Shown: one piece after another, positions 1 to 64,000 of the stretch | How the letters are laid out: every line of letters starts with the position of its first letter | Numbering within the stretch: position 1 is the first letter of the stretch | The notes under the pieces: generated by a model | The model's database searches: none | Told to the model about the DNA's origin: nothing | Seen by the model: the letters and a program-made list of their open reading frames with translations, nothing else | Origin: Phycicoccus endophyticus | Lineage (GTDB): Bacteria > Actinomycetota > Actinomycetes > Actinomycetales > Dermatophilaceae | Direction: 5' to 3' | DNA: 64,000 bases | Assembly (NCBI RefSeq): GCF_011326735.1 | Contig: NZ_JAANCN010000001.1 | Coordinates: 434,001-498,000 of the forward strand | Position numbers and translations under genes: made by a program

Positions 1-669
1 GACGTCCCCGCCGGAGACGACGACGTCGCGTACTCCCGGGGTGCGCCGGAGGTAGTCGAGCATCGCGGTGTGCCGGTCGACCGGCTTGCCGGCGAGCTTG
101 AGCTTGACGACCTGCGGGGTCGAGGTGCCGACGAGGTCCATCCGGGTGCAGTGGCCGCAGTACTGGGGGCACGTCGGCAGCAGCTCCGCCAGCACCTTCG
201 TGGGGTAGCGGTGGGTGAGCCCCTCGACGGCCCACATGTCGTGCTCGTGGAGGCTGTCGCGGGCCGCGAACGGGTGGCTCGGCCAGTCGGTGCGCCGGTC
301 GGAGAAGACCGGCAGCATGTAGCGGCGCACCGGGTCGGCGTAGAAGGCCTCGGTGAACGCGGCGCCCGCCGCCGGCAGTGCCTCCTCGGTCGCGGGGACC
401 ATCGTGCTGAGCATCTGGGGGGTGACGAGCATGGCCATCGTCGCCCGCTCGGCCTGGTCGCGCTCGAGGTCGTCGTAGAAGCGCTCCTCGAGCAGGTCGC
501 CCATGACGGCGCGCAGCTGCCCGACGTTCTTCACGCAGTGCGCCCGCTGCCACTGGGCGCTCTCCCAGTCCGAGCGGGTGACGTCGCGCCACCCCGGCAG
601 CCGCGTCCAGTCCGGCTCGACGAGCACGCGGCGTCGGTAGGCGTAGGGCTGCTCGATGGTCGTCGCCAT
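1..669 (-). CDS. kamA: Lysine 2,3-aminomutase, N-terminal 223 residues (cut by window edge)
   Basis: Radical-SAM, PLP-dependent enzyme that converts L-lysine to L-beta-lysine, the first step of lysine fermentation. The reading frame is open to base 1, so the C-terminal part, including the PLP lysine, lies outside the window. Residues 167, 171 and 174 are the cysteines of the CxxxCxxC motif (CPQYCGHC) that holds the 4Fe-4S cluster. The ATG at 669 is chosen because a TATCCT box ends 7 nt before it, as in a leaderless promoter. It is divergent from kdd, which acts two steps later. Family assignment is firm; substrate specificity is inferred from the neighbours kdd and kamDE. Confidence 0.9.
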   Translation of the reverse strand, partial: MATTIEQPYAYRRRVLVEPDWTRLPGWRDVTRSDWESAQWQRAHCVKNVGQLRAVMGDLLEERFYDDLERDQAERATMAMLVTPQMLSTMVPATEEALPAAGAAFTEAFYADPVRRYMLPVFSDRRTDWPSHPFAARDSLHEHDMWAVEGLTHRYPTKVLAELLPTCPQYCGHCTRMDLVGTSTPQVVKLKLAGKPVDRHTAMLDYLRRTPGVRDVVVSGGDV

Positions 670-676
670 GCGTGGG

Positions 677-682
677 AGGATA
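677..682 (-). promoter_or_regulatory. -10 box of kamA, leaderless type
   Basis: TATCCT on the minus strand, 7 nt before the kamA ATG. This fits the TANNNT-N6-8-start pattern repeated across the window. The 87-bp space to kdd also holds two GTGTCG repeats (691-696 and 733-738) that could be regulator sites. Confidence 0.55.
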
Positions 683-756
683 CGAGACAGGTGTCGCTGA
701 TGTCCCGTTCCGGGCGCAAATACTTCGGTGGCGTGTCGGCTGTGAAGGAGATTTTC

Positions 757-1809
757 GTGCGGAGCACCCCGAGCTCGCCGGTGGGGCTGCACCGGGTCCT
801 CGACCCGAGGGGGGCGGCCCTGCCCCAGGCCGCGAGGCGGCTCGACGCCTCACCGCAGCTGTGGCCGGACGAGGTCCGCATCGACGTCGAGACGCTCAAC
901 CTCGACGCGGCCTCCTTCCGCCAGCTGTCCGAGAAGCACGCCGGTGACGGCGACGCGGTGCGCGAGGAGGTGCTCGCGATCGTCGCCGAGCGGGGGAAGA
1001 TGCAGAACCCGGTGACCGGGTCCGGGGGCATGCTCGTCGGCACGGTGGCCGAGGTGGGCCCGAGCTCACCCCTCGGGCTGCGCGTCGGCGACCGCGTGGC
1101 GACCCTCGTCTCGCTCTCGCTCACGCCTCTCGTCCTCACCGACGGGCTGCGTCGGTGGGACGGACGCTCGGAGCGGGTGCCGGCGACGGGCACCGCCGTC
1201 CTGTTCGGCCGCTCGATCGCGGCCCGGCTGCCCGAGGACCTGTCGGCCGACCTCGCCCTCATGGTCATGGACGTGTGCGGCGCCCCGGCGCTGGTGTCAC
1301 GGGTCGTGGGCGAGTACACCGAGCGGGGGAGGGCGCCCGTCGTGGCCGTGCTCGGGGCCGCCGGCAAGTCAGGGTCCCTCTCGCTGGCCGCTGCCCGCGA
1401 CGCCGGGGCCGGGCACCGGATCGGGGTGGTCCCGACCCGGGCAGAGGCCGATCTGCTGGCGGCGAGCGCCCTCGCCGACGAGGTCGTCGTCGCGGACGCC
1501 CGCTCACCCCTCGGTCTCTCGGAGGCGGTCGCGACCGCGGGTGGCCCGGCCGACGTCACGGTGGTGTGCGTCGACGTCCCGGGGTGCGAGCAGCCCGCGG
1601 TCCTCTCGACCGCTCAGGGGGGGACCGTGGTCTTCTTCTCGATGGCCACGAGCTTCGCGGCCGCCGCACTCGGGGCAGAAGGGCTGGCCGCGGACGTGCG
1701 GATGCTCGTCGGGAACGGCTACGTCCCGGGGCACGCCGAGCTCGCCGTCGACCTGGTGCGCCGCGACGACGCGGTTCGGGGTCTGTTCGAGGCGCGGCTC
1801 GCGGGCTGA
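757..1809 (+). CDS. kdd: L-erythro-3,5-diaminohexanoate dehydrogenase
   Basis: NAD-dependent oxidative deaminase of the lysine fermentation pathway, giving 5-amino-3-oxohexanoate. The GTG at 757 is chosen because AAGGAG lies 6 nt before it and the 350-residue product then begins at the family-like segment GLHRVLDPRGA.LPQAA. The longer open frame upstream only runs antisense through kamA. A Rossmann segment (VLGAAGKSGSL) starts near residue 196. It is transcribed divergently from kamA. The next enzyme, the cleavage enzyme Kce, is not in the window and may lie beyond the left edge. Confidence 0.87.
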   Translation: MRSTPSSPVGLHRVLDPRGAALPQAARRLDASPQLWPDEVRIDVETLNLDAASFRQLSEKHAGDGDAVREEVLAIVAERGKMQNPVTGSGGMLVGTVAEVGPSSPLGLRVGDRVATLVSLSLTPLVLTDGLRRWDGRSERVPATGTAVLFGRSIAARLPEDLSADLALMVMDVCGAPALVSRVVGEYTERGRAPVVAVLGAAGKSGSLSLAAARDAGAGHRIGVVPTRAEADLLAASALADEVVVADARSPLGLSEAVATAGGPADVTVVCVDVPGCEQPAVLSTAQGGTVVFFSMATSFAAAALGAEGLAADVRMLVGNGYVPGHAELAVDLVRRDDAVRGLFEARLAG

Positions 1810-1815
1810 GCCCGT

Positions 1816-2208
1816 TCAGGCGGGGGCGGTCTGCCGCACCGGCATCGCCACGAAGTGGTCGACGCGGGCGACGCCGAGGACGGTGCGCGCCAGCCCCGGC
1901 ATCCGGGCCATGCCCTCCTCGGTCGTGAGGTCGCGTGGGGCTGCGAGGGTGAGCCACTCGCCGTGCATGCGCACCCGGCAGCCCTGTGCGGCCCGGACGT
2001 TGCGCAGCCAGTCGACGTCCGGGCCGTAGGTGAGGGCGAAGGTCAGCTCGTCGCCGTGCCGGAAGGCGTTGACGGGGATCCGGTAGGTGCGCCCGGAGCG
2101 GCGCCCGACGTGCTCGAGCTCGACGAAGGGGCCGTGCCCGGCGAGGTGGATCATCCCCTTGTTGAGGACGGCCTTGTTGAAGCGGGTGACGGCGCGGGGG
2201 AAGGCCAT
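1816..2208 (-). CDS. Nitroreductase-family deazaflavin (F420)-dependent oxidoreductase
   Basis: A 130-residue single-domain protein of the small split-beta-barrel flavin/deazaflavin family (DDN-like). The segment HVGRRSGRTYRIPVNAF and the later GPDVDWLRNVRAA are typical of it. Such enzymes bind F420 or a related cofactor; the substrate cannot be told. Its stop is 6 bp from the kdd stop (convergent). Its ATG is 37 bp from the divergent amidohydrolase start, and each gene has its own -10 box in that gap. A role in lysine use is possible only by position. Confidence 0.75.
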   Translation of the reverse strand: MAFPRAVTRFNKAVLNKGMIHLAGHGPFVELEHVGRRSGRTYRIPVNAFRHGDELTFALTYGPDVDWLRNVRAAQGCRVRMHGEWLTLAAPRDLTTEEGMARMPGLARTVLGVARVDHFVAMPVRQTAPA

Positions 2209-2215
2209 GCCCCCG

Positions 2216-2221
2216 ACGGTA
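2216..2221 (-). promoter_or_regulatory. -10 box of the F420-type reductase, leaderless type
   Basis: TACCGT on the minus strand ends 7 nt before the ATG at 2208. Only 11 bp separate it from the divergent -10 box at 2233-2238, so the two promoters must overlap. Confidence 0.5.
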
Positions 2222-2232
2222 CGCCCGACGCC

Positions 2233-2238
2233 TAGAGT
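2233..2238 (+). promoter_or_regulatory. -10 box of the amidohydrolase, leaderless type
   Basis: TAGAGT, 7 nt before the GTG at 2246; no Shine-Dalgarno sequence fits between them. Confidence 0.55.
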
Positions 2239-2245
2239 GGCGGCC

Positions 2246-3799
2246 GTGCCGACGACCCTCTACCGCCGCGCGCGGGTGTGGAACGTCCAGGACGGGTCGG
2301 CCACGGCCCTGGTCGTCGGGGACGACGGCCGCATCGCCTGGCTCGGTGCGCAGGAGGAGGCCGACAGATACGTCGAGGCCGTCGACGCCGTCGTCGACCT
2401 CGAGGGCGCCCTCGTCCTGCCCGGTTTCGTCGACGCCCACGCACACGTCTCGCACACCGGGCTCGGCATGCGCGGGGTGGACCTTGCGGGAACCCGCACG
2501 GTGACCGAGGCCCTCGACCTCGTCGCGGCGGCCGCCCGGGCCACGCCCGCAGCCCCGGTGTTCGCCCACGGCTGGCAGGAGGAGGACTGGACCCGGGAGC
2601 GGGCGATGACCGCCGGCGAGCTGGACCGGGCGAGCGACGGAGGCATCGTCTACGCGTCCCGGATCGACGGCCACTCGGCCGTGGTCTCCTCGGCCCTCGC
2701 CGCCCGTGCGGGGGCGGACGCGCTCGACGGCTGGTCGGGCACCGGCTTCGTCGTGCGCGACGCGAAGAACGTCGCGTGGGCCGCCTTCGAGGCGGCTCGT
2801 TCCCGCAGCGAGCGGCGGGGGGACATCGAGGCCGCGCTGCGCGCCGCCGCCGGGATGGGCATCGTCGCCGTCCACGAGTGCGGGGGACCGCTGCTCACCT
2901 CCGCCGAGGACTTCGCGGACGTCCTCGACCTGGGCCGCCGACCGGGCCTGCCCTCGACCGTCGGGTACTGGGCGGAGCCGGTCACCGACGCCGAGCAGGC
3001 GCGCTCGCTCGCCACGGCGCACGGCGCGTTGGGGCTCGGCGGGGACCTCAACATCGACGGGTCGATCGGCTCGCACACCGCCCTGCTCCGTGAGCCGTAC
3101 CTCGACGACCCCACATGCCACGGCACGGCCTACCGGGACGTCGCGGCCGTACGCGACCACGTCGCCGCCTGCGCCGTCGCCGGCGTGCAGAGCGGGTTCC
3201 ACGTCATCGGCGACGCCGCTCTGGACCTCGTCCTCGAGGGCTACGTGCGGGCCGCGGAGCTCGTCGGTGCTGAGCGGCTGCGCGCCTCGCGGCCGCGCCT
3301 GGAGCACGCCGAGATGGTCGGGCCCGAGGGCATCGCGACGATGGCGCGACTCGGCATCGGGGCCAGCGTGCAGCCGGCGTTCGACGCCTACTGGGGTGGT
3401 CGCGAGGGCATGTACGCGGTGCGGCTGGGGCCCGAGCGGGGCGTCGCGACCAACCCGCTCGCCGGGTTCACCGGCGCGGGGGTGCGGCTGGCCTTCGGCG
3501 CCGACTCACCGGTGACGCCCTTCGGCCCGTGGGTGGCCGTCCGCGCCGCCGCCGAGCACCGGGACGAGGACCAGCGGCTCTCCGTGCGGGCCGCGGTACG
3601 TGCGCACACCGCCGGCGGGTGGGAGCTGGCGGGCCGGAGCGGGGGAGCGCTGCGGGTCGGCGAGCCGGCGACCTTCGCCGCGTGGTCGGTCGCCGACCTC
3701 GGGCCGGACGGCCTTCCCGTCCTCGGCGGGGGTGCACCGCTGCCCGAGTGCCTCCTCACCGTTGCCGACGGCGTCACCCTCGTCGACGCCCGCGGGTGA
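2246..3799 (+). CDS. Amidohydrolase family 3 (YtcJ-like) metal-dependent hydrolase
   Basis: A 517-residue member of the amidohydrolase superfamily, YtcJ/amidohydrolase-3 type. The N-terminal composite beta domain is followed by the metal motif VDAHAH near residue 68, then conserved histidines (GFHVIGDAALD, LEHAE) and the late FGADSPV segment carrying the expected aspartate. These enzymes hydrolyse amide or related C-N bonds in the cytosol; the substrate is unknown. The GTG at 2246 is set by the TAGAGT box just before it, while the frame further upstream is antisense to the reductase. It sits between kdd and kamD, so a link to amino-acid breakdown is possible but unproved. Confidence 0.82.
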   Translation: MPTTLYRRARVWNVQDGSATALVVGDDGRIAWLGAQEEADRYVEAVDAVVDLEGALVLPGFVDAHAHVSHTGLGMRGVDLAGTRTVTEALDLVAAAARATPAAPVFAHGWQEEDWTRERAMTAGELDRASDGGIVYASRIDGHSAVVSSALAARAGADALDGWSGTGFVVRDAKNVAWAAFEAARSRSERRGDIEAALRAAAGMGIVAVHECGGPLLTSAEDFADVLDLGRRPGLPSTVGYWAEPVTDAEQARSLATAHGALGLGGDLNIDGSIGSHTALLREPYLDDPTCHGTAYRDVAAVRDHVAACAVAGVQSGFHVIGDAALDLVLEGYVRAAELVGAERLRASRPRLEHAEMVGPEGIATMARLGIGASVQPAFDAYWGGREGMYAVRLGPERGVATNPLAGFTGAGVRLAFGADSPVTPFGPWVAVRAAAEHRDEDQRLSVRAAVRAHTAGGWELAGRSGGALRVGEPATFAAWSVADLGPDGLPVLGGGAPLPECLLTVADGVTLVDARG

Positions 3800-3907
3800 C
3801 CACCGGCTGTCTGACGCACTAGAAGGCCAGGCGGTGGTGGGGTTCGGTGGTGCGGGTGGCGCCCGCGTTCGATGGTCGAGAGGAATCCACAGGAACTTCA
3901 CTCGCGC

Positions 3908-4507
3908 TCAGCAGCTTTGGTCCAACCACTCCGAGCGAAGCATCGCGTAGGTATACCCGTCGACCCAGCCCAGCTCCGCGTGCCACGAGTCCTCCACACC
4001 GTGCTGCTCGCGCCGCATCCCGACCTTCTCCATGACGCGCCACGACCCCACGTTGTCCGCGAAGCATCCGGCCGTCACGCGGTGCACCCGCAGCTCGCGG
4101 AAGGCGATGACGAGCAGCTCCGCGGCGATCGTGGCGCCGTACCCGCGGCCCCAATGCTCCGGCGAGACGTTCCACCCGAGGAGGGCCTCCGCCTTCCGAT
4201 GGCCCGAGCCGCGGTCCTGCCCCATGCCGTCCTTCACCTCGAGGTAGCCCATCGCCACCCGCTCGCCGCCGAGCAGGGCCACGAACGAGTGGTCGTCCGG
4301 GTCGAGCGGCCCGAGCAGCCGGGCACGCAGGTCGTCGGCGTCGACGTTGGTGCGCAGCAGCCATCGCGTGACCTCAGGGCGGTTGCGCCACGCGAGGATG
4401 GGGTCGACGTCGGCCGCGGTCGGCGGTCTGAGCACGAGTCCGCCCACGGCCCGAGGCCAGGAGACGGGGGAGGGAGTGCCGGGCGGGACGCCGGGGGAGT
4501 CGGTCAC
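3908..4507 (-). CDS. GNAT-family N-acetyltransferase (RimJ/RimL type)
   Basis: A 199-residue acetyltransferase. The GNAT fold spans about residues 28-190, with LRPPTAADVDPILAW at the start, the acetyl-CoA loop HWGRGYGATIAAELL, and the late DNVGSWRVMEKVGM, as in RimJ/RimL proteins. The acceptor is not known; protein N-termini and small amines are both possible. The GTG at 4507 gives the usual family length; an in-frame ATG at 4633 would add an unlikely basic leader. It opposes kamD. The DNA around its 3' end is somewhat less GC-rich than its neighbours, which could mean later acquisition. Confidence 0.78.
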   Translation of the reverse strand: MTDSPGVPPGTPSPVSWPRAVGGLVLRPPTAADVDPILAWRNRPEVTRWLLRTNVDADDLRARLLGPLDPDDHSFVALLGGERVAMGYLEVKDGMGQDRGSGHRKAEALLGWNVSPEHWGRGYGATIAAELLVIAFRELRVHRVTAGCFADNVGSWRVMEKVGMRREQHGVEDSWHAELGWVDGYTYAMLRSEWLDQSC

Positions 4508-4651
4508 GCTGCCATCGAAGCAGCCGGCGGCTTCGCTCTCGACCGGGTTGTCGACCGGCCACCGCCGACGCCCTCCCACCACGGAGACACCGCGAACACA
4601 ACATTCTGCGTCCGTGGGCCCTGGGAGCCGCAAGGTCTGCGGCAGGCTTGC

Positions 4652-4657
4652 TAGCGT
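4652..4657 (+). promoter_or_regulatory. -10 box of kamD-kamE-kal, leaderless type
   Basis: TAGCGT, 6 nt before the kamD GTG at 4664. It probably drives kamD, kamE and kal as one unit, since the three overlap. Confidence 0.55.
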
Positions 4658-4663
4658 GGCGCC

Positions 4664-6262
4664 GTGTCTCCACGTCAGCGCCCGGTCCTCGAGGTTGACC
4701 CAGCGGTCGTGCGACGTGCCCGCTCACTCGCACGCAGGGCCGGCCAGCCCGTCGTGGACCTCGCTCGGGCGCACACCACGGTCTCCGTTGAGCGGGCGAC
4801 GCTTCGTCTCGCCGGGCTCAAGGGCGCCGACCACGAGGGCACCCCCTGGGTCAACCACCTCGTCGACGCGGTCCGTGCACAGACCGGTCTCGAGCACGGC
4901 GTCACGACACCGGTCTGGGACGCCCTGCGTCGCGGGCAGGCCCCCGACCTGCTGACCCTGGCGCAGAAGGCGAGCAGTGGGGGAGTCTCCTTCCGGCTGC
5001 CCGAGGGCAGCGACCTGCGCGCCTCGCGGCGCGCGGCCCGGGTGGCGGTGGCCCGCGGGGTACGCACCATGGACCGCCAGCGGGCCGCCCGTGAGCGCAT
5101 GGTCGCCACGGTCGGCGACGCGCCGCGCACGCCGTGGGTCTACCTCATCGTCGCCACCGGCGACATCCACGAGGACATCCCGCAGGCCCGCGCGGCGGCC
5201 GAGGCGGGTGCCGACGTCATCGCCGTCATCCGCTCCACCGGGCAGAGCCTGCTCGACTTCGTCCCCGAGGGCGCCACCCGTGAGGGGTTCGCCGGCACGT
5301 ACGCGACCCAGGAGAACTTCCGCCTCATGCGGGCCGCCCTCGACGAGACGAGCCGTCGGCTCGGCCGGTACGTCCGGCTGACCAACTACGCGAGCGGGCT
5401 GTGCATGCCGGAGATCGCCACCCTCGCCGGGCTCGAGCGGCTCGACATGATGCTCAACGACTCGATGTACGGGATCCTCTTCCGCGACATCAACCCCGTG
5501 CGGACCTTCGTCGACCAGCGCTTCAGCCGTCAGGTGCACGCCCGCGCCGGCATCATCATCAACACCGGCGAGGACAACTACCTCACGACCGCCGACGCGG
5601 TCGAGGCGGCGCACACCGTCACCGTGAGCCAGCTGCTCAACGAGTACTTCGCCAAGGAGGCCGGGCTCGAGGACTGGCAGCTCGGCCTCGGGCACGCCTT
5701 CGAGATCGACCCCGACCTGCCGGACAGCTTCCGGACCGAGCTCGCGCACGCCCTGCTGGCCCGCAGGCTCTTCCCCCGTGCTCCGCTGAAGTGGATGCCG
5801 CCCACCAAGCACATGACCGGCGATGTCTTCCGTGGCTACCTCCTCGACGGGTTCTTCAACCTCGCCGGTGCGATGACCGGCCAGGGCATCCTCCTCGTCG
5901 GAATGATGACCGAGGCGGTCGTCACCCCATGGCTGTCCGACCGCGACCTCGCCCTCCAGAACGTCCGGTACGTCATGGAGGCCGCCGGCGGGCTCACCGA
6001 GGACTTCCACCCGCCGCGTGACGGGTTCATCCAGACCCGCGCCCGGCAGGTGCTCTCCGAGGCCGTCGACCTGCTCGAGGGCATCGTCCACGACAGCGAC
6101 GCCGCCGGGGACCCTCCGCTGCTCGCCGCCATCGCCGACGGCACCTTCGGCGCGATGAAGCGCCCCGCGACCGCGGGCAAGGGCCTCGACGGCGTCGTCG
6201 TCAAGGCCGGCGGGTACGACAACCCCGCGACGAGCCTGCTCGAGGAGGGGGCGACCCGATGA
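4664..6262 (+). CDS. kamD: D-lysine 5,6-aminomutase (beta-lysine 5,6-aminomutase) alpha subunit
   Basis: Large subunit (532 residues, close to the family's usual length of about 520) of the B12- and PLP-dependent aminomutase that moves the terminal amino group of beta-lysine to give 3,5-diaminohexanoate. Family features include TPWVNHLVDAVR near the N-terminus, the TIM-barrel core with VIRSTGQSLLDFVPEG, the segment GIIINTGEDNYLTT and the late KWMPPTKHMTGD. The stop overlaps the kamE start as ATGA, so the subunits are translationally coupled. The product feeds Kdd, and the substrate comes from KamA upstream. Confidence 0.95.
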   Translation: MSPRQRPVLEVDPAVVRRARSLARRAGQPVVDLARAHTTVSVERATLRLAGLKGADHEGTPWVNHLVDAVRAQTGLEHGVTTPVWDALRRGQAPDLLTLAQKASSGGVSFRLPEGSDLRASRRAARVAVARGVRTMDRQRAARERMVATVGDAPRTPWVYLIVATGDIHEDIPQARAAAEAGADVIAVIRSTGQSLLDFVPEGATREGFAGTYATQENFRLMRAALDETSRRLGRYVRLTNYASGLCMPEIATLAGLERLDMMLNDSMYGILFRDINPVRTFVDQRFSRQVHARAGIIINTGEDNYLTTADAVEAAHTVTVSQLLNEYFAKEAGLEDWQLGLGHAFEIDPDLPDSFRTELAHALLARRLFPRAPLKWMPPTKHMTGDVFRGYLLDGFFNLAGAMTGQGILLVGMMTEAVVTPWLSDRDLALQNVRYVMEAAGGLTEDFHPPRDGFIQTRARQVLSEAVDLLEGIVHDSDAAGDPPLLAAIADGTFGAMKRPATAGKGLDGVVVKAGGYDNPATSLLEEGATR

Positions 6263-7047
6263 GCCCCGACACCCCCGGAGCCCCGGGGCCCCTCGTGCGG
6301 CCCTTCGGCGACACGACCGGCGACGGCATGGTGCAGGTGTCCTTCACCCTGCCGCTCCCGCACGACAAGCGGGCCGAGGGTGCCGCCCTCCAGCTGGCCG
6401 CGAAGATGGGGATGAGCCCGGCCCTGCTCGTCCACGCCAAGGCCATGGGCCCGGACTTCACGTTCTTCGTCGTCTACGGATCGGTGACCCACCTCGTCGA
6501 CCTGCGCGAGGTCCACGTCGCCGAGCGTGAGTTCCCGCTGCTCACCCCCGCGGAGGTCAACCAGGCCGTGCGCACCCACCTGGGGCGCAAGCTCGTCGTC
6601 GTCGGGGCCTGCATCGGCACCGACGCGCACACCGTCGGCATCGACGCGATCCTCAACATCAAGGGCTTCGCGGGCGAGAAGGGGCTGGAGTACTACCGCG
6701 AGCTCACGGTCGTCAACCTCGGCGCCCAGGTGCTCGTCCCCGACCTCGTCGCGAGTGCCCGCGAGGTCGGGGCCGACGCGGTGCTCGTCTCCCAGGTCGT
6801 CACCCAGAAGGACGCGCACATCCACAACACGACGACGATGTCCGCCGCCTTCCGCGAGGCCTTCCCCGCGGGCGAGGTGCCGCTGCTCGTCGTCGGCGGC
6901 CCTCGCTTCGAGGAGGGCTCGGCGGCCGCGCTCGGCGTCGACCGGGTCTTCGGCCGGGGGACCACCCCCGGCGAGGTCGCCTCCTACCTCGTCCACGAGC
7001 TCGTCGAGCCGCGCACCACCCCCGACCCCCGAGGAGTACAGCGATGA
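6259..7047 (+). CDS. kamE: Lysine 5,6-aminomutase beta subunit
   Basis: Small subunit (262 residues) that carries the adenosylcobalamin. The base-off/His-on motif DxHxxG is seen as DAHTVG at residues 122-127, so H124 should be the lower cobalt ligand; the Rossmann B12-binding domain continues through LVPDLVASARE, with the late LLVVGGPRFEE. A lysine in this subunit forms the PLP Schiff base in known enzymes; several candidates are present. ATGA overlaps join it to kamD before it and kal after it. The organism must make or import B12, and no B12 genes are in the window. Confidence 0.95.
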   Translation: MSPDTPGAPGPLVRPFGDTTGDGMVQVSFTLPLPHDKRAEGAALQLAAKMGMSPALLVHAKAMGPDFTFFVVYGSVTHLVDLREVHVAEREFPLLTPAEVNQAVRTHLGRKLVVVGACIGTDAHTVGIDAILNIKGFAGEKGLEYYRELTVVNLGAQVLVPDLVASAREVGADAVLVSQVVTQKDAHIHNTTTMSAAFREAFPAGEVPLLVVGGPRFEEGSAAALGVDRVFGRGTTPGEVASYLVHELVEPRTTPDPRGVQR

Positions 7048-7436
7048 CCACCGCCGAGGTCGGCCTGAGCGTCACCCACCGCCGCTACGTCCCCTTCAGC
7101 CACGCCCACTACGCCGGCAACCTCGTCGACGGCGCCTACGGCCTGGCGGCCTTCGGCGACGTCGCGACCGAGATGTGCATCCGCACCGACGGCGACGAGG
7201 GGCTGTTCGCCTCCTACTCCGAGGTCCAGTTCCTCGCGCCGGTGCGCGCCGGCGACCTGGTCGAGGTCGAGGCCCGCCTGGTGCGGGTGGGCACCCGCTC
7301 CCGCGAGATGGACTTCGAGCTGCGGGTCGTCGGCCGCGGCGTACCGGCGCGGGGGGAGTCGACGGCCGAGGTTCTCGACCCGCCGATCGTCGCGACGACC
7401 GCGCGCGGGGTCGTCGTCGTGCCTCCAGCCGGGTGA
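7044..7436 (+). CDS. kal: 3-aminobutyryl-CoA ammonia-lyase
   Basis: A 130-residue single hotdog-fold protein. In the lysine pathway it removes ammonia from L-3-aminobutyryl-CoA to give crotonyl-CoA. The N-terminal RRYVPFSHAHYAGNLVDGAY and the central FLAPVRAGDLVEVEARL match this hotdog subfamily. The ATGA overlap with kamE supports the pathway role strongly, because the fold alone would fit many thioesterases or hydratases. The CoA transferase that makes its substrate and the enzymes that use crotonyl-CoA are not in the window. Confidence 0.9.
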   Translation: MTTAEVGLSVTHRRYVPFSHAHYAGNLVDGAYGLAAFGDVATEMCIRTDGDEGLFASYSEVQFLAPVRAGDLVEVEARLVRVGTRSREMDFELRVVGRGVPARGESTAEVLDPPIVATTARGVVVVPPAG

Positions 7437-7438
7437 CC

Positions 7439-7444
7439 TACCGT
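7439..7444 (+). promoter_or_regulatory. -10 box of lnt, leaderless type
   Basis: TACCGT begins within 3 bp of the kal stop and ends 6 nt before the lnt GTG at 7451. Confidence 0.5.
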
Positions 7445-7450
7445 GGGCCC

Positions 7451-9013
7451 GTGCCCACCCCGCTCCGGCTGACCGCCGGCCCCCTCGCGGCCGTCCTCGC
7501 CGGACTGGCGCTCTGGCTCGCCTTCCCCGACCACGACCTGTGGTGGCTGGCCCCCGTGGGCGTCGCGCTGCTCGGCGCCGCGACCCTGGGCGCCGGAGCA
7601 CCGCGCGGCTTCCTCCTCGGCCTGCTCGCCGGCCTCGCGTACTTCGGCCCGACCCTGTCGTGGTCGGGGGTCTACGTCGGCAAGCTGCCCTGGTTCGCCC
7701 TGGCGACCCTCGAGGCGCTGTACGTCGCGGTGATGTCGGCGCTCGTCGGGTACGCCGGCCGCCGACTGCTCGCCTCCGGCCATCGCCCGGCAGCGCTGCT
7801 CCTCGTGCCGCTGGGCTGGGTGGCCCAGGAGTGGGCCCGCTCGACCACCCCCTACGGCGGCTTCCCCTGGGCCCGGCTCGCGTTCAGCCAGGCCGACAGC
7901 CCGCTGGCCCACGTGGCCCGGTGGCTCGGCGCCCCCGGGGTCACGTTCGCGACGGCGGTCGTCGGCGTCGGTCTGCTGGCCCTGTGCTGGGGGCTCGCCG
8001 CCCGCCGCCCGGCACGCCTGCTCGCCGGGGCGCTCGTGGCGGCGGCGCCGTTCGCCGCCGGGCTCATCCCGCTGCCGACCGACGGGCGGACCGCGTCCGT
8101 GGGCTTCGTCCAGGGCGACGTCCCGCAGGCCGGGCTCGAGTTCAACGCGCAGCGGCGCGCCGTCCTCGACAACCACGTCCGCGGGACCCTGGCCCTCGCC
8201 GAGCGGGCGCCCGACGACCTCACCCTCGTGGTCTGGCCCGAGAACGCCTCGGACATCGACCCCTTCCGCAACGCCGACGCCGACGCCGAGATCCGCGCCG
8301 CGCAGTCGACGCTCGGGGTGCCCCTGGTCGTCGGCGCGGTGCTGGCCGAGCCGCCGGGAGCGAGCTCGAACGTCTCGCTGTTCTACACCGGCGCGGGGGA
8401 GCCCGAGCGGTACACCAAGCTGCACCCGGTGCCGTTCGCCGAGTACATCCCCCACCGGGAGTTCTTCGCGCAGTTCACCTCGGCGGCCGACCTCGCCGGC
8501 AACTTCGTCGCCGGCGACACCGTCGGGGCGTTCGAGGTGCCTGCGAGCGGCGGCAGCTACACCGCGCTGCCGACGATCTGTTTCGAGGTCGCCTACGACG
8601 GGCTGATGCGCACGAGCGTCGAGGCCGCCGGCGACACCGACTCGCTGCTGCTCGTGCAGACGAACAACGCCACCTTCGGGTACACGGCGGAGTCCGAGCA
8701 GCAGTTCGCCATCTCCCGGATCCGGGCCATCGAGCACGGGCGCAGCGTCGTGCACGTCTCCACGGTCGGCGTGTCCGGGTTCGTCGCCCCCGACGGCACG
8801 GTGACCGGCGCCACCGGCCTGTTCACCGCCGCCCAGGGCCTCGGTGAGCCGGTGCTGCGCCACGAGCGCACCCCGGCCGACCGGCTCGGGAGCGCCCCCG
8901 TGGTCCTGGCCACGGCGCTCTTCGTCCTGCTCGTGCTGTCCGCGGCCCGGTCGGGGCGGCGGGCTAGGGTGACGGCAGACCCCGAGGCCCCCGAGGACCA
9001 GACCGTTGCCTGA
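7451..9013 (+). CDS. lnt: Apolipoprotein N-acyltransferase
   Basis: Membrane enzyme (520 residues) that adds the third acyl chain to lipoproteins. The first 210 residues hold about six membrane segments, then comes an extracytoplasmic nitrilase domain, then one C-terminal membrane segment. The expected triad is present: E264 in WPENASD, K323 in TKLHPVPF and C377 in ICFEVAY. It overlaps ppm1 by 8 nt. In mycobacteria the Lnt and Ppm1 activities are fused in one protein; here they are separate but coupled. The lipoprotein GluB in this window is one likely client. Confidence 0.93.
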   Translation: MPTPLRLTAGPLAAVLAGLALWLAFPDHDLWWLAPVGVALLGAATLGAGAPRGFLLGLLAGLAYFGPTLSWSGVYVGKLPWFALATLEALYVAVMSALVGYAGRRLLASGHRPAALLLVPLGWVAQEWARSTTPYGGFPWARLAFSQADSPLAHVARWLGAPGVTFATAVVGVGLLALCWGLAARRPARLLAGALVAAAPFAAGLIPLPTDGRTASVGFVQGDVPQAGLEFNAQRRAVLDNHVRGTLALAERAPDDLTLVVWPENASDIDPFRNADADAEIRAAQSTLGVPLVVGAVLAEPPGASSNVSLFYTGAGEPERYTKLHPVPFAEYIPHREFFAQFTSAADLAGNFVAGDTVGAFEVPASGGSYTALPTICFEVAYDGLMRTSVEAAGDTDSLLLVQTNNATFGYTAESEQQFAISRIRAIEHGRSVVHVSTVGVSGFVAPDGTVTGATGLFTAAQGLGEPVLRHERTPADRLGSAPVVLATALFVLLVLSAARSGRRARVTADPEAPEDQTVA

Positions 9014-9785
9014 CTCCGACCGTCCACCGCTGCAGCGCGTCGCCGTGCTCATCCCGACGTACAACGAGCGGGAGAACCTCGCCGGCGCCGTACACGGCGT
9101 GCGCGGCGCCGTGCCCACCGCCGACGTCGTGGTCCTCGACGACGACTCACCCGACGGTACGGGGGTCGTGGCCGACGAGCTCGCCGCCGCCGACCCGCAG
9201 GTCCACGTCATCCACCGGCGCGCCAAGGAGGGGCTCGGCGCGGCGTACCTCGACGGCTTCCACTGGGCGCTCGATCACGGGTACGACGCCGTCGTGGAGA
9301 TGGACGCCGACGGCTCGCACCGGCCCGAGCACCTGCCGTCGCTGCTGGCCGCCGCCGAGCACGCCGACGCCGTCATCGGCTCGCGGTGGGTACGCGGTGG
9401 GCGGGTCGTCAACTGGCCGGTGCACCGCAAGGCGCTCTCCGTCGGGGGCAACCTCTACGTGCGGGTGCTGCTCGGCATGCCGGTCCACGACGCGACCGCC
9501 GGGTTCCGGGTCTACCGCAGCGAGGCGCTGCGGGTCATGGGGCTGGCCGACGTCGCCTCACAGGGCTACTGCTTCCAGACCGACCTCACCTGGCGGGCGG
9601 TGCGCGCCGGCCTCACCGTGGTCGAGGTGCCCATCACCTTCGTCGAGCGCGAGGTCGGCACCTCGAAGATGAGCGGCGACATCGTCGCCGAGTCGCTGCG
9701 CCGGATCACCGGCTGGGGCCTGCGGCACCGGGCACGCCAGCTGAGGGCGCTCGCCGGCCGGCCGGAGCGGTGGCACGCGCTGTGA
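9006..9785 (+). CDS. ppm1: Polyprenol monophosphomannose synthase (GT2)
   Basis: A 259-residue family 2 glycosyltransferase of the dolichol-phosphate-mannose synthase type, which moves mannose from GDP-mannose to polyprenyl phosphate for lipoglycans and protein mannosylation. Visible motifs are VLIPTYNEREN at the N-terminus, VVLDDDSPDGTG near residue 45, the catalytic-site EMDADGSHRPEHLP near residue 100, and the late FVEREVGTSKMSG. The TTG at 9006 is the best start, with GAGGA upstream inside lnt. A TAGGGT box at 8965-8970 inside lnt could give an internal promoter. The gene overlaps both lnt and fxsA. Confidence 0.9.
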   Translation: MPDSDRPPLQRVAVLIPTYNERENLAGAVHGVRGAVPTADVVVLDDDSPDGTGVVADELAAADPQVHVIHRRAKEGLGAAYLDGFHWALDHGYDAVVEMDADGSHRPEHLPSLLAAAEHADAVIGSRWVRGGRVVNWPVHRKALSVGGNLYVRVLLGMPVHDATAGFRVYRSEALRVMGLADVASQGYCFQTDLTWRAVRAGLTVVEVPITFVEREVGTSKMSGDIVAESLRRITGWGLRHRARQLRALAGRPERWHAL

Positions 9786-10288
9786 GCCCGGGACGTGCCG
9801 TGCCCACCTCCGGCCGCAGCCGTCGGGGGAGCATCCTGCGCTGGGTCTTCCTCGCCCTCCTCGTCGTCCCGCTGATCGAGGTCGCCGTCATCGTCGCGGT
9901 CGGGCGCACCATCGGGGGGTGGCCGACCTTCCTCCTGCTGCTGCTCGAGTCCCTGCTCGGTGCCTGGATCGTCCGGCGTGAGGGCGGACGGGCCTGGGCG
10001 GCGCTCCGGGACGCCCTGCGGACCGGCCGGATGCCGAGCCGCGAGCTCGCCGACGCCGCGCTCGTCCTCGTCGGTGGCACCCTGCTGCTCACCCCGGGGT
10101 TCGTCACCGACGTCGCCGGCTTCCTCGTCGTCCTGCCGCTCACCCGTCCGGTGACCCGGCGCTGGCTCGAGGCGGCCGTCGCCCGGCGCCTGCTCGGCCC
10201 GTTCGGCAGCTGGCCCGGCGGACCCGCCGGCGGGGGAGCGGGGGGCGAGGGCCCGCCCGACGTCATCCAGGGCGAGGTGGTCGACTAG
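9782..10288 (+). CDS. fxsA: FxsA family membrane protein
   Basis: A 168-residue FxsA-family (YtzA-type) membrane protein. Two or three hydrophobic segments (about residues 20-60 and 98-125) flank the family signature LLLLLESLLGAWIVRREG; the C-terminus is rich in glycine and proline. In E. coli, FxsA changes sensitivity of F-plasmid cells to phage T7; its general role is unclear. The GTG overlaps the ppm1 stop as GTGA; a second GTG a few codons on is possible. It completes the lnt-ppm1-fxsA unit, which ends in a strong hairpin. Confidence 0.85.
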   Translation: MSPGRAVPTSGRSRRGSILRWVFLALLVVPLIEVAVIVAVGRTIGGWPTFLLLLLESLLGAWIVRREGGRAWAALRDALRTGRMPSRELADAALVLVGGTLLLTPGFVTDVAGFLVVLPLTRPVTRRWLEAAVARRLLGPFGSWPGGPAGGGAGGEGPPDVIQGEVVD

Positions 10289-10315
10289 CCCGCCTAGGCC
10301 CCACCCGGACAGCAC

Positions 10316-10348
10316 GATGCCGGCCACCCGTGGCAGGGGGCCGGCATC
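10316..10348. terminator. Bidirectional hairpin terminator between fxsA and rbpA
   Basis: A perfect 10-bp inverted repeat (GATGCCGGCC with GGCCGGCATC) around a 13-nt loop lies between two convergent genes. There is no clear T-run, as is usual for actinobacterial terminators. Confidence 0.7.
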
Positions 10349-10358
10349 GCCGGGTCGC

Positions 10359-10718
10359 TCAGGCCGACTTCTTCTTGGTCTTCTCGCCGCGGGAGGCGCG
10401 CAGCAGCGTCAGCCGCTCCTCGAGGAGCTCCTCGAGCTCGGGGATGGAGCGCCGCTCGAGCAGCATGTCCCAGTGGGTCCGCTGCGGCTTGGCCGGCTTC
10501 GCCTCCGGCTGGGCACCGCCCCCCTGGAGCTTGGCGAGCGCACCGCACCGGCACTCCCACGTCGCCGGCACCTCGGCCTCGACGGAGAAGGGCAGCTCGA
10601 TGGTGTGCCCGTTCGGGCACAGGTAGGTGGTGATGTTGCGCTCGGAGGGCACGACGTTCTCGTCGGTCTCCATGCTGAGGGCGCCGAGCCGGCTGCCGCG
10701 CAGGCTGCGTTCTGCCAT
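10359..10718 (-). CDS. rbpA: RNA polymerase-binding protein RbpA
   Basis: A 119-residue actinobacterial transcription factor that binds sigma factor and core RNA polymerase and helps open promoters. Cysteines in YLCPNGH and WECRCGA form the core domain, and the basic, acidic-patched C-terminal part SIPELEELLEERL is the sigma-interaction region. The ATG at 10718 has GGGAG 7 nt upstream. Its presence firmly places the organism among the actinobacteria. A SigR-like promoter lies upstream at 10781-10806, as known for the Streptomyces homologue. Confidence 0.95.
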   Translation of the reverse strand: MAERSLRGSRLGALSMETDENVVPSERNITTYLCPNGHTIELPFSVEAEVPATWECRCGALAKLQGGGAQPEAKPAKPQRTHWDMLLERRSIPELEELLEERLTLLRASRGEKTKKKSA

Positions 10719-10734
10719 GGGTGTCTCCCGGATC

Positions 10735-10848
10735 TGTGATGTCCCGACCGGGGTCCTCGCGGCCGGGTCAATGGTCAGGGAACGCGCCAGCCGGCCGGGT
10801 TGTTCCGCACCGCCCCACGTGGCCCCGTCGGCTGTGAGGGACATCACA
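10735..10848. repeat. 11-bp inverted repeat flanking the rbpA promoter
   Basis: TGTGATGTCCC at 10735-10745 and GGGACATCACA at 10838-10848 are exact reverse complements, 92 bp apart, in the 200-bp space between the divergent rbpA and MFS genes. They could be paired operator sites. No protein is known from the sequence to bind them. Confidence 0.55.
10781..10806 (-). promoter_or_regulatory. SigR/SigH-like promoter of rbpA
   Basis: On the minus strand GGAAC (10806-10802) is followed after exactly 18 nt by GTT (10783-10781). This matches the GGAAY-N18-GTT consensus of thiol-stress sigma factors SigR/SigH. The start site would fall near 10773, giving a leader of about 55 nt. Confidence 0.55.
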
Positions 10849-10905
10849 CCGACGTGTGCGGGGGAGTGGCCGGCCGCCCCGGCCCGCCCGGGGTCCCCGG
10901 GTCGA

Positions 10906-10911
10906 TAGCGT
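10906..10911 (+). promoter_or_regulatory. -10 box of the MFS transporter, leaderless type
   Basis: TAGCGT, 7 nt before the GTG at 10919; this fixes the start well inside the longer open frame. Confidence 0.55.
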
Positions 10912-10918
10912 CACCCCC

Positions 10919-12277
10919 GTGAGCATGCCACCCGCCGCCGCGGCCGACGACCTCACCGGCCCCTCCGCGCTCGACCTCGCCCCGCCGACCCGCCCGCGCC
11001 GTGTCCTCGCCTGGGGGATGTGGGACTGGGGCACCCAGCCCTTCAACACGGTGATCACGACCTTCGTCTTCTCGGTCTACCTCACGAGCTCCTCCTTCGG
11101 GAGCACGAACACGACGTCGACGGCACTGTCGGTCTCGACGGCGCTCGCCGGGCTGTTCGTCGCCCTGCTCGCCCCGGTCCTCGGGCAGAACTCCGACCGC
11201 TCGGGGCGCACCGTCCACCACCTGCGCGTCCAGACCTGGCTGCTCGCCCTGCTCTCCGCGGCCCTGTTCGTCGTCCGGCCCGAGCCGGGGTTCCTCTGGG
11301 TCGGGCTCGGGCTGCTCGCGGCCGGGTCGGTGGTCTCGGAGATCGCCGGGGTCAACTACAACTCCACCATCGACCAGGTCGCCACCCCGAGGACGGTCGG
11401 GCGGGTCTCGGGCTTCGGCTGGGGGATGGGCTACCTCGGCGGGATCATCGTCCTGCTGCTGATCTACTTTGCCTTCATCCAGCCCGAGGTGGGCCTCTTC
11501 GGCGTCACCGATGCCGACGGGCTCGACATCCGGGTCTCGATGGTGGTCTGCGGGGTGTGGACTCTGCTGTTCACCGTCCCCGCCTTCCTCGTCCTGAAGG
11601 ACCGGCCGACCGAGCGCGGCCCCCGGGTCGGGGTGGTGCAGTCCTACCGGCTCGTGTGGCGCTCGGTCACCGGCCTGTGGGCGCTCTCGCGGCACACGGT
11701 CTTCTTCCTCCTGGCCTCGGCGCTCTTCCGCGACGGGCTGGCCGGCGTCTTCGCCTTCGGAGCGGTGCTCGCCGCGGGCACCTTCGGGCTCTCCGCGGGG
11801 GAGGTCATCATCTTCGGCGCCGCCGCGAACATCGTCGCCGGCCTCGCGACGATGGGCTTCGGCCTGCTCGACGACCGGATCGGGCCCAAGCGGGTCATCC
11901 TCGTCTCGCTCGGGGCCCTCGTCGTCCTCGGGCTGCTCGTCTTCGTCCTCCACGACGGCGGCGCGGCGGTGTTCTGGCCCCTCGGCCTGCTCATGACGGT
12001 CTTCGTCGGGCCGGCCCAGGCGGCCTCGCGCAGCTTCCTCGCCCGGCTCGTCCCCGAGGGTCGCGGCGGCGAGATCTTCGGCCTCTACGCCACAACCGGG
12101 CGGGTGGTCTCGTTCCTCTCACCGACCGCCTTCGGCCTGTTCATCGCGCTGGGGGCGCTGCTCACCGGGGCGGACAACACGCAGTACTGGGGCATCCTCG
12201 GCATCGTCCTCGTCCTCGCCGCGGGGTTCGCGGTGATGCTTCCGGTCAAGGAGCACGGGGAGCACACCGTCGCCTAG
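10919..12277 (+). CDS. MFS transporter, UMF1/Atg22-like
   Basis: A 452-residue integral membrane protein with about twelve hydrophobic segments. The start of the fold (LAWGMWDWGTQPFNTVI), the segment EIAGVNYNSTIDQVATP and GFGWGMGYLGG are hallmarks of the UMF1 (Atg22-like) branch of the major facilitator superfamily. In fungi Atg22 exports amino acids from the vacuole; bacterial substrates are mostly unknown. It is divergent from rbpA and converges on the M15 peptidase gene with only 17 bp between stops. Confidence 0.83.
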   Translation: MSMPPAAAADDLTGPSALDLAPPTRPRRVLAWGMWDWGTQPFNTVITTFVFSVYLTSSSFGSTNTTSTALSVSTALAGLFVALLAPVLGQNSDRSGRTVHHLRVQTWLLALLSAALFVVRPEPGFLWVGLGLLAAGSVVSEIAGVNYNSTIDQVATPRTVGRVSGFGWGMGYLGGIIVLLLIYFAFIQPEVGLFGVTDADGLDIRVSMVVCGVWTLLFTVPAFLVLKDRPTERGPRVGVVQSYRLVWRSVTGLWALSRHTVFFLLASALFRDGLAGVFAFGAVLAAGTFGLSAGEVIIFGAAANIVAGLATMGFGLLDDRIGPKRVILVSLGALVVLGLLVFVLHDGGAAVFWPLGLLMTVFVGPAQAASRSFLARLVPEGRGGEIFGLYATTGRVVSFLSPTAFGLFIALGALLTGADNTQYWGILGIVLVLAAGFAVMLPVKEHGEHTVA

Positions 12278-12294
12278 CGCGGGAGGCCCGGAGC

Positions 12295-13710
12295 TCAGCC
12301 CGCGTACTCCCAGTGCCAGGGCTCGGGGAGGCTGCCGTCCGGTTCGGCCCACGACGGGTGGAACCAGCCGTAGAGCGGGGCGTTCGTGCGCAGCCACAGG
12401 TGGGCGGCCGACCCGAAGTCCTCGACACCCCCGCACAGGTCCACCGCCCGGCCGAGGCCGTGCCGGCTCGTGCCGGGGGTGGCGGCCCACCGGCCCCGGG
12501 AGGCCTTGACGGCGACCTGGTCGGGGTAGGAGCGGTAGGAGTCGGTGACGCACAGCGGCGTCCCGGTCTGGGCCGCGTACGCCCTGCTCATCGCGTCGAA
12601 CGCGGCGGCGGCGCGCGGCGCCAGGCGCTGGCCGGGGGCCTCCCACAGCGGGCACAGCGCACTGTCGGGGTACTCGCCGTTGGGGTAGAGCGCGTCCTCC
12701 TGCGAGCACGGGCGACCGACGTGGGCGGACTCGAGCGCCGTCGTCGAGAGGGCCTCGCGCAGCCGGTCGGCGGCGGCCCGCGCCGTGGGGGTCCGCGCGC
12801 CGACGAGCACCTCGGCGACCGGGCCGGCCTTGTCGACCTCGGCCCGCTGCAGCCGGCGCAGGGTGCCGACCCGCTCCAGCTGCGCGCTCATCAGGCGATC
12901 CAGGCGGGTCTTGGCGGCCTGGACCGCCGCGCGCGCGGCCGTCGCCTCGGCCTCGGCCGACTCCGCGGCACGGGTCAGGTCCGCCTGCTCCTGGGTGAGC
13001 GTGCGCACCTCCTGCAGCGCCCGGGTGCGCTGGTCGGTGAGGTAGGACAGGTCTCCGAGGGGGTCGCTCACCTCGTCCTCGTCGACCGAGAACGCCTCGA
13101 GCATGCCGGCGAGGTCGGCGTCGCCCCCACCACCGGAGTACACGTCGAAGACCCAGGAGCGCACGAGGGCGCGAGCCGTGGCCAACCGGCCCTGCAGGAG
13201 CCGCAGGTCGGCCCGGGTGTCCGCGGCCTCCTCGCGGGCGGCCCGCTGGGCGTCCGTGGCCGTCGCGAGCTGCTCGAGGACCGCGTTCGAGCGGGTCGAC
13301 AGCTCGTCCATCCGGCGCATCTCGGCGGCGACGGCCGAGCTGGACTCCTCGAGCACCTGCGAGATCCGCGCCGCCTCGGCGACCTGGGCGGCCAGCTCGG
13401 CGGGGGAGAGGCCCTCGGGCTCCGCGGCCTCCTCGGAGTCCTCCGGCGCCGGCGTCCGGGTGCCCGTCGGGCTCGGGGTGGGGCTCGCGCTGGGCTGCGG
13501 TCCGGCCGTCCCGCTCGCCGACGGCGAGGGGCTGGGCGTCGACGACGTGCCCGAGGATGTCCCGGCGCTCGGGGGGGCCGATGCTTCCGGCGACGGTGCG
13601 GTAGCAGCGACGGCGGCCGGTGCCGTGGACCCGAGGACGGCACCGAGCAGAGCGAGCCCGACGAGCACCCGTCGAGGCCCCGTTGCCTTGTTCGTCGACC
13701 GCCGCACCAC
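12295..13710 (-). CDS. Secreted M15-family D,D-carboxypeptidase with coiled-coil stalk
   Basis: A 471-residue exported peptidoglycan enzyme. A signal peptide (hydrophobic core about residues 17-35, ending in AAVA) is followed by a Ser/Pro/Thr-rich linker to about residue 100, a long Ala/Glu/Arg-rich coiled coil (about 110-320) and a C-terminal VanY-type zinc peptidase domain. The zinc-site motif SRHGLGRAVD and the late WHWEY carry the expected His, Asp and His ligands. The GTG at 13710 is chosen because AGGAG lies 7 nt before it. The likely role is trimming cell-wall stem peptides. Confidence 0.87.
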   Translation of the reverse strand: MVRRSTNKATGPRRVLVGLALLGAVLGSTAPAAVAATAPSPEASAPPSAGTSSGTSSTPSPSPSASGTAGPQPSASPTPSPTGTRTPAPEDSEEAAEPEGLSPAELAAQVAEAARISQVLEESSSAVAAEMRRMDELSTRSNAVLEQLATATDAQRAAREEAADTRADLRLLQGRLATARALVRSWVFDVYSGGGGDADLAGMLEAFSVDEDEVSDPLGDLSYLTDQRTRALQEVRTLTQEQADLTRAAESAEAEATAARAAVQAAKTRLDRLMSAQLERVGTLRRLQRAEVDKAGPVAEVLVGARTPTARAAADRLREALSTTALESAHVGRPCSQEDALYPNGEYPDSALCPLWEAPGQRLAPRAAAAFDAMSRAYAAQTGTPLCVTDSYRSYPDQVAVKASRGRWAATPGTSRHGLGRAVDLCGGVEDFGSAAHLWLRTNAPLYGWFHPSWAEPDGSLPEPWHWEYAG

Positions 13711-14034
13711 GACTGGACTCCTGCTCGATCCCGGGCACGGCCCGGGTTCCGGCACACGCCCTGCTCGTGCGCGCTCCCACCATAGGCACCCGCACCCGGT
13801 GTCGGCACCCGAAGCCGGGAGATCGCGCCCGCCGACGCCGGCGGGACCGCCACGCGGGCGGCACACCAGGCTCGTGCGTCACAGGAATCACACAGGTAAC
13901 ACCCGTGCGGACCGGGCACGGTCCACAGGCCGCGGAGCGGGCCACCGGTGTCCACAGGTCCACCGCCGGCCGTTGCGCCGACGGGGGGACCACGGGTGCA
14001 CTGGCGCCGGACCGGCTCAGCGAAGGGGGCCACG
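13711..14034. other. 324-bp region with no gene: leader of the M15 peptidase gene and upstream of the ssb-like gene
   Basis: No convincing reading frame is seen. For the minus-strand M15 gene, TATGGT near 13790 is a possible -10 box and would give a leader of about 70 nt. Around 13880-13900 are repeated TCACAGG/TCACACAGG-like elements. GTCCACAGG occurs twice, at 13921-13929 and 13950-13958, resembling DnaA boxes. The plus strand ends with AAGGGGG before the ssb-like ATG. Confidence 0.5.
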
Positions 14035-14352
14035 ATGGCCGAGACCGACGAGAACACCGTCCGCCTCGTGGGGCGGGTGACCTCGCTCGACCCGCCACGC
14101 GAGCTGCCGAGCGGCGACGTCGTGCACACCCTGCGGGTGACCGTCGGGCGGCCGCGCGGGCATCCGGGCGTCGACACCGTCGACGTCGCGTGCTGGTCGG
14201 CAGCCACCCGACGCTGCGCCGGGCGGCTGCAGGTCGGCGCCCGGGTCGAGGTCGAGGGCAGCCTGCGCCGGAGGTTCTGGCGGACCGGTGGCGGGCCGGT
14301 GAGCAGGTACGAGGTGCAGGCCCGACGCCTGCGGAGGGTGACTGCGGCGTAA
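14035..14352 (+). CDS. Short single-stranded DNA-binding (OB-fold) protein
   Basis: A 105-residue protein consisting of one Ssb-type OB fold (NTVRLVGRVTSLDPPRELPSG at the start, ARVEVEGSLRRRFW later) with no acidic C-terminal tail, unlike replicative Ssb. It resembles the small accessory Ssb-like proteins of actinobacteria. The ATG at 14035 has AAGGGGG 7 nt before it. The stop TAA shares its last two bases with the dif-like site, so the gene abuts the putative terminus. Whether it acts in DNA uptake, recombination or elsewhere cannot be told. Confidence 0.78.
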   Translation: MAETDENTVRLVGRVTSLDPPRELPSGDVVHTLRVTVGRPRGHPGVDTVDVACWSAATRRCAGRLQVGARVEVEGSLRRRFWRTGGGPVSRYEVQARRLRRVTAA

Positions 14353-14378
14353 CGCCGATAATCCACATTATGTCACTA
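14351..14378. other. dif: dif-like XerC/XerD recombination site (chromosome dimer resolution)
   Basis: The site has the dif layout of two 11-bp arms around a 6-bp centre. The left arm (14351-14361) ends in GATAA; the centre is TCCACA (14362-14367); the right arm (14368-14378) begins TTATGTCA. E. coli dif has the same inner arms, ATAA and TTATGT. ATAAT/ATTAT makes the inner repeat, and the site is strikingly AT-rich for this chromosome. It exactly fills the space between two convergent genes, sharing 2 bp with one stop codon and 3 bp with the other. Gene orientation and the polar GGGGGAG heptamer both switch here. XerD is encoded at 45591-46502. Confidence 0.85.
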
Positions 14379-15359
14379 CACCGCCGACGACGCCTCCTCC
14401 ACCTGCGCGAGCACCTCCCCGACGGTCATCAGCCCCGGCCCCCTCCGGGTCCGGGCGGCCTCGGCCACGAGCCGGGCCAGGGTCGCGTTGACCGGCGTCG
14501 GTGCACCCACCCGCGCCCCGAGGCGAACGATCTGGCCGTTGAGCTCGTCGACCTCGCTGTCACCGGTGGCCCGCGCCAGGCTCTGCCACGTCGAGCTGCC
14601 CGCACGCTCCTCGTCGCCGATGGAGCGCACCTGCAGCGTCCGGCCCCGCCGCGTGGCGTCCTCCTCCGCCGAGGCGTAGTCGATCCCCGCGGCATCGAGG
14701 ACGGCGCGCCCCTCGTCCTCGGCCCGCTCGAGGAGGACACCGACCGGTGCGCTCCTCCCGCACAGTGCGGTGACGGCGTTGCCGAGGTTGACCAGGAGCT
14801 TGCGGTACTTCCACCGGGCGATGTCGGCCACCGTGCGGCTGTCGACGCCGGCGGACCGCAGGGCGTCGGCGACGCCCGCGGCGACGTCGTCGGTGCCGGA
14901 GGGCCACACCCCGACGTCCACCATGCCGACCGTCGGGGACGAGTAGGCCTGCACCTCCCCCGGCCGCAGGTGGGCCGCCGGCATCATCACGAGCGCCCCG
15001 TACGCGGCGAGCCCGGCGCCGGCGACGACGTCCTCGTTCCGGACCCCGTTCTGGGCACAGACCACGGGCCGACGGGCCAGCGCGGAACCGGCCAGCGCGT
15101 GTGCCACCCCCGCGGTGTCCTGGCTCTTCGTCGTCACCAGGACGGCGTCGACGCCCCGCTCCCCCACCTCGTCGACGCCGCCGACGGCCTCGAGCGGGAC
15201 CACGACGTCCTCCTCGGGCGTGCGCAGCCGCAGCCCCTCGGCACGGATGCGCTCCAGGTGCTCACCGCGGGCGACGGCGACGACCTCGTGCCCCGCCTGG
15301 ACGAGCCGCACCGCGAGCGACCCCCCGATGGCACCCACGCCGACGACGACCAGCCGCAC
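14376..15359 (-). CDS. Ketopantoate reductase family protein (PanE/ApbA-like)
   Basis: A 327-residue NADP-dependent reductase. The N-terminal Rossmann motif GVGAIGGSLA and the C-terminal 6-phosphogluconate-dehydrogenase-like domain, with RWKYRKLLVNLGNA holding the expected active-site lysine, are those of 2-dehydropantoate 2-reductase. Paralogues of this family reduce other 2-oxo acids and no pantothenate genes are nearby, so panE itself is not certain. GGAGG lies before the GTG at 15359. Its stop codon TAG overlaps the dif-like site. Confidence 0.8.
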   Translation of the reverse strand: MRLVVVGVGAIGGSLAVRLVQAGHEVVAVARGEHLERIRAEGLRLRTPEEDVVVPLEAVGGVDEVGERGVDAVLVTTKSQDTAGVAHALAGSALARRPVVCAQNGVRNEDVVAGAGLAAYGALVMMPAAHLRPGEVQAYSSPTVGMVDVGVWPSGTDDVAAGVADALRSAGVDSRTVADIARWKYRKLLVNLGNAVTALCGRSAPVGVLLERAEDEGRAVLDAAGIDYASAEEDATRRGRTLQVRSIGDEERAGSSTWQSLARATGDSEVDELNGQIVRLGARVGAPTPVNATLARLVAEAARTRRGPGLMTVGEVLAQVEEASSAV

Positions 15360-15410
15360 GCCCGACCCACCTCCCGAGATGGCCGCGGGTTCCGGCGGCC
15401 GCGGGCCCCC

Positions 15411-16166
15411 TCAGAGGACCTTGGACAAGAAGGCCTGCGTGCGCTGCTCGCGGGGGTCGGCGAGGACCTCGACGGGGTCGCCCTGCTCGACGATGACGCC
15501 GCCGTCCATGAAGACCAGCTTGTCCCCCACCTCGCGGGCGAAGCCCATCTCGTGGGTGACGACCATCATCGTCATGCCCTCCTTGGCGAGGTCCTTCATG
15601 ACGCCGAGGACGTCGCCGACGAGCTCGGGGTCGAGCGCGGACGTGGGCTCGTCGAAGAGCATGAGGTCGGGAGACATCGACAGCGCACGCGCGATCGCGA
15701 TGCGCTGCTGCTGCCCGCCGGACAGGTGCGCCGGGTAGGCGTCCTCCCGGTTGGCGAGTCCGACCTTCTCCAGGTTGCTCCGCGCGATCTGCACCGCCTC
15801 GTCCTTGCGCCGCTTCTTGACCTTGGTCTGGGCGATCGTCAGGTTGTCCATGACGGTCAGGTGCGGGAAGAGGTTGAACTGCTGGAAGACCATCCCGATC
15901 CGGCTGCGCAGAAGGTCGAGATCGACGTCGGGGTCGGTGACCTCGACCCCCTCGACGAAGATCTTCCCCGACGTCGGCTCCTCGAGGCGGTTGACGCAGC
16001 GCAGCAGCGTGGACTTGCCGGACCCGGAGGGCCCGATGACGCAGACCACCTGCCCGGCGTCGACCTCGAAGTCGATCCCCTTGAGCACCTGGTTCTCGCC
16101 GAAGTACTTGTGCAGCTCCTGCACGTCGATCGCGTGCGCGGACCTGTCGATGTCGGTCTCGGACAT
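15411..16166 (-). CDS. gluA: Polar amino acid (glutamate-type) ABC transporter, ATP-binding protein
   Basis: A 251-residue ATPase of the polar amino acid importer family (GluA/GlnQ type). Walker A is GPSGSGKST near residue 45, the signature is LSGGQQQR, Walker B is [14 protein letters not shown], and the switch histidine is in VTHEMGFA. The ATG at 16166 overlaps the permease stop (TGATG). It is the last gene of a three-gene import unit with the permease and binding protein; the order and a single permease differ from the classic four-gene gluABCD. Confidence 0.9.
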
Positions 16167-16960
16167 CAGCGCGCCCTCTCGGCTCGGGCCTCCATGCGCC
16201 GCACGACGATGGACAGCGGGACGGTGATGATCAGGTAGCTCAGCGCGACGGCGAACAAGGGCGTGAGGTTGACGAACTGCGAGAGGTTTCGCCGCCCGAA
16301 GTCGGTCAGCTCGCTGTCGGCGAGGCTGAGGCCGATGACGTACACCAGGGAGGAGTCCTTGGTCAGCAGGATGAGCTCGTTGGTCAGGGGCGGCAGGATG
16401 ATCCGGAAGGCCTGCGGGATGACGATCGAGAGCATCGCCCGGCTGTGACGCATCCCGAGCGAGCGGGCCGCCTCCATCTGGCCCTTGGGAACCGCCTGGA
16501 TCCCGGCGCGGATGGTCTCGGCCATGTACGCCGCGCCCACGAGGCCCAGCGCCACGGTGACCACCCCGAGCGTGCCCCCGGGAAGGACACGTCCCGGGAA
16601 GGCCACCGGCAGGCCGTAGTAGAACCCGATGAAGACGATCAGCGCCGGCACGCCCCGGAAGAACTCGATGAACGTCGTCGCCAGCCACCGGTACGGGCCC
16701 ACCGAGGACAGCCGCATGAGAGCCAGCCCCAGCCCGAGCAGCAGGCCGAAGACGAACGCGCAGGCAGTGTAGAGGACGGTGTTCTTCAGCGCCGTCGTGA
16801 AGATCGTCGGGAACAGCTGCGGGAGAATCTCACCGTTGAAGAACTGGTCCTTCAAGGTCCCCCAGTCGGCCGTGAGGACGATGACCAGGAGGAGGACGGC
16901 GAGTACGGCGTACTGGACGCCACGGCTGAACTGGGCACGCTGACGTGGGCTCGTGGCCAT
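16166..16960 (-). CDS. Polar amino acid (glutamate-type) ABC transporter, permease
   Basis: A 264-residue inner-membrane permease with about five or six membrane segments. The EAA loop, [22 protein letters not shown], contacts the ATPase; the HisM/GlnP start ([17 protein letters not shown]) is clear. The ATG at 16960 is preferred over the longer frame because AAGGA and GAGGA precede it and the added residues are charged and not conserved in type. Only one permease gene is present, so it probably works as a homodimer. Confidence 0.88.
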
Positions 16961-17004
16961 GGCGGTCCTCGTCCTTCGACGTCGCTCGGCGGGTTCCGGG
17001 GTGC

Positions 17005-17805
17005 TCAGCTGTCGCTCGAGTCGGGCGCCTGACCGAACCACTTCTCGTAGATCTCGTCGTAGCTGCCGTCACTCTTGGAGTCGGCGATGACCGTGTTCGC
17101 CGAGTCCAGCAGGTCGGCGTTGCTGTCCTTCTTCACCGCGAAGCCGTACTGCTCACCGGTGTCGAACTCGGCGGTCACGAAGGTGTCGGAGTTCTTGTTC
17201 GCGTAGTCGAGCAGCGGACCGTTGTCCTGGATGATGGCGTCGATCTGCCCGCTCTTGACCGCGGAGGTCTGCAGGCCGAGGTTCTCGAACGACTTCAGGG
17301 TCACCCCGTCGGGGGCGTTCTCCTTGGCGTACATCTCGCCGGTCGTGCCCGTCATCACCCCGAGGGTCTTGCCGTCCAGCGACTCCAGGGAGTCCAGGGA
17401 CTTGTCCTTGGTGAGCAGCGCCTGGGTGGCGTCGAAGTACGGGTCGGTGAAGTCGATGACCTTGGCCCGCTCGTCGGTGATCGTCATGCCTGCGGCGGCG
17501 ATGTCGCACTTGCCGGAGTTGAGCGCCTGACCGGACTGGATGCCCTCGAAGCCGGTGACGACGATGGACATGTCCAGGTCGTTGGCGTCGGCGACCTTCT
17601 TGACCAGGTCCATGTCGAACCCGACGATCTCGTTGCCCTTCTCGAACTCGAACGGCTCGTAGGGCAGCGAGGTGCAGACCGTGAGCGTCCCGTCCTTGAT
17701 GACGTTGGCACCGCTCTCGGTCGTCGTCGTCTCGGTGGCGCAGGCGGAGGTGGTGAGAGCGAGAGTCCCGCCGGCGAGGAAGATGGTCATTCGGCGCGTG
17801 TTCAT
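17005..17805 (-). CDS. gluB: Glutamate-type ABC transporter substrate-binding lipoprotein
   Basis: A 266-residue periplasmic-binding-protein type 2 (PBP2) lipoprotein. The signal peptide ends in the lipobox LTTSAC (Cys at 22), so it would be diacylated and possibly N-acylated by Lnt. The amino-acid-binding fold shows the family motif GFDMDLVKKVAD, then AAAGMTITDERAKVIDF. Glutamate, glutamine or aspartate is the likely ligand; exact specificity is not certain. A TAGGGT box 6 nt before the ATG indicates a leaderless transcript for the three-gene unit. Confidence 0.9.
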   Translation of the reverse strand: MNTRRMTIFLAGGTLALTTSACATETTTTESGANVIKDGTLTVCTSLPYEPFEFEKGNEIVGFDMDLVKKVADANDLDMSIVVTGFEGIQSGQALNSGKCDIAAAGMTITDERAKVIDFTDPYFDATQALLTKDKSLDSLESLDGKTLGVMTGTTGEMYAKENAPDGVTLKSFENLGLQTSAVKSGQIDAIIQDNGPLLDYANKNSDTFVTAEFDTGEQYGFAVKKDSNADLLDSANTVIADSKSDGSYDEIYEKWFGQAPDSSDS

Positions 17806-17811
17806 GGCTGC

Positions 17812-17817
17812 ACCCTA
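17812..17817 (-). promoter_or_regulatory. -10 box of the glutamate-type ABC unit, leaderless type
   Basis: TAGGGT on the minus strand ends 6 nt before the ATG at 17805. Confidence 0.55.
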
Positions 17818-18213
17818 GGGGTCACCACCGCACAGGTCACGCCTATCCGTGTTTCGTCTGTGCAACATCGCGGCGTCACCCAGGCTCCCCTGGGCGTTCA
17901 CCCGGCCGGCCTCGCCGCACTCCCCCACGCCGCGGCTGACCTGGCCCGACCACGCGGGACCGGCCCCTGGAGCGCGCAGCCCGGGGGTGCGTTTCCGGGT
18001 GGACGGGCCCTGACCGGACCGTTACCGAGTCCTGACACCGTGCTGGTGACGCCCTGACCGAGCGGCTCCTACCGTGGCATCAGGTGGAACCCGCCCCGCG
18101 GCCGCCGGCACCGACGCGGTGCCGCCTGTCCTCCCCCTCGAGCCGCGCGCGGCAGACCACCGAGGCCGCGCCCCGGCGCCGGACGGCTCACCGGCGCCGG
18201 GGCGCGAGACACC
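17818..18213. other. 396-bp region with no convincing gene
   Basis: It holds the far-upstream part of the ABC transporter promoter and the terminator hairpin of the yciO-like gene. A 64-codon plus-strand frame starting at GTG 18084 has a TACCGT box 8 nt before it, but its product is Arg/Pro/Ala-rich, runs through the hairpin and into yciO antisense, and is not supported as a gene. Confidence 0.5.
18167..18206. terminator. Strong hairpin after the yciO-like gene
   Basis: A perfect 16-bp inverted repeat around an 8-nt loop (83-90 of this block) starts 7 bp beyond the yciO stop. No T-run follows. Confidence 0.75.
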
Positions 18214-18837
18214 TCAGCGCACCGGCCACGGCCCGGCGCCCTGGCGCACCACCTCGCCGGTCGGCTCGCCCAGGGTGAAGTCGACGACGGTCGTCGGCTC
18301 CAGCCCGCACTCCCCCGAGTCCAGGACGATGTCGACGACGTGGTCGAGCGCCTCCTTGACCGACCAGCCGTCGGTCATCGGCTCCTGCTCGCCCGGCAGG
18401 ATGAGCGTCGAGGACAGCAGGGGCTCGCCGAGCTCGGCGAGCAGCGCCCGCACCACGGCGTGCTCGGGGATCCGCACCCCGACGGTGCGCTTCTTCGGGT
18501 GCAGCAGCCGCCGCGGTACCTCGTGGGTCGCCGGCAGGATGAACGTGTACGGGCCCGGCGTGGCCGCCTTGACCGCACGGAAGACGTGGTTGTCGACGTG
18601 CACGAGCTGGCCGAGCTGGGCGAAGTCGCGGCAAACCAGGGTGTAGTGGTGGCGGTCGTCGAGCCGCCGGACGGCGCGGATGCGCTCCTTGGCCTGGGCG
18701 TCGCCCATCCGCGCCCCGAGCGCATAGCCGGAGTCGGTCGGGTAGGCCAGCAGGCCTCCCCCGTCGAGCACGGCCACGGTCTGGGCGATGGCCCGGGGCT
18801 GCGGGTCGACCGGGTGGACGTCGAGGTAGCGCGCCAT
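18214..18837 (-). CDS. yciO: YciO-type Sua5/YrdC family protein
   Basis: A 207-residue single-domain Sua5/YrdC/YciO protein. The whole length follows E. coli YciO: PTDSGYALG near residue 33, then HHYTLVCRD, TPGPYTFILPATHEVPRRLL and the late PTTVVDFT. YrdC relatives make threonylcarbamoyl-adenylate for tRNA modification; the YciO branch binds nucleotides and RNA but its in vivo role is less clear. No ribosome site is obvious before the ATG at 18837. It is followed by a strong hairpin. Confidence 0.88.
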   Translation of the reverse strand: MARYLDVHPVDPQPRAIAQTVAVLDGGGLLAYPTDSGYALGARMGDAQAKERIRAVRRLDDRHHYTLVCRDFAQLGQLVHVDNHVFRAVKAATPGPYTFILPATHEVPRRLLHPKKRTVGVRIPEHAVVRALLAELGEPLLSSTLILPGEQEPMTDGWSVKEALDHVVDIVLDSGECGLEPTTVVDFTLGEPTGEVVRQGAGPWPVR

Positions 18838-18874
18838 CGGCCCAGGGTGCCAGACCGGGCCGCGGCGCGCGGGC

Positions 18875-19327
18875 TCAGACCTCCTCGAGCGTCACCTCGA
18901 CGGGCGTGCCCCGGGTGATCGTCTGGGTCACGGTGCACAGCCGGTCGTGGCTGCGCGCCATCGCGCTCGGCAGCCGCTCGCGCGCCCGGTCGCCGTCGGC
19001 GCCCTCGGGGAAGCGCACCCGGAAGGTGACGACGAGGTCGGTCAGGTGGTTGCCGGCGTCGTCCTTGGTCTTCTCACCCTCGGCGACGAGCTCGAAGACC
19101 TCCGGCTCGGCGAGCCGGCTCGTCATCCAGTCCACGTCCGAGCCACCGCAGGCGGCCATCGCGGTGAGGAGGAGCTCGACCGGGGTGAAGTCCTCGCTCT
19201 CCCCACCACCGCCACAGCGGATCGTCCCGCCGCGCGGGTTGCGCACCTCGTAGAGGCCCTTCTCCAGCCGGGTCATCGACACGCTGCGGTGGCCGGTGCC
19301 GGTCCCGCCGGTGTGCTCCTGGGTCAT
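18875..19327 (-). CDS. OsmC family protein
   Basis: A 150-residue OsmC/Ohr-superfamily protein. The two redox cysteines are seen in MAACGGSDVDWM and HDRLCTVTQ. Such proteins reduce organic or lipid peroxides or serve related thiol chemistry; the subgroup looks like the YhfA-type rather than classical Ohr. The ATG at 19327 is chosen because GGAGAAGG precedes it and because it overlaps the DUF1697 stop as ATGA, indicating coupled translation. Confidence 0.83.
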   Translation of the reverse strand: MTQEHTGGTGTGHRSVSMTRLEKGLYEVRNPRGGTIRCGGGGESEDFTPVELLLTAMAACGGSDVDWMTSRLAEPEVFELVAEGEKTKDDAGNHLTDLVVTFRVRFPEGADGDRARERLPSAMARSHDRLCTVTQTITRGTPVEVTLEEV

Positions 19328-19866
19328 CCTTCTCCCCATCTGTCGTCGACCGCGCGGACCACGTCGATGCCGCGCCAGGTCGTGGTGAGGCCCGTGATCC
19401 GTTCGATCCGGGCGTTGGTCAGGGTGGAGCGGTGGAAGTCCACCCCCAGCTCGGCGAGCACCGCGCCGGTGAGCGCCCGGGCGGCCTCCCCCGCGCGCGG
19501 CCAGCCCGCGAGGACCTCGGCCGCCTCCTCGGGCACGTCACCGTCGGCGAGCGCGAGGTACCGGGCTCCCCCGCCCGGCAGCAGCGGCCCGAGTGCGTCG
19601 GCCTCCTCGAGGAGGGCGTGCAGCTGGGCCGGGGTCCGCACGATGGCCGGGATCTCGAAGCCCGCCCACCGCGAGAGCACCTCGGTCAGCTCCCCGGCGA
19701 CCGCCTGCGGCGAGCGTCGCCGGCTGGTCACGTGCACGTTGCCCGACTGGATGTGGGTCTCGACCCGCCCGAAGCCGGCGTCCTCGAGAGCGCCACGCAG
19801 GTCGGCCATCCGCACGAACCGGCCGCCGACGTTCACGGCGCGGAGGAAGGCGACGTACCGGGGCAC
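19324..19866 (-). CDS. DUF1697 family protein
   Basis: A 180-residue DUF1697 protein. The N-terminal RYVAFLRAVNVGG, the segment HIQSGNVHVTSRR and the late GIDVVRAVD are the family pattern. No biochemical role is established. The start is a GTG at 19866 with GGGGGA just upstream. It is coupled to the OsmC gene downstream by an ATGA overlap. Confidence 0.85.
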   Translation of the reverse strand: MPRYVAFLRAVNVGGRFVRMADLRGALEDAGFGRVETHIQSGNVHVTSRRRSPQAVAGELTEVLSRWAGFEIPAIVRTPAQLHALLEEADALGPLLPGGGARYLALADGDVPEEAAEVLAGWPRAGEAARALTGAVLAELGVDFHRSTLTNARIERITGLTTTWRGIDVVRAVDDRWGEG

Positions 19867-19923
19867 TCCCCCATCCTTCCATCCCCGCCACCGACGAGGA
19901 CGGACACCCCCCGGGGTGTCGGG

Positions 19924-21405
19924 TCAGGGCAGCGGCCAGGTGTGCACCGGCTCGTTGGCGTCCATGAGCTCGGCGTACCGCGCGAGCATCCGGCGCAGCG
20001 CCTCACGGCGTTCGACCCCCTCGCCCTCGAGGTGCTCGACGGTGCGGGTCTGCCACTCGGCGCCGTTGACGCCGCTGCGCGCGCGGCCCTCGATGATGCC
20101 GAGGTAGCGCTCGCGGACCGCGTCGGAGACCCCCCACGCACGCAGGCCCTCGTGGGCCAGCGGCAGCAGGTGGCGCAGGACCAGCTCGTCGGCGGGCACC
20201 TCGCCGTAGCCGGGCCAGTAGATCCGCGCGTCCATCCCGTCGCGGGCGGCCTGGCGGAAGTTCTCCTCGCACGCCGCGAAGCTCATCTTCGTCCACACCG
20301 GCCGGTCGGCGGCGGCGAGCATCCGCACCGCCCCGTAGTAGAAGGCCGCGTTGGCCAGCACGTCGGCGATCGTCGGCCCCGCCGGCAGCACGCGGTTCTC
20401 GACCCGTAGGTGAGGCGTGCCCCCGACGATGTCGTAGATCGGGCGGTTCCACCGGTAGACCGTCCCGTTGTGCAGCCGCAGCTCGCCGAGCTCGGGCGCG
20501 ATGCCCGCCTCGAGCTTGGCCATCGGGTCCTCGTCGGTGATCTCCGCGAGGAGGGTCGGGAAGTAGCGGACGTTCTCCTCGAACAGGTCGAAGATCGAGG
20601 TGATCCACCGCTCGCCGAAGAACACCCGCGGCCGGACCCCCTGGTTCTTCAGCTCCACCGGACGGGTGTCCGTGGCCTGGCTGAACAGCTCGACGCGCGT
20701 CTCGGCGTGCAGCCGCTTGCCGAAGAAGTAGGGGCTGTTGGCGGCGAGCGCGAGCTGCACCGAGGAGAGAGCCTGGGCGGCGTTCCAGTGCTGGGCGAAC
20801 TCGTGCGGCGCGACCTGCAGGTGCAGCTGGACCGAGGTGCACGCGGACTCGGGGGCGATGGAGCTGCAGTAGGTCGCGACCCGCTCCCCCGTCGGGCCCT
20901 CGATGTCGAGGTAGACGTCCTCACCGCGGGCCAGGACGATGGAGTCGTTCAGGGCCGTGTAGCGGTTGTTCTCGCTGATCCAGTCGCCCTCGTAGTGCTC
21001 GGGCATGATCGTCGGCAGGATGCCGATGGCGACGATCTTGGACCCGACCTCTCCCGCCGCCTCGTCCGCGGCGTTCAGGCTGGAGCGCAGGTCCTCCTCG
21101 AGCTCGAGCGCCGCGTCGCCCGGGAGTGGCCGGGGCGGCACGTTGAGCTCGATGTTGTAGCGCGCCAGCTCGGTCTGGTAGCCGGGGTCGGCGATCGCCG
21201 CGAGGACCTCCTCGTTGTGGAAGTGCGGCTGCTGCTGCCCGTCGACGAGGTTGAGCTCGATCTCCAGCCCGGTCATCGGCCGGTCGAAGGCGAAGCTGCT
21301 CTGGGTGAGCATCCGCTCGAAGACGTCGAGGTTCTGGCGGACCTTCTCCCGGTAGCGCTGACGCTGTTCGCGCGTGTAGCTCTGCGCGCTGACCTCGGCT
21401 CCCAT
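19924..21405 (-). CDS. Glutamate-cysteine ligase family 2 (GCS2/YbdK-type) carboxylate-amine ligase
   Basis: A 493-residue ATP-grasp-like ligase of the GCS2 family. The N-terminal TGLEIELNLVDG carries the metal-binding glutamates, with HLQVAPHEF and HLRVENRVLPAGPTI later. Related enzymes join glutamate to cysteine or other amines (EgtA, YbdK); the substrate here is unknown and no ergothioneine genes are adjacent. The ATG at 21405 (MGAEVSAQSYTREQ) is preferred over 21423 because the family commonly starts with this sequence. It is divergent from sbcD. Confidence 0.83.
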   Translation of the reverse strand: MGAEVSAQSYTREQRQRYREKVRQNLDVFERMLTQSSFAFDRPMTGLEIELNLVDGQQQPHFHNEEVLAAIADPGYQTELARYNIELNVPPRPLPGDAALELEEDLRSSLNAADEAAGEVGSKIVAIGILPTIMPEHYEGDWISENNRYTALNDSIVLARGEDVYLDIEGPTGERVATYCSSIAPESACTSVQLHLQVAPHEFAQHWNAAQALSSVQLALAANSPYFFGKRLHAETRVELFSQATDTRPVELKNQGVRPRVFFGERWITSIFDLFEENVRYFPTLLAEITDEDPMAKLEAGIAPELGELRLHNGTVYRWNRPIYDIVGGTPHLRVENRVLPAGPTIADVLANAAFYYGAVRMLAAADRPVWTKMSFAACEENFRQAARDGMDARIYWPGYGEVPADELVLRHLLPLAHEGLRAWGVSDAVRERYLGIIEGRARSGVNGAEWQTRTVEHLEGEGVERREALRRMLARYAELMDANEPVHTWPLP

Positions 21406-21484
21406 GACGACAACCAACCACATCGGGAGGCGGCGTGGTAGCCGGCGACGCGTTTCGGTCCCGGGCTGCGTCGGTGGGTTCTCC

Positions 21485-21490
21485 TAGCGT
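21485..21490 (+). promoter_or_regulatory. -10 box of sbcDC, leaderless type
   Basis: TAGCGT, 7 nt before the sbcD GTG at 21498. Confidence 0.55.
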
Positions 21491-21497
21491 GGGACCC

Positions 21498-22670
21498 GTG
21501 CGGCTGCTCCACACCTCCGACTGGCACCTCGGGCGCTCGTTCCACGGGGTCGGGCTGCTCGGTGCCCAGGCCGAGCACCTCGACCACCTCGTCGAGGTCG
21601 TCCGCGGCGAGCGGGTCGACGCGGTCCTCGTCAGCGGCGACGTCTACGACCGGGCGATGCCCGCGCCGGACACCGTGGCCCTGCTCTCCCAGACCCTCGA
21701 GCGCATCGTCGACACCGGCGCCGCGGTCGTCCTCTCCACGGGCAACCACGACTCCGCGACCCGCCTCGGCTTCGCCGCCGGCCTGCTCGAGCGCTCCGGG
21801 GTCCACATCCGCGCCTCGGTGGCCGACATCGGTCGACCGGTCCTCCTCGGCGACGTCGCCGTCCACCCCCTCCCCTACCTCGAGCCGGCGCTGACCGCCG
21901 ACACCCTCGGCGCTGCGGAGCGCACCCACGAGGCGGTGCTGCGAGCCGCGATGGGCCGGGTGCGCGCCGACGCCGCACGCCGGCCCGGCCGCACGGTCGT
22001 CATGGCCCACGCGTTCGTCTCCGGTGCGCTCTCGAGCGACTCCGAGCGCGACATCGCCGTCGGTGGCGTCGCAGCCGTCCCCGCCGACGTGTTCGCCGAC
22101 GTCGACTACGCCGCCCTTGGCCACCTCCACGGGCGCCAGCGGGTCACCGAGTCGGTCCGCTACAGCGGCTCTCCGCTCGCGATGTCCTTCGGCGAGTGGC
22201 GCCAGCGCAAGGGGGGCCTGCTCGTCGACCTCGCCGGCGAGCACCCCGTCGTCGAGGAGGTCGACGCACCCGTGCACCGCCCGCTCGCGGTGCTGCGCGG
22301 CCGGCTCGAGGACCTGCTGGCCGACCCGCGCCACGGGGGTGCCGAAGGCTCCTGGTGCCAGGTGACGCTCACCGACGCCACCCGCCCCCTCGGCGCGATG
22401 GAGCGTCTGCGGCGCCGCTTCCCGCACACCCTCGAGCTGCGCTTCGAGCCCGAGGGGGCCGTCGCGCCGCTACGGCCCTACGCCGAGCGGGTGCGGGCCG
22501 CCTCGACGCTCGAGGTCTGCTGCGACTTCCTCGGTCACGTCCGCGGCGGGCGGGCCGCGGACGACGAGGAGCGCGCGCTCCTCACCGAGGCGCTCACCGC
22601 GGCCCGGGTGGCCCGCGGGCTCGCCGACGACGAGGGCGGCGCGCGCACCGCCGGGGCGGGCGCGGCGTGA
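21498..22670 (+). CDS. sbcD: Exonuclease SbcCD, subunit D (Mre11-type nuclease)
   Basis: The 390-residue metallophosphoesterase subunit of SbcCD, which cuts DNA hairpins and processes broken ends together with the ATPase SbcC. Motif I LLHTSDWHLGR begins at residue 3; the later GDVYDRA, STGNHDSATR, MAHAFVSG and GHLHGRQRV carry the remaining metal ligands. It starts at the GTG marked by the leaderless box, and its stop overlaps sbcC as GTGA. It is one of the few sizeable units right of the dif-like site that face against the fork direction inferred there. Confidence 0.94.
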   Translation: MRLLHTSDWHLGRSFHGVGLLGAQAEHLDHLVEVVRGERVDAVLVSGDVYDRAMPAPDTVALLSQTLERIVDTGAAVVLSTGNHDSATRLGFAAGLLERSGVHIRASVADIGRPVLLGDVAVHPLPYLEPALTADTLGAAERTHEAVLRAAMGRVRADAARRPGRTVVMAHAFVSGALSSDSERDIAVGGVAAVPADVFADVDYAALGHLHGRQRVTESVRYSGSPLAMSFGEWRQRKGGLLVDLAGEHPVVEEVDAPVHRPLAVLRGRLEDLLADPRHGGAEGSWCQVTLTDATRPLGAMERLRRRFPHTLELRFEPEGAVAPLRPYAERVRAASTLEVCCDFLGHVRGGRAADDEERALLTEALTAARVARGLADDEGGARTAGAGAA

Positions 22671-25669
22671 TCCTGCACCGGCTCGAGCTGCAGGCCTTCG
22701 GGCCGTTCGCCGAGCGTGCCGTCGTCGACCTCGATGCCGCCTCTGCCGCCGGTCTCTTCCTGGTCCACGGCCCGACCGGGTCGGGCAAGACGAGCCTGCT
22801 CGACGCCATCTGCTTCGCCCTGTACGCCGACGTCCCGGGCTCGCGCTCGCGCCGGGGGCTGCGCTCGGACCACGCCTCGCCCGAGACGCCTCCCGAGGTC
22901 GTCCTCGAGCTCACCGTCTCCGGGCGTCGGCTGCGGCTGACCCGCTCCCCCGAGTGGCAGCGCCCCAAGCGCCGGGGGACCGGCACGACCCGGGTGCCGG
23001 CGGCCGTCGTCCTCGAGGAGCGGCGTGGGAGTGGCTGGGAGGCCGTGAGCACCCGGCACGACGAGGTGGCCGACGTCGTCGCCGACCTGCTCGGGATGGG
23101 GATGCAGCAGTTCGCCACCGTCGTCCTCCTCCCCCAGGGCGAGTTCGCGACCTTCCTACGGGCCGAGCCCGAGGCCCGCCGTGAGCTGCTCCAGAGACTG
23201 TTCGACATCGGGGTCTTCAGCGACGTCGAACAGTGGCTGGCCGACACCCGGCGGGAGACCGTGGCGGCGCTGGAGGCGGCGGGCGCCGAGCTCGAGCACG
23301 ACCTGCTCCGGCTCGCCGACGCGCTCGAGGCCCTCGCCACGGCCGATCCCGAGCTCGTGGTGGGCGACCCGGCGCCGGAGATGCTTCCTCGACGGCTGGC
23401 CGAGATCGCCACCCGGCTCGGCGACCGGGTCACCGCGTCGGTCACCGAGCTCGACGCACTCGAGGCGACCGAGGCCGCGGCCCACCAGGCTCTGGCCACC
23501 GGCCGCGAGCTGCTCGGCCATCGTCGGCGCGGCGAGCAGGCCACCGCCGCCCTCGCCGAGCTGGCCACCGCCGAGCAGGCCCACCGGGAGCGGGCAGCGC
23601 GGCTCGCGGCGTGCGAGCAAGCGGCCGCCCTGCGCGGCCACCTCGCGGCCCTGGAGCGCGCACGCGAGGAGGTGCGCACCGAGGCCGCCGAGGCCGAGTC
23701 CCGGCGGGCGGCCGCCACCGCCCTCGGGGTCGACCCCTGCGGTGACGAGCCTGCGGTGCTCGCCGAGCGGGCGGGCTCGCTCGACGACGCGGCCGGCGAG
23801 GTCGACCGGCTCACGCTCACCGCCCGAGAGCTCGCCACCTCGCTCGAGGGCCTCCTCACTCGGCGCGACCGGCTCGAGGCGCAGCAGGCAGGGCTCGCCG
23901 AGGAGCTGCCCGCCGCCCGCTCCGCCGCGGAGCAGGCCGGAGAGACCGCCACCGCGGTCGCCGCCGAGGCCGCCCGCGCCACCGACCTCGCCGCCGCCGT
24001 CGAGGAGGTCGAGCACCGCCTGGGCCTGCTCGCCGAGGCCGACGCCGACGCCGCCCGGGCCGCCGCCCTCGAGCCCGCCCTCCTCGCCGGCCGGGAGCGG
24101 CTCTCCGGGCTGCTCGGGCAGCTGATCGAGCTGCAGCACAGGCGGCTCGAGGGCATGGCCGCCGAGCTCGCCGACCGGCTCGAGCCCGGCACGCCCTGCC
24201 CGGTCTGCGGGGCCGCCGAGCATCCCGACCCCGCGGTCGCCGCCGACCCGGTCTCCCCCGAGCAGCTCGCGGCGGCGCAGGACGCCGTCGAGCACGCTCG
24301 CGTCGAGGTGGACCACACCGAGGGCGCCGTCCGGGACCTGCTCGCCGCCGTCCGTACGCGCGAGGAGGTGCTCGGCGGCGCCACCGGCGAGGGCCTGCGC
24401 GCCCGGCTCGCCGAGCGTCGGGCCGCGCTCGAGGCCGCGCGGGCGGCCGAGCACCACCTCGTCGAGGCCGAGTCCACCCGGGCCCGGCTGCGCGCCGAGG
24501 CCGACCGGGTGACCGCCGCCCACGAGCAGGCCACCAGCACGCTGGAGTCCCTGGGCGAGCAGGTCCGGGCCCTCGGCGAGCAGGCCGAGGACGTCGGCTC
24601 ACGGCTCGCGGCGGCGGTGGCGGCCCACGACGGCTGCCCCTGCGGTGGCAGCGACCCGGCCCGGCACCGCGAGGTGGCCGCCGTGCTGACCGGGCTCGCG
24701 CGGGCCGAGGCCGCGGTCACCGCGGCGCGCTCACGCCTGGCCGGGGCCCAGGACGACCTCGCGGGCGCCCTGGCCGAGGCCGGCTTCCCCGACGCCGACG
24801 CCGCCCGCGACGCGCTGCTGCCCGCGCCCGAGGCCGACCGGCTGCGCGACGCCGTCCTCGGGCACGAGCGCGCGGTCGCCGCGGCCACGGCCGTCCTCGC
24901 CGAGCCCGAGGTCGACGCCGCGCTCGCCGGGCAGGCGCCCGACCTCGAGGCTCTCGCGGCGGCGCACACCGCCGCTCGGCGTCTCGTCCTCGAGGGCTCC
25001 TCGCAGCACGAGGCGCTCACCCGCGCCGCCCGCGCCGTCGACCGGCTGCGCCCTCGGCTCGAAGAGCACTGTCGGGGGCTGGCCGAGCTCACCGGGCGTC
25101 ATGCCCGGGTGCGCGAGCTGGCCGACGCGGTGGGCGGCACCGGCGGCGAGAACACCCTGCGCATGCGCCTGACCTCCTTCGTCCTCGCTGCGCGCCTGGA
25201 GAAGGTCGCGGCCCTGGCCAACGAGCGCCTCGCGGTCATGGGCTCCGGCCGCTACCTCCTCGAGCACAGCGACGACCGGGCCGCCCGGGGTGCGCGCTCC
25301 GGGCTCGGCCTGCGAGTGCTCGACCAGTGGACCGGCCGGGTGCGCGACACCGCCACCCTCTCCGGCGGCGAGTCGTTCATGGCCTCGCTGGCGCTGGCCC
25401 TCGGGCTGGCCGACGCCGTCCGCGAGGAGGCCGGGGGTCTCGACCTCGGCACCCTCTTCGTCGACGAGGGCTTCGGCAGCCTCGACGAGGACAGCCTCGA
25501 CCAGGTGGTCGGGGTGCTCGACGGACTGCGCGAGGGAGGCCGGGCGGTCGGCGTGGTCAGCCACGTCCCCGACCTGCGCGCCCGGATCGGGCACCAGGTC
25601 GTCGTCACCAAGGGGTCCGCGGGCAGCACCGTCGCGGTTCGGGTCGCGGGCGTCACCCCCGCGGCCTGA
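22667..25669 (+). CDS. sbcC: Exonuclease SbcCD, subunit C (Rad50-type SMC ATPase)
   Basis: A 1000-residue SMC-like ATPase. Walker A is GPTGSGKTSLLDAI near residue 38; two long Ala/Glu/Arg-rich coiled-coil arms flank the zinc hook CPVC at residues 511-514; the C-terminal head has the signature LSGGESFMASLALALGLAD and Walker B LFVDEGFGSLDEDSL. It is coupled to sbcD by GTGA and ends only 6 bp from the convergent gcvP stop, so read-through into gcvP antisense is likely. Confidence 0.95.
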   Translation: MILHRLELQAFGPFAERAVVDLDAASAAGLFLVHGPTGSGKTSLLDAICFALYADVPGSRSRRGLRSDHASPETPPEVVLELTVSGRRLRLTRSPEWQRPKRRGTGTTRVPAAVVLEERRGSGWEAVSTRHDEVADVVADLLGMGMQQFATVVLLPQGEFATFLRAEPEARRELLQRLFDIGVFSDVEQWLADTRRETVAALEAAGAELEHDLLRLADALEALATADPELVVGDPAPEMLPRRLAEIATRLGDRVTASVTELDALEATEAAAHQALATGRELLGHRRRGEQATAALAELATAEQAHRERAARLAACEQAAALRGHLAALERAREEVRTEAAEAESRRAAATALGVDPCGDEPAVLAERAGSLDDAAGEVDRLTLTARELATSLEGLLTRRDRLEAQQAGLAEELPAARSAAEQAGETATAVAAEAARATDLAAAVEEVEHRLGLLAEADADAARAAALEPALLAGRERLSGLLGQLIELQHRRLEGMAAELADRLEPGTPCPVCGAAEHPDPAVAADPVSPEQLAAAQDAVEHARVEVDHTEGAVRDLLAAVRTREEVLGGATGEGLRARLAERRAALEAARAAEHHLVEAESTRARLRAEADRVTAAHEQATSTLESLGEQVRALGEQAEDVGSRLAAAVAAHDGCPCGGSDPARHREVAAVLTGLARAEAAVTAARSRLAGAQDDLAGALAEAGFPDADAARDALLPAPEADRLRDAVLGHERAVAAATAVLAEPEVDAALAGQAPDLEALAAAHTAARRLVLEGSSQHEALTRAARAVDRLRPRLEEHCRGLAELTGRHARVRELADAVGGTGGENTLRMRLTSFVLAARLEKVAALANERLAVMGSGRYLLEHSDDRAARGARSGLGLRVLDQWTGRVRDTATLSGGESFMASLALALGLADAVREEAGGLDLGTLFVDEGFGSLDEDSLDQVVGVLDGLREGGRAVGVVSHVPDLRARIGHQVVVTKGSAGSTVAVRVAGVTPAA

Positions 25670-25675
25670 GCGGCC

Positions 25676-28552
<2,877 letters not shown>

Positions 28553-28599
28553 GGAGGGCCTCCAGGGGCAGACGGCAGGGTCGTCCTCCCCCTCTGTCG

Positions 28600-28718
28600 G
28601 GCGCGCTCCTCCAGAGGTGCCTGCACCGTGCGGTCCCTGGTGCCTGAGAGGTTCTGGGGAGTGTTGCCCCTTCGGCGCCCCGGCACGGATGCCGGGGACT
28701 CTCCCGCGCGGTATGGGC
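28600..28718 (-). promoter_or_regulatory. Glycine riboswitch upstream of gcvP
   Basis: Read on the minus strand, the leader shows the conserved core of the glycine aptamer: GGGAGAG near 28708, GCGCCGAAGGGGCAAC around 28675, CTCTCAGGCA at 28650-28641 and GGACCG at 28636-28631. Only one full aptamer is seen. A downstream CCTCTG/CAGAGG stem (28617-28612 with 28596-28591) may be the ghost-aptamer or expression platform. A TAGGTT box at 28734-28729 is a likely -10. Glycine should switch on gcvP. Confidence 0.88.
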
Positions 28719-28766
28719 GGCGAGGGCCAACCTACCACCGGGACCGGGCCGCGCCCGGGACGCGGA

Positions 28767-29348
28767 TCAGGCCAGCCGGGCGGCCCGACGGGCGCCGAGC
28801 TCGTCCCCGGGCTGGAGCGCCTCGGCGCCGCCCTCGTCGGCGGCGCGCTCGCTCGGCAGGTCCGAGAGGGTCCCCTCGACCTCGCGCCAGACCTTGCCGA
28901 CGGCGATGCCGAAGACGCCCTGGCCGCCCTGGAGGAGGTCGATGACCTCGTCGCTCGAGGTGCACTCGTACACCGAGGCCCCGTCGCTCATCAGGGTGAT
29001 GCCCGCGAGGTCCTCGACCCCGCGCTCGCGCAGCACCTGGACGGCGCCGCGGATCTGCTGGAGGGAGACCCCGGTGTCGAGCAGCCGCTTGACCACCTTG
29101 AGCGCGAGGATGTCGCGGAACCCGTACAGCCGCTGGGTGCCCGAGCCCCCTGCCGCGCGGACCGACGGCTCGACGAGCCCGGTGCGCGCCCAGTAGTCCA
29201 GCTGGCGGTAGGTGATGCCGGCCGCCTTGCAGGCGGTCGGGCCGCGGTAGCCCACCTCGTCGTCGAGCTCGGGGAGGTCGTCGGCGAACAGCATTCCCTG
29301 CGCGGCGACGGGGGTGGTGCCCTGCCGCGCGTGTTCGGTGGAGCCCAC
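28767..29348 (-). CDS. resR: MerR-family regulator, ResR (Rv1830) type
   Basis: A 193-residue MerR-family regulator. The winged helix spans about residues 35-105 ([25 protein letters not shown] at its start, then [20 protein letters not shown]), and is followed by a coiled coil and an acidic tail. Gene order (garA, ftsR, DUF151 gene, this gene, gcvP) matches M. tuberculosis Rv1827-Rv1832, where the homologue Rv1830 is called ResR and affects growth and division. AGGAGG lies just before the GTG at 29348. A well-formed promoter with repeats is found upstream. Confidence 0.85.
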
Positions 29349-29433
29349 GCCTACCTCCTGGTGATGCCGGCTGCTGCGAGCGACTCTACGCCCGCGAATG
29401 ACATCGGCGTCACTCTGCCGGCCACGTCTGTGA

Positions 29434-29470
29434 CGGATGTGACGCTAGGGGCGGATGTGACCAGCGTCAA
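29434..29470 (-). promoter_or_regulatory. Promoter of resR with operator-like direct repeats
   Basis: On the minus strand TTGACG (29470-29465) and TAGCGT (29447-29442) are 17 nt apart, an almost ideal housekeeping promoter. The 10-mer CGGATGTGAC occurs on the plus strand at 29434-29443 and 29452-29461, 18 bp apart, within and beside this promoter. MerR-type autoregulation is a reasonable guess. Confidence 0.65.
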
Positions 29471-29528
29471 CGACCGAGGCCCCGACCGCCCCCGGCGTGT
29501 CGCATCCGGGCGTGTCGGGGACCGGCGC

Positions 29529-30020
29529 TCAGGACTCGGGGTCGGTGTCGAAGTCGTCGGCCGAGACCTGGTCGAGGAACTCCTTGAAGCGCTCCACCTC
29601 GTCGTCCTCGTTCTCGGCCATCTCCACGCCCGCCTCGTCCAGCAGGGTGTCCTCGGCGACGATCTCGGCGCCGGCACGCAGGGCCAGGGCGATGGCGTCC
29701 GAGGAGCGCGAGTCGACGTCGGCTCCCCCGCTGCCGGCGCCGCCGTCGATGGCGAGGACGGCGTGGAAGGCACCGTCGCGCAGGGCGACGATGCGCACCC
29801 GGGTCAGGGTGTGGCCGAGGTCGTCGATGACCGCGCGCAACAGGTCGTGGGTGAGCGGTCGCGGCGGGACGACACCCTGCTGGGCGTACGCGATCGCGGT
29901 GGCCTCCGCGGCACCGATCCAGATCGGCAGATACCGTCCGCCGTCGCGCTCGCGGAGCAGGACGATCGGCTGGTTGTTCGGCATCTCGACGCGGACCCCG
30001 AGGACGTCCATCACCTTCAC
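29529..30020 (-). CDS. DUF151 bifunctional nuclease family protein
   Basis: A 163-residue DUF151 (BFN domain) protein, homologous to M. tuberculosis Rv1829. The domain spans about residues 4-140, with QPIVLLRERDGGRYLPIWIG, AIAYAQQGV and the late SRSSDAIALALR; the tail is very acidic. Plant and bacterial members are reported as bifunctional nucleases, but the mycobacterial role is unclear. The GTG at 30020 is set by a TACGGT box 6 nt upstream; ATG 30011 is the alternative. The neighbours are two MerR regulators. Confidence 0.87.
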   Translation of the reverse strand: MKVMDVLGVRVEMPNNQPIVLLRERDGGRYLPIWIGAAEATAIAYAQQGVVPPRPLTHDLLRAVIDDLGHTLTRVRIVALRDGAFHAVLAIDGGAGSGGADVDSRSSDAIALALRAGAEIVAEDTLLDEAGVEMAENEDDEVERFKEFLDQVSADDFDTDPES

Positions 30021-30026
30021 ACCGTC

Positions 30027-30032
30027 ACCGTA
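30027..30032 (-). promoter_or_regulatory. -10 box of the DUF151 gene, leaderless type
   Basis: TACGGT on the minus strand ends 6 nt before the GTG at 30020. Confidence 0.5.
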
Positions 30033-30069
30033 CCCCGCGGGCCTGGCGCGCGAGGATGGCGACCCGACC

Positions 30070-30750
30070 TCACTCCGGTCGCTCGAGAGCACTGCGCAAC
30101 AGGGCCGCGTGCAGTGCCAGGAGGAGCCGGGCGACCTCCTCGGTGGCCCGCTCGGCGTCCTCCCCCCGGCGCGGCCCGAGCACCTGCTCGGCGAGCCCGA
30201 GCTCACGGTCCACGGCCACCCGGACCGCCCGCAGATGGCGCGCCTCGAGCCCGAACCCGGCAAGGCCGGCGGCGGCCCGGGCGGCCCGCAGGGCCTGCAC
30301 GTCGAAGCCGCCGTCGCCGCCGGGCGCGAGCAGGCCGTGCTCGACGAGCTCGGCCACGGCCGCGGGCTCCAGGCCGCTCGCCCGGCCCAGCTCGGCTGCG
30401 GTGACCCGCAGCGCCTGACCGGCGCGGACCGCCGCGGCGTCGGGCAGGTCCGGGTCCGGCCCGGCCTCCGGCACCCACGGCGGGTGGTCCGGCCCGCCCG
30501 GCTCCAGCCCCCGGTCAGCGGCAGCGAGGGCCTCCTTGATGACCCGCAGCGGCCAGAAGTGGTCGCGCTGGGCGCGCAGGACGTAGCGCAGCCGCTCGAC
30601 GTCGTCCGGGCCGTAGCGGCGGTAGCCGGAGGGGGCCCGCTCGGGCGTGAGCAGCCCCTCGGCCTCGAGGAAGCGGATCTTGGAGATGGTGACGTCCGGG
30701 AACTCCTCGACGAGCTCGCGGACCACCGCCCCGATCGTGCGGGCAGGCAC
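30070..30750 (-). CDS. ftsR: MerR-family cell-division regulator, FtsR (Rv1828) type
   Basis: A 226-residue MerR-like regulator. The N-terminal winged helix shows IGAVVRELVEEFPDVTISKIRFLEAEGLL then APSGYRRYGPDDVERL, and a helical C-terminal part follows. Homologues are M. tuberculosis Rv1828 and corynebacterial FtsR, an activator of ftsZ. The start is a GTG at 30750, 12 bp after the garA stop. It lies between garA and the DUF151 gene, as in mycobacteria. Confidence 0.86.
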   Translation of the reverse strand: MPARTIGAVVRELVEEFPDVTISKIRFLEAEGLLTPERAPSGYRRYGPDDVERLRYVLRAQRDHFWPLRVIKEALAAADRGLEPGGPDHPPWVPEAGPDPDLPDAAAVRAGQALRVTAAELGRASGLEPAAVAELVEHGLLAPGGDGGFDVQALRAARAAAGLAGFGLEARHLRAVRVAVDRELGLAEQVLGPRRGEDAERATEEVARLLLALHAALLRSALERPE

Positions 30751-30762
30751 CCCCGCGCCCGC

Positions 30763-31230
30763 TCAGTCCTCGGCGCTGGCGTAGAAGACGAGCCGGAACT
30801 TGCCGATCTGCACCTCGTCGCCCGTCGAGAGGCTCGCCTCGTCGACGAGGTCCCGGTTGACGTAGGTGCCGTTGAGCGAACCGACGTCCTCGACGACGAA
30901 CGTCCCGGCCGAACGGCGGAAGACGGCGTGCTTGCGCGAGACGGTGACGTCGTCGAGGAAGATGTCGCTGTCCGGGTGCCGGCCCGCCATCACCTCGTCG
31001 TCGTCGAGCAGGAAGCGGGCGCCGGTGTTCGGGCCGCGCAGGACGACGAGCAGCGCCGTCCCGGGCCGCAGGGCCTCGACGGTGGACAGATCAGCCTTGG
31101 TCAGGACGTGCTCGGCCTCGCCCTGGGGCTCGCTGCGGGTACCGCCCTCGACGGCCTGCAGCCGCATCGTCGTGGGGTCGGGCGCAGGCTGCTGCTCCTC
31201 GCCGCGCTCGTCGCCAGTCATCTGCTCCAT
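30763..31230 (-). CDS. garA: FHA-domain regulator GarA/OdhI
   Basis: A 155-residue protein with a C-terminal FHA domain (about residues 60-145: AGRHPDSDIFLDDVTVSRKHA, then DVGSLNGTYVNR and GDEVQIGKFRLVF), nearly identical in pattern to GarA/OdhI, which controls 2-oxoglutarate metabolism. The usual N-terminal phosphorylation motif ETTS is not seen; PDPTTMRLQ near residue 19 is the only similar stretch. Starts at ATG 31230 or ATG 31221 are both possible, with GAAGGG upstream. A TAGGGT box at 31266-31261 is a likely -10. Confidence 0.9.
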   Translation of the reverse strand: MEQMTGDERGEEQQPAPDPTTMRLQAVEGGTRSEPQGEAEHVLTKADLSTVEALRPGTALLVVLRGPNTGARFLLDDDEVMAGRHPDSDIFLDDVTVSRKHAVFRRSAGTFVVEDVGSLNGTYVNRDLVDEASLSTGDEVQIGKFRLVFYASAED

Positions 31231-31319
31231 CACCCTTCGTCGTGACCTGCCGCCCACGCCACCCTAGATCACCGGGGCACCGCAGGCCCACCCCCTGCCG
31301 GGCGCTTCCCGCGCCCCGG

Positions 31320-31706
31320 TCAGGACAGCTGGGAGGTGTAGGCCTCGACGTCGAGGAGCGCCTCGACGTCCTCGGCCGTGGTCGGGCGCAGCTCGTACAT
31401 CCAGCCCTCGCCGTACGGGTCGCTGTTGACCAGCTCGGGCGTGGCGTCCAGCGCGCTGTTGACCGCCGTCACCTCACCGCTCACCGGGGCGTAGAGGTCG
31501 CTCACCGACTTCGTCGACTCGACCTCGCCGCAGGTGTCGCCGGCGGTGACCGCATCCCCGACCGCCGGGAGGGTGACGTAGACGACGTCCCCGAGGGCCT
31601 CCTGGGCGAAGGCGGTGATCCCGACCCGCACCGTGTCGCCGTCCGGGCGCACCCACTCGTGCTCGGCGGTGTAGCGCAGGCCGGAGGGGTACTCGAGGTC
31701 GCTCAT
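31320..31706 (-). CDS. gcvH: Glycine cleavage system H protein
   Basis: The 128-residue lipoyl carrier that shuttles the aminomethyl group from GcvP. The lipoyl lysine is in EVESTKSVSDLYAPVSGEV, near residue 65. The length is that of the family. AGGAG lies 5-6 nt before the ATG. It sits between the DUF881 genes and garA, as in M. tuberculosis Rv1826, and about 3 kb from gcvP. Confidence 0.95.
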   Translation of the reverse strand: MSDLEYPSGLRYTAEHEWVRPDGDTVRVGITAFAQEALGDVVYVTLPAVGDAVTAGDTCGEVESTKSVSDLYAPVSGEVTAVNSALDATPELVNSDPYGEGWMYELRPTTAEDVEALLDVEAYTSQLS

Positions 31707-31737
31707 GACTCTCCTGTCTCGGGGACGCGCGGTGGCG

Positions 31738-32505
31738 TCAGGGGGTGCTCGTCGGTACCGGTTGAGCGTACTGAGGCGTGGTGACGCTGAGCAACGCGTC
31801 GACGTCGACCCGCTCGCGGATGTCGACCGTCGCCTCGGCGCCGACCCGGCGGACGGTGGCCGTCACCCCGCCGGGGATCTGCATCGCGCCGGCGAGGGTG
31901 TCGGAGTCGCCGATGGCGCGCACGACGTACGGAGGGCTGACCTCCGTGCCGGAGACCGAGATGCCCTCGTCGGTGTCGGCGAACCACGTCGAGGCCGCCA
32001 CCCGCACGTCGCCGACCTGGATGGCCTCGGCGCCGGCGTCCCGCAGCTCCTGGATCGCGTCGAGCAGAAGGATCTGACCGACCGCGTGCTCCGGGTCGGC
32101 GATGCGCAGCACGATGCCGGGGCCGGTGGCCGGCTCGGTCCCGGCGAGGATGCCGAGGGCGTCGAGCCGCTCCTGGGCCGCGCGCTGGGCCTCCTCCTCA
32201 CCTGTCGTCCGGCTCTCGAGCAGCTCGAGGGAGGACTGCAGGTCCCGCACCTCCTGCGAGAGACGGTCGCCGTCCTGGTCGACGTCGGCGAAGATCCGCA
32301 CGAGCTCGTCCTCGCGCAGGTTCTCCAGCCCCTGGATCGAGGTCTGGCGCACCTGCGCGATGATCGCGAAGCCGAGTGCCGCGGCGAGCAGCATGGCCAG
32401 CAGGTTCGACCTGCTCGGCCGCGGGGCGCCCGCACGCCGCAGCCGGGCCCACGCGTGGCGGGCGTCGGTCGGGGGGTTCGTGCTCGCGCGCTCCGGCTGG
32501 CTCAT
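31738..32505 (-). CDS. DUF881 membrane-anchored protein (second copy)
   Basis: A 255-residue DUF881 protein with one N-terminal membrane segment (about residues 33-52, NLLAMLLAAALGFAIIAQV), a coiled coil (about 60-105) and an external alpha/beta domain (GPGIVLRIADPEHA, AIQVGDVRVAASTWF). Its role is unknown; related proteins flank sbp in most actinobacteria. The ATG overlaps the sbp stop (ATGA). The two DUF881 copies in this unit are about as divergent as the two in M. tuberculosis (Rv1823 and Rv1825). Confidence 0.87.
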   Translation of the reverse strand: MSQPERASTNPPTDARHAWARLRRAGAPRPSRSNLLAMLLAAALGFAIIAQVRQTSIQGLENLREDELVRIFADVDQDGDRLSQEVRDLQSSLELLESRTTGEEEAQRAAQERLDALGILAGTEPATGPGIVLRIADPEHAVGQILLLDAIQELRDAGAEAIQVGDVRVAASTWFADTDEGISVSGTEVSPPYVVRAIGDSDTLAGAMQIPGGVTATVRRVGAEATVDIRERVDVDALLSVTTPQYAQPVPTSTP

Positions 32506-32834
32506 GCGTCGAAGAGGTGGCGGCGGATGGAGGCGACGTTGGAGAAGATCCGCACGCCGAGGACGACGACGACGCCGGTGGACAGCTGGCTGCCGACCCC
32601 GAGCTTGTCGCCGAGGAAGACGATGAACGCGGCGACGACGACGTTGGAGAGGAAGGAGACGACGAACACCTTGTCGCTGAAGATGCCGTCGAGGATCGCC
32701 CGGACCGCGCCGAAGACCGCGTCGAGGGCCGCGATGACGGCGATCGGCAGGTAGGGCTGGAGCCACACCGGCACCGCGGGCTGCAGCAGCAGCCCGACGA
32801 CGATGCCGAGGGCGAGTCCGATGGCAGGGATCAC
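32502..32834 (-). CDS. sbp: Small basic membrane protein Sbp (DUF1290)
   Basis: A 110-residue protein with three hydrophobic segments (IPAIGLALGIVVGLLL, YLPIAVIAALDAVFGAVRAIL, then VVSFLSNVVVAAFIVFLGDKLGV), the Sbp/DUF1290 family. The tail RIFSNVASIRRHLF is typical. Function is not known; it is found with DUF881 genes and, in Bacillus, near division genes. The GTG start overlaps the upstream stop as GTGA and its stop overlaps the next start as ATGA. It lies between two DUF881 genes, matching Rv1824. Confidence 0.88.
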   Translation of the reverse strand: MIPAIGLALGIVVGLLLQPAVPVWLQPYLPIAVIAALDAVFGAVRAILDGIFSDKVFVVSFLSNVVVAAFIVFLGDKLGVGSQLSTGVVVVLGVRIFSNVASIRRHLFDA

Positions 32835-33730
32835 GACGAGGGGTCCTCCGGGTCGCTGGTCGCCCCGCTCGTCGGGGACACCCCAGTATCCAACGGCGTC
32901 GCGTAGCGGGTCGTCAGGCCGACGGCGGCGGGCACGCGCAGGTCGTCGGAGACCTCGGTGTCGGCCCGGATGCCGAAGTTGCTGTGCAGGGCCGAGACGT
33001 AGCTGCCGCCGACGCCGTCGGCGAACCGCCCCGGCAGCTCCTGGGGGTCCCCGAGGGCGGTGACGACGTAGGGCCGGGCCAGGGGTCGGTAGTCGACGAT
33101 GAGCGCCGACCCGGCGAACCGGATGGCCGAGACCGAGGTCAGCCGGTTCCCGTTGATGCTCACCGCCTCGGCACCCGACTGCCACAGGGCGTTGACGACG
33201 TACTGCAGGTCGCGGGCGAGGATCCGCTGCTCGTCGGCCTGGTCGCTCGTCGTGGCGTCGGCGCTGTCGGCCTCCGGGGAGTCGTCGAGGGTGAGCACGA
33301 GGCCCGGGCCGGTGAGGGGCACGGCGCCGACGGCCTCGGAGATCTCCTGGCTGCGGGTGGTGTCCGCGCCCACGGACGCCAGCTGCTCGGCCTCGAGCGC
33401 CGCCACCTGCGCCTGCAGGCGCTGGGCCTGGGCGGTCAGCCGGTCGGCCTGGGCCCGTCCCGCCTCGATCTCGCGCACGAGGTCCTTCCGGGCGGTGCTG
33501 CGCGGCGTGTTGCTCGCGGTGAGGTTGGCGGCGGCCACGCCCACCGCGAGCCCCATGACGAGCGTCGCGAGCAGCAGCCGGGGCGCGCGCAGCGACGTCG
33601 AGCGAGGCAGGCCCGCCGCGGCCCGGCGGTCCGCGGCCGCCTGGTAGCCGGGGTCCAGCGGTCGCTCGAGCATCGTGCGGATCAGCGTCATCGACGCGTC
33701 GGGGCGTCGACCTCCCGACGCGGCCGTCAT
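32831..33730 (-). CDS. DUF881 membrane-anchored protein (first copy)
   Basis: A 299-residue DUF881 protein. A membrane segment at about residues 50-68 (LLLATLVMGLAVGVAAANL) is followed by a coiled coil (about 80-120) and the external domain (GPGLVLTLDDS, AVSINGNRLTSVSAIRF, RPYVVTALGDP). The ATG overlaps the pgsA stop as ATGA and its stop overlaps sbp as GTGA, so pgsA, DUF881, sbp and DUF881 form a tightly coupled unit. The role is unknown. Confidence 0.87.
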   Translation of the reverse strand: MTAASGGRRPDASMTLIRTMLERPLDPGYQAAADRRAAAGLPRSTSLRAPRLLLATLVMGLAVGVAAANLTASNTPRSTARKDLVREIEAGRAQADRLTAQAQRLQAQVAALEAEQLASVGADTTRSQEISEAVGAVPLTGPGLVLTLDDSPEADSADATTSDQADEQRILARDLQYVVNALWQSGAEAVSINGNRLTSVSAIRFAGSALIVDYRPLARPYVVTALGDPQELPGRFADGVGGSYVSALHSNFGIRADTEVSDDLRVPAAVGLTTRYATPLDTGVSPTSGATSDPEDPSS

Positions 33731-34323
33731 GCCAGGACCGTCCGTTCGTGCGCGAGGAGGCGGCGCAGCTGGGCGGCGTAGAGCAACCCGGCGAGCCAGT
33801 ACAGGACGATGCCCCACCAGGCGAACCCCCACCCGATGGGTTCGGCCACCCGGGCCACCGGCGAGTCGCCGTCGGCGAGGAGCAGCAGCGGGAAGGCGTA
33901 GAGCAGGTTGAAGGTCGCGGCCTTGCCCGTGAGGTGGACCGGCAGCCCCAGCCAGCCGTGCCGCTTGGCGACGAGGACGACGACGCCCATGAACGCCTCG
34001 CGGGCGAGGAGCACCCCGACGACCCACCACGGGATGACGTCGCGCACCGCCAGCCCGAAGAGGGTCGAGGCGATGTAGAGCCGGTCCGCGACCGGGTCGA
34101 GGAGCTGTCCGAGGCGGGACTCCTGGCCCCAGGCGCGGGCGATCCGCCCGTCGAGGTAGTCGGTGGCCCCGGAGACCGCGAGCAGGACGATGGCCAGGGC
34201 GTCGTGCCCGGAGAGCACGGCCCAGAGGAAGACCGGCACACCGACGAGACGCAGCGCGCTGAGCAGGTTCGGCAGGGTCAGGACACGCGTGCTCACCGCC
34301 CCCGAGGAGTCCTGCGCCACCAT
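33727..34323 (-). CDS. pgsA: CDP-alcohol phosphatidyltransferase
   Basis: A 198-residue integral membrane CDP-alcohol phosphotransferase. The signature D-x2-D-G-x2-A-R-x8-G-x3-D-x3-D appears as TDYLDGRIARAWGQESRLGQLLDPVADR near residue 52. The N-terminal LTLPNLLSALRLVGVPVFLW is that of PgsA-type enzymes. It could make phosphatidylglycerol phosphate, cardiolipin or another phospholipid; the M. tuberculosis gene in this position is pgsA2. The ATG at 34323 follows a TACAGT box by 7 nt, so the transcript is probably leaderless. Confidence 0.88.
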   Translation of the reverse strand: MVAQDSSGAVSTRVLTLPNLLSALRLVGVPVFLWAVLSGHDALAIVLLAVSGATDYLDGRIARAWGQESRLGQLLDPVADRLYIASTLFGLAVRDVIPWWVVGVLLAREAFMGVVVLVAKRHGWLGLPVHLTGKAATFNLLYAFPLLLLADGDSPVARVAEPIGWGFAWWGIVLYWLAGLLYAAQLRRLLAHERTVLA

Positions 34324-34330
34324 GGCCGTC

Positions 34331-34336
34331 ACTGTA
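34331..34336 (-). promoter_or_regulatory. -10 box of the pgsA unit, leaderless type
   Basis: TACAGT on the minus strand ends 7 nt before the pgsA ATG. The divergent patB box lies only 34 bp away, so the -35 areas of the two promoters overlap. Confidence 0.55.
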
Positions 34337-34370
34337 GGCGGTGCGCGCGTCCGGGCGCTCGACACCCACC

Positions 34371-34376
34371 TAGGGT
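34371..34376 (+). promoter_or_regulatory. -10 box of patB, leaderless type
   Basis: TAGGGT, 6 nt before the GTG at 34383. Confidence 0.55.
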
Positions 34377-34382
34377 GGTCGG

Positions 34383-35540
34383 GTGAGCACTCCCATCCTC
34401 GGCGCGAGCGAGGCCGAGCTGCGCCGTGACCGCACGAGCGTGAAGTGGCGGGCCTACCCACCGGACGTGCTCCCCCTGTGGGTGGCCGAGATGGACGCGG
34501 CGCCGTGCCCCGCCGTCGTCGAGGCGGTGACCGCCGCCATGGCCCGGGGCGACACCGGGTACGGCTGGGCGCCGGACTACGCCGCAGCGGTCGCGCGCTA
34601 CGTCTCGACCGCCTGGGGATGGGCCCCCGACCCGGCCTCGATGCTCGTCGTCACCGACGTGATGATCGGCGCGAGCGAGACCCTCCGGCTGCTCACCGAC
34701 GAGGGCGGGCCCGTCGTGATCTCCCCGCCGGTCTACGACGCCTTCTTCGGCTTCCTCGAGGCGATCGGCCGCCGACGCGTCGAGGCGCCGCTCACCCCGC
34801 AGGGCCGGCTGGACCCCGAGGCGCTGCGGGCCGCGTTCGGGGAGGCCACCGCCCGCGGCGAGCGGGCCGCCTACCTCCTGTGCAACCCGCAGAACCCGAC
34901 GGGGGCCGTCCACTCCCCCGCCGAGCTGGCGGCGCTGGCCGACGCGGCCGCCGAGTACGGGGTGCGGGTCGTCGCCGACGAGATCCACGCACCGCTCGTA
35001 CTGCCCGGCGGGCCGGCGTTCACGCCGTACCTCACCGTGCCGGGTGCCGAGGACGCCTTCGCGGTCTTCTCGCCGTCCAAGGGCTGGAACCTCGCCGGGC
35101 TGAAGTCGGCCGTCGTCCTCGCGGGGCCGCGGGCCCGTGGCGACCTCGCCCGCCTCCACGAGGTGCACACGCACGGCTCCTCCCACCTCGGCGAGATCGC
35201 GCACGTCGCCGCCATGCGCGACGGCCTCGGCTGGCTGGACCGGCTGCGCGCCGAGCTCGGCGCCAACCGCGACCTCCTCGGGGGCCTGCTCGCCGAGCAT
35301 CTCCCGCAGGTGCGCTGGCGTCCCCCCGAGGCGACCTACCTCGCCTGGCTGGACTGCCGTGCCCTGGGGCTGGGCGACGACCCCGCCGAGGTCTTCCGGG
35401 AGCGGGGACGGGTCGCCCTGGGCTCCGGGCCGCGCTACGGCTCGGACGCCGGCCGGGGCTTCGTGCGGCTCAACCTCGCGACCTCACCGGCCCTCGTCGA
35501 GGAGGCGGTGCGCCGGATGGCGTCGACGCTGTCGGACTAG
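34383..35540 (+). CDS. PLP-dependent cystathionine beta-lyase, MalY/PatB type
   Basis: A 385-residue fold-type I PLP enzyme of the MalY/PatB aminotransferase-like family, which splits C-S bonds of cystathionine or cysteine conjugates. The N-terminal VKWRAYPPDVLPLWVAEMD, NPQNPTGAVHS, DEIHAPLV and the PLP lysine in SPSKGWNLAGLK mark the family. It could supply homocysteine or pyruvate and thiol. Its TAG stop overlaps the -10 box of the thiamine operon. It is divergent from pgsA. Confidence 0.88.
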   Translation: MSTPILGASEAELRRDRTSVKWRAYPPDVLPLWVAEMDAAPCPAVVEAVTAAMARGDTGYGWAPDYAAAVARYVSTAWGWAPDPASMLVVTDVMIGASETLRLLTDEGGPVVISPPVYDAFFGFLEAIGRRRVEAPLTPQGRLDPEALRAAFGEATARGERAAYLLCNPQNPTGAVHSPAELAALADAAAEYGVRVVADEIHAPLVLPGGPAFTPYLTVPGAEDAFAVFSPSKGWNLAGLKSAVVLAGPRARGDLARLHEVHTHGSSHLGEIAHVAAMRDGLGWLDRLRAELGANRDLLGGLLAEHLPQVRWRPPEATYLAWLDCRALGLGDDPAEVFRERGRVALGSGPRYGSDAGRGFVRLNLATSPALVEEAVRRMASTLSD

Positions 35541-35543
35541 AGT
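35538..35543 (+). promoter_or_regulatory. -10 box of the thi operon
   Basis: TAGAGT begins with the patB stop codon TAG. It lies 13 nt before the TPP aptamer, so the start site would be near 35550. Confidence 0.5.
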
Positions 35544-35555
35544 GCGCAGGTAGTG

Positions 35556-35628
35556 GCACGGGGTGCCGCCACGGGCGGCTGAGATCACACCCGTCGAACC
35601 TGCTCTAGTTCGTACTAGCGGAGGGATG
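35556..35628 (+). promoter_or_regulatory. TPP (THI-box) riboswitch
   Basis: The conserved THI elements are all visible: GGGGTGC at 35560-35566, GGCTGAGAT at 35577-35585, CACCCGTCGAACCTG at 35588-35602 and the 3' part GCGGAGGGATG. The GGAGGG at 35620-35625 serves both the aptamer and the thiM ribosome site, suggesting that thiamine pyrophosphate blocks translation. No terminator hairpin is seen before the thiM ATG. Confidence 0.95.
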
Positions 35629-35633
35629 TCGCC

Positions 35634-36482
35634 ATGAGCGCACGTCTGCATTCGGAACTCGGCTCGACCCTGCCCGCCGCCGCCGCGGAGCTCCTCGGCG
35701 CGCTGCGCGAGCGACCGCCACTGACGCAGTGCATCACGAACACGGTCGTCACCGGCTTCACGGCCAACGCGCTGCTCGCGGTCGGCGCGGCGCCGGCGAT
35801 GGTCGACATCGTCGGTGAGGCCGGGAGGTTCGCCGAGGGCGCCTCGGGCCTGCTGGTCAACCTGGGCACCCCCACCCCGGAGCAGCGCGCCGCGGCTCTC
35901 GAGGCGGTGGGGGCCGTCACGGCAGCCGGCACCCCGTGGGTGCTCGACCCCGTCGCGGTCGGCGCGCTACCGGTGCGCACCGAGCTCGCGCACGCGCTGG
36001 CGCGGCAACGCCCGACCGCGGTCCGGGGCAACGCCTCCGAGATCCTGGCGCTCGCCGGTCTCAGCGCGGGAGGGCGCGGCGTGGACGCAACGGACAGCAC
36101 GGACGCCGCGCTCGAGGCAGCGGTGCTGCTGGCCCGCAGGCACGGCAGCGTCGTCGCCGTGTCCGGACCGGTCGATCTCGTCACCGACGGCGAGCGGACA
36201 TGGCGCATCGCGAACGGCCACGTGCTGCTGACGCGCGTCACCGGCGGGGGCTGCGCCCTGGGAGCGCTCATGGCGGCCTTCCTCGGTGGGGCCGCCCACC
36301 TCTCGGCCGACCCGCTCCTCGCGGTCGCCTCGGCCACCCTCGTCTACACCGTCGCCGCCGAGCGGGCCGCGCAGGCAGCGGCCGGGCCCGGCAGCTTCGC
36401 GGTCGGGCTGCTCGACGCGCTGGACGCCCTGGAGCCCGGAGAGCTGGCCGCCGCGGCGCGCGTCGAGGCGGGCACGCTGTGA
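35634..36482 (+). CDS. thiM: Hydroxyethylthiazole kinase
   Basis: A 282-residue ribokinase-like enzyme that phosphorylates 4-methyl-5-(2-hydroxyethyl)thiazole for thiamine salvage. Family motifs are [25 protein letters not shown] near the N-terminus, NLGTPTPEQ, and [15 protein letters not shown] holding the catalytic cysteine. The ATG at 35634 lies about 9 nt after GGAGGG of the TPP riboswitch. The stop overlaps the next gene as GTGA. With ThiE-ThiD-TenA it forms a complete salvage set, while thiC and thiG-type genes are absent from this locus. Confidence 0.95.
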
Positions 36483-38635
36483 CCGCCGACCTGTCGCTGC
36501 ATCTCGTCACCGACCCCGTGCTGTGCGGCGAGCGAGGCGTCGTCGAGACCGTCCGGCTCGCCGTCGCCGGCGGGGTGCGGGTCGTGCAGCTGCGCGACAA
36601 GACGGCGACCGACGCCGAGGTCGTCGAACAGCTCGTCGAGCTCGCGGCGGTCATCGACGGTCGTGCCCTCCTCCTCGTCGACGACCGGGTGGACGCAGCG
36701 GTGGCGGCGAGGGAGCGGGGGGCGCGTGTCGACGGCGTCCACGTCGGCCAGAACGACGCGGACGTGAGGTGGGCGCGCGCGAGGCTCGGGTCGGACGCGC
36801 TCATCGGGCTCACCGCGAACCGTCCCGACCAGCTCGCCGCGGTGAGCGCCCTGCCCGCCGGCACGGTCGACTACCTCGGCGTCGGCGTGGTCCGGCCCAC
36901 GCGCACCAAGCCCGACCATCCACCCGCGCTCGGCGTCGACGGGTTCCGTGCCCTGGCCGCGGCCACCCCGCTCCCGTGCGTGGCCATCGGCGGCATCGGC
37001 CCCGACGACGTCGAGGCACTGCGGGACGCCGGGGCCGCGGGGGTCGCGGTCGTCTCCGCGCTGTGCGCCGCGGACGACCCGGAGGCGGAGGCGGCAGACC
37101 TCGCCCGTCGCTGGCGGGCGGGCATCGCGCCCCGGGTGCTCAGCATCGCCGGGAGCGACCCCTCGGGGGGCGCCGGCATCCAGGCCGACCTGAAGTCCAT
37201 CGCCGCCAACGGCGGCTACGGCATGGCGGTGCTCACCGCGCTCACGGCCCAGAACACCCGCGGCGTGCGGGCCGTGCACGTCCCGCCCGTCGACTTCCTC
37301 GGTCAGCAGCTCGACGCCGTGTCGGACGACGTCGCGGTCGACGCCGTCAAGATCGGGATGCTCTCGGACGCGGACGTCATCCGCACCGTCGCCGACTGGC
37401 TCGACGCGGTGCGCCCGCCGGTCGTCGTCGTCGACCCCGTCATGGTCGCCACGAGCGGCGACCGCCTGCTCGACCCCGACGCGGAGGTGGCGCTGCGCGA
37501 GCTGCTCGTGCGGGCCGACGTGGCGACCCCCAACCTCGCCGAGCTCTCCGTGCTCGCGGGGCGAGCGGTCGACGGCTGGGAGGAGGCGCTCGACGCAGCG
37601 CAGGAGCTGTCGGCGTCACTCGGCGTCGCCCTGCTGGTCAAGGGTGGCCACCTGCCCGGCGACGAGGCGCCCGACGCGCTGGTCGACGCGACCCGGGGGG
37701 TGCGGCAGGAGTTCCCCGGACCCCGCATCGCCACCGTCCACACCCACGGCACCGGCTGCTCGCTGTCCTCGGCGCTCGCCACCCGGCTCGCACACGGCGA
37801 CAGCCCCGCCGACGCGGTGGCGGCCGCGCGCGGGTGGCTGCGCGAGTCGCTGCGGGCCGCCGACCGCCTCCGCGTCGGGGGCGGGCACGGGCCGGTCAGC
37901 CACTTCGCCGGGCTGTGGTCCCGCGGCGGGCTGGAGACCCGGCCGGCCGCGGCGGAGGTCGCCGACGAGTGGTGGGGGCGCATCGCCGGCATCCGCGCCC
38001 GCATCGACGAGCTGCCGTTCATCCGGGCACTCGCCGACGGCACCCTGGAGCGCGAACGCTTCCTGACCTACCTGGGCCAGGACGCGCTGTACCTGCGCGA
38101 CTACGCGCGCGTGCTCGCGCAGGCCGCCCGGATCGCTCCGACACCGACCGAGCAGGCGTTCTGGGCGCAGGCCGCGCACGGCGCGATCGCCGGTGAGCTG
38201 GAGCTGCACGCATCGTGGCTGGACCCCGACGGCGACCTCGGGGCGGCCACCGTCGACCTGGCACCCTCCGCGGCGACGACCGCCTACCTCGACCACCTGC
38301 GCTCGGCGGCGTTCGCCGGCGACTACGGCCGGCTCGTCGCCGCCGTCCTGCCGTGCTTCTGGCTGTACACCGACCTGGGCCGACGGCTGGAGGCCGGCGA
38401 GCTCGGCGAGCGCGCCCGGGACCCGGGCCACCCCTACGCGTCGTGGCTGGCCACCTACGCCGACCCGGCCTTCGCGCAGGCGAACGACCAGGCCATCCGG
38501 CACGTCACCGAAGCGGCGGCCGCGGCCGGTGCGGCCGATCGGACGAGGATGTTCCGGGCGTTCGAGCTCTCCAGCGCCCACGAGCTCGCCTTCTTCGCCG
38601 ATCCCGGGCCCGCTGCCACGCCACGGGGTGCGTAG
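36479..38635 (+). CDS. ThiE-ThiD-TenA trifunctional thiamine salvage fusion
   Basis: One 718-residue frame joins three enzymes. Residues 1-213 are thiamine-phosphate synthase ThiE ([31 protein letters not shown]). Residues 218-485 are HMP/HMP-P kinase ThiD ([20 protein letters not shown], then [12 protein letters not shown] with C427). Residues 490-718 are TenA thiaminase II ([16 protein letters not shown]626 in LPCFWLY, E702 in FELSSAHEL), which frees HMP from damaged thiamine. Each domain keeps its catalytic residues. There is no internal stop or new ribosome site, so the product is a single chain. GTGA overlap couples it to thiM, and the TPP riboswitch controls both. Confidence 0.93.
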
Positions 38636-38699
38636 GCCTCTGGCCACCGGAGACGAGATCGCCATGGCCCCGGGGAGACGGCCTCTCCTCCAGGGCAAC

Positions 38700-38776
<77 letters not shown>

Positions 38777-38845
38777 TGGCTGCTCCCTCACGGGAGCGGT
38801 CGAAACCTTATCCCACGCCCACCCGCGCGGCCGAATCCGCCCGCC

Positions 38846-40315
38846 TCAGCGGCGGGCCCGGCGCTTCTCGCGCACCCGGACGGAGATCTCGATCGGGGTC
38901 CCCTCGAAGCCGAACTCCTCGCGCAGCCGGCGCTCGACGAAGCGGCGGTAGCCGGCCTCGATGAACCCCGAGGCGAAGAGGACGAACCGCGGGGGGCGGG
39001 TGCCGGCCTGGGTGGCGAAGAGGATGCGGGGCTGCTTCCCGCCGCGGACGGGGTGCGGGTGGGCGGCGACGACCTCGCCGAGGAAGGCGTTCAGCCGCGC
39101 GGTCGGCACGCGGGTCTCCCAGGAGTCCAGCGCCCGGTCGAGGGCCGGCACGAGGCGCTCGAGATGGCGACCGGTGCGTGCCGAGAGGTTGACCCGGGGC
39201 GCCCAGGGCACCTGGACGAGGTCGCGCTCGATCTCCCGCTCGAGGAAGTGCCGACGCTCCTCGTCGGTCAGGTCCCACTTGTTGTACGCGATGACGAGCG
39301 CCCGGCCGGCGTCGATGACCTGCTGGACCACCCGGACGTCCTGCTCGGCGATCGGCTCGCTCGCGTCGATGAGGACGACCGCGACCTCGGCCTTCTCCAG
39401 CGCGGTCTGGGTGCGCAGGGAGGCGTAGAAGTCCGCCCCCCGCGTCTGGTGCACGCGCCGGCGGATGCCGGCGGTGTCGACGAAGCGCCACGAGCGGCCC
39501 GCGAGCTCGACGACCTCGTCGACCGGGTCGCGCGTGGTGCCGGCGACGTCGTCGACGACCACCCGGTCGGTGCCGGTCAGCTTGTTGAGCATCGAGGACT
39601 TCCCGACGTTCGGGCGGCCCAGGAGCGCGACCCGGCGGGGGCCCCCCGGCTGGTAGGCGGTCACCCGAGAGACGGCGGGGAGCACCTCGAGGAGGGCGTC
39701 GAGGACGTCACCGCTCCCGCGCCCGTGCAGCGCGGAGACCGGCCACGGCTGCCCGAGCCCGAGGTTCCACAGCGCGGCGGCGTCGGCCTCGGTGCGCTGG
39801 TCGTCGACCTTGTTCGCGACGAGCACGACCGGCTTGCCCGAGCGCCGCAGCATCCGCACGACGGCCTCGTCGTCGTCGGTCGCCCCGACGGTGGCGTCGA
39901 CGACGAAGAGCACCGCGTCGGCGAGCTCGACGGCGATCTCGGCCTGCTCGGCGACCCTCAGGTGGATGCCCGTCGCGTCGACCGCCCACCCGCCGGTGTC
40001 GACGAGGGTGAACCGCCGCCCGGACCACTCCGCGTCGTAGGCCACCCGGTCGCGGGTGACGCCCGGGACGTCCTCGACGACGGCCTCCCGGCGGCCGAGG
40101 ACGCGGTTGACGAGGGTGGACTTGCCGACGTTGGGCCGACCCACGACGGCGACCACCGGGGCGGGCGCGCGGACCTCACCGTCCTCGTCGAGCAGCCCCT
40201 CGGCCTCGAGGAGCGCGCGGTCCTCCTCGTCGAGCTCGAAGTCCTCGAGACCGGCACGCAGGGCCCGCTCGATCGCCTCGGGGTCCTGGGTGCGGGTCGG
40301 CTCGTCCGTGCTCAT
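38846..40315 (-). CDS. der: Ribosome biogenesis GTPase Der (EngA)
   Basis: A 489-residue double-GTPase needed for 50S ribosome assembly. Two G1 motifs are seen: [12 protein letters not shown] near residue 60 and [12 protein letters not shown] near residue 230, each with later NKVD/NKWD base-specificity motifs, and a C-terminal KH-like domain. The first 50 residues are an acidic, non-conserved extension. The ATG at 40315 has GGAGAA upstream. It follows cmk with 44 bp between, the usual actinobacterial cmk-der pair. Confidence 0.96.
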
Positions 40316-40359
40316 CCCCCCATTCTCCCGTATGCGCGCGGGTGCCGGCGACGCGCGGC

Positions 40360-41055
40360 TCAGCCGCTCGCGGCGGTGCGCTGCGCGACGACGTCGAGGA
40401 CCGCGGCGATGCTCTCCTCGAGGCCGAGCTCGGAGGTGTCGACGAGGGCGACGCCGTCGGCGGCCCGGGTGAACGCCGACACCGTCGAGTCGTCCCGGTC
40501 ACGGCGCACGACCTGGTCGCGGGTGGCCTCGACGGCGGCCGCGTCCGCCGAGCCGTGCAGCTCGGCGGAGCGCCGACGCAGGCGGGCCTCCTCGGAGGCG
40601 GTGAGCAGCACACGCACCCGCGCGTCGGGAGCGACGACCGTCGTGATGTCGCGCCCTTCCGCGACGACGCCACCGGCGCGCGCCGCGACGTCCTCGATCA
40701 GCTGCCGCTGGAGGCGCTGCAGCACCGGTCGGACCTCGAGGTTGGTCGCGACCGCGGAGACCGCGCTGCTCACCGCGGTCGTGCGGATGGCGGCACCCAC
40801 GTCGGTGCCGTCGACCGTGACGCTCGGGGCCGCGGGGTCGGTGCCCATCGCGAGCGGCAGGTCACGAGCGGCCTGCGCGACCGCGGCCCGGTCGGTGAGG
40901 TCGACGCCGCGCTCGAGGCACGACCAGGTGAGCGCCCGGTACATGGCACCGGTGTCGAGGTAGCCCAGGCCGAGCCGCGTCGCCACGGCACGCGCCACGG
41001 TGCTCTTCCCGGAGCCGGAGGGACCGTCGATGGCGATCGTCAGCGGCGTACCCAT
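40360..41055 (-). CDS. cmk: Cytidylate kinase
   Basis: A 231-residue (d)CMP kinase. The P-loop is GPSGSGKST near residue 11; [13 protein letters not shown] and [14 protein letters not shown] are family motifs. The ATG at 41055 is chosen because TAGGCT lies 8 nt before it; the long open frame further upstream runs antisense-like through tyrA and is not coding. It precedes der. Confidence 0.94.
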
Positions 41056-41063
41056 GGGGCCGC

Positions 41064-41069
41064 AGCCTA
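41064..41069 (-). promoter_or_regulatory. -10 box of cmk-der, leaderless type
   Basis: TAGGCT on the minus strand ends 8 nt before the cmk ATG; it lies in the 23-bp space after the tyrA stop. Confidence 0.45.
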
Positions 41070-41078
41070 GTGGCCGCC

Positions 41079-42161
41079 TCACCCGTGGATCCGCCAGCCC
41101 CGTTCGCCCAGGGCCTGCGCCAGCCCGGCCGCGGCCGCCGGCAGCACCTCGACCTCGGCGAGGCCCAGCTGCTGGCCGAGGCCGTGGTCGAGGTGGAACT
41201 CCTCGACGTTGACGCCGATCGCGCCGATGTCGGCGAAGAGCCTCCCCAGCTGGCCGGGTTCGTCGGGCAGCAGGACGCGTACCGTCTCCAGGCTCGTCGG
41301 GGCGGCACCGTGCTTGCCGGGGATGCGGGCCTGTCCCAGGTTGCCGGCGGCGATCACCCCGGCGAGCGCCCCGCGGGCACCCGGGGCGTCGCCTCCGTCG
41401 GCGAGCGCGGCCAGCGCCTCGAGCAGCCGGTCGAGGTCCTCGGCCAGGCCGGCGAGCACCTCGCGGACGGCGGGGGCGTTGCCCGCAAGGATCTGGGTCC
41501 ACAGGTGCGGGTCGCTCGCGGCGATCCGCGTGACGTCGCGCAGCCCCTGGCCGGCGAGGGCCACCGCGTCCTCGTCGAGCGTCTCGAGCCGCGCCGCGAC
41601 GAGGCTGGCGGCCAGCTGCGGGACGTGCGAGACCACCGCCACGGCGCGGTCGTGGCCCTCCGGCGGGAGCTCGAGGACGGCGGCACCGGCGGCCCGCGCG
41701 ACGTCGGCGACGAGCTCGCGGGCCTGCGGGCGGGTCTCCGCGGTCGGCGTGAGGACCCAGGCGCGGCCGTCGAAGAGGTCGTGCCGGCCCGACACCGCGC
41801 CCGAGCGCTCGCGCCCGGCCATCGGGTGCGACCCGCAGTAGCGCCCCAGGTCGGCGTCGGCGGCGCGCAGCCGGGCCAGCACGGCACCCTTGACCGACGC
41901 GACGTCGGTGACCGCCGCGGAGGGCCAGCGCTCGAGCGCGGTGGCGACGCAGCCGGCGGTGACGTCCGGGGGTGCCGCGACGACGACGAGCTGCGGGTCG
42001 AGCGTCTCCCCCTCCCCCGGCAGCCGGCCGGCCCCGAGGTCGCGGGCGAGGGCGGCGTGCGTCGGCACGGCGTCCTCGAGGGTCACCTCGTCACCGTGCC
42101 GGGTCAGGGCCAGACCGAGCGAGGTCCCGATGAGGCCGGTGCCGACGACGTGGACGCGCAT
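41079..42161 (-). CDS. tyrA: Prephenate dehydrogenase with C-terminal ACT domain
   Basis: A 360-residue enzyme for tyrosine biosynthesis that oxidatively decarboxylates prephenate. The Rossmann motif GTGLIGTSLG begins at residue 7; SHPMAGRERSG near residue 127 and the histidine in SHVPQL are active-site features. The last 75 residues form an ACT domain (LLPDEPGQLGRLFADIGAIGVN) for feedback control. Its ATG shares one base with the rluB stop (TGATG), so the two are coupled. Confidence 0.92.
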   Translation of the reverse strand: MRVHVVGTGLIGTSLGLALTRHGDEVTLEDAVPTHAALARDLGAGRLPGEGETLDPQLVVVAAPPDVTAGCVATALERWPSAAVTDVASVKGAVLARLRAADADLGRYCGSHPMAGRERSGAVSGRHDLFDGRAWVLTPTAETRPQARELVADVARAAGAAVLELPPEGHDRAVAVVSHVPQLAASLVAARLETLDEDAVALAGQGLRDVTRIAASDPHLWTQILAGNAPAVREVLAGLAEDLDRLLEALAALADGGDAPGARGALAGVIAAGNLGQARIPGKHGAAPTSLETVRVLLPDEPGQLGRLFADIGAIGVNVEEFHLDHGLGQQLGLAEVEVLPAAAAGLAQALGERGWRIHG

Positions 42162-43021
42162 CACAGCCCGGCGGCCTTGTACAGCGCGGCGACCTCGGTC
42201 GCGGTGAGCGCCCGCCACTTGCCCGCCTTGGTGTCCCCGAGCCGGACCGGCCCCACCTGCGTGCGCACGAGGGAGATCACCGGGTGGCCGACGGCGTCGA
42301 GCAGGCGCCGCACGATGTGCTTGCGGCCCTCGTGGAGGACGACCTCGACGAGCGCCTTGCCCGGCTGGGAGTCCACGACCCGGAAGGAGTCCACGACCAC
42401 CGGGCCGTCCTCGAGCTCGACACCCTCGCGCAGCCGGCGCCCCAGGTCACGGGGCACCGGCCCGGGGATCTGCGCCAGGTAGGTCTTCAGGACCCCGTAG
42501 CGCGGGTGCTGCAGGCGGTGGGCGAGGTCGCCGTCGTTGGTCAGGAGCAGCAGCCCCTCGGTGTCGGCGTCGAGCCGCCCCACGTGGAAGAGGCGCTCCT
42601 TGCGGGCACCGACGTAGTCCCCGATGTCCACCCGCCCGAGCTCGTCGCTCATCGACGTCACGACGTTGAGCGGCTTGTTGAAGGCCAGGTAGACCCGCGA
42701 CTCGTCGAGCTGGACCCGTTCGCCGTCGACGTGCACGACCTGGGTGGGCCGGATGCGCACGCCGAGCTCGGTGACCACCTGGCCGTCCACCTCGACCCGG
42801 CCCTGGCTGATGAGGTCCTCGCAGACCCGGCGCGACCCGACGCCGGCGGCGGCGAGCAGCTTCTGCAGCCGCACACCGTCGGGGTCGTGGACGTCCACCC
42901 GCGCACGCTGCGGCTCGCGAGGGGGCGTCGTCGGTTGGCTGCGGCGGGTGTTGCCCCCGCCGCGCGGTCGCTGCTGCCGGTCGCCGGCCCGGCGGCCGCC
43001 GCGTCCCTTCGGCGGGGTCAT
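42161..43021 (-). CDS. rluB: 23S rRNA pseudouridine synthase RluB type
   Basis: A 286-residue RsuA/RluB-family pseudouridine synthase that modifies 23S rRNA. After a basic, disordered head (residues 1-45) come an S4 RNA-binding domain (VRLQKLLAAAGVGSRRVCEDLISQGRV) and the catalytic domain with the active-site aspartate in GRLDADTEGLLLLTNDG. ATGA couples it to scpB upstream. The place next to scpAB matches M. tuberculosis Rv1711. Confidence 0.93.
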   Translation of the reverse strand: MTPPKGRGGRRAGDRQQRPRGGGNTRRSQPTTPPREPQRARVDVHDPDGVRLQKLLAAAGVGSRRVCEDLISQGRVEVDGQVVTELGVRIRPTQVVHVDGERVQLDESRVYLAFNKPLNVVTSMSDELGRVDIGDYVGARKERLFHVGRLDADTEGLLLLTNDGDLAHRLQHPRYGVLKTYLAQIPGPVPRDLGRRLREGVELEDGPVVVDSFRVVDSQPGKALVEVVLHEGRKHIVRRLLDAVGHPVISLVRTQVGPVRLGDTKAGKWRALTATEVAALYKAAGL

Positions 43022-43653
43022 CCCCGGCCTCCTTCGGCGATCTCGTCGAGGACGTCCACCTCGGGCAGGTACGGGGCGAGAGCCGGCAGCTCCTCGACGC
43101 TGCCGAGGCCGAGGCGCTCGAGGAAGTAGGACGTCGTGCCGTAGAGGGTCGCGGTGGACTCCTCGTCCTGGCCGACCTCCTCGATGAGCCCCCGGGTGAG
43201 GAGGGTGCGGATCACCCCGTCGACGTTGACGCCCCGGACCGCCGCGACCCGTGAGCGGGACACCGGCTGCCGGTAGGCGATGACCGCCAGGGTCTCCAGC
43301 GAGGCCTGGGTCAGCCGGGCCTGCTGGCCGTCGAGCACGAACCGCTCGACCAGGGGCGCGTACTCGTGCCGGCTGTACATCCGCCAGCCGCCGCCCACCT
43401 GGCGCAGGGTGAACCCGCGCGACTGCTCCTCGTAGCCTCTCTCGAGCTCGGCGAGCGCCCGTTCGACGTCCTCGACCGGCTGCTCCAGGACGGCGGCGAG
43501 GGCCAGCGTCGTCACCGGCTCGTCGACGACCATGAGGACGGCCTCCAGCGCGCCGGGCACGCCCCCGGGCAGGTCCGCGACGTCGAGGGCCAGCTGGCCC
43601 TCGGCGGGCGCCGCGCCCTGCGGCTCGGGCGCGGTCGGCTCCGGCTCACTCAT
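43018..43653 (-). CDS. scpB: Segregation and condensation protein B
   Basis: A 211-residue ScpB, the winged-helix kleisin-associated subunit of the SMC complex. Key segments are LEAVLMVVDEPVTTLALA, TLAVIAYRQPVSRSRVAAVRGVNVDGVIRTL and YGTTSYFLERLGL. The start overlaps the scpA stop by 8 nt. With ScpA and ParA in the same unit it points to chromosome organisation, of interest near the terminus. Confidence 0.94.
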   Translation of the reverse strand: MSEPEPTAPEPQGAAPAEGQLALDVADLPGGVPGALEAVLMVVDEPVTTLALAAVLEQPVEDVERALAELERGYEEQSRGFTLRQVGGGWRMYSRHEYAPLVERFVLDGQQARLTQASLETLAVIAYRQPVSRSRVAAVRGVNVDGVIRTLLTRGLIEEVGQDEESTATLYGTTSYFLERLGLGSVEELPALAPYLPEVDVLDEIAEGGRG

Positions 43654-44593
43654 CGGTGCCCTCCTTCGGGCTGGGGTCGGGGGCCGGCCCCGCGGCGGGG
43701 TCGGGCGCCGCGAGCGGTGGCTCGTCGAACTCGTCGGTGACCTCGACCTCGCCCTCCGGCCCGGTCCAGCGCACGGTGAGGTCGCCCAGGGCCTGGGCCT
43801 GCTCGAAGCCGATCGCGGACTCCCGGAAGAGCTCGAGCAGGGCGAGGAAGCGCGCGACGACGACGAGGGTGCTGTCGGCGTCGGCGACGAGGCTGCGGAA
43901 GGACGCGACCCGCTCCCGGCGCAGCCGAGCGCCGATGACGCCGGCCTGCTCGCGCACGCTGACCTGGGGGGCGTGCAGGTGGGTCAGACCGACGCTCGGC
44001 TCGGTCTTGGGTGCCATCGCCCGAGCCGCGACCACCGCCAGCTGCTCCGGGGTGACGGTCATGACCAGCTCGGGCAGCAGGGCCGCCAGGTGCGGCTCGA
44101 GGGCCACCGAGCGCGGGTGGCGCCGCCCGGCGGTCGCCATCCGCTCGCCGAAGGTGTGCGCGATGTCCTTGAACGCGCGGTACTGCAGGAGGCGCGCGAA
44201 GAGGATGTCGCGGGCCTCGATGAGGGCGAGGTCCTCCTCGTCCTCCGGGCCGGCCTGGGGCAGCAACCGCGCCGCCTTGAGGTCGAGCAGCGTCGAGGCG
44301 ACCACGAGGAACTCCGTCGCCTGCGAGAGGTCCCAGCCGTCCTCGGACTGCTGCGCCTGGCGGATGAAGGCGACGAACTCGTCGGTGACCGTGGCCAGGG
44401 CGATCTCGGTGATGTCCAGCTTGTGCTTGCTGATCAGCCCGAGGAGCAGGTCGAAGGGCCCGGAGAAGTTCTCCAGGTGCACCTCGAACGGGGTGACCGC
44501 CGCCCGGCGGGTGATGACGCCGCCGGGCACGGCGGCCGGCTCGGTGGCCGCGGCGGCGCTCTCGCGCTCCGGGGCCCCGGGAGGCGAGGACAT
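43646..44593 (-). CDS. scpA: Segregation and condensation protein A
   Basis: A 315-residue kleisin subunit of the SMC condensin. FEVHLENFSGPFDLLLGLISKHKLDI near residue 37 is the N-terminal kleisin motif; the winged-helix C-terminus is ALLELFRESAIGFEQAQALGDLTVRW. The ATG at 44593 is chosen as the first good start after parA (5 bp gap). The C-terminal tail of about 40 residues is acidic and proline-rich. Confidence 0.93.
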   Translation of the reverse strand: MSSPPGAPERESAAAATEPAAVPGGVITRRAAVTPFEVHLENFSGPFDLLLGLISKHKLDITEIALATVTDEFVAFIRQAQQSEDGWDLSQATEFLVVASTLLDLKAARLLPQAGPEDEEDLALIEARDILFARLLQYRAFKDIAHTFGERMATAGRRHPRSVALEPHLAALLPELVMTVTPEQLAVVAARAMAPKTEPSVGLTHLHAPQVSVREQAGVIGARLRRERVASFRSLVADADSTLVVVARFLALLELFRESAIGFEQAQALGDLTVRWTGPEGEVEVTDEFDEPPLAAPDPAAGPAPDPSPKEGTDE

Positions 44594-44598
44594 CCGGG

Positions 44599-45480
44599 TC
44601 AGGCCGCCCCGCCGCGCGCGATGAGCTCGCGGGCGAGCTGGCGGTAGGCGTCGGCACCCTTGTGCGAGGACTCGTAGGTCGTGATCGGCTCCGCGGCCAA
44701 GGTGGCGTCCGGGAACTTCACGGTGCGCGAGATGACGGTGTGGAAGACCTGGTCGCCGAAGTGCTCCACGAGGCTCGCGACGACCTCCCGGGAGTGCAGG
44801 GTGCGCCCGTCGTACATCGTCGCGAGGATGCCGTCGATCGTCAGGCGCGGGTTGAGCCGGTCGGTGATCTTCTCGATCGTCTCGACGAGCAGCGCGACGC
44901 CGCGCATGGCGAAGAACTCGCACTCCAGCGGGATGACCACGCCGTGGGCCGCGGTCAGGGCGTTGACCGTGAGCAGGCCCAGGGAGGGCTGGCAGTCGAT
45001 GAGGACGACGTCGTAGTCGTCGAGGACGGGCCGCAGCACGCGGGCGAGGATCTGCTCGCGGGCGACCTCGCCGACGAGCTGGACCTCGGCGGCGGAGAGG
45101 TCGATGTTCGCGGGGACGATGTCGAGCCCCTCGACGCGGGTGTGCTGGATGACCTCGCGCACGTCGTGCCCGCGCTCGACCAGGAGGTTGTAGACCGTCA
45201 CCCCGAGGTCGTGGGTGGGGATGCCGAGGCCGACCGACAGCGCGCCCTGGGGGTCGAAGTCGACGAGGAGGACCCGGCGGCCGACCTCGGCCAGCGCGGC
45301 ACCGAGGTTGATCGTCGTCGTGGTCTTGCCGACCCCGCCCTTCTGGTTGCACATGGCGATGATCCGGGCCGGGCCGTGGCTGGCCAGCGGCGCCGGGTCG
45401 GGGAAGTGCGGCATCGGCCGGCCGGTGGGTCCGAGCTGCCCCTCGGTGGCGATGCGGAACGCCGCGTCGGTCTCGCCCAA
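44599..45480 (-). CDS. ParA family ATPase
   Basis: A 293-residue deviant-Walker ATPase of the ParA/Soj family. The motif is NQKGGVGKTTTTINLG near residue 44, with DFDPQGALSVGLG and LIDCQPSLGLLTVNAL following. It is the paralogue that sits with scpAB (Rv1708 in M. tuberculosis), not the parAB copy beside the origin. The TTG at 45480 is chosen because GGAG lies about 6 nt before it; a TAGGGT box at 45539-45534 would give a leader of about 50 nt. Confidence 0.93.
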   Translation of the reverse strand: MGETDAAFRIATEGQLGPTGRPMPHFPDPAPLASHGPARIIAMCNQKGGVGKTTTTINLGAALAEVGRRVLLVDFDPQGALSVGLGIPTHDLGVTVYNLLVERGHDVREVIQHTRVEGLDIVPANIDLSAAEVQLVGEVAREQILARVLRPVLDDYDVVLIDCQPSLGLLTVNALTAAHGVVIPLECEFFAMRGVALLVETIEKITDRLNPRLTIDGILATMYDGRTLHSREVVASLVEHFGDQVFHTVISRTVKFPDATLAAEPITTYESSHKGADAYRQLARELIARGGAA

Positions 45481-45590
45481 CTCACACTCCCCGTGCCGCT
45501 CGTGCCTCGGTCAGCCTCTCGCTGATCGGGCCGACCCTACCAGCGGGGACCGGGGCGACCGCGACCCCGGGGCCGCTGCCGGCACCGTTC

Positions 45591-46502
<912 letters not shown>

Positions 46503-46537
46503 CGCCGTGGCCCGGGCCGGCTGCGGGTCCGGACCGC

Positions 46538-47653
46538 TCAGGAGAGCGCCTCCGCGAGGGGGATGCTCGCCATCCCGAACGCCTCGGCGACCGCGGCGTA
46601 GGTGATCTGCCCGCCGTGGGTGTTCAGCCCGCGGGCGAGCGCGTCGTCGGCCTGCATCGCCGCCTGCCAGCCACGGTCGGCCAGGGTCGTCGCGTAGGGC
46701 AGCGTCGCGTTGGTCAGTGCCCACGTCGAGGTGTGCGGCACCGCCCCCGGCATGTTGGCCACGCAGTAGTAGATCGAGTCGTGGACCTGGAAGATCGGGT
46801 CGGCGTGCGTCGTGGGCCGGCTGTTCTCGAAACAACCGCCCTGGTCGATGGCCACGTCGACGAGCACCGAGCCGGGCTTCATCTGGGAGACCATCTCGTC
46901 GGTGACCAGCTTGGGGGCCTTGGCACCCGGGACGAGGACGGTCCCGATGACGAGGTCGGCCTGGAGCACCTGCTCGCGCACCGCCATCGTCGAGGACGCG
47001 ATCTGGGCGACCCGGTTGTCGTAGCGCCAGAAGCTCATCCGCAGCTTGTCGAGGTCGGTGTCGAGCAGCGTGACGTCGGCGCCCATGCCGAGGGCGATGT
47101 TCGCGGCGTTCTGCCCGGCGACCCCGGCGCCGAGGACGACGACCTTGGCGCTGGCGACCCCTCCGACACCACCCATGAGGACGCCACGCCCGCCCTGCGC
47201 GCGCATCATCGAGTGCGCGCCGACCTGCGGGGCGAGGCAGCCGGCCACCTCGGACATCGGGTAGAGCAGGGGCAGCAGTCCCGAGGGCAGCTGGACGGTC
47301 TCGTAGGCGACCGAGGTGACCCGCCGCTCGACGAGCTCACGGGTGAGCGGCTCGTCGGCGGCCAGGTGGAGGTAGGTGAAGAGGACGAGCCCCTCGCGCA
47401 GCCGGTGGTACTCCTGCTCGACCGGCTCCTTGACCTTCATCACCATGTCCGACTCGCCCCACAGCTCGTCGGCGTCCGGCACGATCCGGGCCCCCTGGGC
47501 GCGGTACTCGTCGTCGGTGATCGACGAGCCCAGCCCGGCGCCCTGCTCGAGGTAGACCTCGTGGCCGCGACGGCACAGCTCGTGGACACCGACCGGGGTG
47601 ATGCCGACCCGGAACTCGTTGTTCTTGACCTCGGTGGGGATACCGACCTTCAC
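46538..47653 (-). CDS. ald: Alanine dehydrogenase
   Basis: A 371-residue NAD-dependent enzyme that interconverts alanine and pyruvate plus ammonia. The N-terminal [20 protein letters not shown] with R15-type substrate residues, K74-like VKVKEPV and the Rossmann segment [24 protein letters not shown] are those of Ald. The start is a GTG at 47653 without a strong ribosome site. It may help with nitrogen flow or redox balance alongside amino-acid use. Confidence 0.96.
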
Positions 47654-47779
47654 GGCTATCAGACCCTGTCTCGTGTCCTGGGCCGCGGGCGTCGCGGACC
47701 ACGCTGGGACGCCACCCGGGCGGGCGGCGATGGAAGTCTAGTGGCGGCGCCCCGCCGTCCGACCCGAGGGAGGAACCCC

Positions 47780-48409
47780 GTGAAGCTCTACAGCGACGTG
47801 ACGACCCGACGAGCGGCCCAGGTGGCCGCCGACGTCGGCGTCGTCGTCTGGGTCGTGCTCTGGGTGCGCCTCGGGCTCTGGCTGCACGAGGTGACGCTCC
47901 GGCTCGCCGAGCCGGGCCACCGGCTCGCGGACGCGGGTGCCGGCTTCCGCGACACCATGACGAGAGCGGGCGACTCGCTCGAGGGTCTGCCGCTGCTCCA
48001 GGACCGGGTCGCCGCGCCCTTCCGGTCCGCGGCCGACATCGGCGGTGACCTGCAGCAGGCGGGAGCCGACCTCGCCGACGGCGTCGGACGCGTCGCCGTC
48101 CTCCTCGGCCTGACGACGGCCGCGGCGCCGGTGCTCCTCGTCGTCGGCACCTGGCTACTGCTGCGCTGGCGCTTCGTGCGCCGGGCGAGCGCCGCCGCGC
48201 GGTTCGTCGACGCCGACCCCGACCTCGACCTGTTCGCCCTGCGGGCGATGGCCAACCAGCCGATGGAGCGGCTGGCGCGGATCTCGCCGGACCCGGCCGG
48301 CGCCTGGCGCCGCGGCGAGCGGGACGTCGTGCGCGCGCTCGCCGTCCTCGAGCTGCGCGAGTGCGGGCTGCGCCCGCCCCCACAGGCGGCCGTCAGCCCG
48401 CCGGCGTGA
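47780..48409 (+). CDS. Hypothetical protein with two membrane segments
   Basis: A 209-residue protein not recognised as a known family. Hydrophobic segments lie at about residues 14-36 (VAADVGVVVWVVLWVRLGLWL) and 116-136 (LGLTTAAAPVLLVVGTWLLL), with a polar region of about 75 residues between them and a basic C-terminal cytoplasmic part. The GTG at 47780 has GGAGG 7 nt before it. The 3' end overlaps the hisS stop by 17 bp (convergent). It is divergent from ald. Many actinobacteria carry a similar gene here, but no role is known to me. Confidence 0.75.
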   Translation: MKLYSDVTTRRAAQVAADVGVVVWVVLWVRLGLWLHEVTLRLAEPGHRLADAGAGFRDTMTRAGDSLEGLPLLQDRVAAPFRSAADIGGDLQQAGADLADGVGRVAVLLGLTTAAAPVLLVVGTWLLLRWRFVRRASAAARFVDADPDLDLFALRAMANQPMERLARISPDPAGAWRRGERDVVRALAVLELRECGLRPPPQAAVSPPA

Positions 48410-49739
48410 CGATGCCGGGGCGCAGGTCCTGCGGTGGGCACACCCACGTCGTGGCGTCGGCGTCGACCTGCTCGCCCGAGCGGATGTCCTTGACCTGGTC
48501 CGCGTCGTCCTCGCCGGCCCCGGGGAACCAGACGAACGGGATGCCCCGGCGGTCGGCGTAGCGGATCTGCTTGCCGAAGCGCGCCGCACTCGGCGCGACC
48601 TCGCAGGGGACGCCACGGCCCCGCAGTGCCGCGGCCACGAGGTCCGAGCGGCGGCGGGAGGCCTCGTCGACGACGGCGACGAGGACCGCCGCGGGGGTCG
48701 ACCGGCTCGCGCGCAGGCCGCGCCGGGTGAGCAGGAGGTGGACCAGCCGCGTGACGCCGATCGAGATGCCGACCCCGGGGTAGGTCGTGCGGCCGTCGCT
48801 CGCCAGCGAGTCGTACCGCCCGCCGGAGCACACCGAGCCCCACTCCTCGGCGCCGAGCAGCTGGGTCTCGTAGACGGTGCCCGTGTAGTAGTCGAGCCCC
48901 CGGGCGATCCGCAGGTCGGCCACGAGGGTCCCCGGGGCGCTCTCGGCCCCGGCGCGCACGACGGCCGCCAGCGCCTCGAGGCCCTCGTCGAGGACCGGGT
49001 GCTCCACCCCGAGCCCACGCACGGCCTCGACGAACGAGAGGTCCTGCGAGCGCACCTCGGCCAGGGCCAGGGCGAGCCGCGCCTGCTCGGCGCTCGCCCC
49101 GGCCTGCACGAGCTGCGCCGCGACCTGCTCGGGCCCGATCTTGTCGAGCTTGTCGACGATCCGCAGGGTGCCCTGGACGTCGGTGAGCCCGATCCCGAGG
49201 TAGAACCCCTCGGGCACCTTGCGGTTGTTCACCTGGATGCGGAAGGGCCCCACCGGCAGTCGGCGGAAGACCTCGGCGACGACGAGCGGCACCTCGGCCT
49301 CGAAGTGCGCAGCGAGCTCTCCGGCGTCGACGATGTCGATGTCGGCCTGGGTGAACTCGCGGAAGCGGCCCTCCTGCGGGCGCTCTCCCCGCCAGACCTT
49401 CTGCACCTGGTAGCGCCGGAAGGGGAAGTGCAGCTTCCCCGCGTGCTCGAGGACGTACCGCGCGAACGGCACGGTGAGGTCGAAGTGCAGCCCGAGGTCG
49501 GCATCCCGGCTGCTCTCCTCGCCCGTGAGCCGGGTGACCCCGTAGATCTCCTTGTCGGCGTCGCCGCCCTTGCCGAGGAGCCGCTCGACCGGCTCCACGG
49601 CGCGGGTCTCCAGCGGGGCGAACCCGTGCAGCTCGAAGACCTCCCGGATGGTGTCCAGGACGTGCAGCTCGAGCAGGCGGTCGGCGGGCAGCAGCTCGGG
49701 GAAGCCGGAGATCGGGGTGACCTTGGTGGGGGCGCTCAC
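48393..49739 (-). CDS. hisS: Histidyl-tRNA synthetase
   Basis: A 448-residue class II synthetase. Motif 1 lies near PISGFPELLPADRLLE; motif 2 is FRRYQVQKVWRGERPQEGRFREFTQ; histidine-specific loops are ARGLDYYTGTVYE and CSGGRYDSL; motif 3 is GVGISIGVTRL; the C-terminal anticodon-binding domain follows. The GTG overlaps the MBL gene stop as GTGA, so the two are coupled. Confidence 0.96.
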   Translation of the reverse strand: MSAPTKVTPISGFPELLPADRLLELHVLDTIREVFELHGFAPLETRAVEPVERLLGKGGDADKEIYGVTRLTGEESSRDADLGLHFDLTVPFARYVLEHAGKLHFPFRRYQVQKVWRGERPQEGRFREFTQADIDIVDAGELAAHFEAEVPLVVAEVFRRLPVGPFRIQVNNRKVPEGFYLGIGLTDVQGTLRIVDKLDKIGPEQVAAQLVQAGASAEQARLALALAEVRSQDLSFVEAVRGLGVEHPVLDEGLEALAAVVRAGAESAPGTLVADLRIARGLDYYTGTVYETQLLGAEEWGSVCSGGRYDSLASDGRTTYPGVGISIGVTRLVHLLLTRRGLRASRSTPAAVLVAVVDEASRRRSDLVAAALRGRGVPCEVAPSAARFGKQIRYADRRGIPFVWFPGAGEDDADQVKDIRSGEQVDADATTWVCPPQDLRPGIVTPAG

Positions 49740-50437
49740 GCCACCAATCCTCGCAGGTGCGGGTTGGTGGCCCGCTCCCGGCGCATCGTCGTCGCCGGTC
49801 CGTGCCCGGCGAGGACGAGGGTGGGGTCCGGCAGCGGCAGGACGACCTCGCGCAGCGAGCGGCGCATCGCCGCGGCGTCGCCCCCCGGCAGGTCGGTGCG
49901 GCCGATCGACCCGGCGAAGAGCACGTCACCGGAGAGGACCGTGCGCTCCAGCTCCTCCTGCGCCGTGAGGCCGTCGGGCAGGTCGGGGAGCGCGAACATC
50001 ACCGACCCCTCGGTGTGCCCGGGAGCGTGCAGCACCTCCACGGTGAGCCCCGCGAGCTGCAGCCGCTCCCGGTCGGCGAGCTCGACGACCTGCTCGGGCT
50101 CGCGCCAGGTGGCCCGGGAGCCGAACTGAGCCTCCATCATCGCCACCGTGCCCGGGTCGAGGCTCGCGAGGGGGTCGGCCAGCCGGTAGCGGTCCTCGGC
50201 GTGGACGTAGGCGGCGGTGGTGCCCCCGCACACCGGCGTCACCGAGTAGACGTGGTCGAGGTGGCCGTGCGTGAGCAGCACCGCGGCCGGGCGCAGCCGG
50301 TGCTCGGCGAGCACCGCGGCCAGGGGCTCCTGCACGCCGATGCCCGGGTCGACGACGAGGCACTCCTCGCCGGCCCCCGCCGCGAGGACGTAGCAGTTGG
50401 TCCCGAAGGCGGCTGCGGGGAAGGTGACGGCGAGCAC
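49736..50437 (-). CDS. Metallo-beta-lactamase fold hydrolase (glyoxalase II-like)
   Basis: A 233-residue MBL-fold protein. The first metal motif HxHxDH is HGHLDH near residue 56; later metal ligands are in HAPGHTEGSVMF, SGDVLFAGSIGR and the final LAGHGPAT. Close relatives are hydroxyacylglutathione-hydrolase-like thioesterases, with Rv2581c in M. tuberculosis at the same position. The thioester substrate is unknown. The GTG at 50437 follows a TAGGCT box by 7 nt. Confidence 0.88.
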   Translation of the reverse strand: MLAVTFPAAAFGTNCYVLAAGAGEECLVVDPGIGVQEPLAAVLAEHRLRPAAVLLTHGHLDHVYSVTPVCGGTTAAYVHAEDRYRLADPLASLDPGTVAMMEAQFGSRATWREPEQVVELADRERLQLAGLTVEVLHAPGHTEGSVMFALPDLPDGLTAQEELERTVLSGDVLFAGSIGRTDLPGGDAAAMRRSLREVVLPLPDPTLVLAGHGPATTMRRERATNPHLRGLVA

Positions 50438-50444
50438 GCCCGCG

Positions 50445-50450
50445 AGCCTA
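50445..50450 (-). promoter_or_regulatory. -10 box of the MBL gene and hisS, leaderless type
   Basis: TAGGCT on the minus strand ends 7 nt before the GTG at 50437. The divergent TACACT box of the cyclophilin gene is at 50466-50471. Confidence 0.5.
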
Positions 50451-50507
50451 ACGGGCAGGCGTGCCTACACTGGGCGCCGCTGGAGCCTCGAGGAGCAAGG
50501 ACGTGGC

Positions 50508-51293
50508 GTGACGAGGAAGCAGGAGCGGGCACGGGCCCGCCGGCGCTGGGCGAAGCAGGAGGCGGTCCGGGCGCGCAAGGCCGCCGACCGCGAGCGGCTG
50601 CGACGGGTCGGTGCCGTCGTGGGCGTTCTCGTCCTCGTGCTCGGCATCATGGGCGTGCTCGGCCTGACCGTGGGCCGCTCCGGCGGTGCGGCCCCGACGA
50701 CCCTCGCCGGCTGTGCGGAGCCGCCCGAGGCGCTCGGCACCGGTGCGGAGCTGACCCTGCCGGACAAGAAGACCGCCGAGGGCAAGACCTACGAGGCGAC
50801 CCTGACGACCAACTGCGGCGACATCGTCCTCGAGCTGGACGGCACCAAGGCGCCGCAGGCGGTCGCCTCCTTCCTCCAGCTGGCCCGCGAGCAGTACTGG
50901 AAGAACGCCCCCTGCCACCGGCTGACGACCGACGACGCCTTCAAGGTCCTCCAGTGCGGCGACCCGACCGGCACCGGGCAGGGCACCCCCGGGTACGGCT
51001 TCGGCGTCGAGAACGCCCCCGAGGACGGCGTCTACCCCCGGGGCACCGTCGCGATGGCTCGCACCTCGGACGCCGAGAAGGGCAACGGCGGGCAGTTCTT
51101 CCTCGTCTACGGCGACACGACGATCGAGGACCCCGACGGTTACACGGTCTTCGGCACGGTCACCTCCGGGTTGGATATCGTCGACAGGGTCGCCGCCGAG
51201 GGGGTCGCCCCGAACGACACCTCCCCCACGGACGGCACACCGGCCGCACCGATCAGCATCCTGCGGGTTGCTGTCACCGAGGAGAAGTCCTGA
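50508..51293 (+). CDS. Membrane-anchored cyclophilin-type peptidyl-prolyl isomerase
   Basis: A 261-residue cyclophilin with a basic, cytosolic head (residues 1-30), one membrane segment (about 31-50, GAVVGVLVLVLGIMGVLGLTV) and an external cyclophilin domain (about 85-255: GDIVLELDGTKAPQAVASFLQLA, GGQFFLVYGDT). The catalytic arginine is replaced by a histidine-rich region as in actinobacterial PpiB-like forms. GTG 50508 has GAGGAGCAAGG upstream. The TACACT box at 50466-50471 is a likely -10. The DUF349 gene follows after 2 bp. Confidence 0.88.
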   Translation: MTRKQERARARRRWAKQEAVRARKAADRERLRRVGAVVGVLVLVLGIMGVLGLTVGRSGGAAPTTLAGCAEPPEALGTGAELTLPDKKTAEGKTYEATLTTNCGDIVLELDGTKAPQAVASFLQLAREQYWKNAPCHRLTTDDAFKVLQCGDPTGTGQGTPGYGFGVENAPEDGVYPRGTVAMARTSDAEKGNGGQFFLVYGDTTIEDPDGYTVFGTVTSGLDIVDRVAAEGVAPNDTSPTDGTPAAPISILRVAVTEEKS

Positions 51294-51295
51294 CC

Positions 51296-52657
51296 GTGTC
51301 TGAGGACCAGCCCGCCCCCCGCCCGCCCGTGCCCTCCCCCGCCGCACTCGCGCGGCGGGTCGCTCCGCGTCCCCCGGCCGCGGCGCCGGCGCCGGCCGAG
51401 CACTCGGAGTCCGCCCGCTTCGGGCGGGTCGACGACGAGGGCCGGGTCTTCGTGAGCGTCGACGGCGGCGAGCAGGAGGTCGGCTCCTACCCCGGCGCCA
51501 CGCCCGAGGAGGCCCTGCAGTACTTCGCCCGCAAGTACGACGAGCTCGCGGCCTCGGCGGAGCTGCTGCAGGCCCGCCTCGGCAACCCCGAGGTCACGGC
51601 CAAGGAGGTCTCCGACGCCCTGGCCACCCTCAAGGAGCACCTGGCACAGGCCAACGTCGTCGGTGACCTGCCGGCACTGCACGCCACGGTCGAGCGCGTC
51701 GAGGCCGGGCTGGAGGCCAAGCGCGGTGCCGAGACCGAGCAGCGCCGGGCGGCCCGGGCGCTCGCCGCGACCGAGCGCGAGCAGATCGTCGCCGAGGCCG
51801 AGGCGATCGCCGCCCAGCCGCCGGGCAGCACCCAGTGGAAGCAGTCGGGCGAGCGGATGCGGGCCCTGCTGGATCGCTGGAAGGAGCACCAGCGTGGCGC
51901 CGCCAAGCTCGACAAGCCGACCGAGGCCGCGCTGTGGCAGCGCTTCAGCCACGCGCGCAACGCCTTCGACAAGGCCCGCCGGGCGTGGTTCGCCGAGCTC
52001 GAGACGACCCGCGAGCAGGCCCGCTCGGCCAAGGAGGCCCTGGTCGCCGAGGCCGAGGCGCTCGCCTCGAGCACCGACTGGGGGGCCACCGCACGCGCCT
52101 ACAAGCAGCTCATGGACCGCTGGCGCCGGGCGGGGCGGGCCGCGCGGGCCGAGGACGACGCCCTCTGGGAGCGTTTCCGCTCCGCTCAGGACGCCTTCTT
52201 CACCGCCAAGGACAGCGCGGCTGCCGCCGAGGACGAGGAGTACCGGGGCAACCTCGTGGTCAAGGAGGAGCTGCTCCTCGAGGCCGAGGCGATCCTGCCG
52301 GTCACCGACGTCGAGGCCGCCAAGTCCGCCCTGCGGGGGGTCCAGGAGCGCTGGGAGGCGGCCGGCAAGGTGCCCCGCGGCGACCTGGACCGGGTGGAGA
52401 AGCGGCTGCGCCGGGTCGAGGCCGCCGTCCGCGAGGCCGACGAGCGCAAGTGGCGCGCGACCAACCCCGAGCTGTCCGCGCGGGCCCAGAGCATGGTCGA
52501 GCAGCTCGAGGCCGCGGTCGCCAAGGCACAGGCCGAGGTGGACCAGGCGCAGGCCGCCGGGGACGAGCGCACGGCCGACGCGGCCCGTGAGCGGCTCGCG
52601 GCCCAGCAGCAGTGGCTCTCCCAGGCACGAGCCGGGGTCGACGAGTTCGGCGGCTGA
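51296..52657 (+). CDS. DUF349 coiled-coil protein
   Basis: A 453-residue protein almost wholly helical. Residues 1-45 are Pro/Ala-rich; from about 55 there are repeated DUF349 helical units (WKQSGERMRALLDRWKEHQRG, WGATARAYKQLMDRWRRAGRA, AKSALRGVQERWEAAGKV), each with the conserved tryptophans. No enzyme motif is seen. The GTG follows the cyclophilin stop by 2 bp and GGAGAAG lies upstream. DUF349 genes often sit near relA, as here, where relA is convergent, but the function is not established. Confidence 0.87.
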   Translation: MSEDQPAPRPPVPSPAALARRVAPRPPAAAPAPAEHSESARFGRVDDEGRVFVSVDGGEQEVGSYPGATPEEALQYFARKYDELAASAELLQARLGNPEVTAKEVSDALATLKEHLAQANVVGDLPALHATVERVEAGLEAKRGAETEQRRAARALAATEREQIVAEAEAIAAQPPGSTQWKQSGERMRALLDRWKEHQRGAAKLDKPTEAALWQRFSHARNAFDKARRAWFAELETTREQARSAKEALVAEAEALASSTDWGATARAYKQLMDRWRRAGRAARAEDDALWERFRSAQDAFFTAKDSAAAAEDEEYRGNLVVKEELLLEAEAILPVTDVEAAKSALRGVQERWEAAGKVPRGDLDRVEKRLRRVEAAVREADERKWRATNPELSARAQSMVEQLEAAVAKAQAEVDQAQAAGDERTADAARERLAAQQQWLSQARAGVDEFGG

Positions 52658-52690
52658 GGGCGCCCCGCGACGCGGGCGCGCGACCCGGGC

Positions 52691-55021
52691 TCAGCCCTCG
52701 CGGCGCCCGCCGGTGACCCGGGCCGCGTCGAGGACGCCGTCGACCTTCTGCACCGAGCGGATGACGTGCCCGAGATGGCCGGGGTCACCCATCTCGAAGG
52801 TGAACCGGAGCACGGCCACCCGGTCGCGGGAGGTCTGCACCGACGCGGAGAGGATGTTCACCCCGTTGTCGGAGATGACGCGGGTGACGTCGGAGAGCAG
52901 CCGCGAGCGGTCGAGTGCCTCGACCTGGAGCTGGACGAGGAAGAGGCTGCTCGCCGTGGGCGCCCACTCGACCTCGATGATCTTGTCCGGCTGGGCGAGC
53001 AGGGAGTCGGCGTTCGTGCAGTCCCGACGGTGCACCGACACCCCGTTGCCCCGGGTGACGAACCCGAGGATCTCGTCGCCCGGCACCGGAGTGCAGCAGC
53101 GGGCGAGCTTGACCCACACGTCGCTCATCCCCTTGACGACGACGCCCGGGTCCCCCGAGCGGCGCGGTCGCGGATGGTCGGGGACGGGCGTGGCGACCTC
53201 GGCGAGGTCCTCGCTGGCCCCTTCCTCGCCGCCGACCGACGCCACGAGCCGGGAGACGACGTGCTGGGCCGAGACGTGCCCCTCCCCGACCGCGGCGTAC
53301 AGGGCGTCGATGCCGGGGTAGCGCAGCTCCTCGGCCACCCCGGTGAGCGACTCGACCGAGGTGAGCCGCTGCAGGGGCAGCCCCTGCTTGCGCATCGCCT
53401 TGGCGAGGGCCTCCTTGCCCTCCTCGATCATCTCCTCGCGGCGTTCCTTGGTGAACCAGTGCTTGATCTTGTTGCGGGCGCGCGCCGAGCGCACGAAGCC
53501 CAGCCAGTCGCGTGAGGGCCCCGCCGAGTCGGCCTTGGAGGTGAGCACCTCGACGACGTCGCCGTTGTCCAGGCGCGACTCCAGCGGCACGAGCCGGCCG
53601 TTGACCCGGGCCCCGATGCAGTGGTGCCCGACCTCGGTGTGGACCGCGTAGGCGAAGTCGACGGGGGTGGCCCCGGCGGGGAGGCCGACGAGCTGTCCCT
53701 TGGGCGTGAAGACGTACACCTCGCTCGCGGTGATCTCGAAGCGCAGCGACTCGAGGAACTCCCCCGGGTCGGCCGTCTCCTTCTGCCAGTCGAGCAGCTG
53801 GCGCAGCCACACCATGTCGCCCGCGGGCTCGGTCTGCCCGTCGCGTACCTGGGCACCGGGGGTCTGGGCACCCCGGGCGGCCGGGTCCTCCTTGTACTTC
53901 CAGTGCGCGGCGACGCCGTACTCGGCGCGGCGGTGCATCGTGTGCGTCCGGATCTGGATCTCGACCGCCTTGCCGCCCGGGCCGATGACCGTCGTGTGCA
54001 GCGACTGGTACATGTTGAACTTCGGCATCGCGATGTAGTCCTTGAACCGGCCGGGCACCGGGTTCCACCGCGCGTGCAGCGCGCCGAGGGCCGCGTAGCA
54101 GTCACGGACGGTGTCGACGAGCACCCGGACCGCGACGAGGTCGTAGATCTGGTCGAAGTCGCGACCCCCGACGATCATCTTCTGGTAGACGGAGTAGTAG
54201 TGCTTGGGTCGGCCGGTGACGGTCGCCTTGATCTTCGCCGCCCGCAGGTCGGCCCCGACCTCGTCGCGGACCTGGGCGAGGTACTCCTCGCGCGCCGGTG
54301 CGCGCTCCGCGACGAGCCGGACGATCTCGTCGTAGACCTTGGGGTAGAGGGTCTGGAAGGAAAGGTCCTCCAGCTCCCACTTGATGGTGTTCATCCCGAG
54401 CCGGTGGGCCAGCGGAGCGTAGATCTCCAGGGTCTCCTTGGCCTTGCGCTGCGCGCTCTCCTGCGAGACGTAGCGCCAGGTGCGGGCGTTGTGCAGCCGG
54501 TCGGCGAGCTTGATGACGAGGACGCGGATGTCCTTGGCCATCGCCACGACCATCTTGCGCACCGTCTCGGCCTGCGCGGCCTGGCCGTAGGTGACCTTGT
54601 CGAGCTTGGTGACGCCGTCGACGAGCATCGCGATCTCGTCACCGAAGTCGCGCCGGAGCGCCTCGAGGCTGTAGGCGGTGTCCTCGACGGTGTCGTGCAG
54701 CAGCGCGGCAGCGAGCGTCGTCGGGGTCATACCGAGCTCGGCGAGGATGGTGGTCACCGCGAGCGGGTGGGTGATGTAGTCGTCGCCGCTGCGGCGCTTC
54801 TGGCCCTCGTGGGCCCGCTCGGCGACGGCGTAGGCGCGCTCGACGACGGCCACGTCGGCCTTGGGGTGGGTGCTGTGCACGATCTGCAGCAGCGGCTCGA
54901 GGACCGGGTTGCGCGGGGGGCGGGTGCGACCGACGCGCGCCAGCGCGGCGCGCGCCCGGGCGCGCGACCCCACCCCGGGTGGGGCGCTGCCCGAGGTGGC
55001 GGTGGTCGTGTGATCCGCCAT
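52691..55021 (-). CDS. rel: Bifunctional (p)ppGpp synthetase/hydrolase Rel
   Basis: A 776-residue long RelA/SpoT homologue. In order: the HD hydrolase domain (LLHDTVEDT near residue 113, so the hydrolase is active), the synthetase domain ([26 protein letters not shown]), TGS ([14 protein letters not shown]), the zinc-finger/helical region and a C-terminal ACT domain. The first 50 residues are a variable extension. A TAGACT box 6 nt before the ATG marks a leaderless start. It is followed downstream in the reverse unit by apt upstream, as in M. tuberculosis Rv2583c-Rv2584c. Confidence 0.96.
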
Positions 55022-55027
55022 GGAGGA

Positions 55028-55033
55028 AGTCTA
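55028..55033 (-). promoter_or_regulatory. -10 box of rel, leaderless type
   Basis: TAGACT on the minus strand ends 6 nt before the rel ATG; it lies in the 20-bp space after apt. Confidence 0.5.
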
Positions 55034-55041
55034 GTCGCGGC

Positions 55042-55572
55042 TCACGGGACGACGTGCAGCGAGCGCACGGGCCGCTCCCCCAGCCGCCGGCGCCCGTCGA
55101 GGAAGCCCAGCTCGACGACGCAGTCGAACCCGACGACGCTCCCCCCGACCCGTTCGAGCAGCTCCCAGGCGGCCAGCGCCGTCCCCCCGGTGGCCAGCAC
55201 GTCGTCGACGAGGACGACCCGCCGGCCCGGCCCGAGCGCGTCGGCGTGCACCTCGATCGTCGCCGACCCGTACTCGAGGTCGTAGGAGGCCGCGACGGTG
55301 TCGCCGGGCAGCTTGCCCGCCTTGCGCACCGGGACGAAGCCCACGCCGAGGGCGTGCGCGAGGGCCGCCCCGACGACGAACCCACGGGCCTCGACACCGG
55401 CGACGAGGTCGACCTGCCCCCGGCGCCCGTCGGCCAGGGCGGCCACCACGGCGGCGAACGCGCCCGGGTCGCCGAGCAGCGGGGTGATGTCCTTGAACAC
55501 CACGCCGGGCTGCGGGAAGTCGGGCACGTCGCGCAGCGAGCGCGCGACGAGCTCGGAGACCCCGACGTCCAT
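55042..55572 (-). CDS. apt: Adenine phosphoribosyltransferase
   Basis: A 176-residue type I phosphoribosyltransferase that salvages adenine to AMP. The PRPP loop VVLVDDVLATGGTA lies near residue 118; VFKDITPLLGDPGAF and VEARGFVVGAALA are typical of Apt. The ATG at 55572 lies 2 bp from the secF stop, so apt is likely the last gene of yajC-secD-secF-apt. Confidence 0.95.
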   Translation of the reverse strand: MDVGVSELVARSLRDVPDFPQPGVVFKDITPLLGDPGAFAAVVAALADGRRGQVDLVAGVEARGFVVGAALAHALGVGFVPVRKAGKLPGDTVAASYDLEYGSATIEVHADALGPGRRVVLVDDVLATGGTALAAWELLERVGGSVVGFDCVVELGFLDGRRRLGERPVRSLHVVP

Positions 55573-55574
55573 GC

Positions 55575-56738
55575 TCAGCGCTTGGACCTGGGGGTGCGCT
55601 TGGGCTGGTTCCGCGGCCCGGAGCGCGCGTACTCGTGCACTGCCCGTCCGGTGAGGGTCGAGCCCTCCTCCCGGGTGGCCGGGGTGCTCGGCAGGGCACC
55701 GGCCGGCACCGGCGCGTCCCCGGAGACGGGGGCCGCGTGCTCGGCGTCCTTGGCCACCTTGGCCTGGTGACGCAGCGCCTTCTTCTCGAGCTCGACGACG
55801 GCCGCGTCCTTGCGTCGCAGGGTCACGAGGAACGGCGTCGCGATGAAGATCGAGGAGTAGGCCCCGACGAGGATGCCGACGAACAGGACGAGCGAGAGGT
55901 CGAGCAGCACGCCCGGGCCGAGGAAGACCGAGCCGACGACGAGGACCGCCGAGATCGGCAGCAGCCCGATGACGGTGGTGTTGATCGAGCGCACCATCGT
56001 CTGGTTCACCGCGAGGTTCGCGGCCTGGGCGTACGTGAGGCGTCCGTTGGCGAACGCTTGGTTGGTGTTCTCGCGGACCTTGTCGAAGACGACGACGGTG
56101 TCGTAGAGGCTGTACCCGAGGACGGTGAGGAAGCCGATCATCGTCGCCGGGGAGACCTCGAAGCCGACGAGCGCGTAGATGCCCACCGTGATCGCCAGGT
56201 CGTGGGCCAGGGCGAACAGGGCGGCCGCGGCCATCTTCCAGTTGCGGAAGTAGATGCTCAGCATGAGCACGACCGCGACGAGGAAGATCACGAGCGCCCG
56301 CAGCGCCTGGGCGCTCACCGACGCCCCCCAGGAGGGGCCGATGAAGGTGGCGCTCACGTCCTCCTCGGGGACCTCGAAGGCGTCGGCGAGGGCGGAGCGC
56401 ACGCTCTGGGAGTCGGTGTCGGAGAGCCGTTCGGTCTGCACCCGCACGGTGTCGGTGCCGACGAGGGTGACGTTCACGCCCCGCTGGTCCTCGGCCGCTC
56501 CGACGGCCTCGCGGGCGGTCTGCTCGTAGTCCTGGGGTGCGCTGCTCGTCGCGACCCGGAACTCCGACCCGCCCCGGAACTCCAGGCCCAGGTTGAGCCC
56601 CTGGGTGGCCAGGCCGAGCACGGCGACGAGGAAGAGGGCGAGCGAGCCGAGGTAGAACCTGCGGCGGTGGGCGACGACCGCCACCGAGCGCCGGCCCGTG
56701 TACAGGTCGTTGCCGAGCTGGGCGAACGAGGCGCTCAT
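55575..56738 (-). CDS. secF: Protein translocase subunit SecF
   Basis: A 387-residue membrane subunit of the SecDF export motor. Six membrane segments are seen; the external domain begins with LNLGLEFRGGSEFRV, and the conserved channel motif GYSLYDTVVVFDKVREN appears near residue 205. The C-terminal tail of about 70 residues is charged and variable. The ATG overlaps the secD stop (ATGA). Confidence 0.95.
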   Translation of the reverse strand: MSASFAQLGNDLYTGRRSVAVVAHRRRFYLGSLALFLVAVLGLATQGLNLGLEFRGGSEFRVATSSAPQDYEQTAREAVGAAEDQRGVNVTLVGTDTVRVQTERLSDTDSQSVRSALADAFEVPEEDVSATFIGPSWGASVSAQALRALVIFLVAVVLMLSIYFRNWKMAAAALFALAHDLAITVGIYALVGFEVSPATMIGFLTVLGYSLYDTVVVFDKVRENTNQAFANGRLTYAQAANLAVNQTMVRSINTTVIGLLPISAVLVVGSVFLGPGVLLDLSLVLFVGILVGAYSSIFIATPFLVTLRRKDAAVVELEKKALRHQAKVAKDAEHAAPVSGDAPVPAGALPSTPATREEGSTLTGRAVHEYARSGPRNQPKRTPRSKR

Positions 56739-58495
56739 GCGCGGCTCCCTTCGGTCTCCCGCAGGGCGGGCGTCGGGGTGAACCGTCCACGACCCGCGTA
56801 GCGCATGCTCTTCGCCCCGAGCCGAGAGGGGTCGAGACCGGAGAGCCGGTGCCCGTCGCGGAAGAACGGTACCCGGGTCAGGAGGGTGAGCAGGGGGTGG
56901 GTGAACCAGAAGACGACGAGCACGTCGATGACCGTCGTCAGGCCGAGGGTGAACGCGAAGCCCCGCACGCTCGAGCTGGCCAGCAGGTAGAGCACGAGGG
57001 CGGCGAGGAGGTTGACGCCGTCGGCGATCAGCACCGTGCGCTTGGCGCGGTTCCACCCGGTCTCGACGGCGCTCGCGAGCGAGCGCCCCTCGCGCAGCTC
57101 GTCCCGGACACGCTCGAAGTAGACGATGAAGCTGTCGGCGGTGAACCCGATGGCGACGATGAGCCCGGTGACGCCGGCCATGTCCAGGCGGTAGTTCTGT
57201 GCCCAGCCCAGGACGGTGATCGTCAGGTAGGTGAGCAGGCCGGCGACGAGGATCGAGCTGATCGTGACGAACCCGAGCATCCGGTACTGCCCGAGCGAGT
57301 AGACGACGACGAGCAGCAGCCCGACGAGCCCGGCGAGGAAGCCGTAGCGCAGCTGCTCGGAGCCGAGGGTCGGGCTGATGTCGACGCTCGACTGCTCCTC
57401 GAAGGAGAGCGGCAGCGCGCCGAACTTCAGCTGGTCGGCGAGGGCCTTGGCCGACTCGAGGGTGAACCCGCCGGTGATGCTCGCCCGGCCGTTGGGGATG
57501 GCGCTGTCGAAGCGCGGGGCGACGATGACCCGGGAGTCCAGGACGGTGGCCAGCTCGTTGCGCGGCTCCTCGAGGCCCACCATCGTGCGGCTGATGTCGG
57601 CGTACTCGTCGGCGCCCTCGCTGTTGAAGGTCAGCGCGATCTCGACGGTGCTCGTCACCGTGCCCTGCTGGTTGGTCTGGTACCCGGCGGTGGCGTCGGA
57701 GATCTTGTCGCCGGAGACCGCGACCGGGCCGAGGATGTACTTCGCCGAGCCGTCCGAGGAGCACGTGACGAGCGGCTTGTCGGGGTCGTCGACGAGGTCG
57801 TCGAGGGCCTTCTGGTCCGAGCAGTCCAGGTCCTGGTAGGCCTGCTGGACCTTGTCGGTGACCCAGGCGAGGTCGGTGGGGTCGCTCGGGGTGTCCGAGT
57901 CGCCGCTCGAGCTCGGGCTCGGGGAGCTCGAGGCCGTCGTGGACGGTGAGGGCGAGTCCTCGGTGAGCGCCTCGTTGAGCGCGCTGTTGTTCGTCGAGGA
58001 CGAGCTGGGCGCCGGGGAGGCGGTGGCCGTCGGGCTCGAGGAGGCCGAGCCGCTCGCCGTCGGCGAGCTCGAGGAGGACGGGGTCTCGGTCGGCTCCGGG
58101 ACCCCGGAGGTCACCGCGAGCACGGGCCGGAACTGCATCTGCGAGGACTGCTTGATCGCGTTGCGGACGGCCTGGCTGGGGATCTCGGGGATGCTCACGA
58201 CGATGTTGCGGTCGCCCTGGGTGGTGACCTCGGCCCCGGAGACACCGCCGGCGTCGACGCGCTGGACGATGATGTCGCGCGCCTGCTCGATCTGCTCGGC
58301 GGAGACGCTCTGCCCGCCGGTGGTCTTCGGCTCGAGGATGATCTGGGTGCCGCCCTCGAGGTCGAGACCGAGCTTCGGGGTGGTCTGACCGTCGCTCCAC
58401 AGGACCGAGCCGGCGAGCAGGGCGCCGAGGGCGAGGGCCAGGACGCCCAGCGCGACGAGCGAGCGTCGGGCGACGGTGCGGGGTGCCGACGCCAC
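56735..58495 (-). CDS. secD: Protein translocase subunit SecD
   Basis: A 586-residue SecD. The first membrane segment (residues 12-32) leads to LGLDLEGGTQIILEPK; the P1 external region follows, then five membrane segments with GFTADSFIVYFERVRDEL near residue 490. Between about residues 115 and 195 there is a Ser/Thr/Pro-rich insertion of low complexity. Such linkers occur in actinobacterial SecD, but this one is long. The GTG start follows the yajC stop by 1 bp. Confidence 0.95.
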   Translation of the reverse strand: MASAPRTVARRSLVALGVLALALGALLAGSVLWSDGQTTPKLGLDLEGGTQIILEPKTTGGQSVSAEQIEQARDIIVQRVDAGGVSGAEVTTQGDRNIVVSIPEIPSQAVRNAIKQSSQMQFRPVLAVTSGVPEPTETPSSSSSPTASGSASSSPTATASPAPSSSSTNNSALNEALTEDSPSPSTTASSSPSPSSSGDSDTPSDPTDLAWVTDKVQQAYQDLDCSDQKALDDLVDDPDKPLVTCSSDGSAKYILGPVAVSGDKISDATAGYQTNQQGTVTSTVEIALTFNSEGADEYADISRTMVGLEEPRNELATVLDSRVIVAPRFDSAIPNGRASITGGFTLESAKALADQLKFGALPLSFEEQSSVDISPTLGSEQLRYGFLAGLVGLLLVVVYSLGQYRMLGFVTISSILVAGLLTYLTITVLGWAQNYRLDMAGVTGLIVAIGFTADSFIVYFERVRDELREGRSLASAVETGWNRAKRTVLIADGVNLLAALVLYLLASSSVRGFAFTLGLTTVIDVLVVFWFTHPLLTLLTRVPFFRDGHRLSGLDPSRLGAKSMRYAGRGRFTPTPALRETEGSRA

Positions 58496-58496
58496 G

Positions 58497-58775
58497 TCAG
58501 GAGCCCTCGCCGACGCGCATGCCGATGGCCCGGCGGTCGAACCGCAGGCTCACCCCGTTGCCGACGTCGAGGGTGGCGACCGTGTCGTCGAGGGCGGTGA
58601 CCGTGCCGTAGAGCCCGGAGGTGGTGACGACCTCCTCCCCCACCTGCAGGGAGGACTGCAGCTGCTGGACCTGCTTCCCGCGCTGGCGCTGGGTGAAGAA
58701 CATCCAGACGAGCAGGAGGAACGGCAGTCCCAGGATGAGCAGGTAGGCGAGGCCGGAGCCGGAGCCGTCAGACAT
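58497..58775 (-). CDS. yajC: Preprotein translocase subunit YajC
   Basis: A 92-residue single-pass membrane protein. The membrane segment is about residues 9-27 (LAYLLILGLPFLLLVWMFF), followed by the YajC domain (GEEVVTTSGLYGTVTALDD). It is the first gene of yajC-secD-secF-apt. The space to ruvB is 147 bp. Confidence 0.93.
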   Translation of the reverse strand: MSDGSGSGLAYLLILGLPFLLLVWMFFTQRQRGKQVQQLQSSLQVGEEVVTTSGLYGTVTALDDTVATLDVGNGVSLRFDRRAIGMRVGEGS

Positions 58776-58922
58776 CGGTGTGTGGTCCTTCGAGGCGGGC
58801 GTTCCGCACGTGGCGAGCAGTGGTTCGGCCCGGACGCACCGGGCCGAGGACCCACTCTAGGCGAGAGCCGGACACCTCACCAACGACGCGGGGCGCGCCC
58901 GCGTGCCCGGCTCGGGTCGGCA

Positions 58923-60040
<1,118 letters not shown>

Positions 60041-60044
<4 letters not shown>

Positions 60045-60646
60045 CGGCGCAGCTCCCGAAGGGCCAGCCGCAGGTAGGCGGAGACCTCGGCGTCCGCCGG
60101 GGCCTGCGCCGCCGCCCGTTCGACGGCCTCACCGGCCTGCTTGCTGCTCCAGCCGAGGCCGACGAGCGCCTCGGCCACCTGCTCCCGCCAGGGCTCGCCG
60201 GCCGCGGCCGGCACCGCTGTGGCGGCCGGTGACCCGGGGGCACCGAGCGCGGCGACCTTCTCGCGCAGCTCGAGCACGAGCCGCTGGGCCGACTTGGCGC
60301 CGACCCCGGGGATCGCCGTGAGCGCCTTGGTGTCACCCGCGGCGAACGCGCCCGCGAGCTCGTCCGGCCCCATGACCGAGAGCATGGCCAGCGCGAGCCG
60401 GGGCCCGACGCCGGAGACGGTCTGCACGGTCTCGAACATGTCGCGCTCCGCACCGCCGGAGAACCCGTAGAGGGTGAGCGAGTCCTCGCGCACGACGAGG
60501 CTGGTGGCGAGGAGGGTCTCCTGCCCGCGGCGGCACGCGGCGGCCGTGGCCGGGGTCGTGTGCACGAGCATCCCGACCCCGCCGACCTCGACGACGACCC
60601 GGTCGAGCCCGACGTGACCGACGACCCCGCGCACCGAGGCGATCAC
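60041..60646 (-). CDS. ruvA: Holliday junction branch migration protein RuvA
   Basis: A 201-residue junction-binding subunit. The N-terminal OB fold ([25 protein letters not shown]), two HhH motifs ([30 protein letters not shown]) and the C-terminal RuvB-binding domain ([17 protein letters not shown]) are present. GTGA overlaps join it to ruvC and ruvB. Confidence 0.97.
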
Positions 60647-61155
60647 CGGCTGCCCCCCTCGGCGAGGACGGCCAGGCGGGCGCTCGCCGCACCGCGCCAG
60701 GCGTGGCAGATGGCCAGGGCGAGGGCGTCGGCGGCGTCGGCGGGCTTCGGGGCGGCGTCGAGGCCGAGGATGCGGGTGACCATCGCTGCGACCTGGGCCT
60801 TGTCGGCCCGGCCGCTGCCGGTGACCGCCGCCTTGACCTCGGTCGGGGTGTGGAAGACGGCCGGGATGCCCCGGCGCGCGGCGCCGAGCAGGGCGACGGC
60901 GCTGGCGTGCGCCGTCGTCATCACGCTCGCCACGTTGACGTCGGCGAAGACCCGCTCGACGGCGACGACCTCTGGCGCGAACCGGTCGAGCCACTGGTCG
61001 AGCTCGCGCTCGAGGTAGAGCAGCCGCTCCCCCGGCTCGGCGCCGCTCGGCGTGCGCACCACGCCGACGGCGACCATCGCCGCTCGCCCGGGCCGGCCGT
61101 CGACCACGCCGAGGCCGCAGCGGGTCAGGCCGGGGTCGACACCGAGGACGCGCAC
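60643..61155 (-). CDS. ruvC: Crossover junction endodeoxyribonuclease RuvC
   Basis: A 170-residue Holliday-junction resolvase. The first catalytic aspartate is in [11 protein letters not shown] at residue 7, E in [11 protein letters not shown] and the last aspartates in [12 protein letters not shown]. The GTG at 61155 is chosen because AGGAG lies 6 nt before it; the longer frame would pass through the SOS box. First gene of ruvC-ruvA-ruvB. Confidence 0.97.
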
Positions 61156-61179
61156 GGGAACTCCTGGGACGGGGGTGTA

Positions 61180-61191
61180 GAACACGTGTTC
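61180..61191. promoter_or_regulatory. LexA-type SOS box of ruvCAB
   Basis: GAACACGTGTTC is a perfect palindrome with the GAAC-N4-GTTC core of actinobacterial LexA boxes, preceded by C as in the CGAAC form. It begins 7 nt after a TAACCT -10 box (61204-61199, minus strand), so LexA would cover the start site. RuvCAB is an SOS operon in mycobacteria. Confidence 0.85.
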
Positions 61192-61205
61192 GGCTTCGAG
61201 GTTAC

Positions 61206-61226
61206 GGGAGCCGGCCGGCGGCTCCC
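61206..61226. terminator. Short GC-rich stem-loop after the methyltransferase remnant
   Basis: GGGAGCC and GGCTCCC pair around a 7-nt loop, 18 bp after the remnant's stop and just before the ruvC -10 box. No T-run follows. It may terminate the pdxT-yebC transcript. Confidence 0.5.
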
Positions 61227-61243
61227 GCCACCGACACGCCCGG

Positions 61244-61447
61244 TCAGGGCAGCGCGACCGCGGGGAGGAGCGAGAGCGTGCCGGTGCCGCAGCCGAGGTC
61301 GGCCACGGCGGCCGGAGCCGGTGGCGGCGCGTAGCGCAGGAGCTCGCGCCACGCCTCGCGGACCGTGGGGTCGGCCAGGCCGTGGTCGGCGGCCTCGTCG
61401 AAGGTCGCGGCCTCGGCGTCCCAGAGGGCCGGGTCGGCCGAGCTCAC
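61244..61447 (-). pseudogene. Truncated class I SAM methyltransferase remnant
   Basis: A 67-residue frame starting at GTG 61447 (GTGA overlap with yebC) reads [18 protein letters not shown], a typical head of a small methyltransferase, then the SAM-binding motif [15 protein letters not shown], and stops six residues later. Family members go on for more than 150 residues, with the remaining SAM and substrate sites. None of that follows: a stem-loop and the ruvC promoter come next. It is probably a decayed gene cut at its 3' side; a small functional peptide cannot be excluded. Confidence 0.7.
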
Positions 61448-62202
61448 TCCTCGGCGTCGAGCTCGGCGAGGACGTCGTCGGGGATGTCGCCGTTGGCGAA
61501 GACGTCCTGGACGTCGTCGGAGTCCTCGAGCGCCTCGATGACCCGGATCATCTTCTTCGCGCCGTCGAGGTCGAGCGGCACCTGGAGGTTCGGGACCCAG
61601 GACGCCTCGGCCGAGTCGTAGTCGACGCCCGCCTCCTGCAGGGCGCTCCGGACGGTCACGAAGTCGCTCGCCTCCGAGACGATCTCCCAGGTGTCCCCGT
61701 TGTCGTTGACCTCCTCGGCGCCGGCGTCGAGGACGATCTCGAGCAGCTCGTCCTCGGACTTCTCGCTCTTGGGCACGATGACCACGCCCTTGCGGTCGAA
61801 GACGTAGGACACCGACCCGGGGTCGGCGAGCTGCCCCCCGTTGCGGGTGAGCGCCGTGCGCACCTCGGCCGCGGCCCGGTTGCGGTTGTCGGTGAGGCAC
61901 TCGATGAGCACGGCCACGCCGCCGGGGGCGTACCCCTCGTAGGCGATGGTCTCCCAGTCGGACCCGCCGGCGGTCGCACCCGAGCCCCGCTTGACGGCGT
62001 TGTCGATGTTCGAGTTGGGGACCGAGGACTTCTTGGCCTTCTGGATCGCGTCGTAGAGCGTCGGGTTGCCCGCGGGGTCGCCGCCGCCGGTGCGCGCGGC
62101 GACCTCGATGTTCTTGATGAGCTTGGCGAAGAGCTTGCCGCGCTTGGCGTCGATCGCCGCCTTCTTGTGCTTGGTGGTCGCCCACTTGGAGTGGCCGCTC
62201 AT
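61444..62202 (-). CDS. yebC: YebC/PmpR family regulator
   Basis: A 252-residue YebC-family protein. The N-terminal [61 protein letters not shown] and FDRKGVV are the family hallmarks. Members act as DNA-binding regulators or help ribosomes at proline stretches. It is coupled by ATGA to pdxT, the order seen in M. tuberculosis Rv2604c-Rv2603c. Confidence 0.95.
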
Positions 62203-62819
62203 GAACGCTCCCTCAGACTCTCTCTCACGATGTCGGCGAACAGCCGGTGCACCCGGTGGTCTCCGGTCACCTCGGGGTGGAAGGACGTGACCAGCAGGTT
62301 CCGCTGCCGCGCGGCGACGATCCTACCCGTGGCCGGCCCGTGCTCGACCCGCGCCAGGACCTCGACCGTCGGCCCGGCCTCCTCGACCCACGGAGCCCGG
62401 ATGAAGACCGCACGCACCGGCTCGCCCCCGAGCTCGCGGATGTGGAGGTCCTCCTCGAAGGAGTCCAGCTGGCGCCCGAAGGCGTTGCGGCGCACGAGGA
62501 TGTCCATCCCCCCGAGGGTCTGCTGGCCGGGGGCGCCGTCCGCGAGGCGGTCGGCGAGCATGATCATCCCGGCGCACGAACCGTAGACCGGCAGGCCGGC
62601 CGCGATCCGCTCGCGCAGGGGCTGCTGGAGCTCGAAGACCCGCACGAGCTTGTCCATGGTCGTCGACTCGCCACCGGGGACGACGAGACCGTCGACGGCC
62701 TCGAGCTCGCTCCTACGGCGCACGGTGGTCGCCCTCGCCCCGCCGCGCTCGAGTGCCTGGAGGTGCTCGCGCACGTCGCCCTGGACGGCGAGGACTCCGA
62801 TGGTCGCGGTGGTGGTCAC
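62199..62819 (-). CDS. pdxT: Pyridoxal 5'-phosphate synthase glutaminase subunit PdxT
   Basis: A 206-residue class I glutaminase that supplies ammonia to PdxS for PLP synthesis. Signature segments are PGGESTTM near residue 48, the nucleophile Cys in GSCAGMI, and the His-Glu of SFHPEVT at the end. The GTG at 62819 follows a TAGAGT box by 8 nt. PdxS is not in the window. PLP serves GcvP, KamA, KamDE, PatB and KynU, all encoded here. Confidence 0.95.
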
Positions 62820-62827
62820 GCCCGCCG

Positions 62828-62833
62828 ACTCTA
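62828..62833 (-). promoter_or_regulatory. -10 box of pdxT-yebC, leaderless type
   Basis: TAGAGT on the minus strand ends 8 nt before the pdxT GTG. Confidence 0.45.
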
Positions 62834-62924
62834 CGGCGTGCCGGGGGGTGGGCCAGATGCCGCGCCCCGCCTGTGCACCCGCTCGGTCGAGCCGGCGCTC
62901 GCTCGACCGCCCCCGCCCGCGCGC

Positions 62925-62930
62925 TACCGT
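62925..62930 (+). promoter_or_regulatory. -10 box of kynU, leaderless type
   Basis: TACCGT, 7 nt before the ATG at 62938. Confidence 0.55.
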
Positions 62931-62937
62931 CGCCACC

Positions 62938-64000
62938 ATGACCTCCGCGCTGACCGAACGGGCCCGCGCGCTCGACGCCGAGCACGCCGCCACCGACCTG
63001 CGCGGCCGCTTCCGCCTGCCTGCCGAGGTGGTCTACCTCGACGGCAACTCCCTCGGCGCCCTACCCGTCGGGGTCGCCGAGGCGGTCTCGGACGTCGTGC
63101 AGCGCCAGTGGGGCAGCAGGCTGGTCGCCAGCTGGAACGAGTCGGACTGGTGGGGTGCCCCCACCCGCGTCGGGGACCGGGTCGGCGCGCTGGTCGGCGC
63201 GGACGAGGGCCAGGTCGTGTGCACGGACTCGACGACGGTCAACCTCTACAAGTGCGTCGTCGCGGCGGCGCGGATGCGGCCGGGGCGGCGGGTCGTCCTC
63301 ACCGACCCCGGGTCCTTCCCCACCGACCTCTATGTCACCGAGGCGGCCGCGCGCGACCACGGGCTGACCGTCGAGCGGGTCGCGCCGCCGCAGGCCCCGG
63401 CCCGGATCGCCGAGCTCGGCGACGACCTCGTCCTCGCCGCGTACAGCTCGGTCGACTACCGCACCGGCGAGCTGTGGGACCTGCCTGCCGTCACGAGCGC
63501 CGCCCACGCGGTGGGCGCCCTCGTGTGCTGGGACCTGTGCCACTCGGCCGGGGTGCTCGACGTCGCGCTCGACGCCCATGGGGTCGACCTCGCGGTCGGC
63601 TGCGGCTACAAGTACCTCAACGGTGGGCCCGGAGCGCCCGCCTTCCTCTACGTCGCCCGGCGCCACCAGGAGGCCTTCGACCAGCCGCTCGCGGGATGGA
63701 ACGGCCACGCGCGGCCGTTCGCGATGGCCCCCGACTACGCCCCGGCGCCGGGGGTGGCGCGCGGTCGGGTGGGCACTCCCCCGATGCTGTCGATGCTGGC
63801 GCTCGAGGCGGCGCTGCGCACGTACGACGCGGTGACGGTCGCCGATCTGCGCGCCCGGTCGGTCTCGCTCACCGGGTTCTTCCTCGAGTGCCTCGACGCG
63901 CTCCTTCCCGAGGTCGAGGTCGCGACGCCGCGCGAGCCCGGCCGCCGCGGTTCTCAGGTCAGCCTGCGTCACCCGGCGGCGTACGAGGTCGTCCAGGCGC
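62938..64000 (+). CDS. kynU: Kynureninase, N-terminal 354 residues (cut by window edge)
   Basis: Fold-type I PLP enzyme that cleaves kynurenine to anthranilate and alanine. Visible are [13 protein letters not shown] near residue 31, [31 protein letters not shown] with the PLP-contacting aspartate, and the PLP lysine in [16 protein letters not shown] near residue 225. Roughly 60 residues are missing beyond the right edge. It is divergent from pdxT, which helps make its cofactor. Other tryptophan-degradation genes may follow outside the window. Confidence 0.92.

Follow-up and report, generated by a model that had tools for sequence, protein, structure and literature searches.

In the 64,000-nucleotide stretch of Phycicoccus endophyticus DNA analysed here (the window), the heptamer GGGGGAG had been noticed to change strand at a dif-like site. 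This raises the question of whether the word is a sequence that orients the FtsK translocase toward dif (a KOPS), or whether its polarity reflects another polar signal, base composition or gene direction.

Strand polarity of GGGGGAG in the window

The dif site was aligned to that of Frankia alni, with which 23 of its 28 bases agree (counted by eye), and its 21-bp core CCGATAATCCACATTATGTCA (14355-14375) has a single match in the whole genome. The window holds 41 copies of GGGGGAG, 12 on the + strand left of dif and 29 on the - strand to its right, with zero exceptions. As originally predicted, the switch falls at the site, between the last + copy and the first - copy. The prediction had counted 12 + strand copies and none on the - strand to the left, and about 30 on the - strand only to the right; all 12 coordinates that it gave on the left and all 11 on the right were recovered. 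The copies, from a word listing of the window, are as follows.

Left arm, GGGGGAG
1325..1331, + strand
3641..3647, + strand
4466..4472, + strand
4493..4499, + strand
4979..4985, + strand
7352..7358, + strand
8395..8401, + strand
9825..9831, + strand
10232..10238, + strand
10860..10866, + strand
11797..11803, + strand
13402..13408, + strand, last before dif; antisense in a minus-strand VanY carboxypeptidase gene

dif
14351..14378, + strand, dif site, 28 bp, polarity switch point

Right arm, GGGGGAG
14955..14961, - strand, first after dif
15159..15165, - strand
17920..17926, - strand
18131..18137, - strand
18310..18316, - strand
18756..18762, - strand
19486..19492, - strand
19566..19572, - strand
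19866..19872, - strand
20884..20890, - strand
22945..22951, - strand, antisense in a plus-strand sbcC-like gene
23129..23135, - strand, antisense in a plus-strand sbcC-like gene
24253..24259, - strand, antisense in a plus-strand sbcC-like gene
27761..27767, - strand
28586..28592, - strand
29723..29729, - strand
30160..30166, - strand
34470..34476, - strand, antisense in a plus-strand aminotransferase gene
34913..34919, - strand, antisense in a plus-strand aminotransferase gene
42006..42012, - strand
42012..42018, - strand
51221..51227, - strand, antisense in a cyclophilin gene (plus-strand ORF 50397-51293)
51334..51340, - strand
53759..53765, - strand
55075..55081, - strand
55139..55145, - strand
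58635..58641, - strand
61027..61033, - strand
63776..63782, - strand

Chance is ruled out as the source of this polarity by the fair-coin odds for 41/41 (two-sided p ~ 9e-13) and by the fact that, among the 875 heptamers found 20 or more times in the window, GGGGGAG is the sole one free of exceptions. The count itself barely exceeds that of shuffled sequence (41 copies vs a dinucleotide-shuffle mean of 31.8, sd 5.4, with 6 of 100 shuffles reaching 41); hence what stands out in the window is polarity and not abundance. G/C skew along the window presents no switch matching the change in polarity.

The polarity is kept inside genes of opposite orientation, as had been claimed: 11 of the 33 copies within called genes are antisense (by a crude gene caller), and antisense copies lie in the VanY, SbcC-like and aminotransferase genes. 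The DUF349 gene also said to hold right-arm copies was not confirmed: the ORF holding 51221 encodes a cyclophilin and ORF 54979-55770 has no Pfam family.

Extent of the polarity in the genome and the class

Copies of GGGGGAG lie on the leading strand: on each arm they point from the origin toward dif, where the polarity switches. Across 444.6 kb of this contig (C12), with the leading strand inferred from which side of dif a copy lies on, GGGGGAG tops 1840 heptamers in polarity: 189 copies point toward dif and 9 away, against 62 leading and 46 lagging expected under a second-order model. Both arms are directed at dif on the contig as they are in the window, and the 189 of 198 copies on the leading strand compare with the at least 70% that defines strand bias in an architecture imparting sequence (AIMS). 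Density reaches 1.15 per kb within 10 kb of dif vs 0.38-0.45 farther out. Abundance and bias also increase toward the terminus when C12 (0.45 per kb, 95% toward dif) is set against a partial sample of the rest of the genome, 400 kb of other contigs in 20 stretches, which hold 114 copies (0.29 per kb) with a weaker bias of 95 on the majority strand and 19 on the minority strand, at most 83%. The 20 kb surrounding dnaA displayed no switch (7 copies, 6 on the - strand, only 2 beyond dnaA).

In the dif regions of 40 further genomes from the class, GGGGGAG is distributed 702:16 toward:away, and it came top in both blind scans, of 3223 heptamers in the same order and of 3334 in other orders. The predicted location of the switch is borne out in 38 of 39 genomes, in which dif falls within the best switch interval (median width 2.5 kb). 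Density peaks within 5 kb of dif, at 0.65 per kb vs 0.37 at 10-20 kb, a rise of about 1.7-fold within 20 kb (p 2.5e-10; 30 genomes up, 6 down), and the expected enrichment near the terminus is therefore seen in these genomes as well as on the contig itself. A genome-wide skew was likewise found in three one-contig relatives listed in full, where 115 of 124 copies of TGGGGGAGT point toward dif. With this strand bias, switch and denser, more biased terminus, GGGGGAG behaves as an AIMS, as had been proposed. Two genomes depart from the pattern: L211 (0:4) and G120 (13:4), whose switch interval begins 25 bp past dif. One chromosome is probably linear and has no match to dif; for a rarer word that was listed there in full, 60 of 67 copies point outward, so polarity does not need dif.

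The core of the word measures seven bases and tolerates almost no substitution, apart from A at its first position across the class-wide pool. Any one-base change lowers the toward share in this genome from 0.95 to 0.75 or less; in the 40-genome pool AGGGGAG keeps its polarity (151:11, 0.93), the next best one-base variant standing at 0.75. Flanking bases hardly matter, save a G at -1 (15:4 in this genome, 34:8 in the pool of 40).

Individual positions turn over while the polarity stays. By blastn, the closest named loci to window positions 5001-30000 belong to Phycicoccus, Ornithinibacter and Tetrasphaera, pointing to that family. Among 16 window copies aligned in named relatives, 2 are identical; the corresponding figures are 9 of 125 for control heptamers rich in G and 0.139 for 7-mers in which six bases are G or C. 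Single places are therefore not conserved beyond background, which argues for scattered, position-free selection; conservation at this level is no support for function by itself.

FtsK and competing explanations

By analogy, and because a conserved FtsK gamma domain is present, GGGGGAG is probably the actinobacterial counterpart of the KOPS, sharing its polarity toward dif on both arms and its switch at dif. The gamma domain was found in this genome and in 40/40 other genomes. The organism's own domain matches the solved structures 2j5o, 2ve8 and 2j5p, and the recognition helix QRKLRVGFAKAGRL is present in 27 of 29 sequences read, the remaining two differing by one change. The helix is related to that of E. 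coli FtsK (GYNRAARIIE there vs GFAKAGRLMD here), and the residues aligned to R1300, E1303 and E1306, which serve KOPS reading in E. coli according to PMC2680272, are R, D and E.

Mechanistically, the gamma domain of the organism's own septal FtsK would bind GGGGGAG in a single orientation, and the motor would as a result load facing dif and pump each arm toward it. In turn, dif would be delivered to XerCD for dimer resolution, and selection would purge copies that load the motor in the wrong direction, with its greatest effect close to dif. Weighing against this reading are the near lack of polarity of GGGNAGGG, the polarity on the chromosome with no dif match, the absence of a switch in the 20 kb around dnaA, the weaker bias on other contigs and the two genomes that depart from the pattern. 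An SSB-like gene next to dif was considered as a part of this system and rejected, with a homologue in only 2 of 40 flank sets.

A Chi-like sequence regulating end resection by RecBCD or AdnAB would also be G-rich and leading-strand biased. In E. coli, Chi shows the strand polarity seen here, PMC5993296 calling it a "simple strand-biased sequence", and polarity on the chromosome without a dif match would suit such a site. However, a recombination hotspot has no reason for a density rise toward dif, and chi is described in the same text as showing none toward the terminus; we consider this explanation unlikely. E. coli Chi itself, GCTGGTGG, is not polar here (12:15), which says little on the Chi of another organism. 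To a polar signal for some other terminus or replication protein, for instance a fork or nucleoid factor, we assign the same small probability. It would fit the polarity of the likely linear chromosome, and most AIMS are stated to be of unknown function (PMC5993296), but both rise and switch are centred on dif itself, the required destination of FtsK.

An origin in strand-asymmetric mutation or leading-strand G-richness is very improbable. Certain G-rich words do show a mild leading bias here (GCGGGGG 185:84, GAGGGGG 89:42), but GGGGGTG (101:95) and GGGGGCG (182:124) do not follow GGGGGAG, and the control word GGGGGYG is tilted away from dif across the 5 to 20 kb bins of the 40-genome pool. 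Polarity is moreover as strong under opposite G/C skew (G087, G120, G081; in G087, 20:1 at a skew of -0.16), and general G-richness is ruled out by these genomes together with the one-base variants. Codon or gene-strand bias (GGG GAG, Gly-Glu) has practically no chance of being the cause: nnG GGG AG is the commonest frame of sense copies (236 of the 343 toward dif), so coding shapes where the word fits, but the 40-genome pool is equally polar in genes pointing away from dif (184:3), in genes pointing toward it (343:2) and outside called genes (216:11), which refutes such a bias and upholds the initial contention that codon use does not explain the pattern.

If GGGGGAG is the FtsK guide of actinobacteria, it would serve to locate dif and the two replichore arms in drafts of very GC-rich genomes, for which G/C skew is no guide, as the window exemplifies; it would flag inversions and misassemblies, and would provide a defined ligand for actinobacterial FtsK.

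Relation to known polar sequences

Our literature search found no experimentally defined KOPS for the phylum of actinobacteria. The E. coli KOPS GGGNAGGG resembles GGGGGAG in its leading-strand polarity toward dif, its rise toward dif and its switch at dif. The two words are not identical: the actinobacterial one has G in place of N and an extra 5' G or A, and does not need the last two G. GGGNAGGG (GGG.AGGG) is hardly polar on this contig (73:41) or in the 40-genome pool (216:148), where its form GGGCAGGG is found 84:92 and what polarity it has comes from GGGGAGGG (99:22). In Lactococcus the KOPS is GAAGAAG. This word, described as an atypical A-rich heptamer, is likewise clade-specific and stands in place of GGGNAGGG, but its sequence is unrelated and it is not polar here (46:50).

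More tentatively, and with rather less than even confidence, we suggest that the class may read one seven-base word, (G/A)GGGGAG, via its clade-specific gamma helix GFAKAGRLMD, that the same word may direct FtsK outward, to both ends of Streptomyces-like linear chromosomes lacking dif, and that arm pumping may be selected independently of XerCD dimer resolution. The outward polarity of the probably linear chromosome makes it testable whether FtsK steering is selected for without dif.

As a sequence GGGGGAG is not new, having already been published as an actinobacterial AIMS. The Corynebacterium papers give (T/C)GGGGGAG and G(A/T/C)GGGGGA (C. ulcerans, PMC3164646; C. variabile, PMC3219685), credit Hendrickson and Lawrence 2006 as the source, and report 856 leading and 61 lagging copies in C. 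aurimucosum. Those AIMS share with ours the sequence, the leading-strand bias and the use for locating dif. They differ in belonging to another order of the class, whereas here the core was measured as seven bases, with AGGGGAG co-polar in the pool. What is added here is the sharp 7-bp core, the A variant at position 1 and the reach of the word, both class-wide, as well as the rise at dif and the outward polarity of a chromosome that is probably linear and has no dif match. The Corynebacterium form (T/C)GGGGGAG is itself strongly polar in this genome, at 146:2.

Polarity around dif in the contig

The window lies at C12:434001-498000, on one of the 21 contigs of a 3.18 Mb genome with 74% G+C, and its nearest neighbours among 50 named dif loci belong to Phycicoccus, Ornithinibacter and Tetrasphaera. 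The reference point for counts in this contig is the following feature:

14351-14378, dif site, core matched once in the whole genome

The original prediction, that GGGGGAG changes strand at this site, was correct in nearly every detail. The window holds 41 copies, 12 on the + strand to the left of dif and 29 on the - strand to its right, with no exceptions, while G/C skew in the window carries no mark of the site.

We then scanned 444.6 kb of the contig without prior choice of a word, counting copies pointing toward and away from dif (toward:away). GGGGGAG was the most polar of 1840 heptamers (189:9) and CGGGGGAG headed 2897 octamers (111:2). Runner-up words among the 5- to 8-mers (CTTCCTC, for example) had a toward share of about 0.7 and seem to reflect gene-strand bias. 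The polarity of GGGGGAG is more than chance and base composition would give: compared with a second-order model, the leading strand has an excess of copies (189 observed, 62 expected) and the lagging strand a deficit (9 observed, 46 expected). It is also independent of genes. Across 41 genomes with crude gene calls, the counts were 343:2 in genes directed to dif, 184:3 in genes directed away, and 216:11 in DNA with no called gene.

Density in the contig is 1.15 per kb up to 10 kb from dif and 0.38-0.45 farther out. In 20 stretches taken from the genome's remaining contigs, majority and minority orientations summed to 95:19; one stretch held no copy and another was tied. No polarity switch was seen around dnaA in a 20 kb stretch, where 7 copies lie and just 2 are past the gene.

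The first two bases of dif overlap the end of an SSB-like gene with an OB fold (PF00436, 13948-14352). Homologues were found close to dif in two of the 40 flank sets: G017 (<0.4 kb) and G034 (~4.5 kb).

Polarity in other genomes

A dif match was present in 44 of 59 same-order genomes searched (own included, leaving 43 others) and in 53 of 78 genomes in the search of other orders, of which five were own or same order, leaving 48. Ahead of counting, 20 genomes were picked from each set on family spread and contig size, and at most 20 kb was counted on either side of dif, keeping three sets with one short flank and another with a flank of 11.9 kb. GGGGGAG was again the top heptamer, with 373:7 in the same order (of 3223) and 329:9 in the other orders (of 3334). 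Where both flanks reached at least 5 kb, the best switch interval included dif in 38 of 39 genomes, missing it by 25 bp in the remaining one (G120). Density in the 40 genomes was 0.65 per kb within 5 kb of dif vs 0.37 at 10-20 kb (p 2.5e-10), rising toward dif in 30 and falling in 6. In three one-contig relatives, where TGGGGGAGT was listed genome-wide and counted by hand with contig ends taken as arm ends, the totals were 56:4 (G031), 43:2 (G077) and 16:3 (G001).

Over the 50 named dif loci GGGGGAG ranked first of 3534 (219:8); three had no copy and L211 had 0:4. This last contig, binned as Deltaproteobacteria (G+C 0.51), carries an exact 21-bp actinobacterial dif core at 3606-3626, with all four copies directed away from it. 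The contig may have been binned wrongly, or its dif may be mobile. Outside the class, a dif match allowing two mismatches was found in 22 of 80 genomes. The bias is weaker there, since ten counted sets sum to 106:15 (one without a copy), and some of these matches may be something other than genuine dif.

No dif match was found in seven genomes belonging to a single genus (g51, 7.1 to 9.9 Mb). G072, a single 9.2 Mb contig with dnaA at 4.50 Mb, is likely a linear Streptomyces chromosome, judging by its size, central dnaA and species number. Of all 67 copies of TGGGGGAGT listed on it, 60 point outward from dnaA to the contig ends and 7 otherwise; since G072 has no dif match, the polarity is independent of dif. 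The outward polarity fits FtsK pumping of the arms to their ends, and also other leading-strand functions.

Form of the motif and its probable reading by FtsK

In the own genome every one-base variant had a toward share of at most 0.75 (GGGGGCG 182:124; GGGGGTG 101:95). In the 40-genome pool, A was tolerated at position 1 (AGGGGAG, 151:11), other substitutions gave at most 0.75 each, and flanking bases gave at least 0.93, G at -1 being the exception (34:8). In the own contig the A variant has weak polarity (12:4). In two low-G+C genomes (0.40) outside the class (L196-L197, L200-L201), AGGGGAG is commoner near dif than GGGGGAG, with 9:1 in each against 5:0 and 6:0.

Passages of PMC2830990, PMC3164646 and PMC3219685 give architecture imparting sequences (AIMS) of the forms G(A/T/C)GGGGGA and (T/C)GGGGGAG, which serve there to locate dif, and the heptamer also occurs in PMC3350403 and PMC3022926. 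The published octamers overlap the GGGGGAG core, and in the own contig count 35:0 (TGGGGGAG), 111:2 (CGGGGGAG), 58:4 (GCGGGGGA), 20:2 (GTGGGGGA) and 25:10 (GAGGGGGA). GGGGGAG is a known AIMS of actinobacteria, observed here in a further organism. Passages of FtsK papers on mycobacteria and corynebacteria (PMC13277299, PMC11898615) treat FtsK-orienting polar sequences (KOPS) generally and give no actinobacterial motif, and no tested actinobacterial KOPS was found in the literature searched, where most subscription journals fall outside scope. From this analysis, GGGGGAG very likely guides FtsK throughout the class; we would label it as an AIMS that is KOPS-like in its working. As an E. coli-type KOPS it was rejected.

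FtsK of this organism comprises alpha, motor and gamma domains. Among solved domains, gamma matches chains 2j5o and 2ve8 at E 7e-7, as well as 2j5p; 2ve9 is the KOPS DNA complex. Gamma was found in 40 genomes. Of 30 loci extracted, 29 were read, one being missed by the search pattern, and QRKLRVGFAKAGRL was present in 27 of the 29, the remaining 2 differing by one residue. Against the KOPS-reading residues R1300, E1303 and E1306 of E. coli, as described in part of PMC2680272, the aligned own residues are R, D and E, whereas the helix GYNRAAR becomes GFAKAGR here (N to A, A to G). From these sequences we infer a picture in which a related gamma helix would read a related DNA word. G007 carries a further FtsK gamma domain, in a short open frame of 285 aa separate from its full FtsK.
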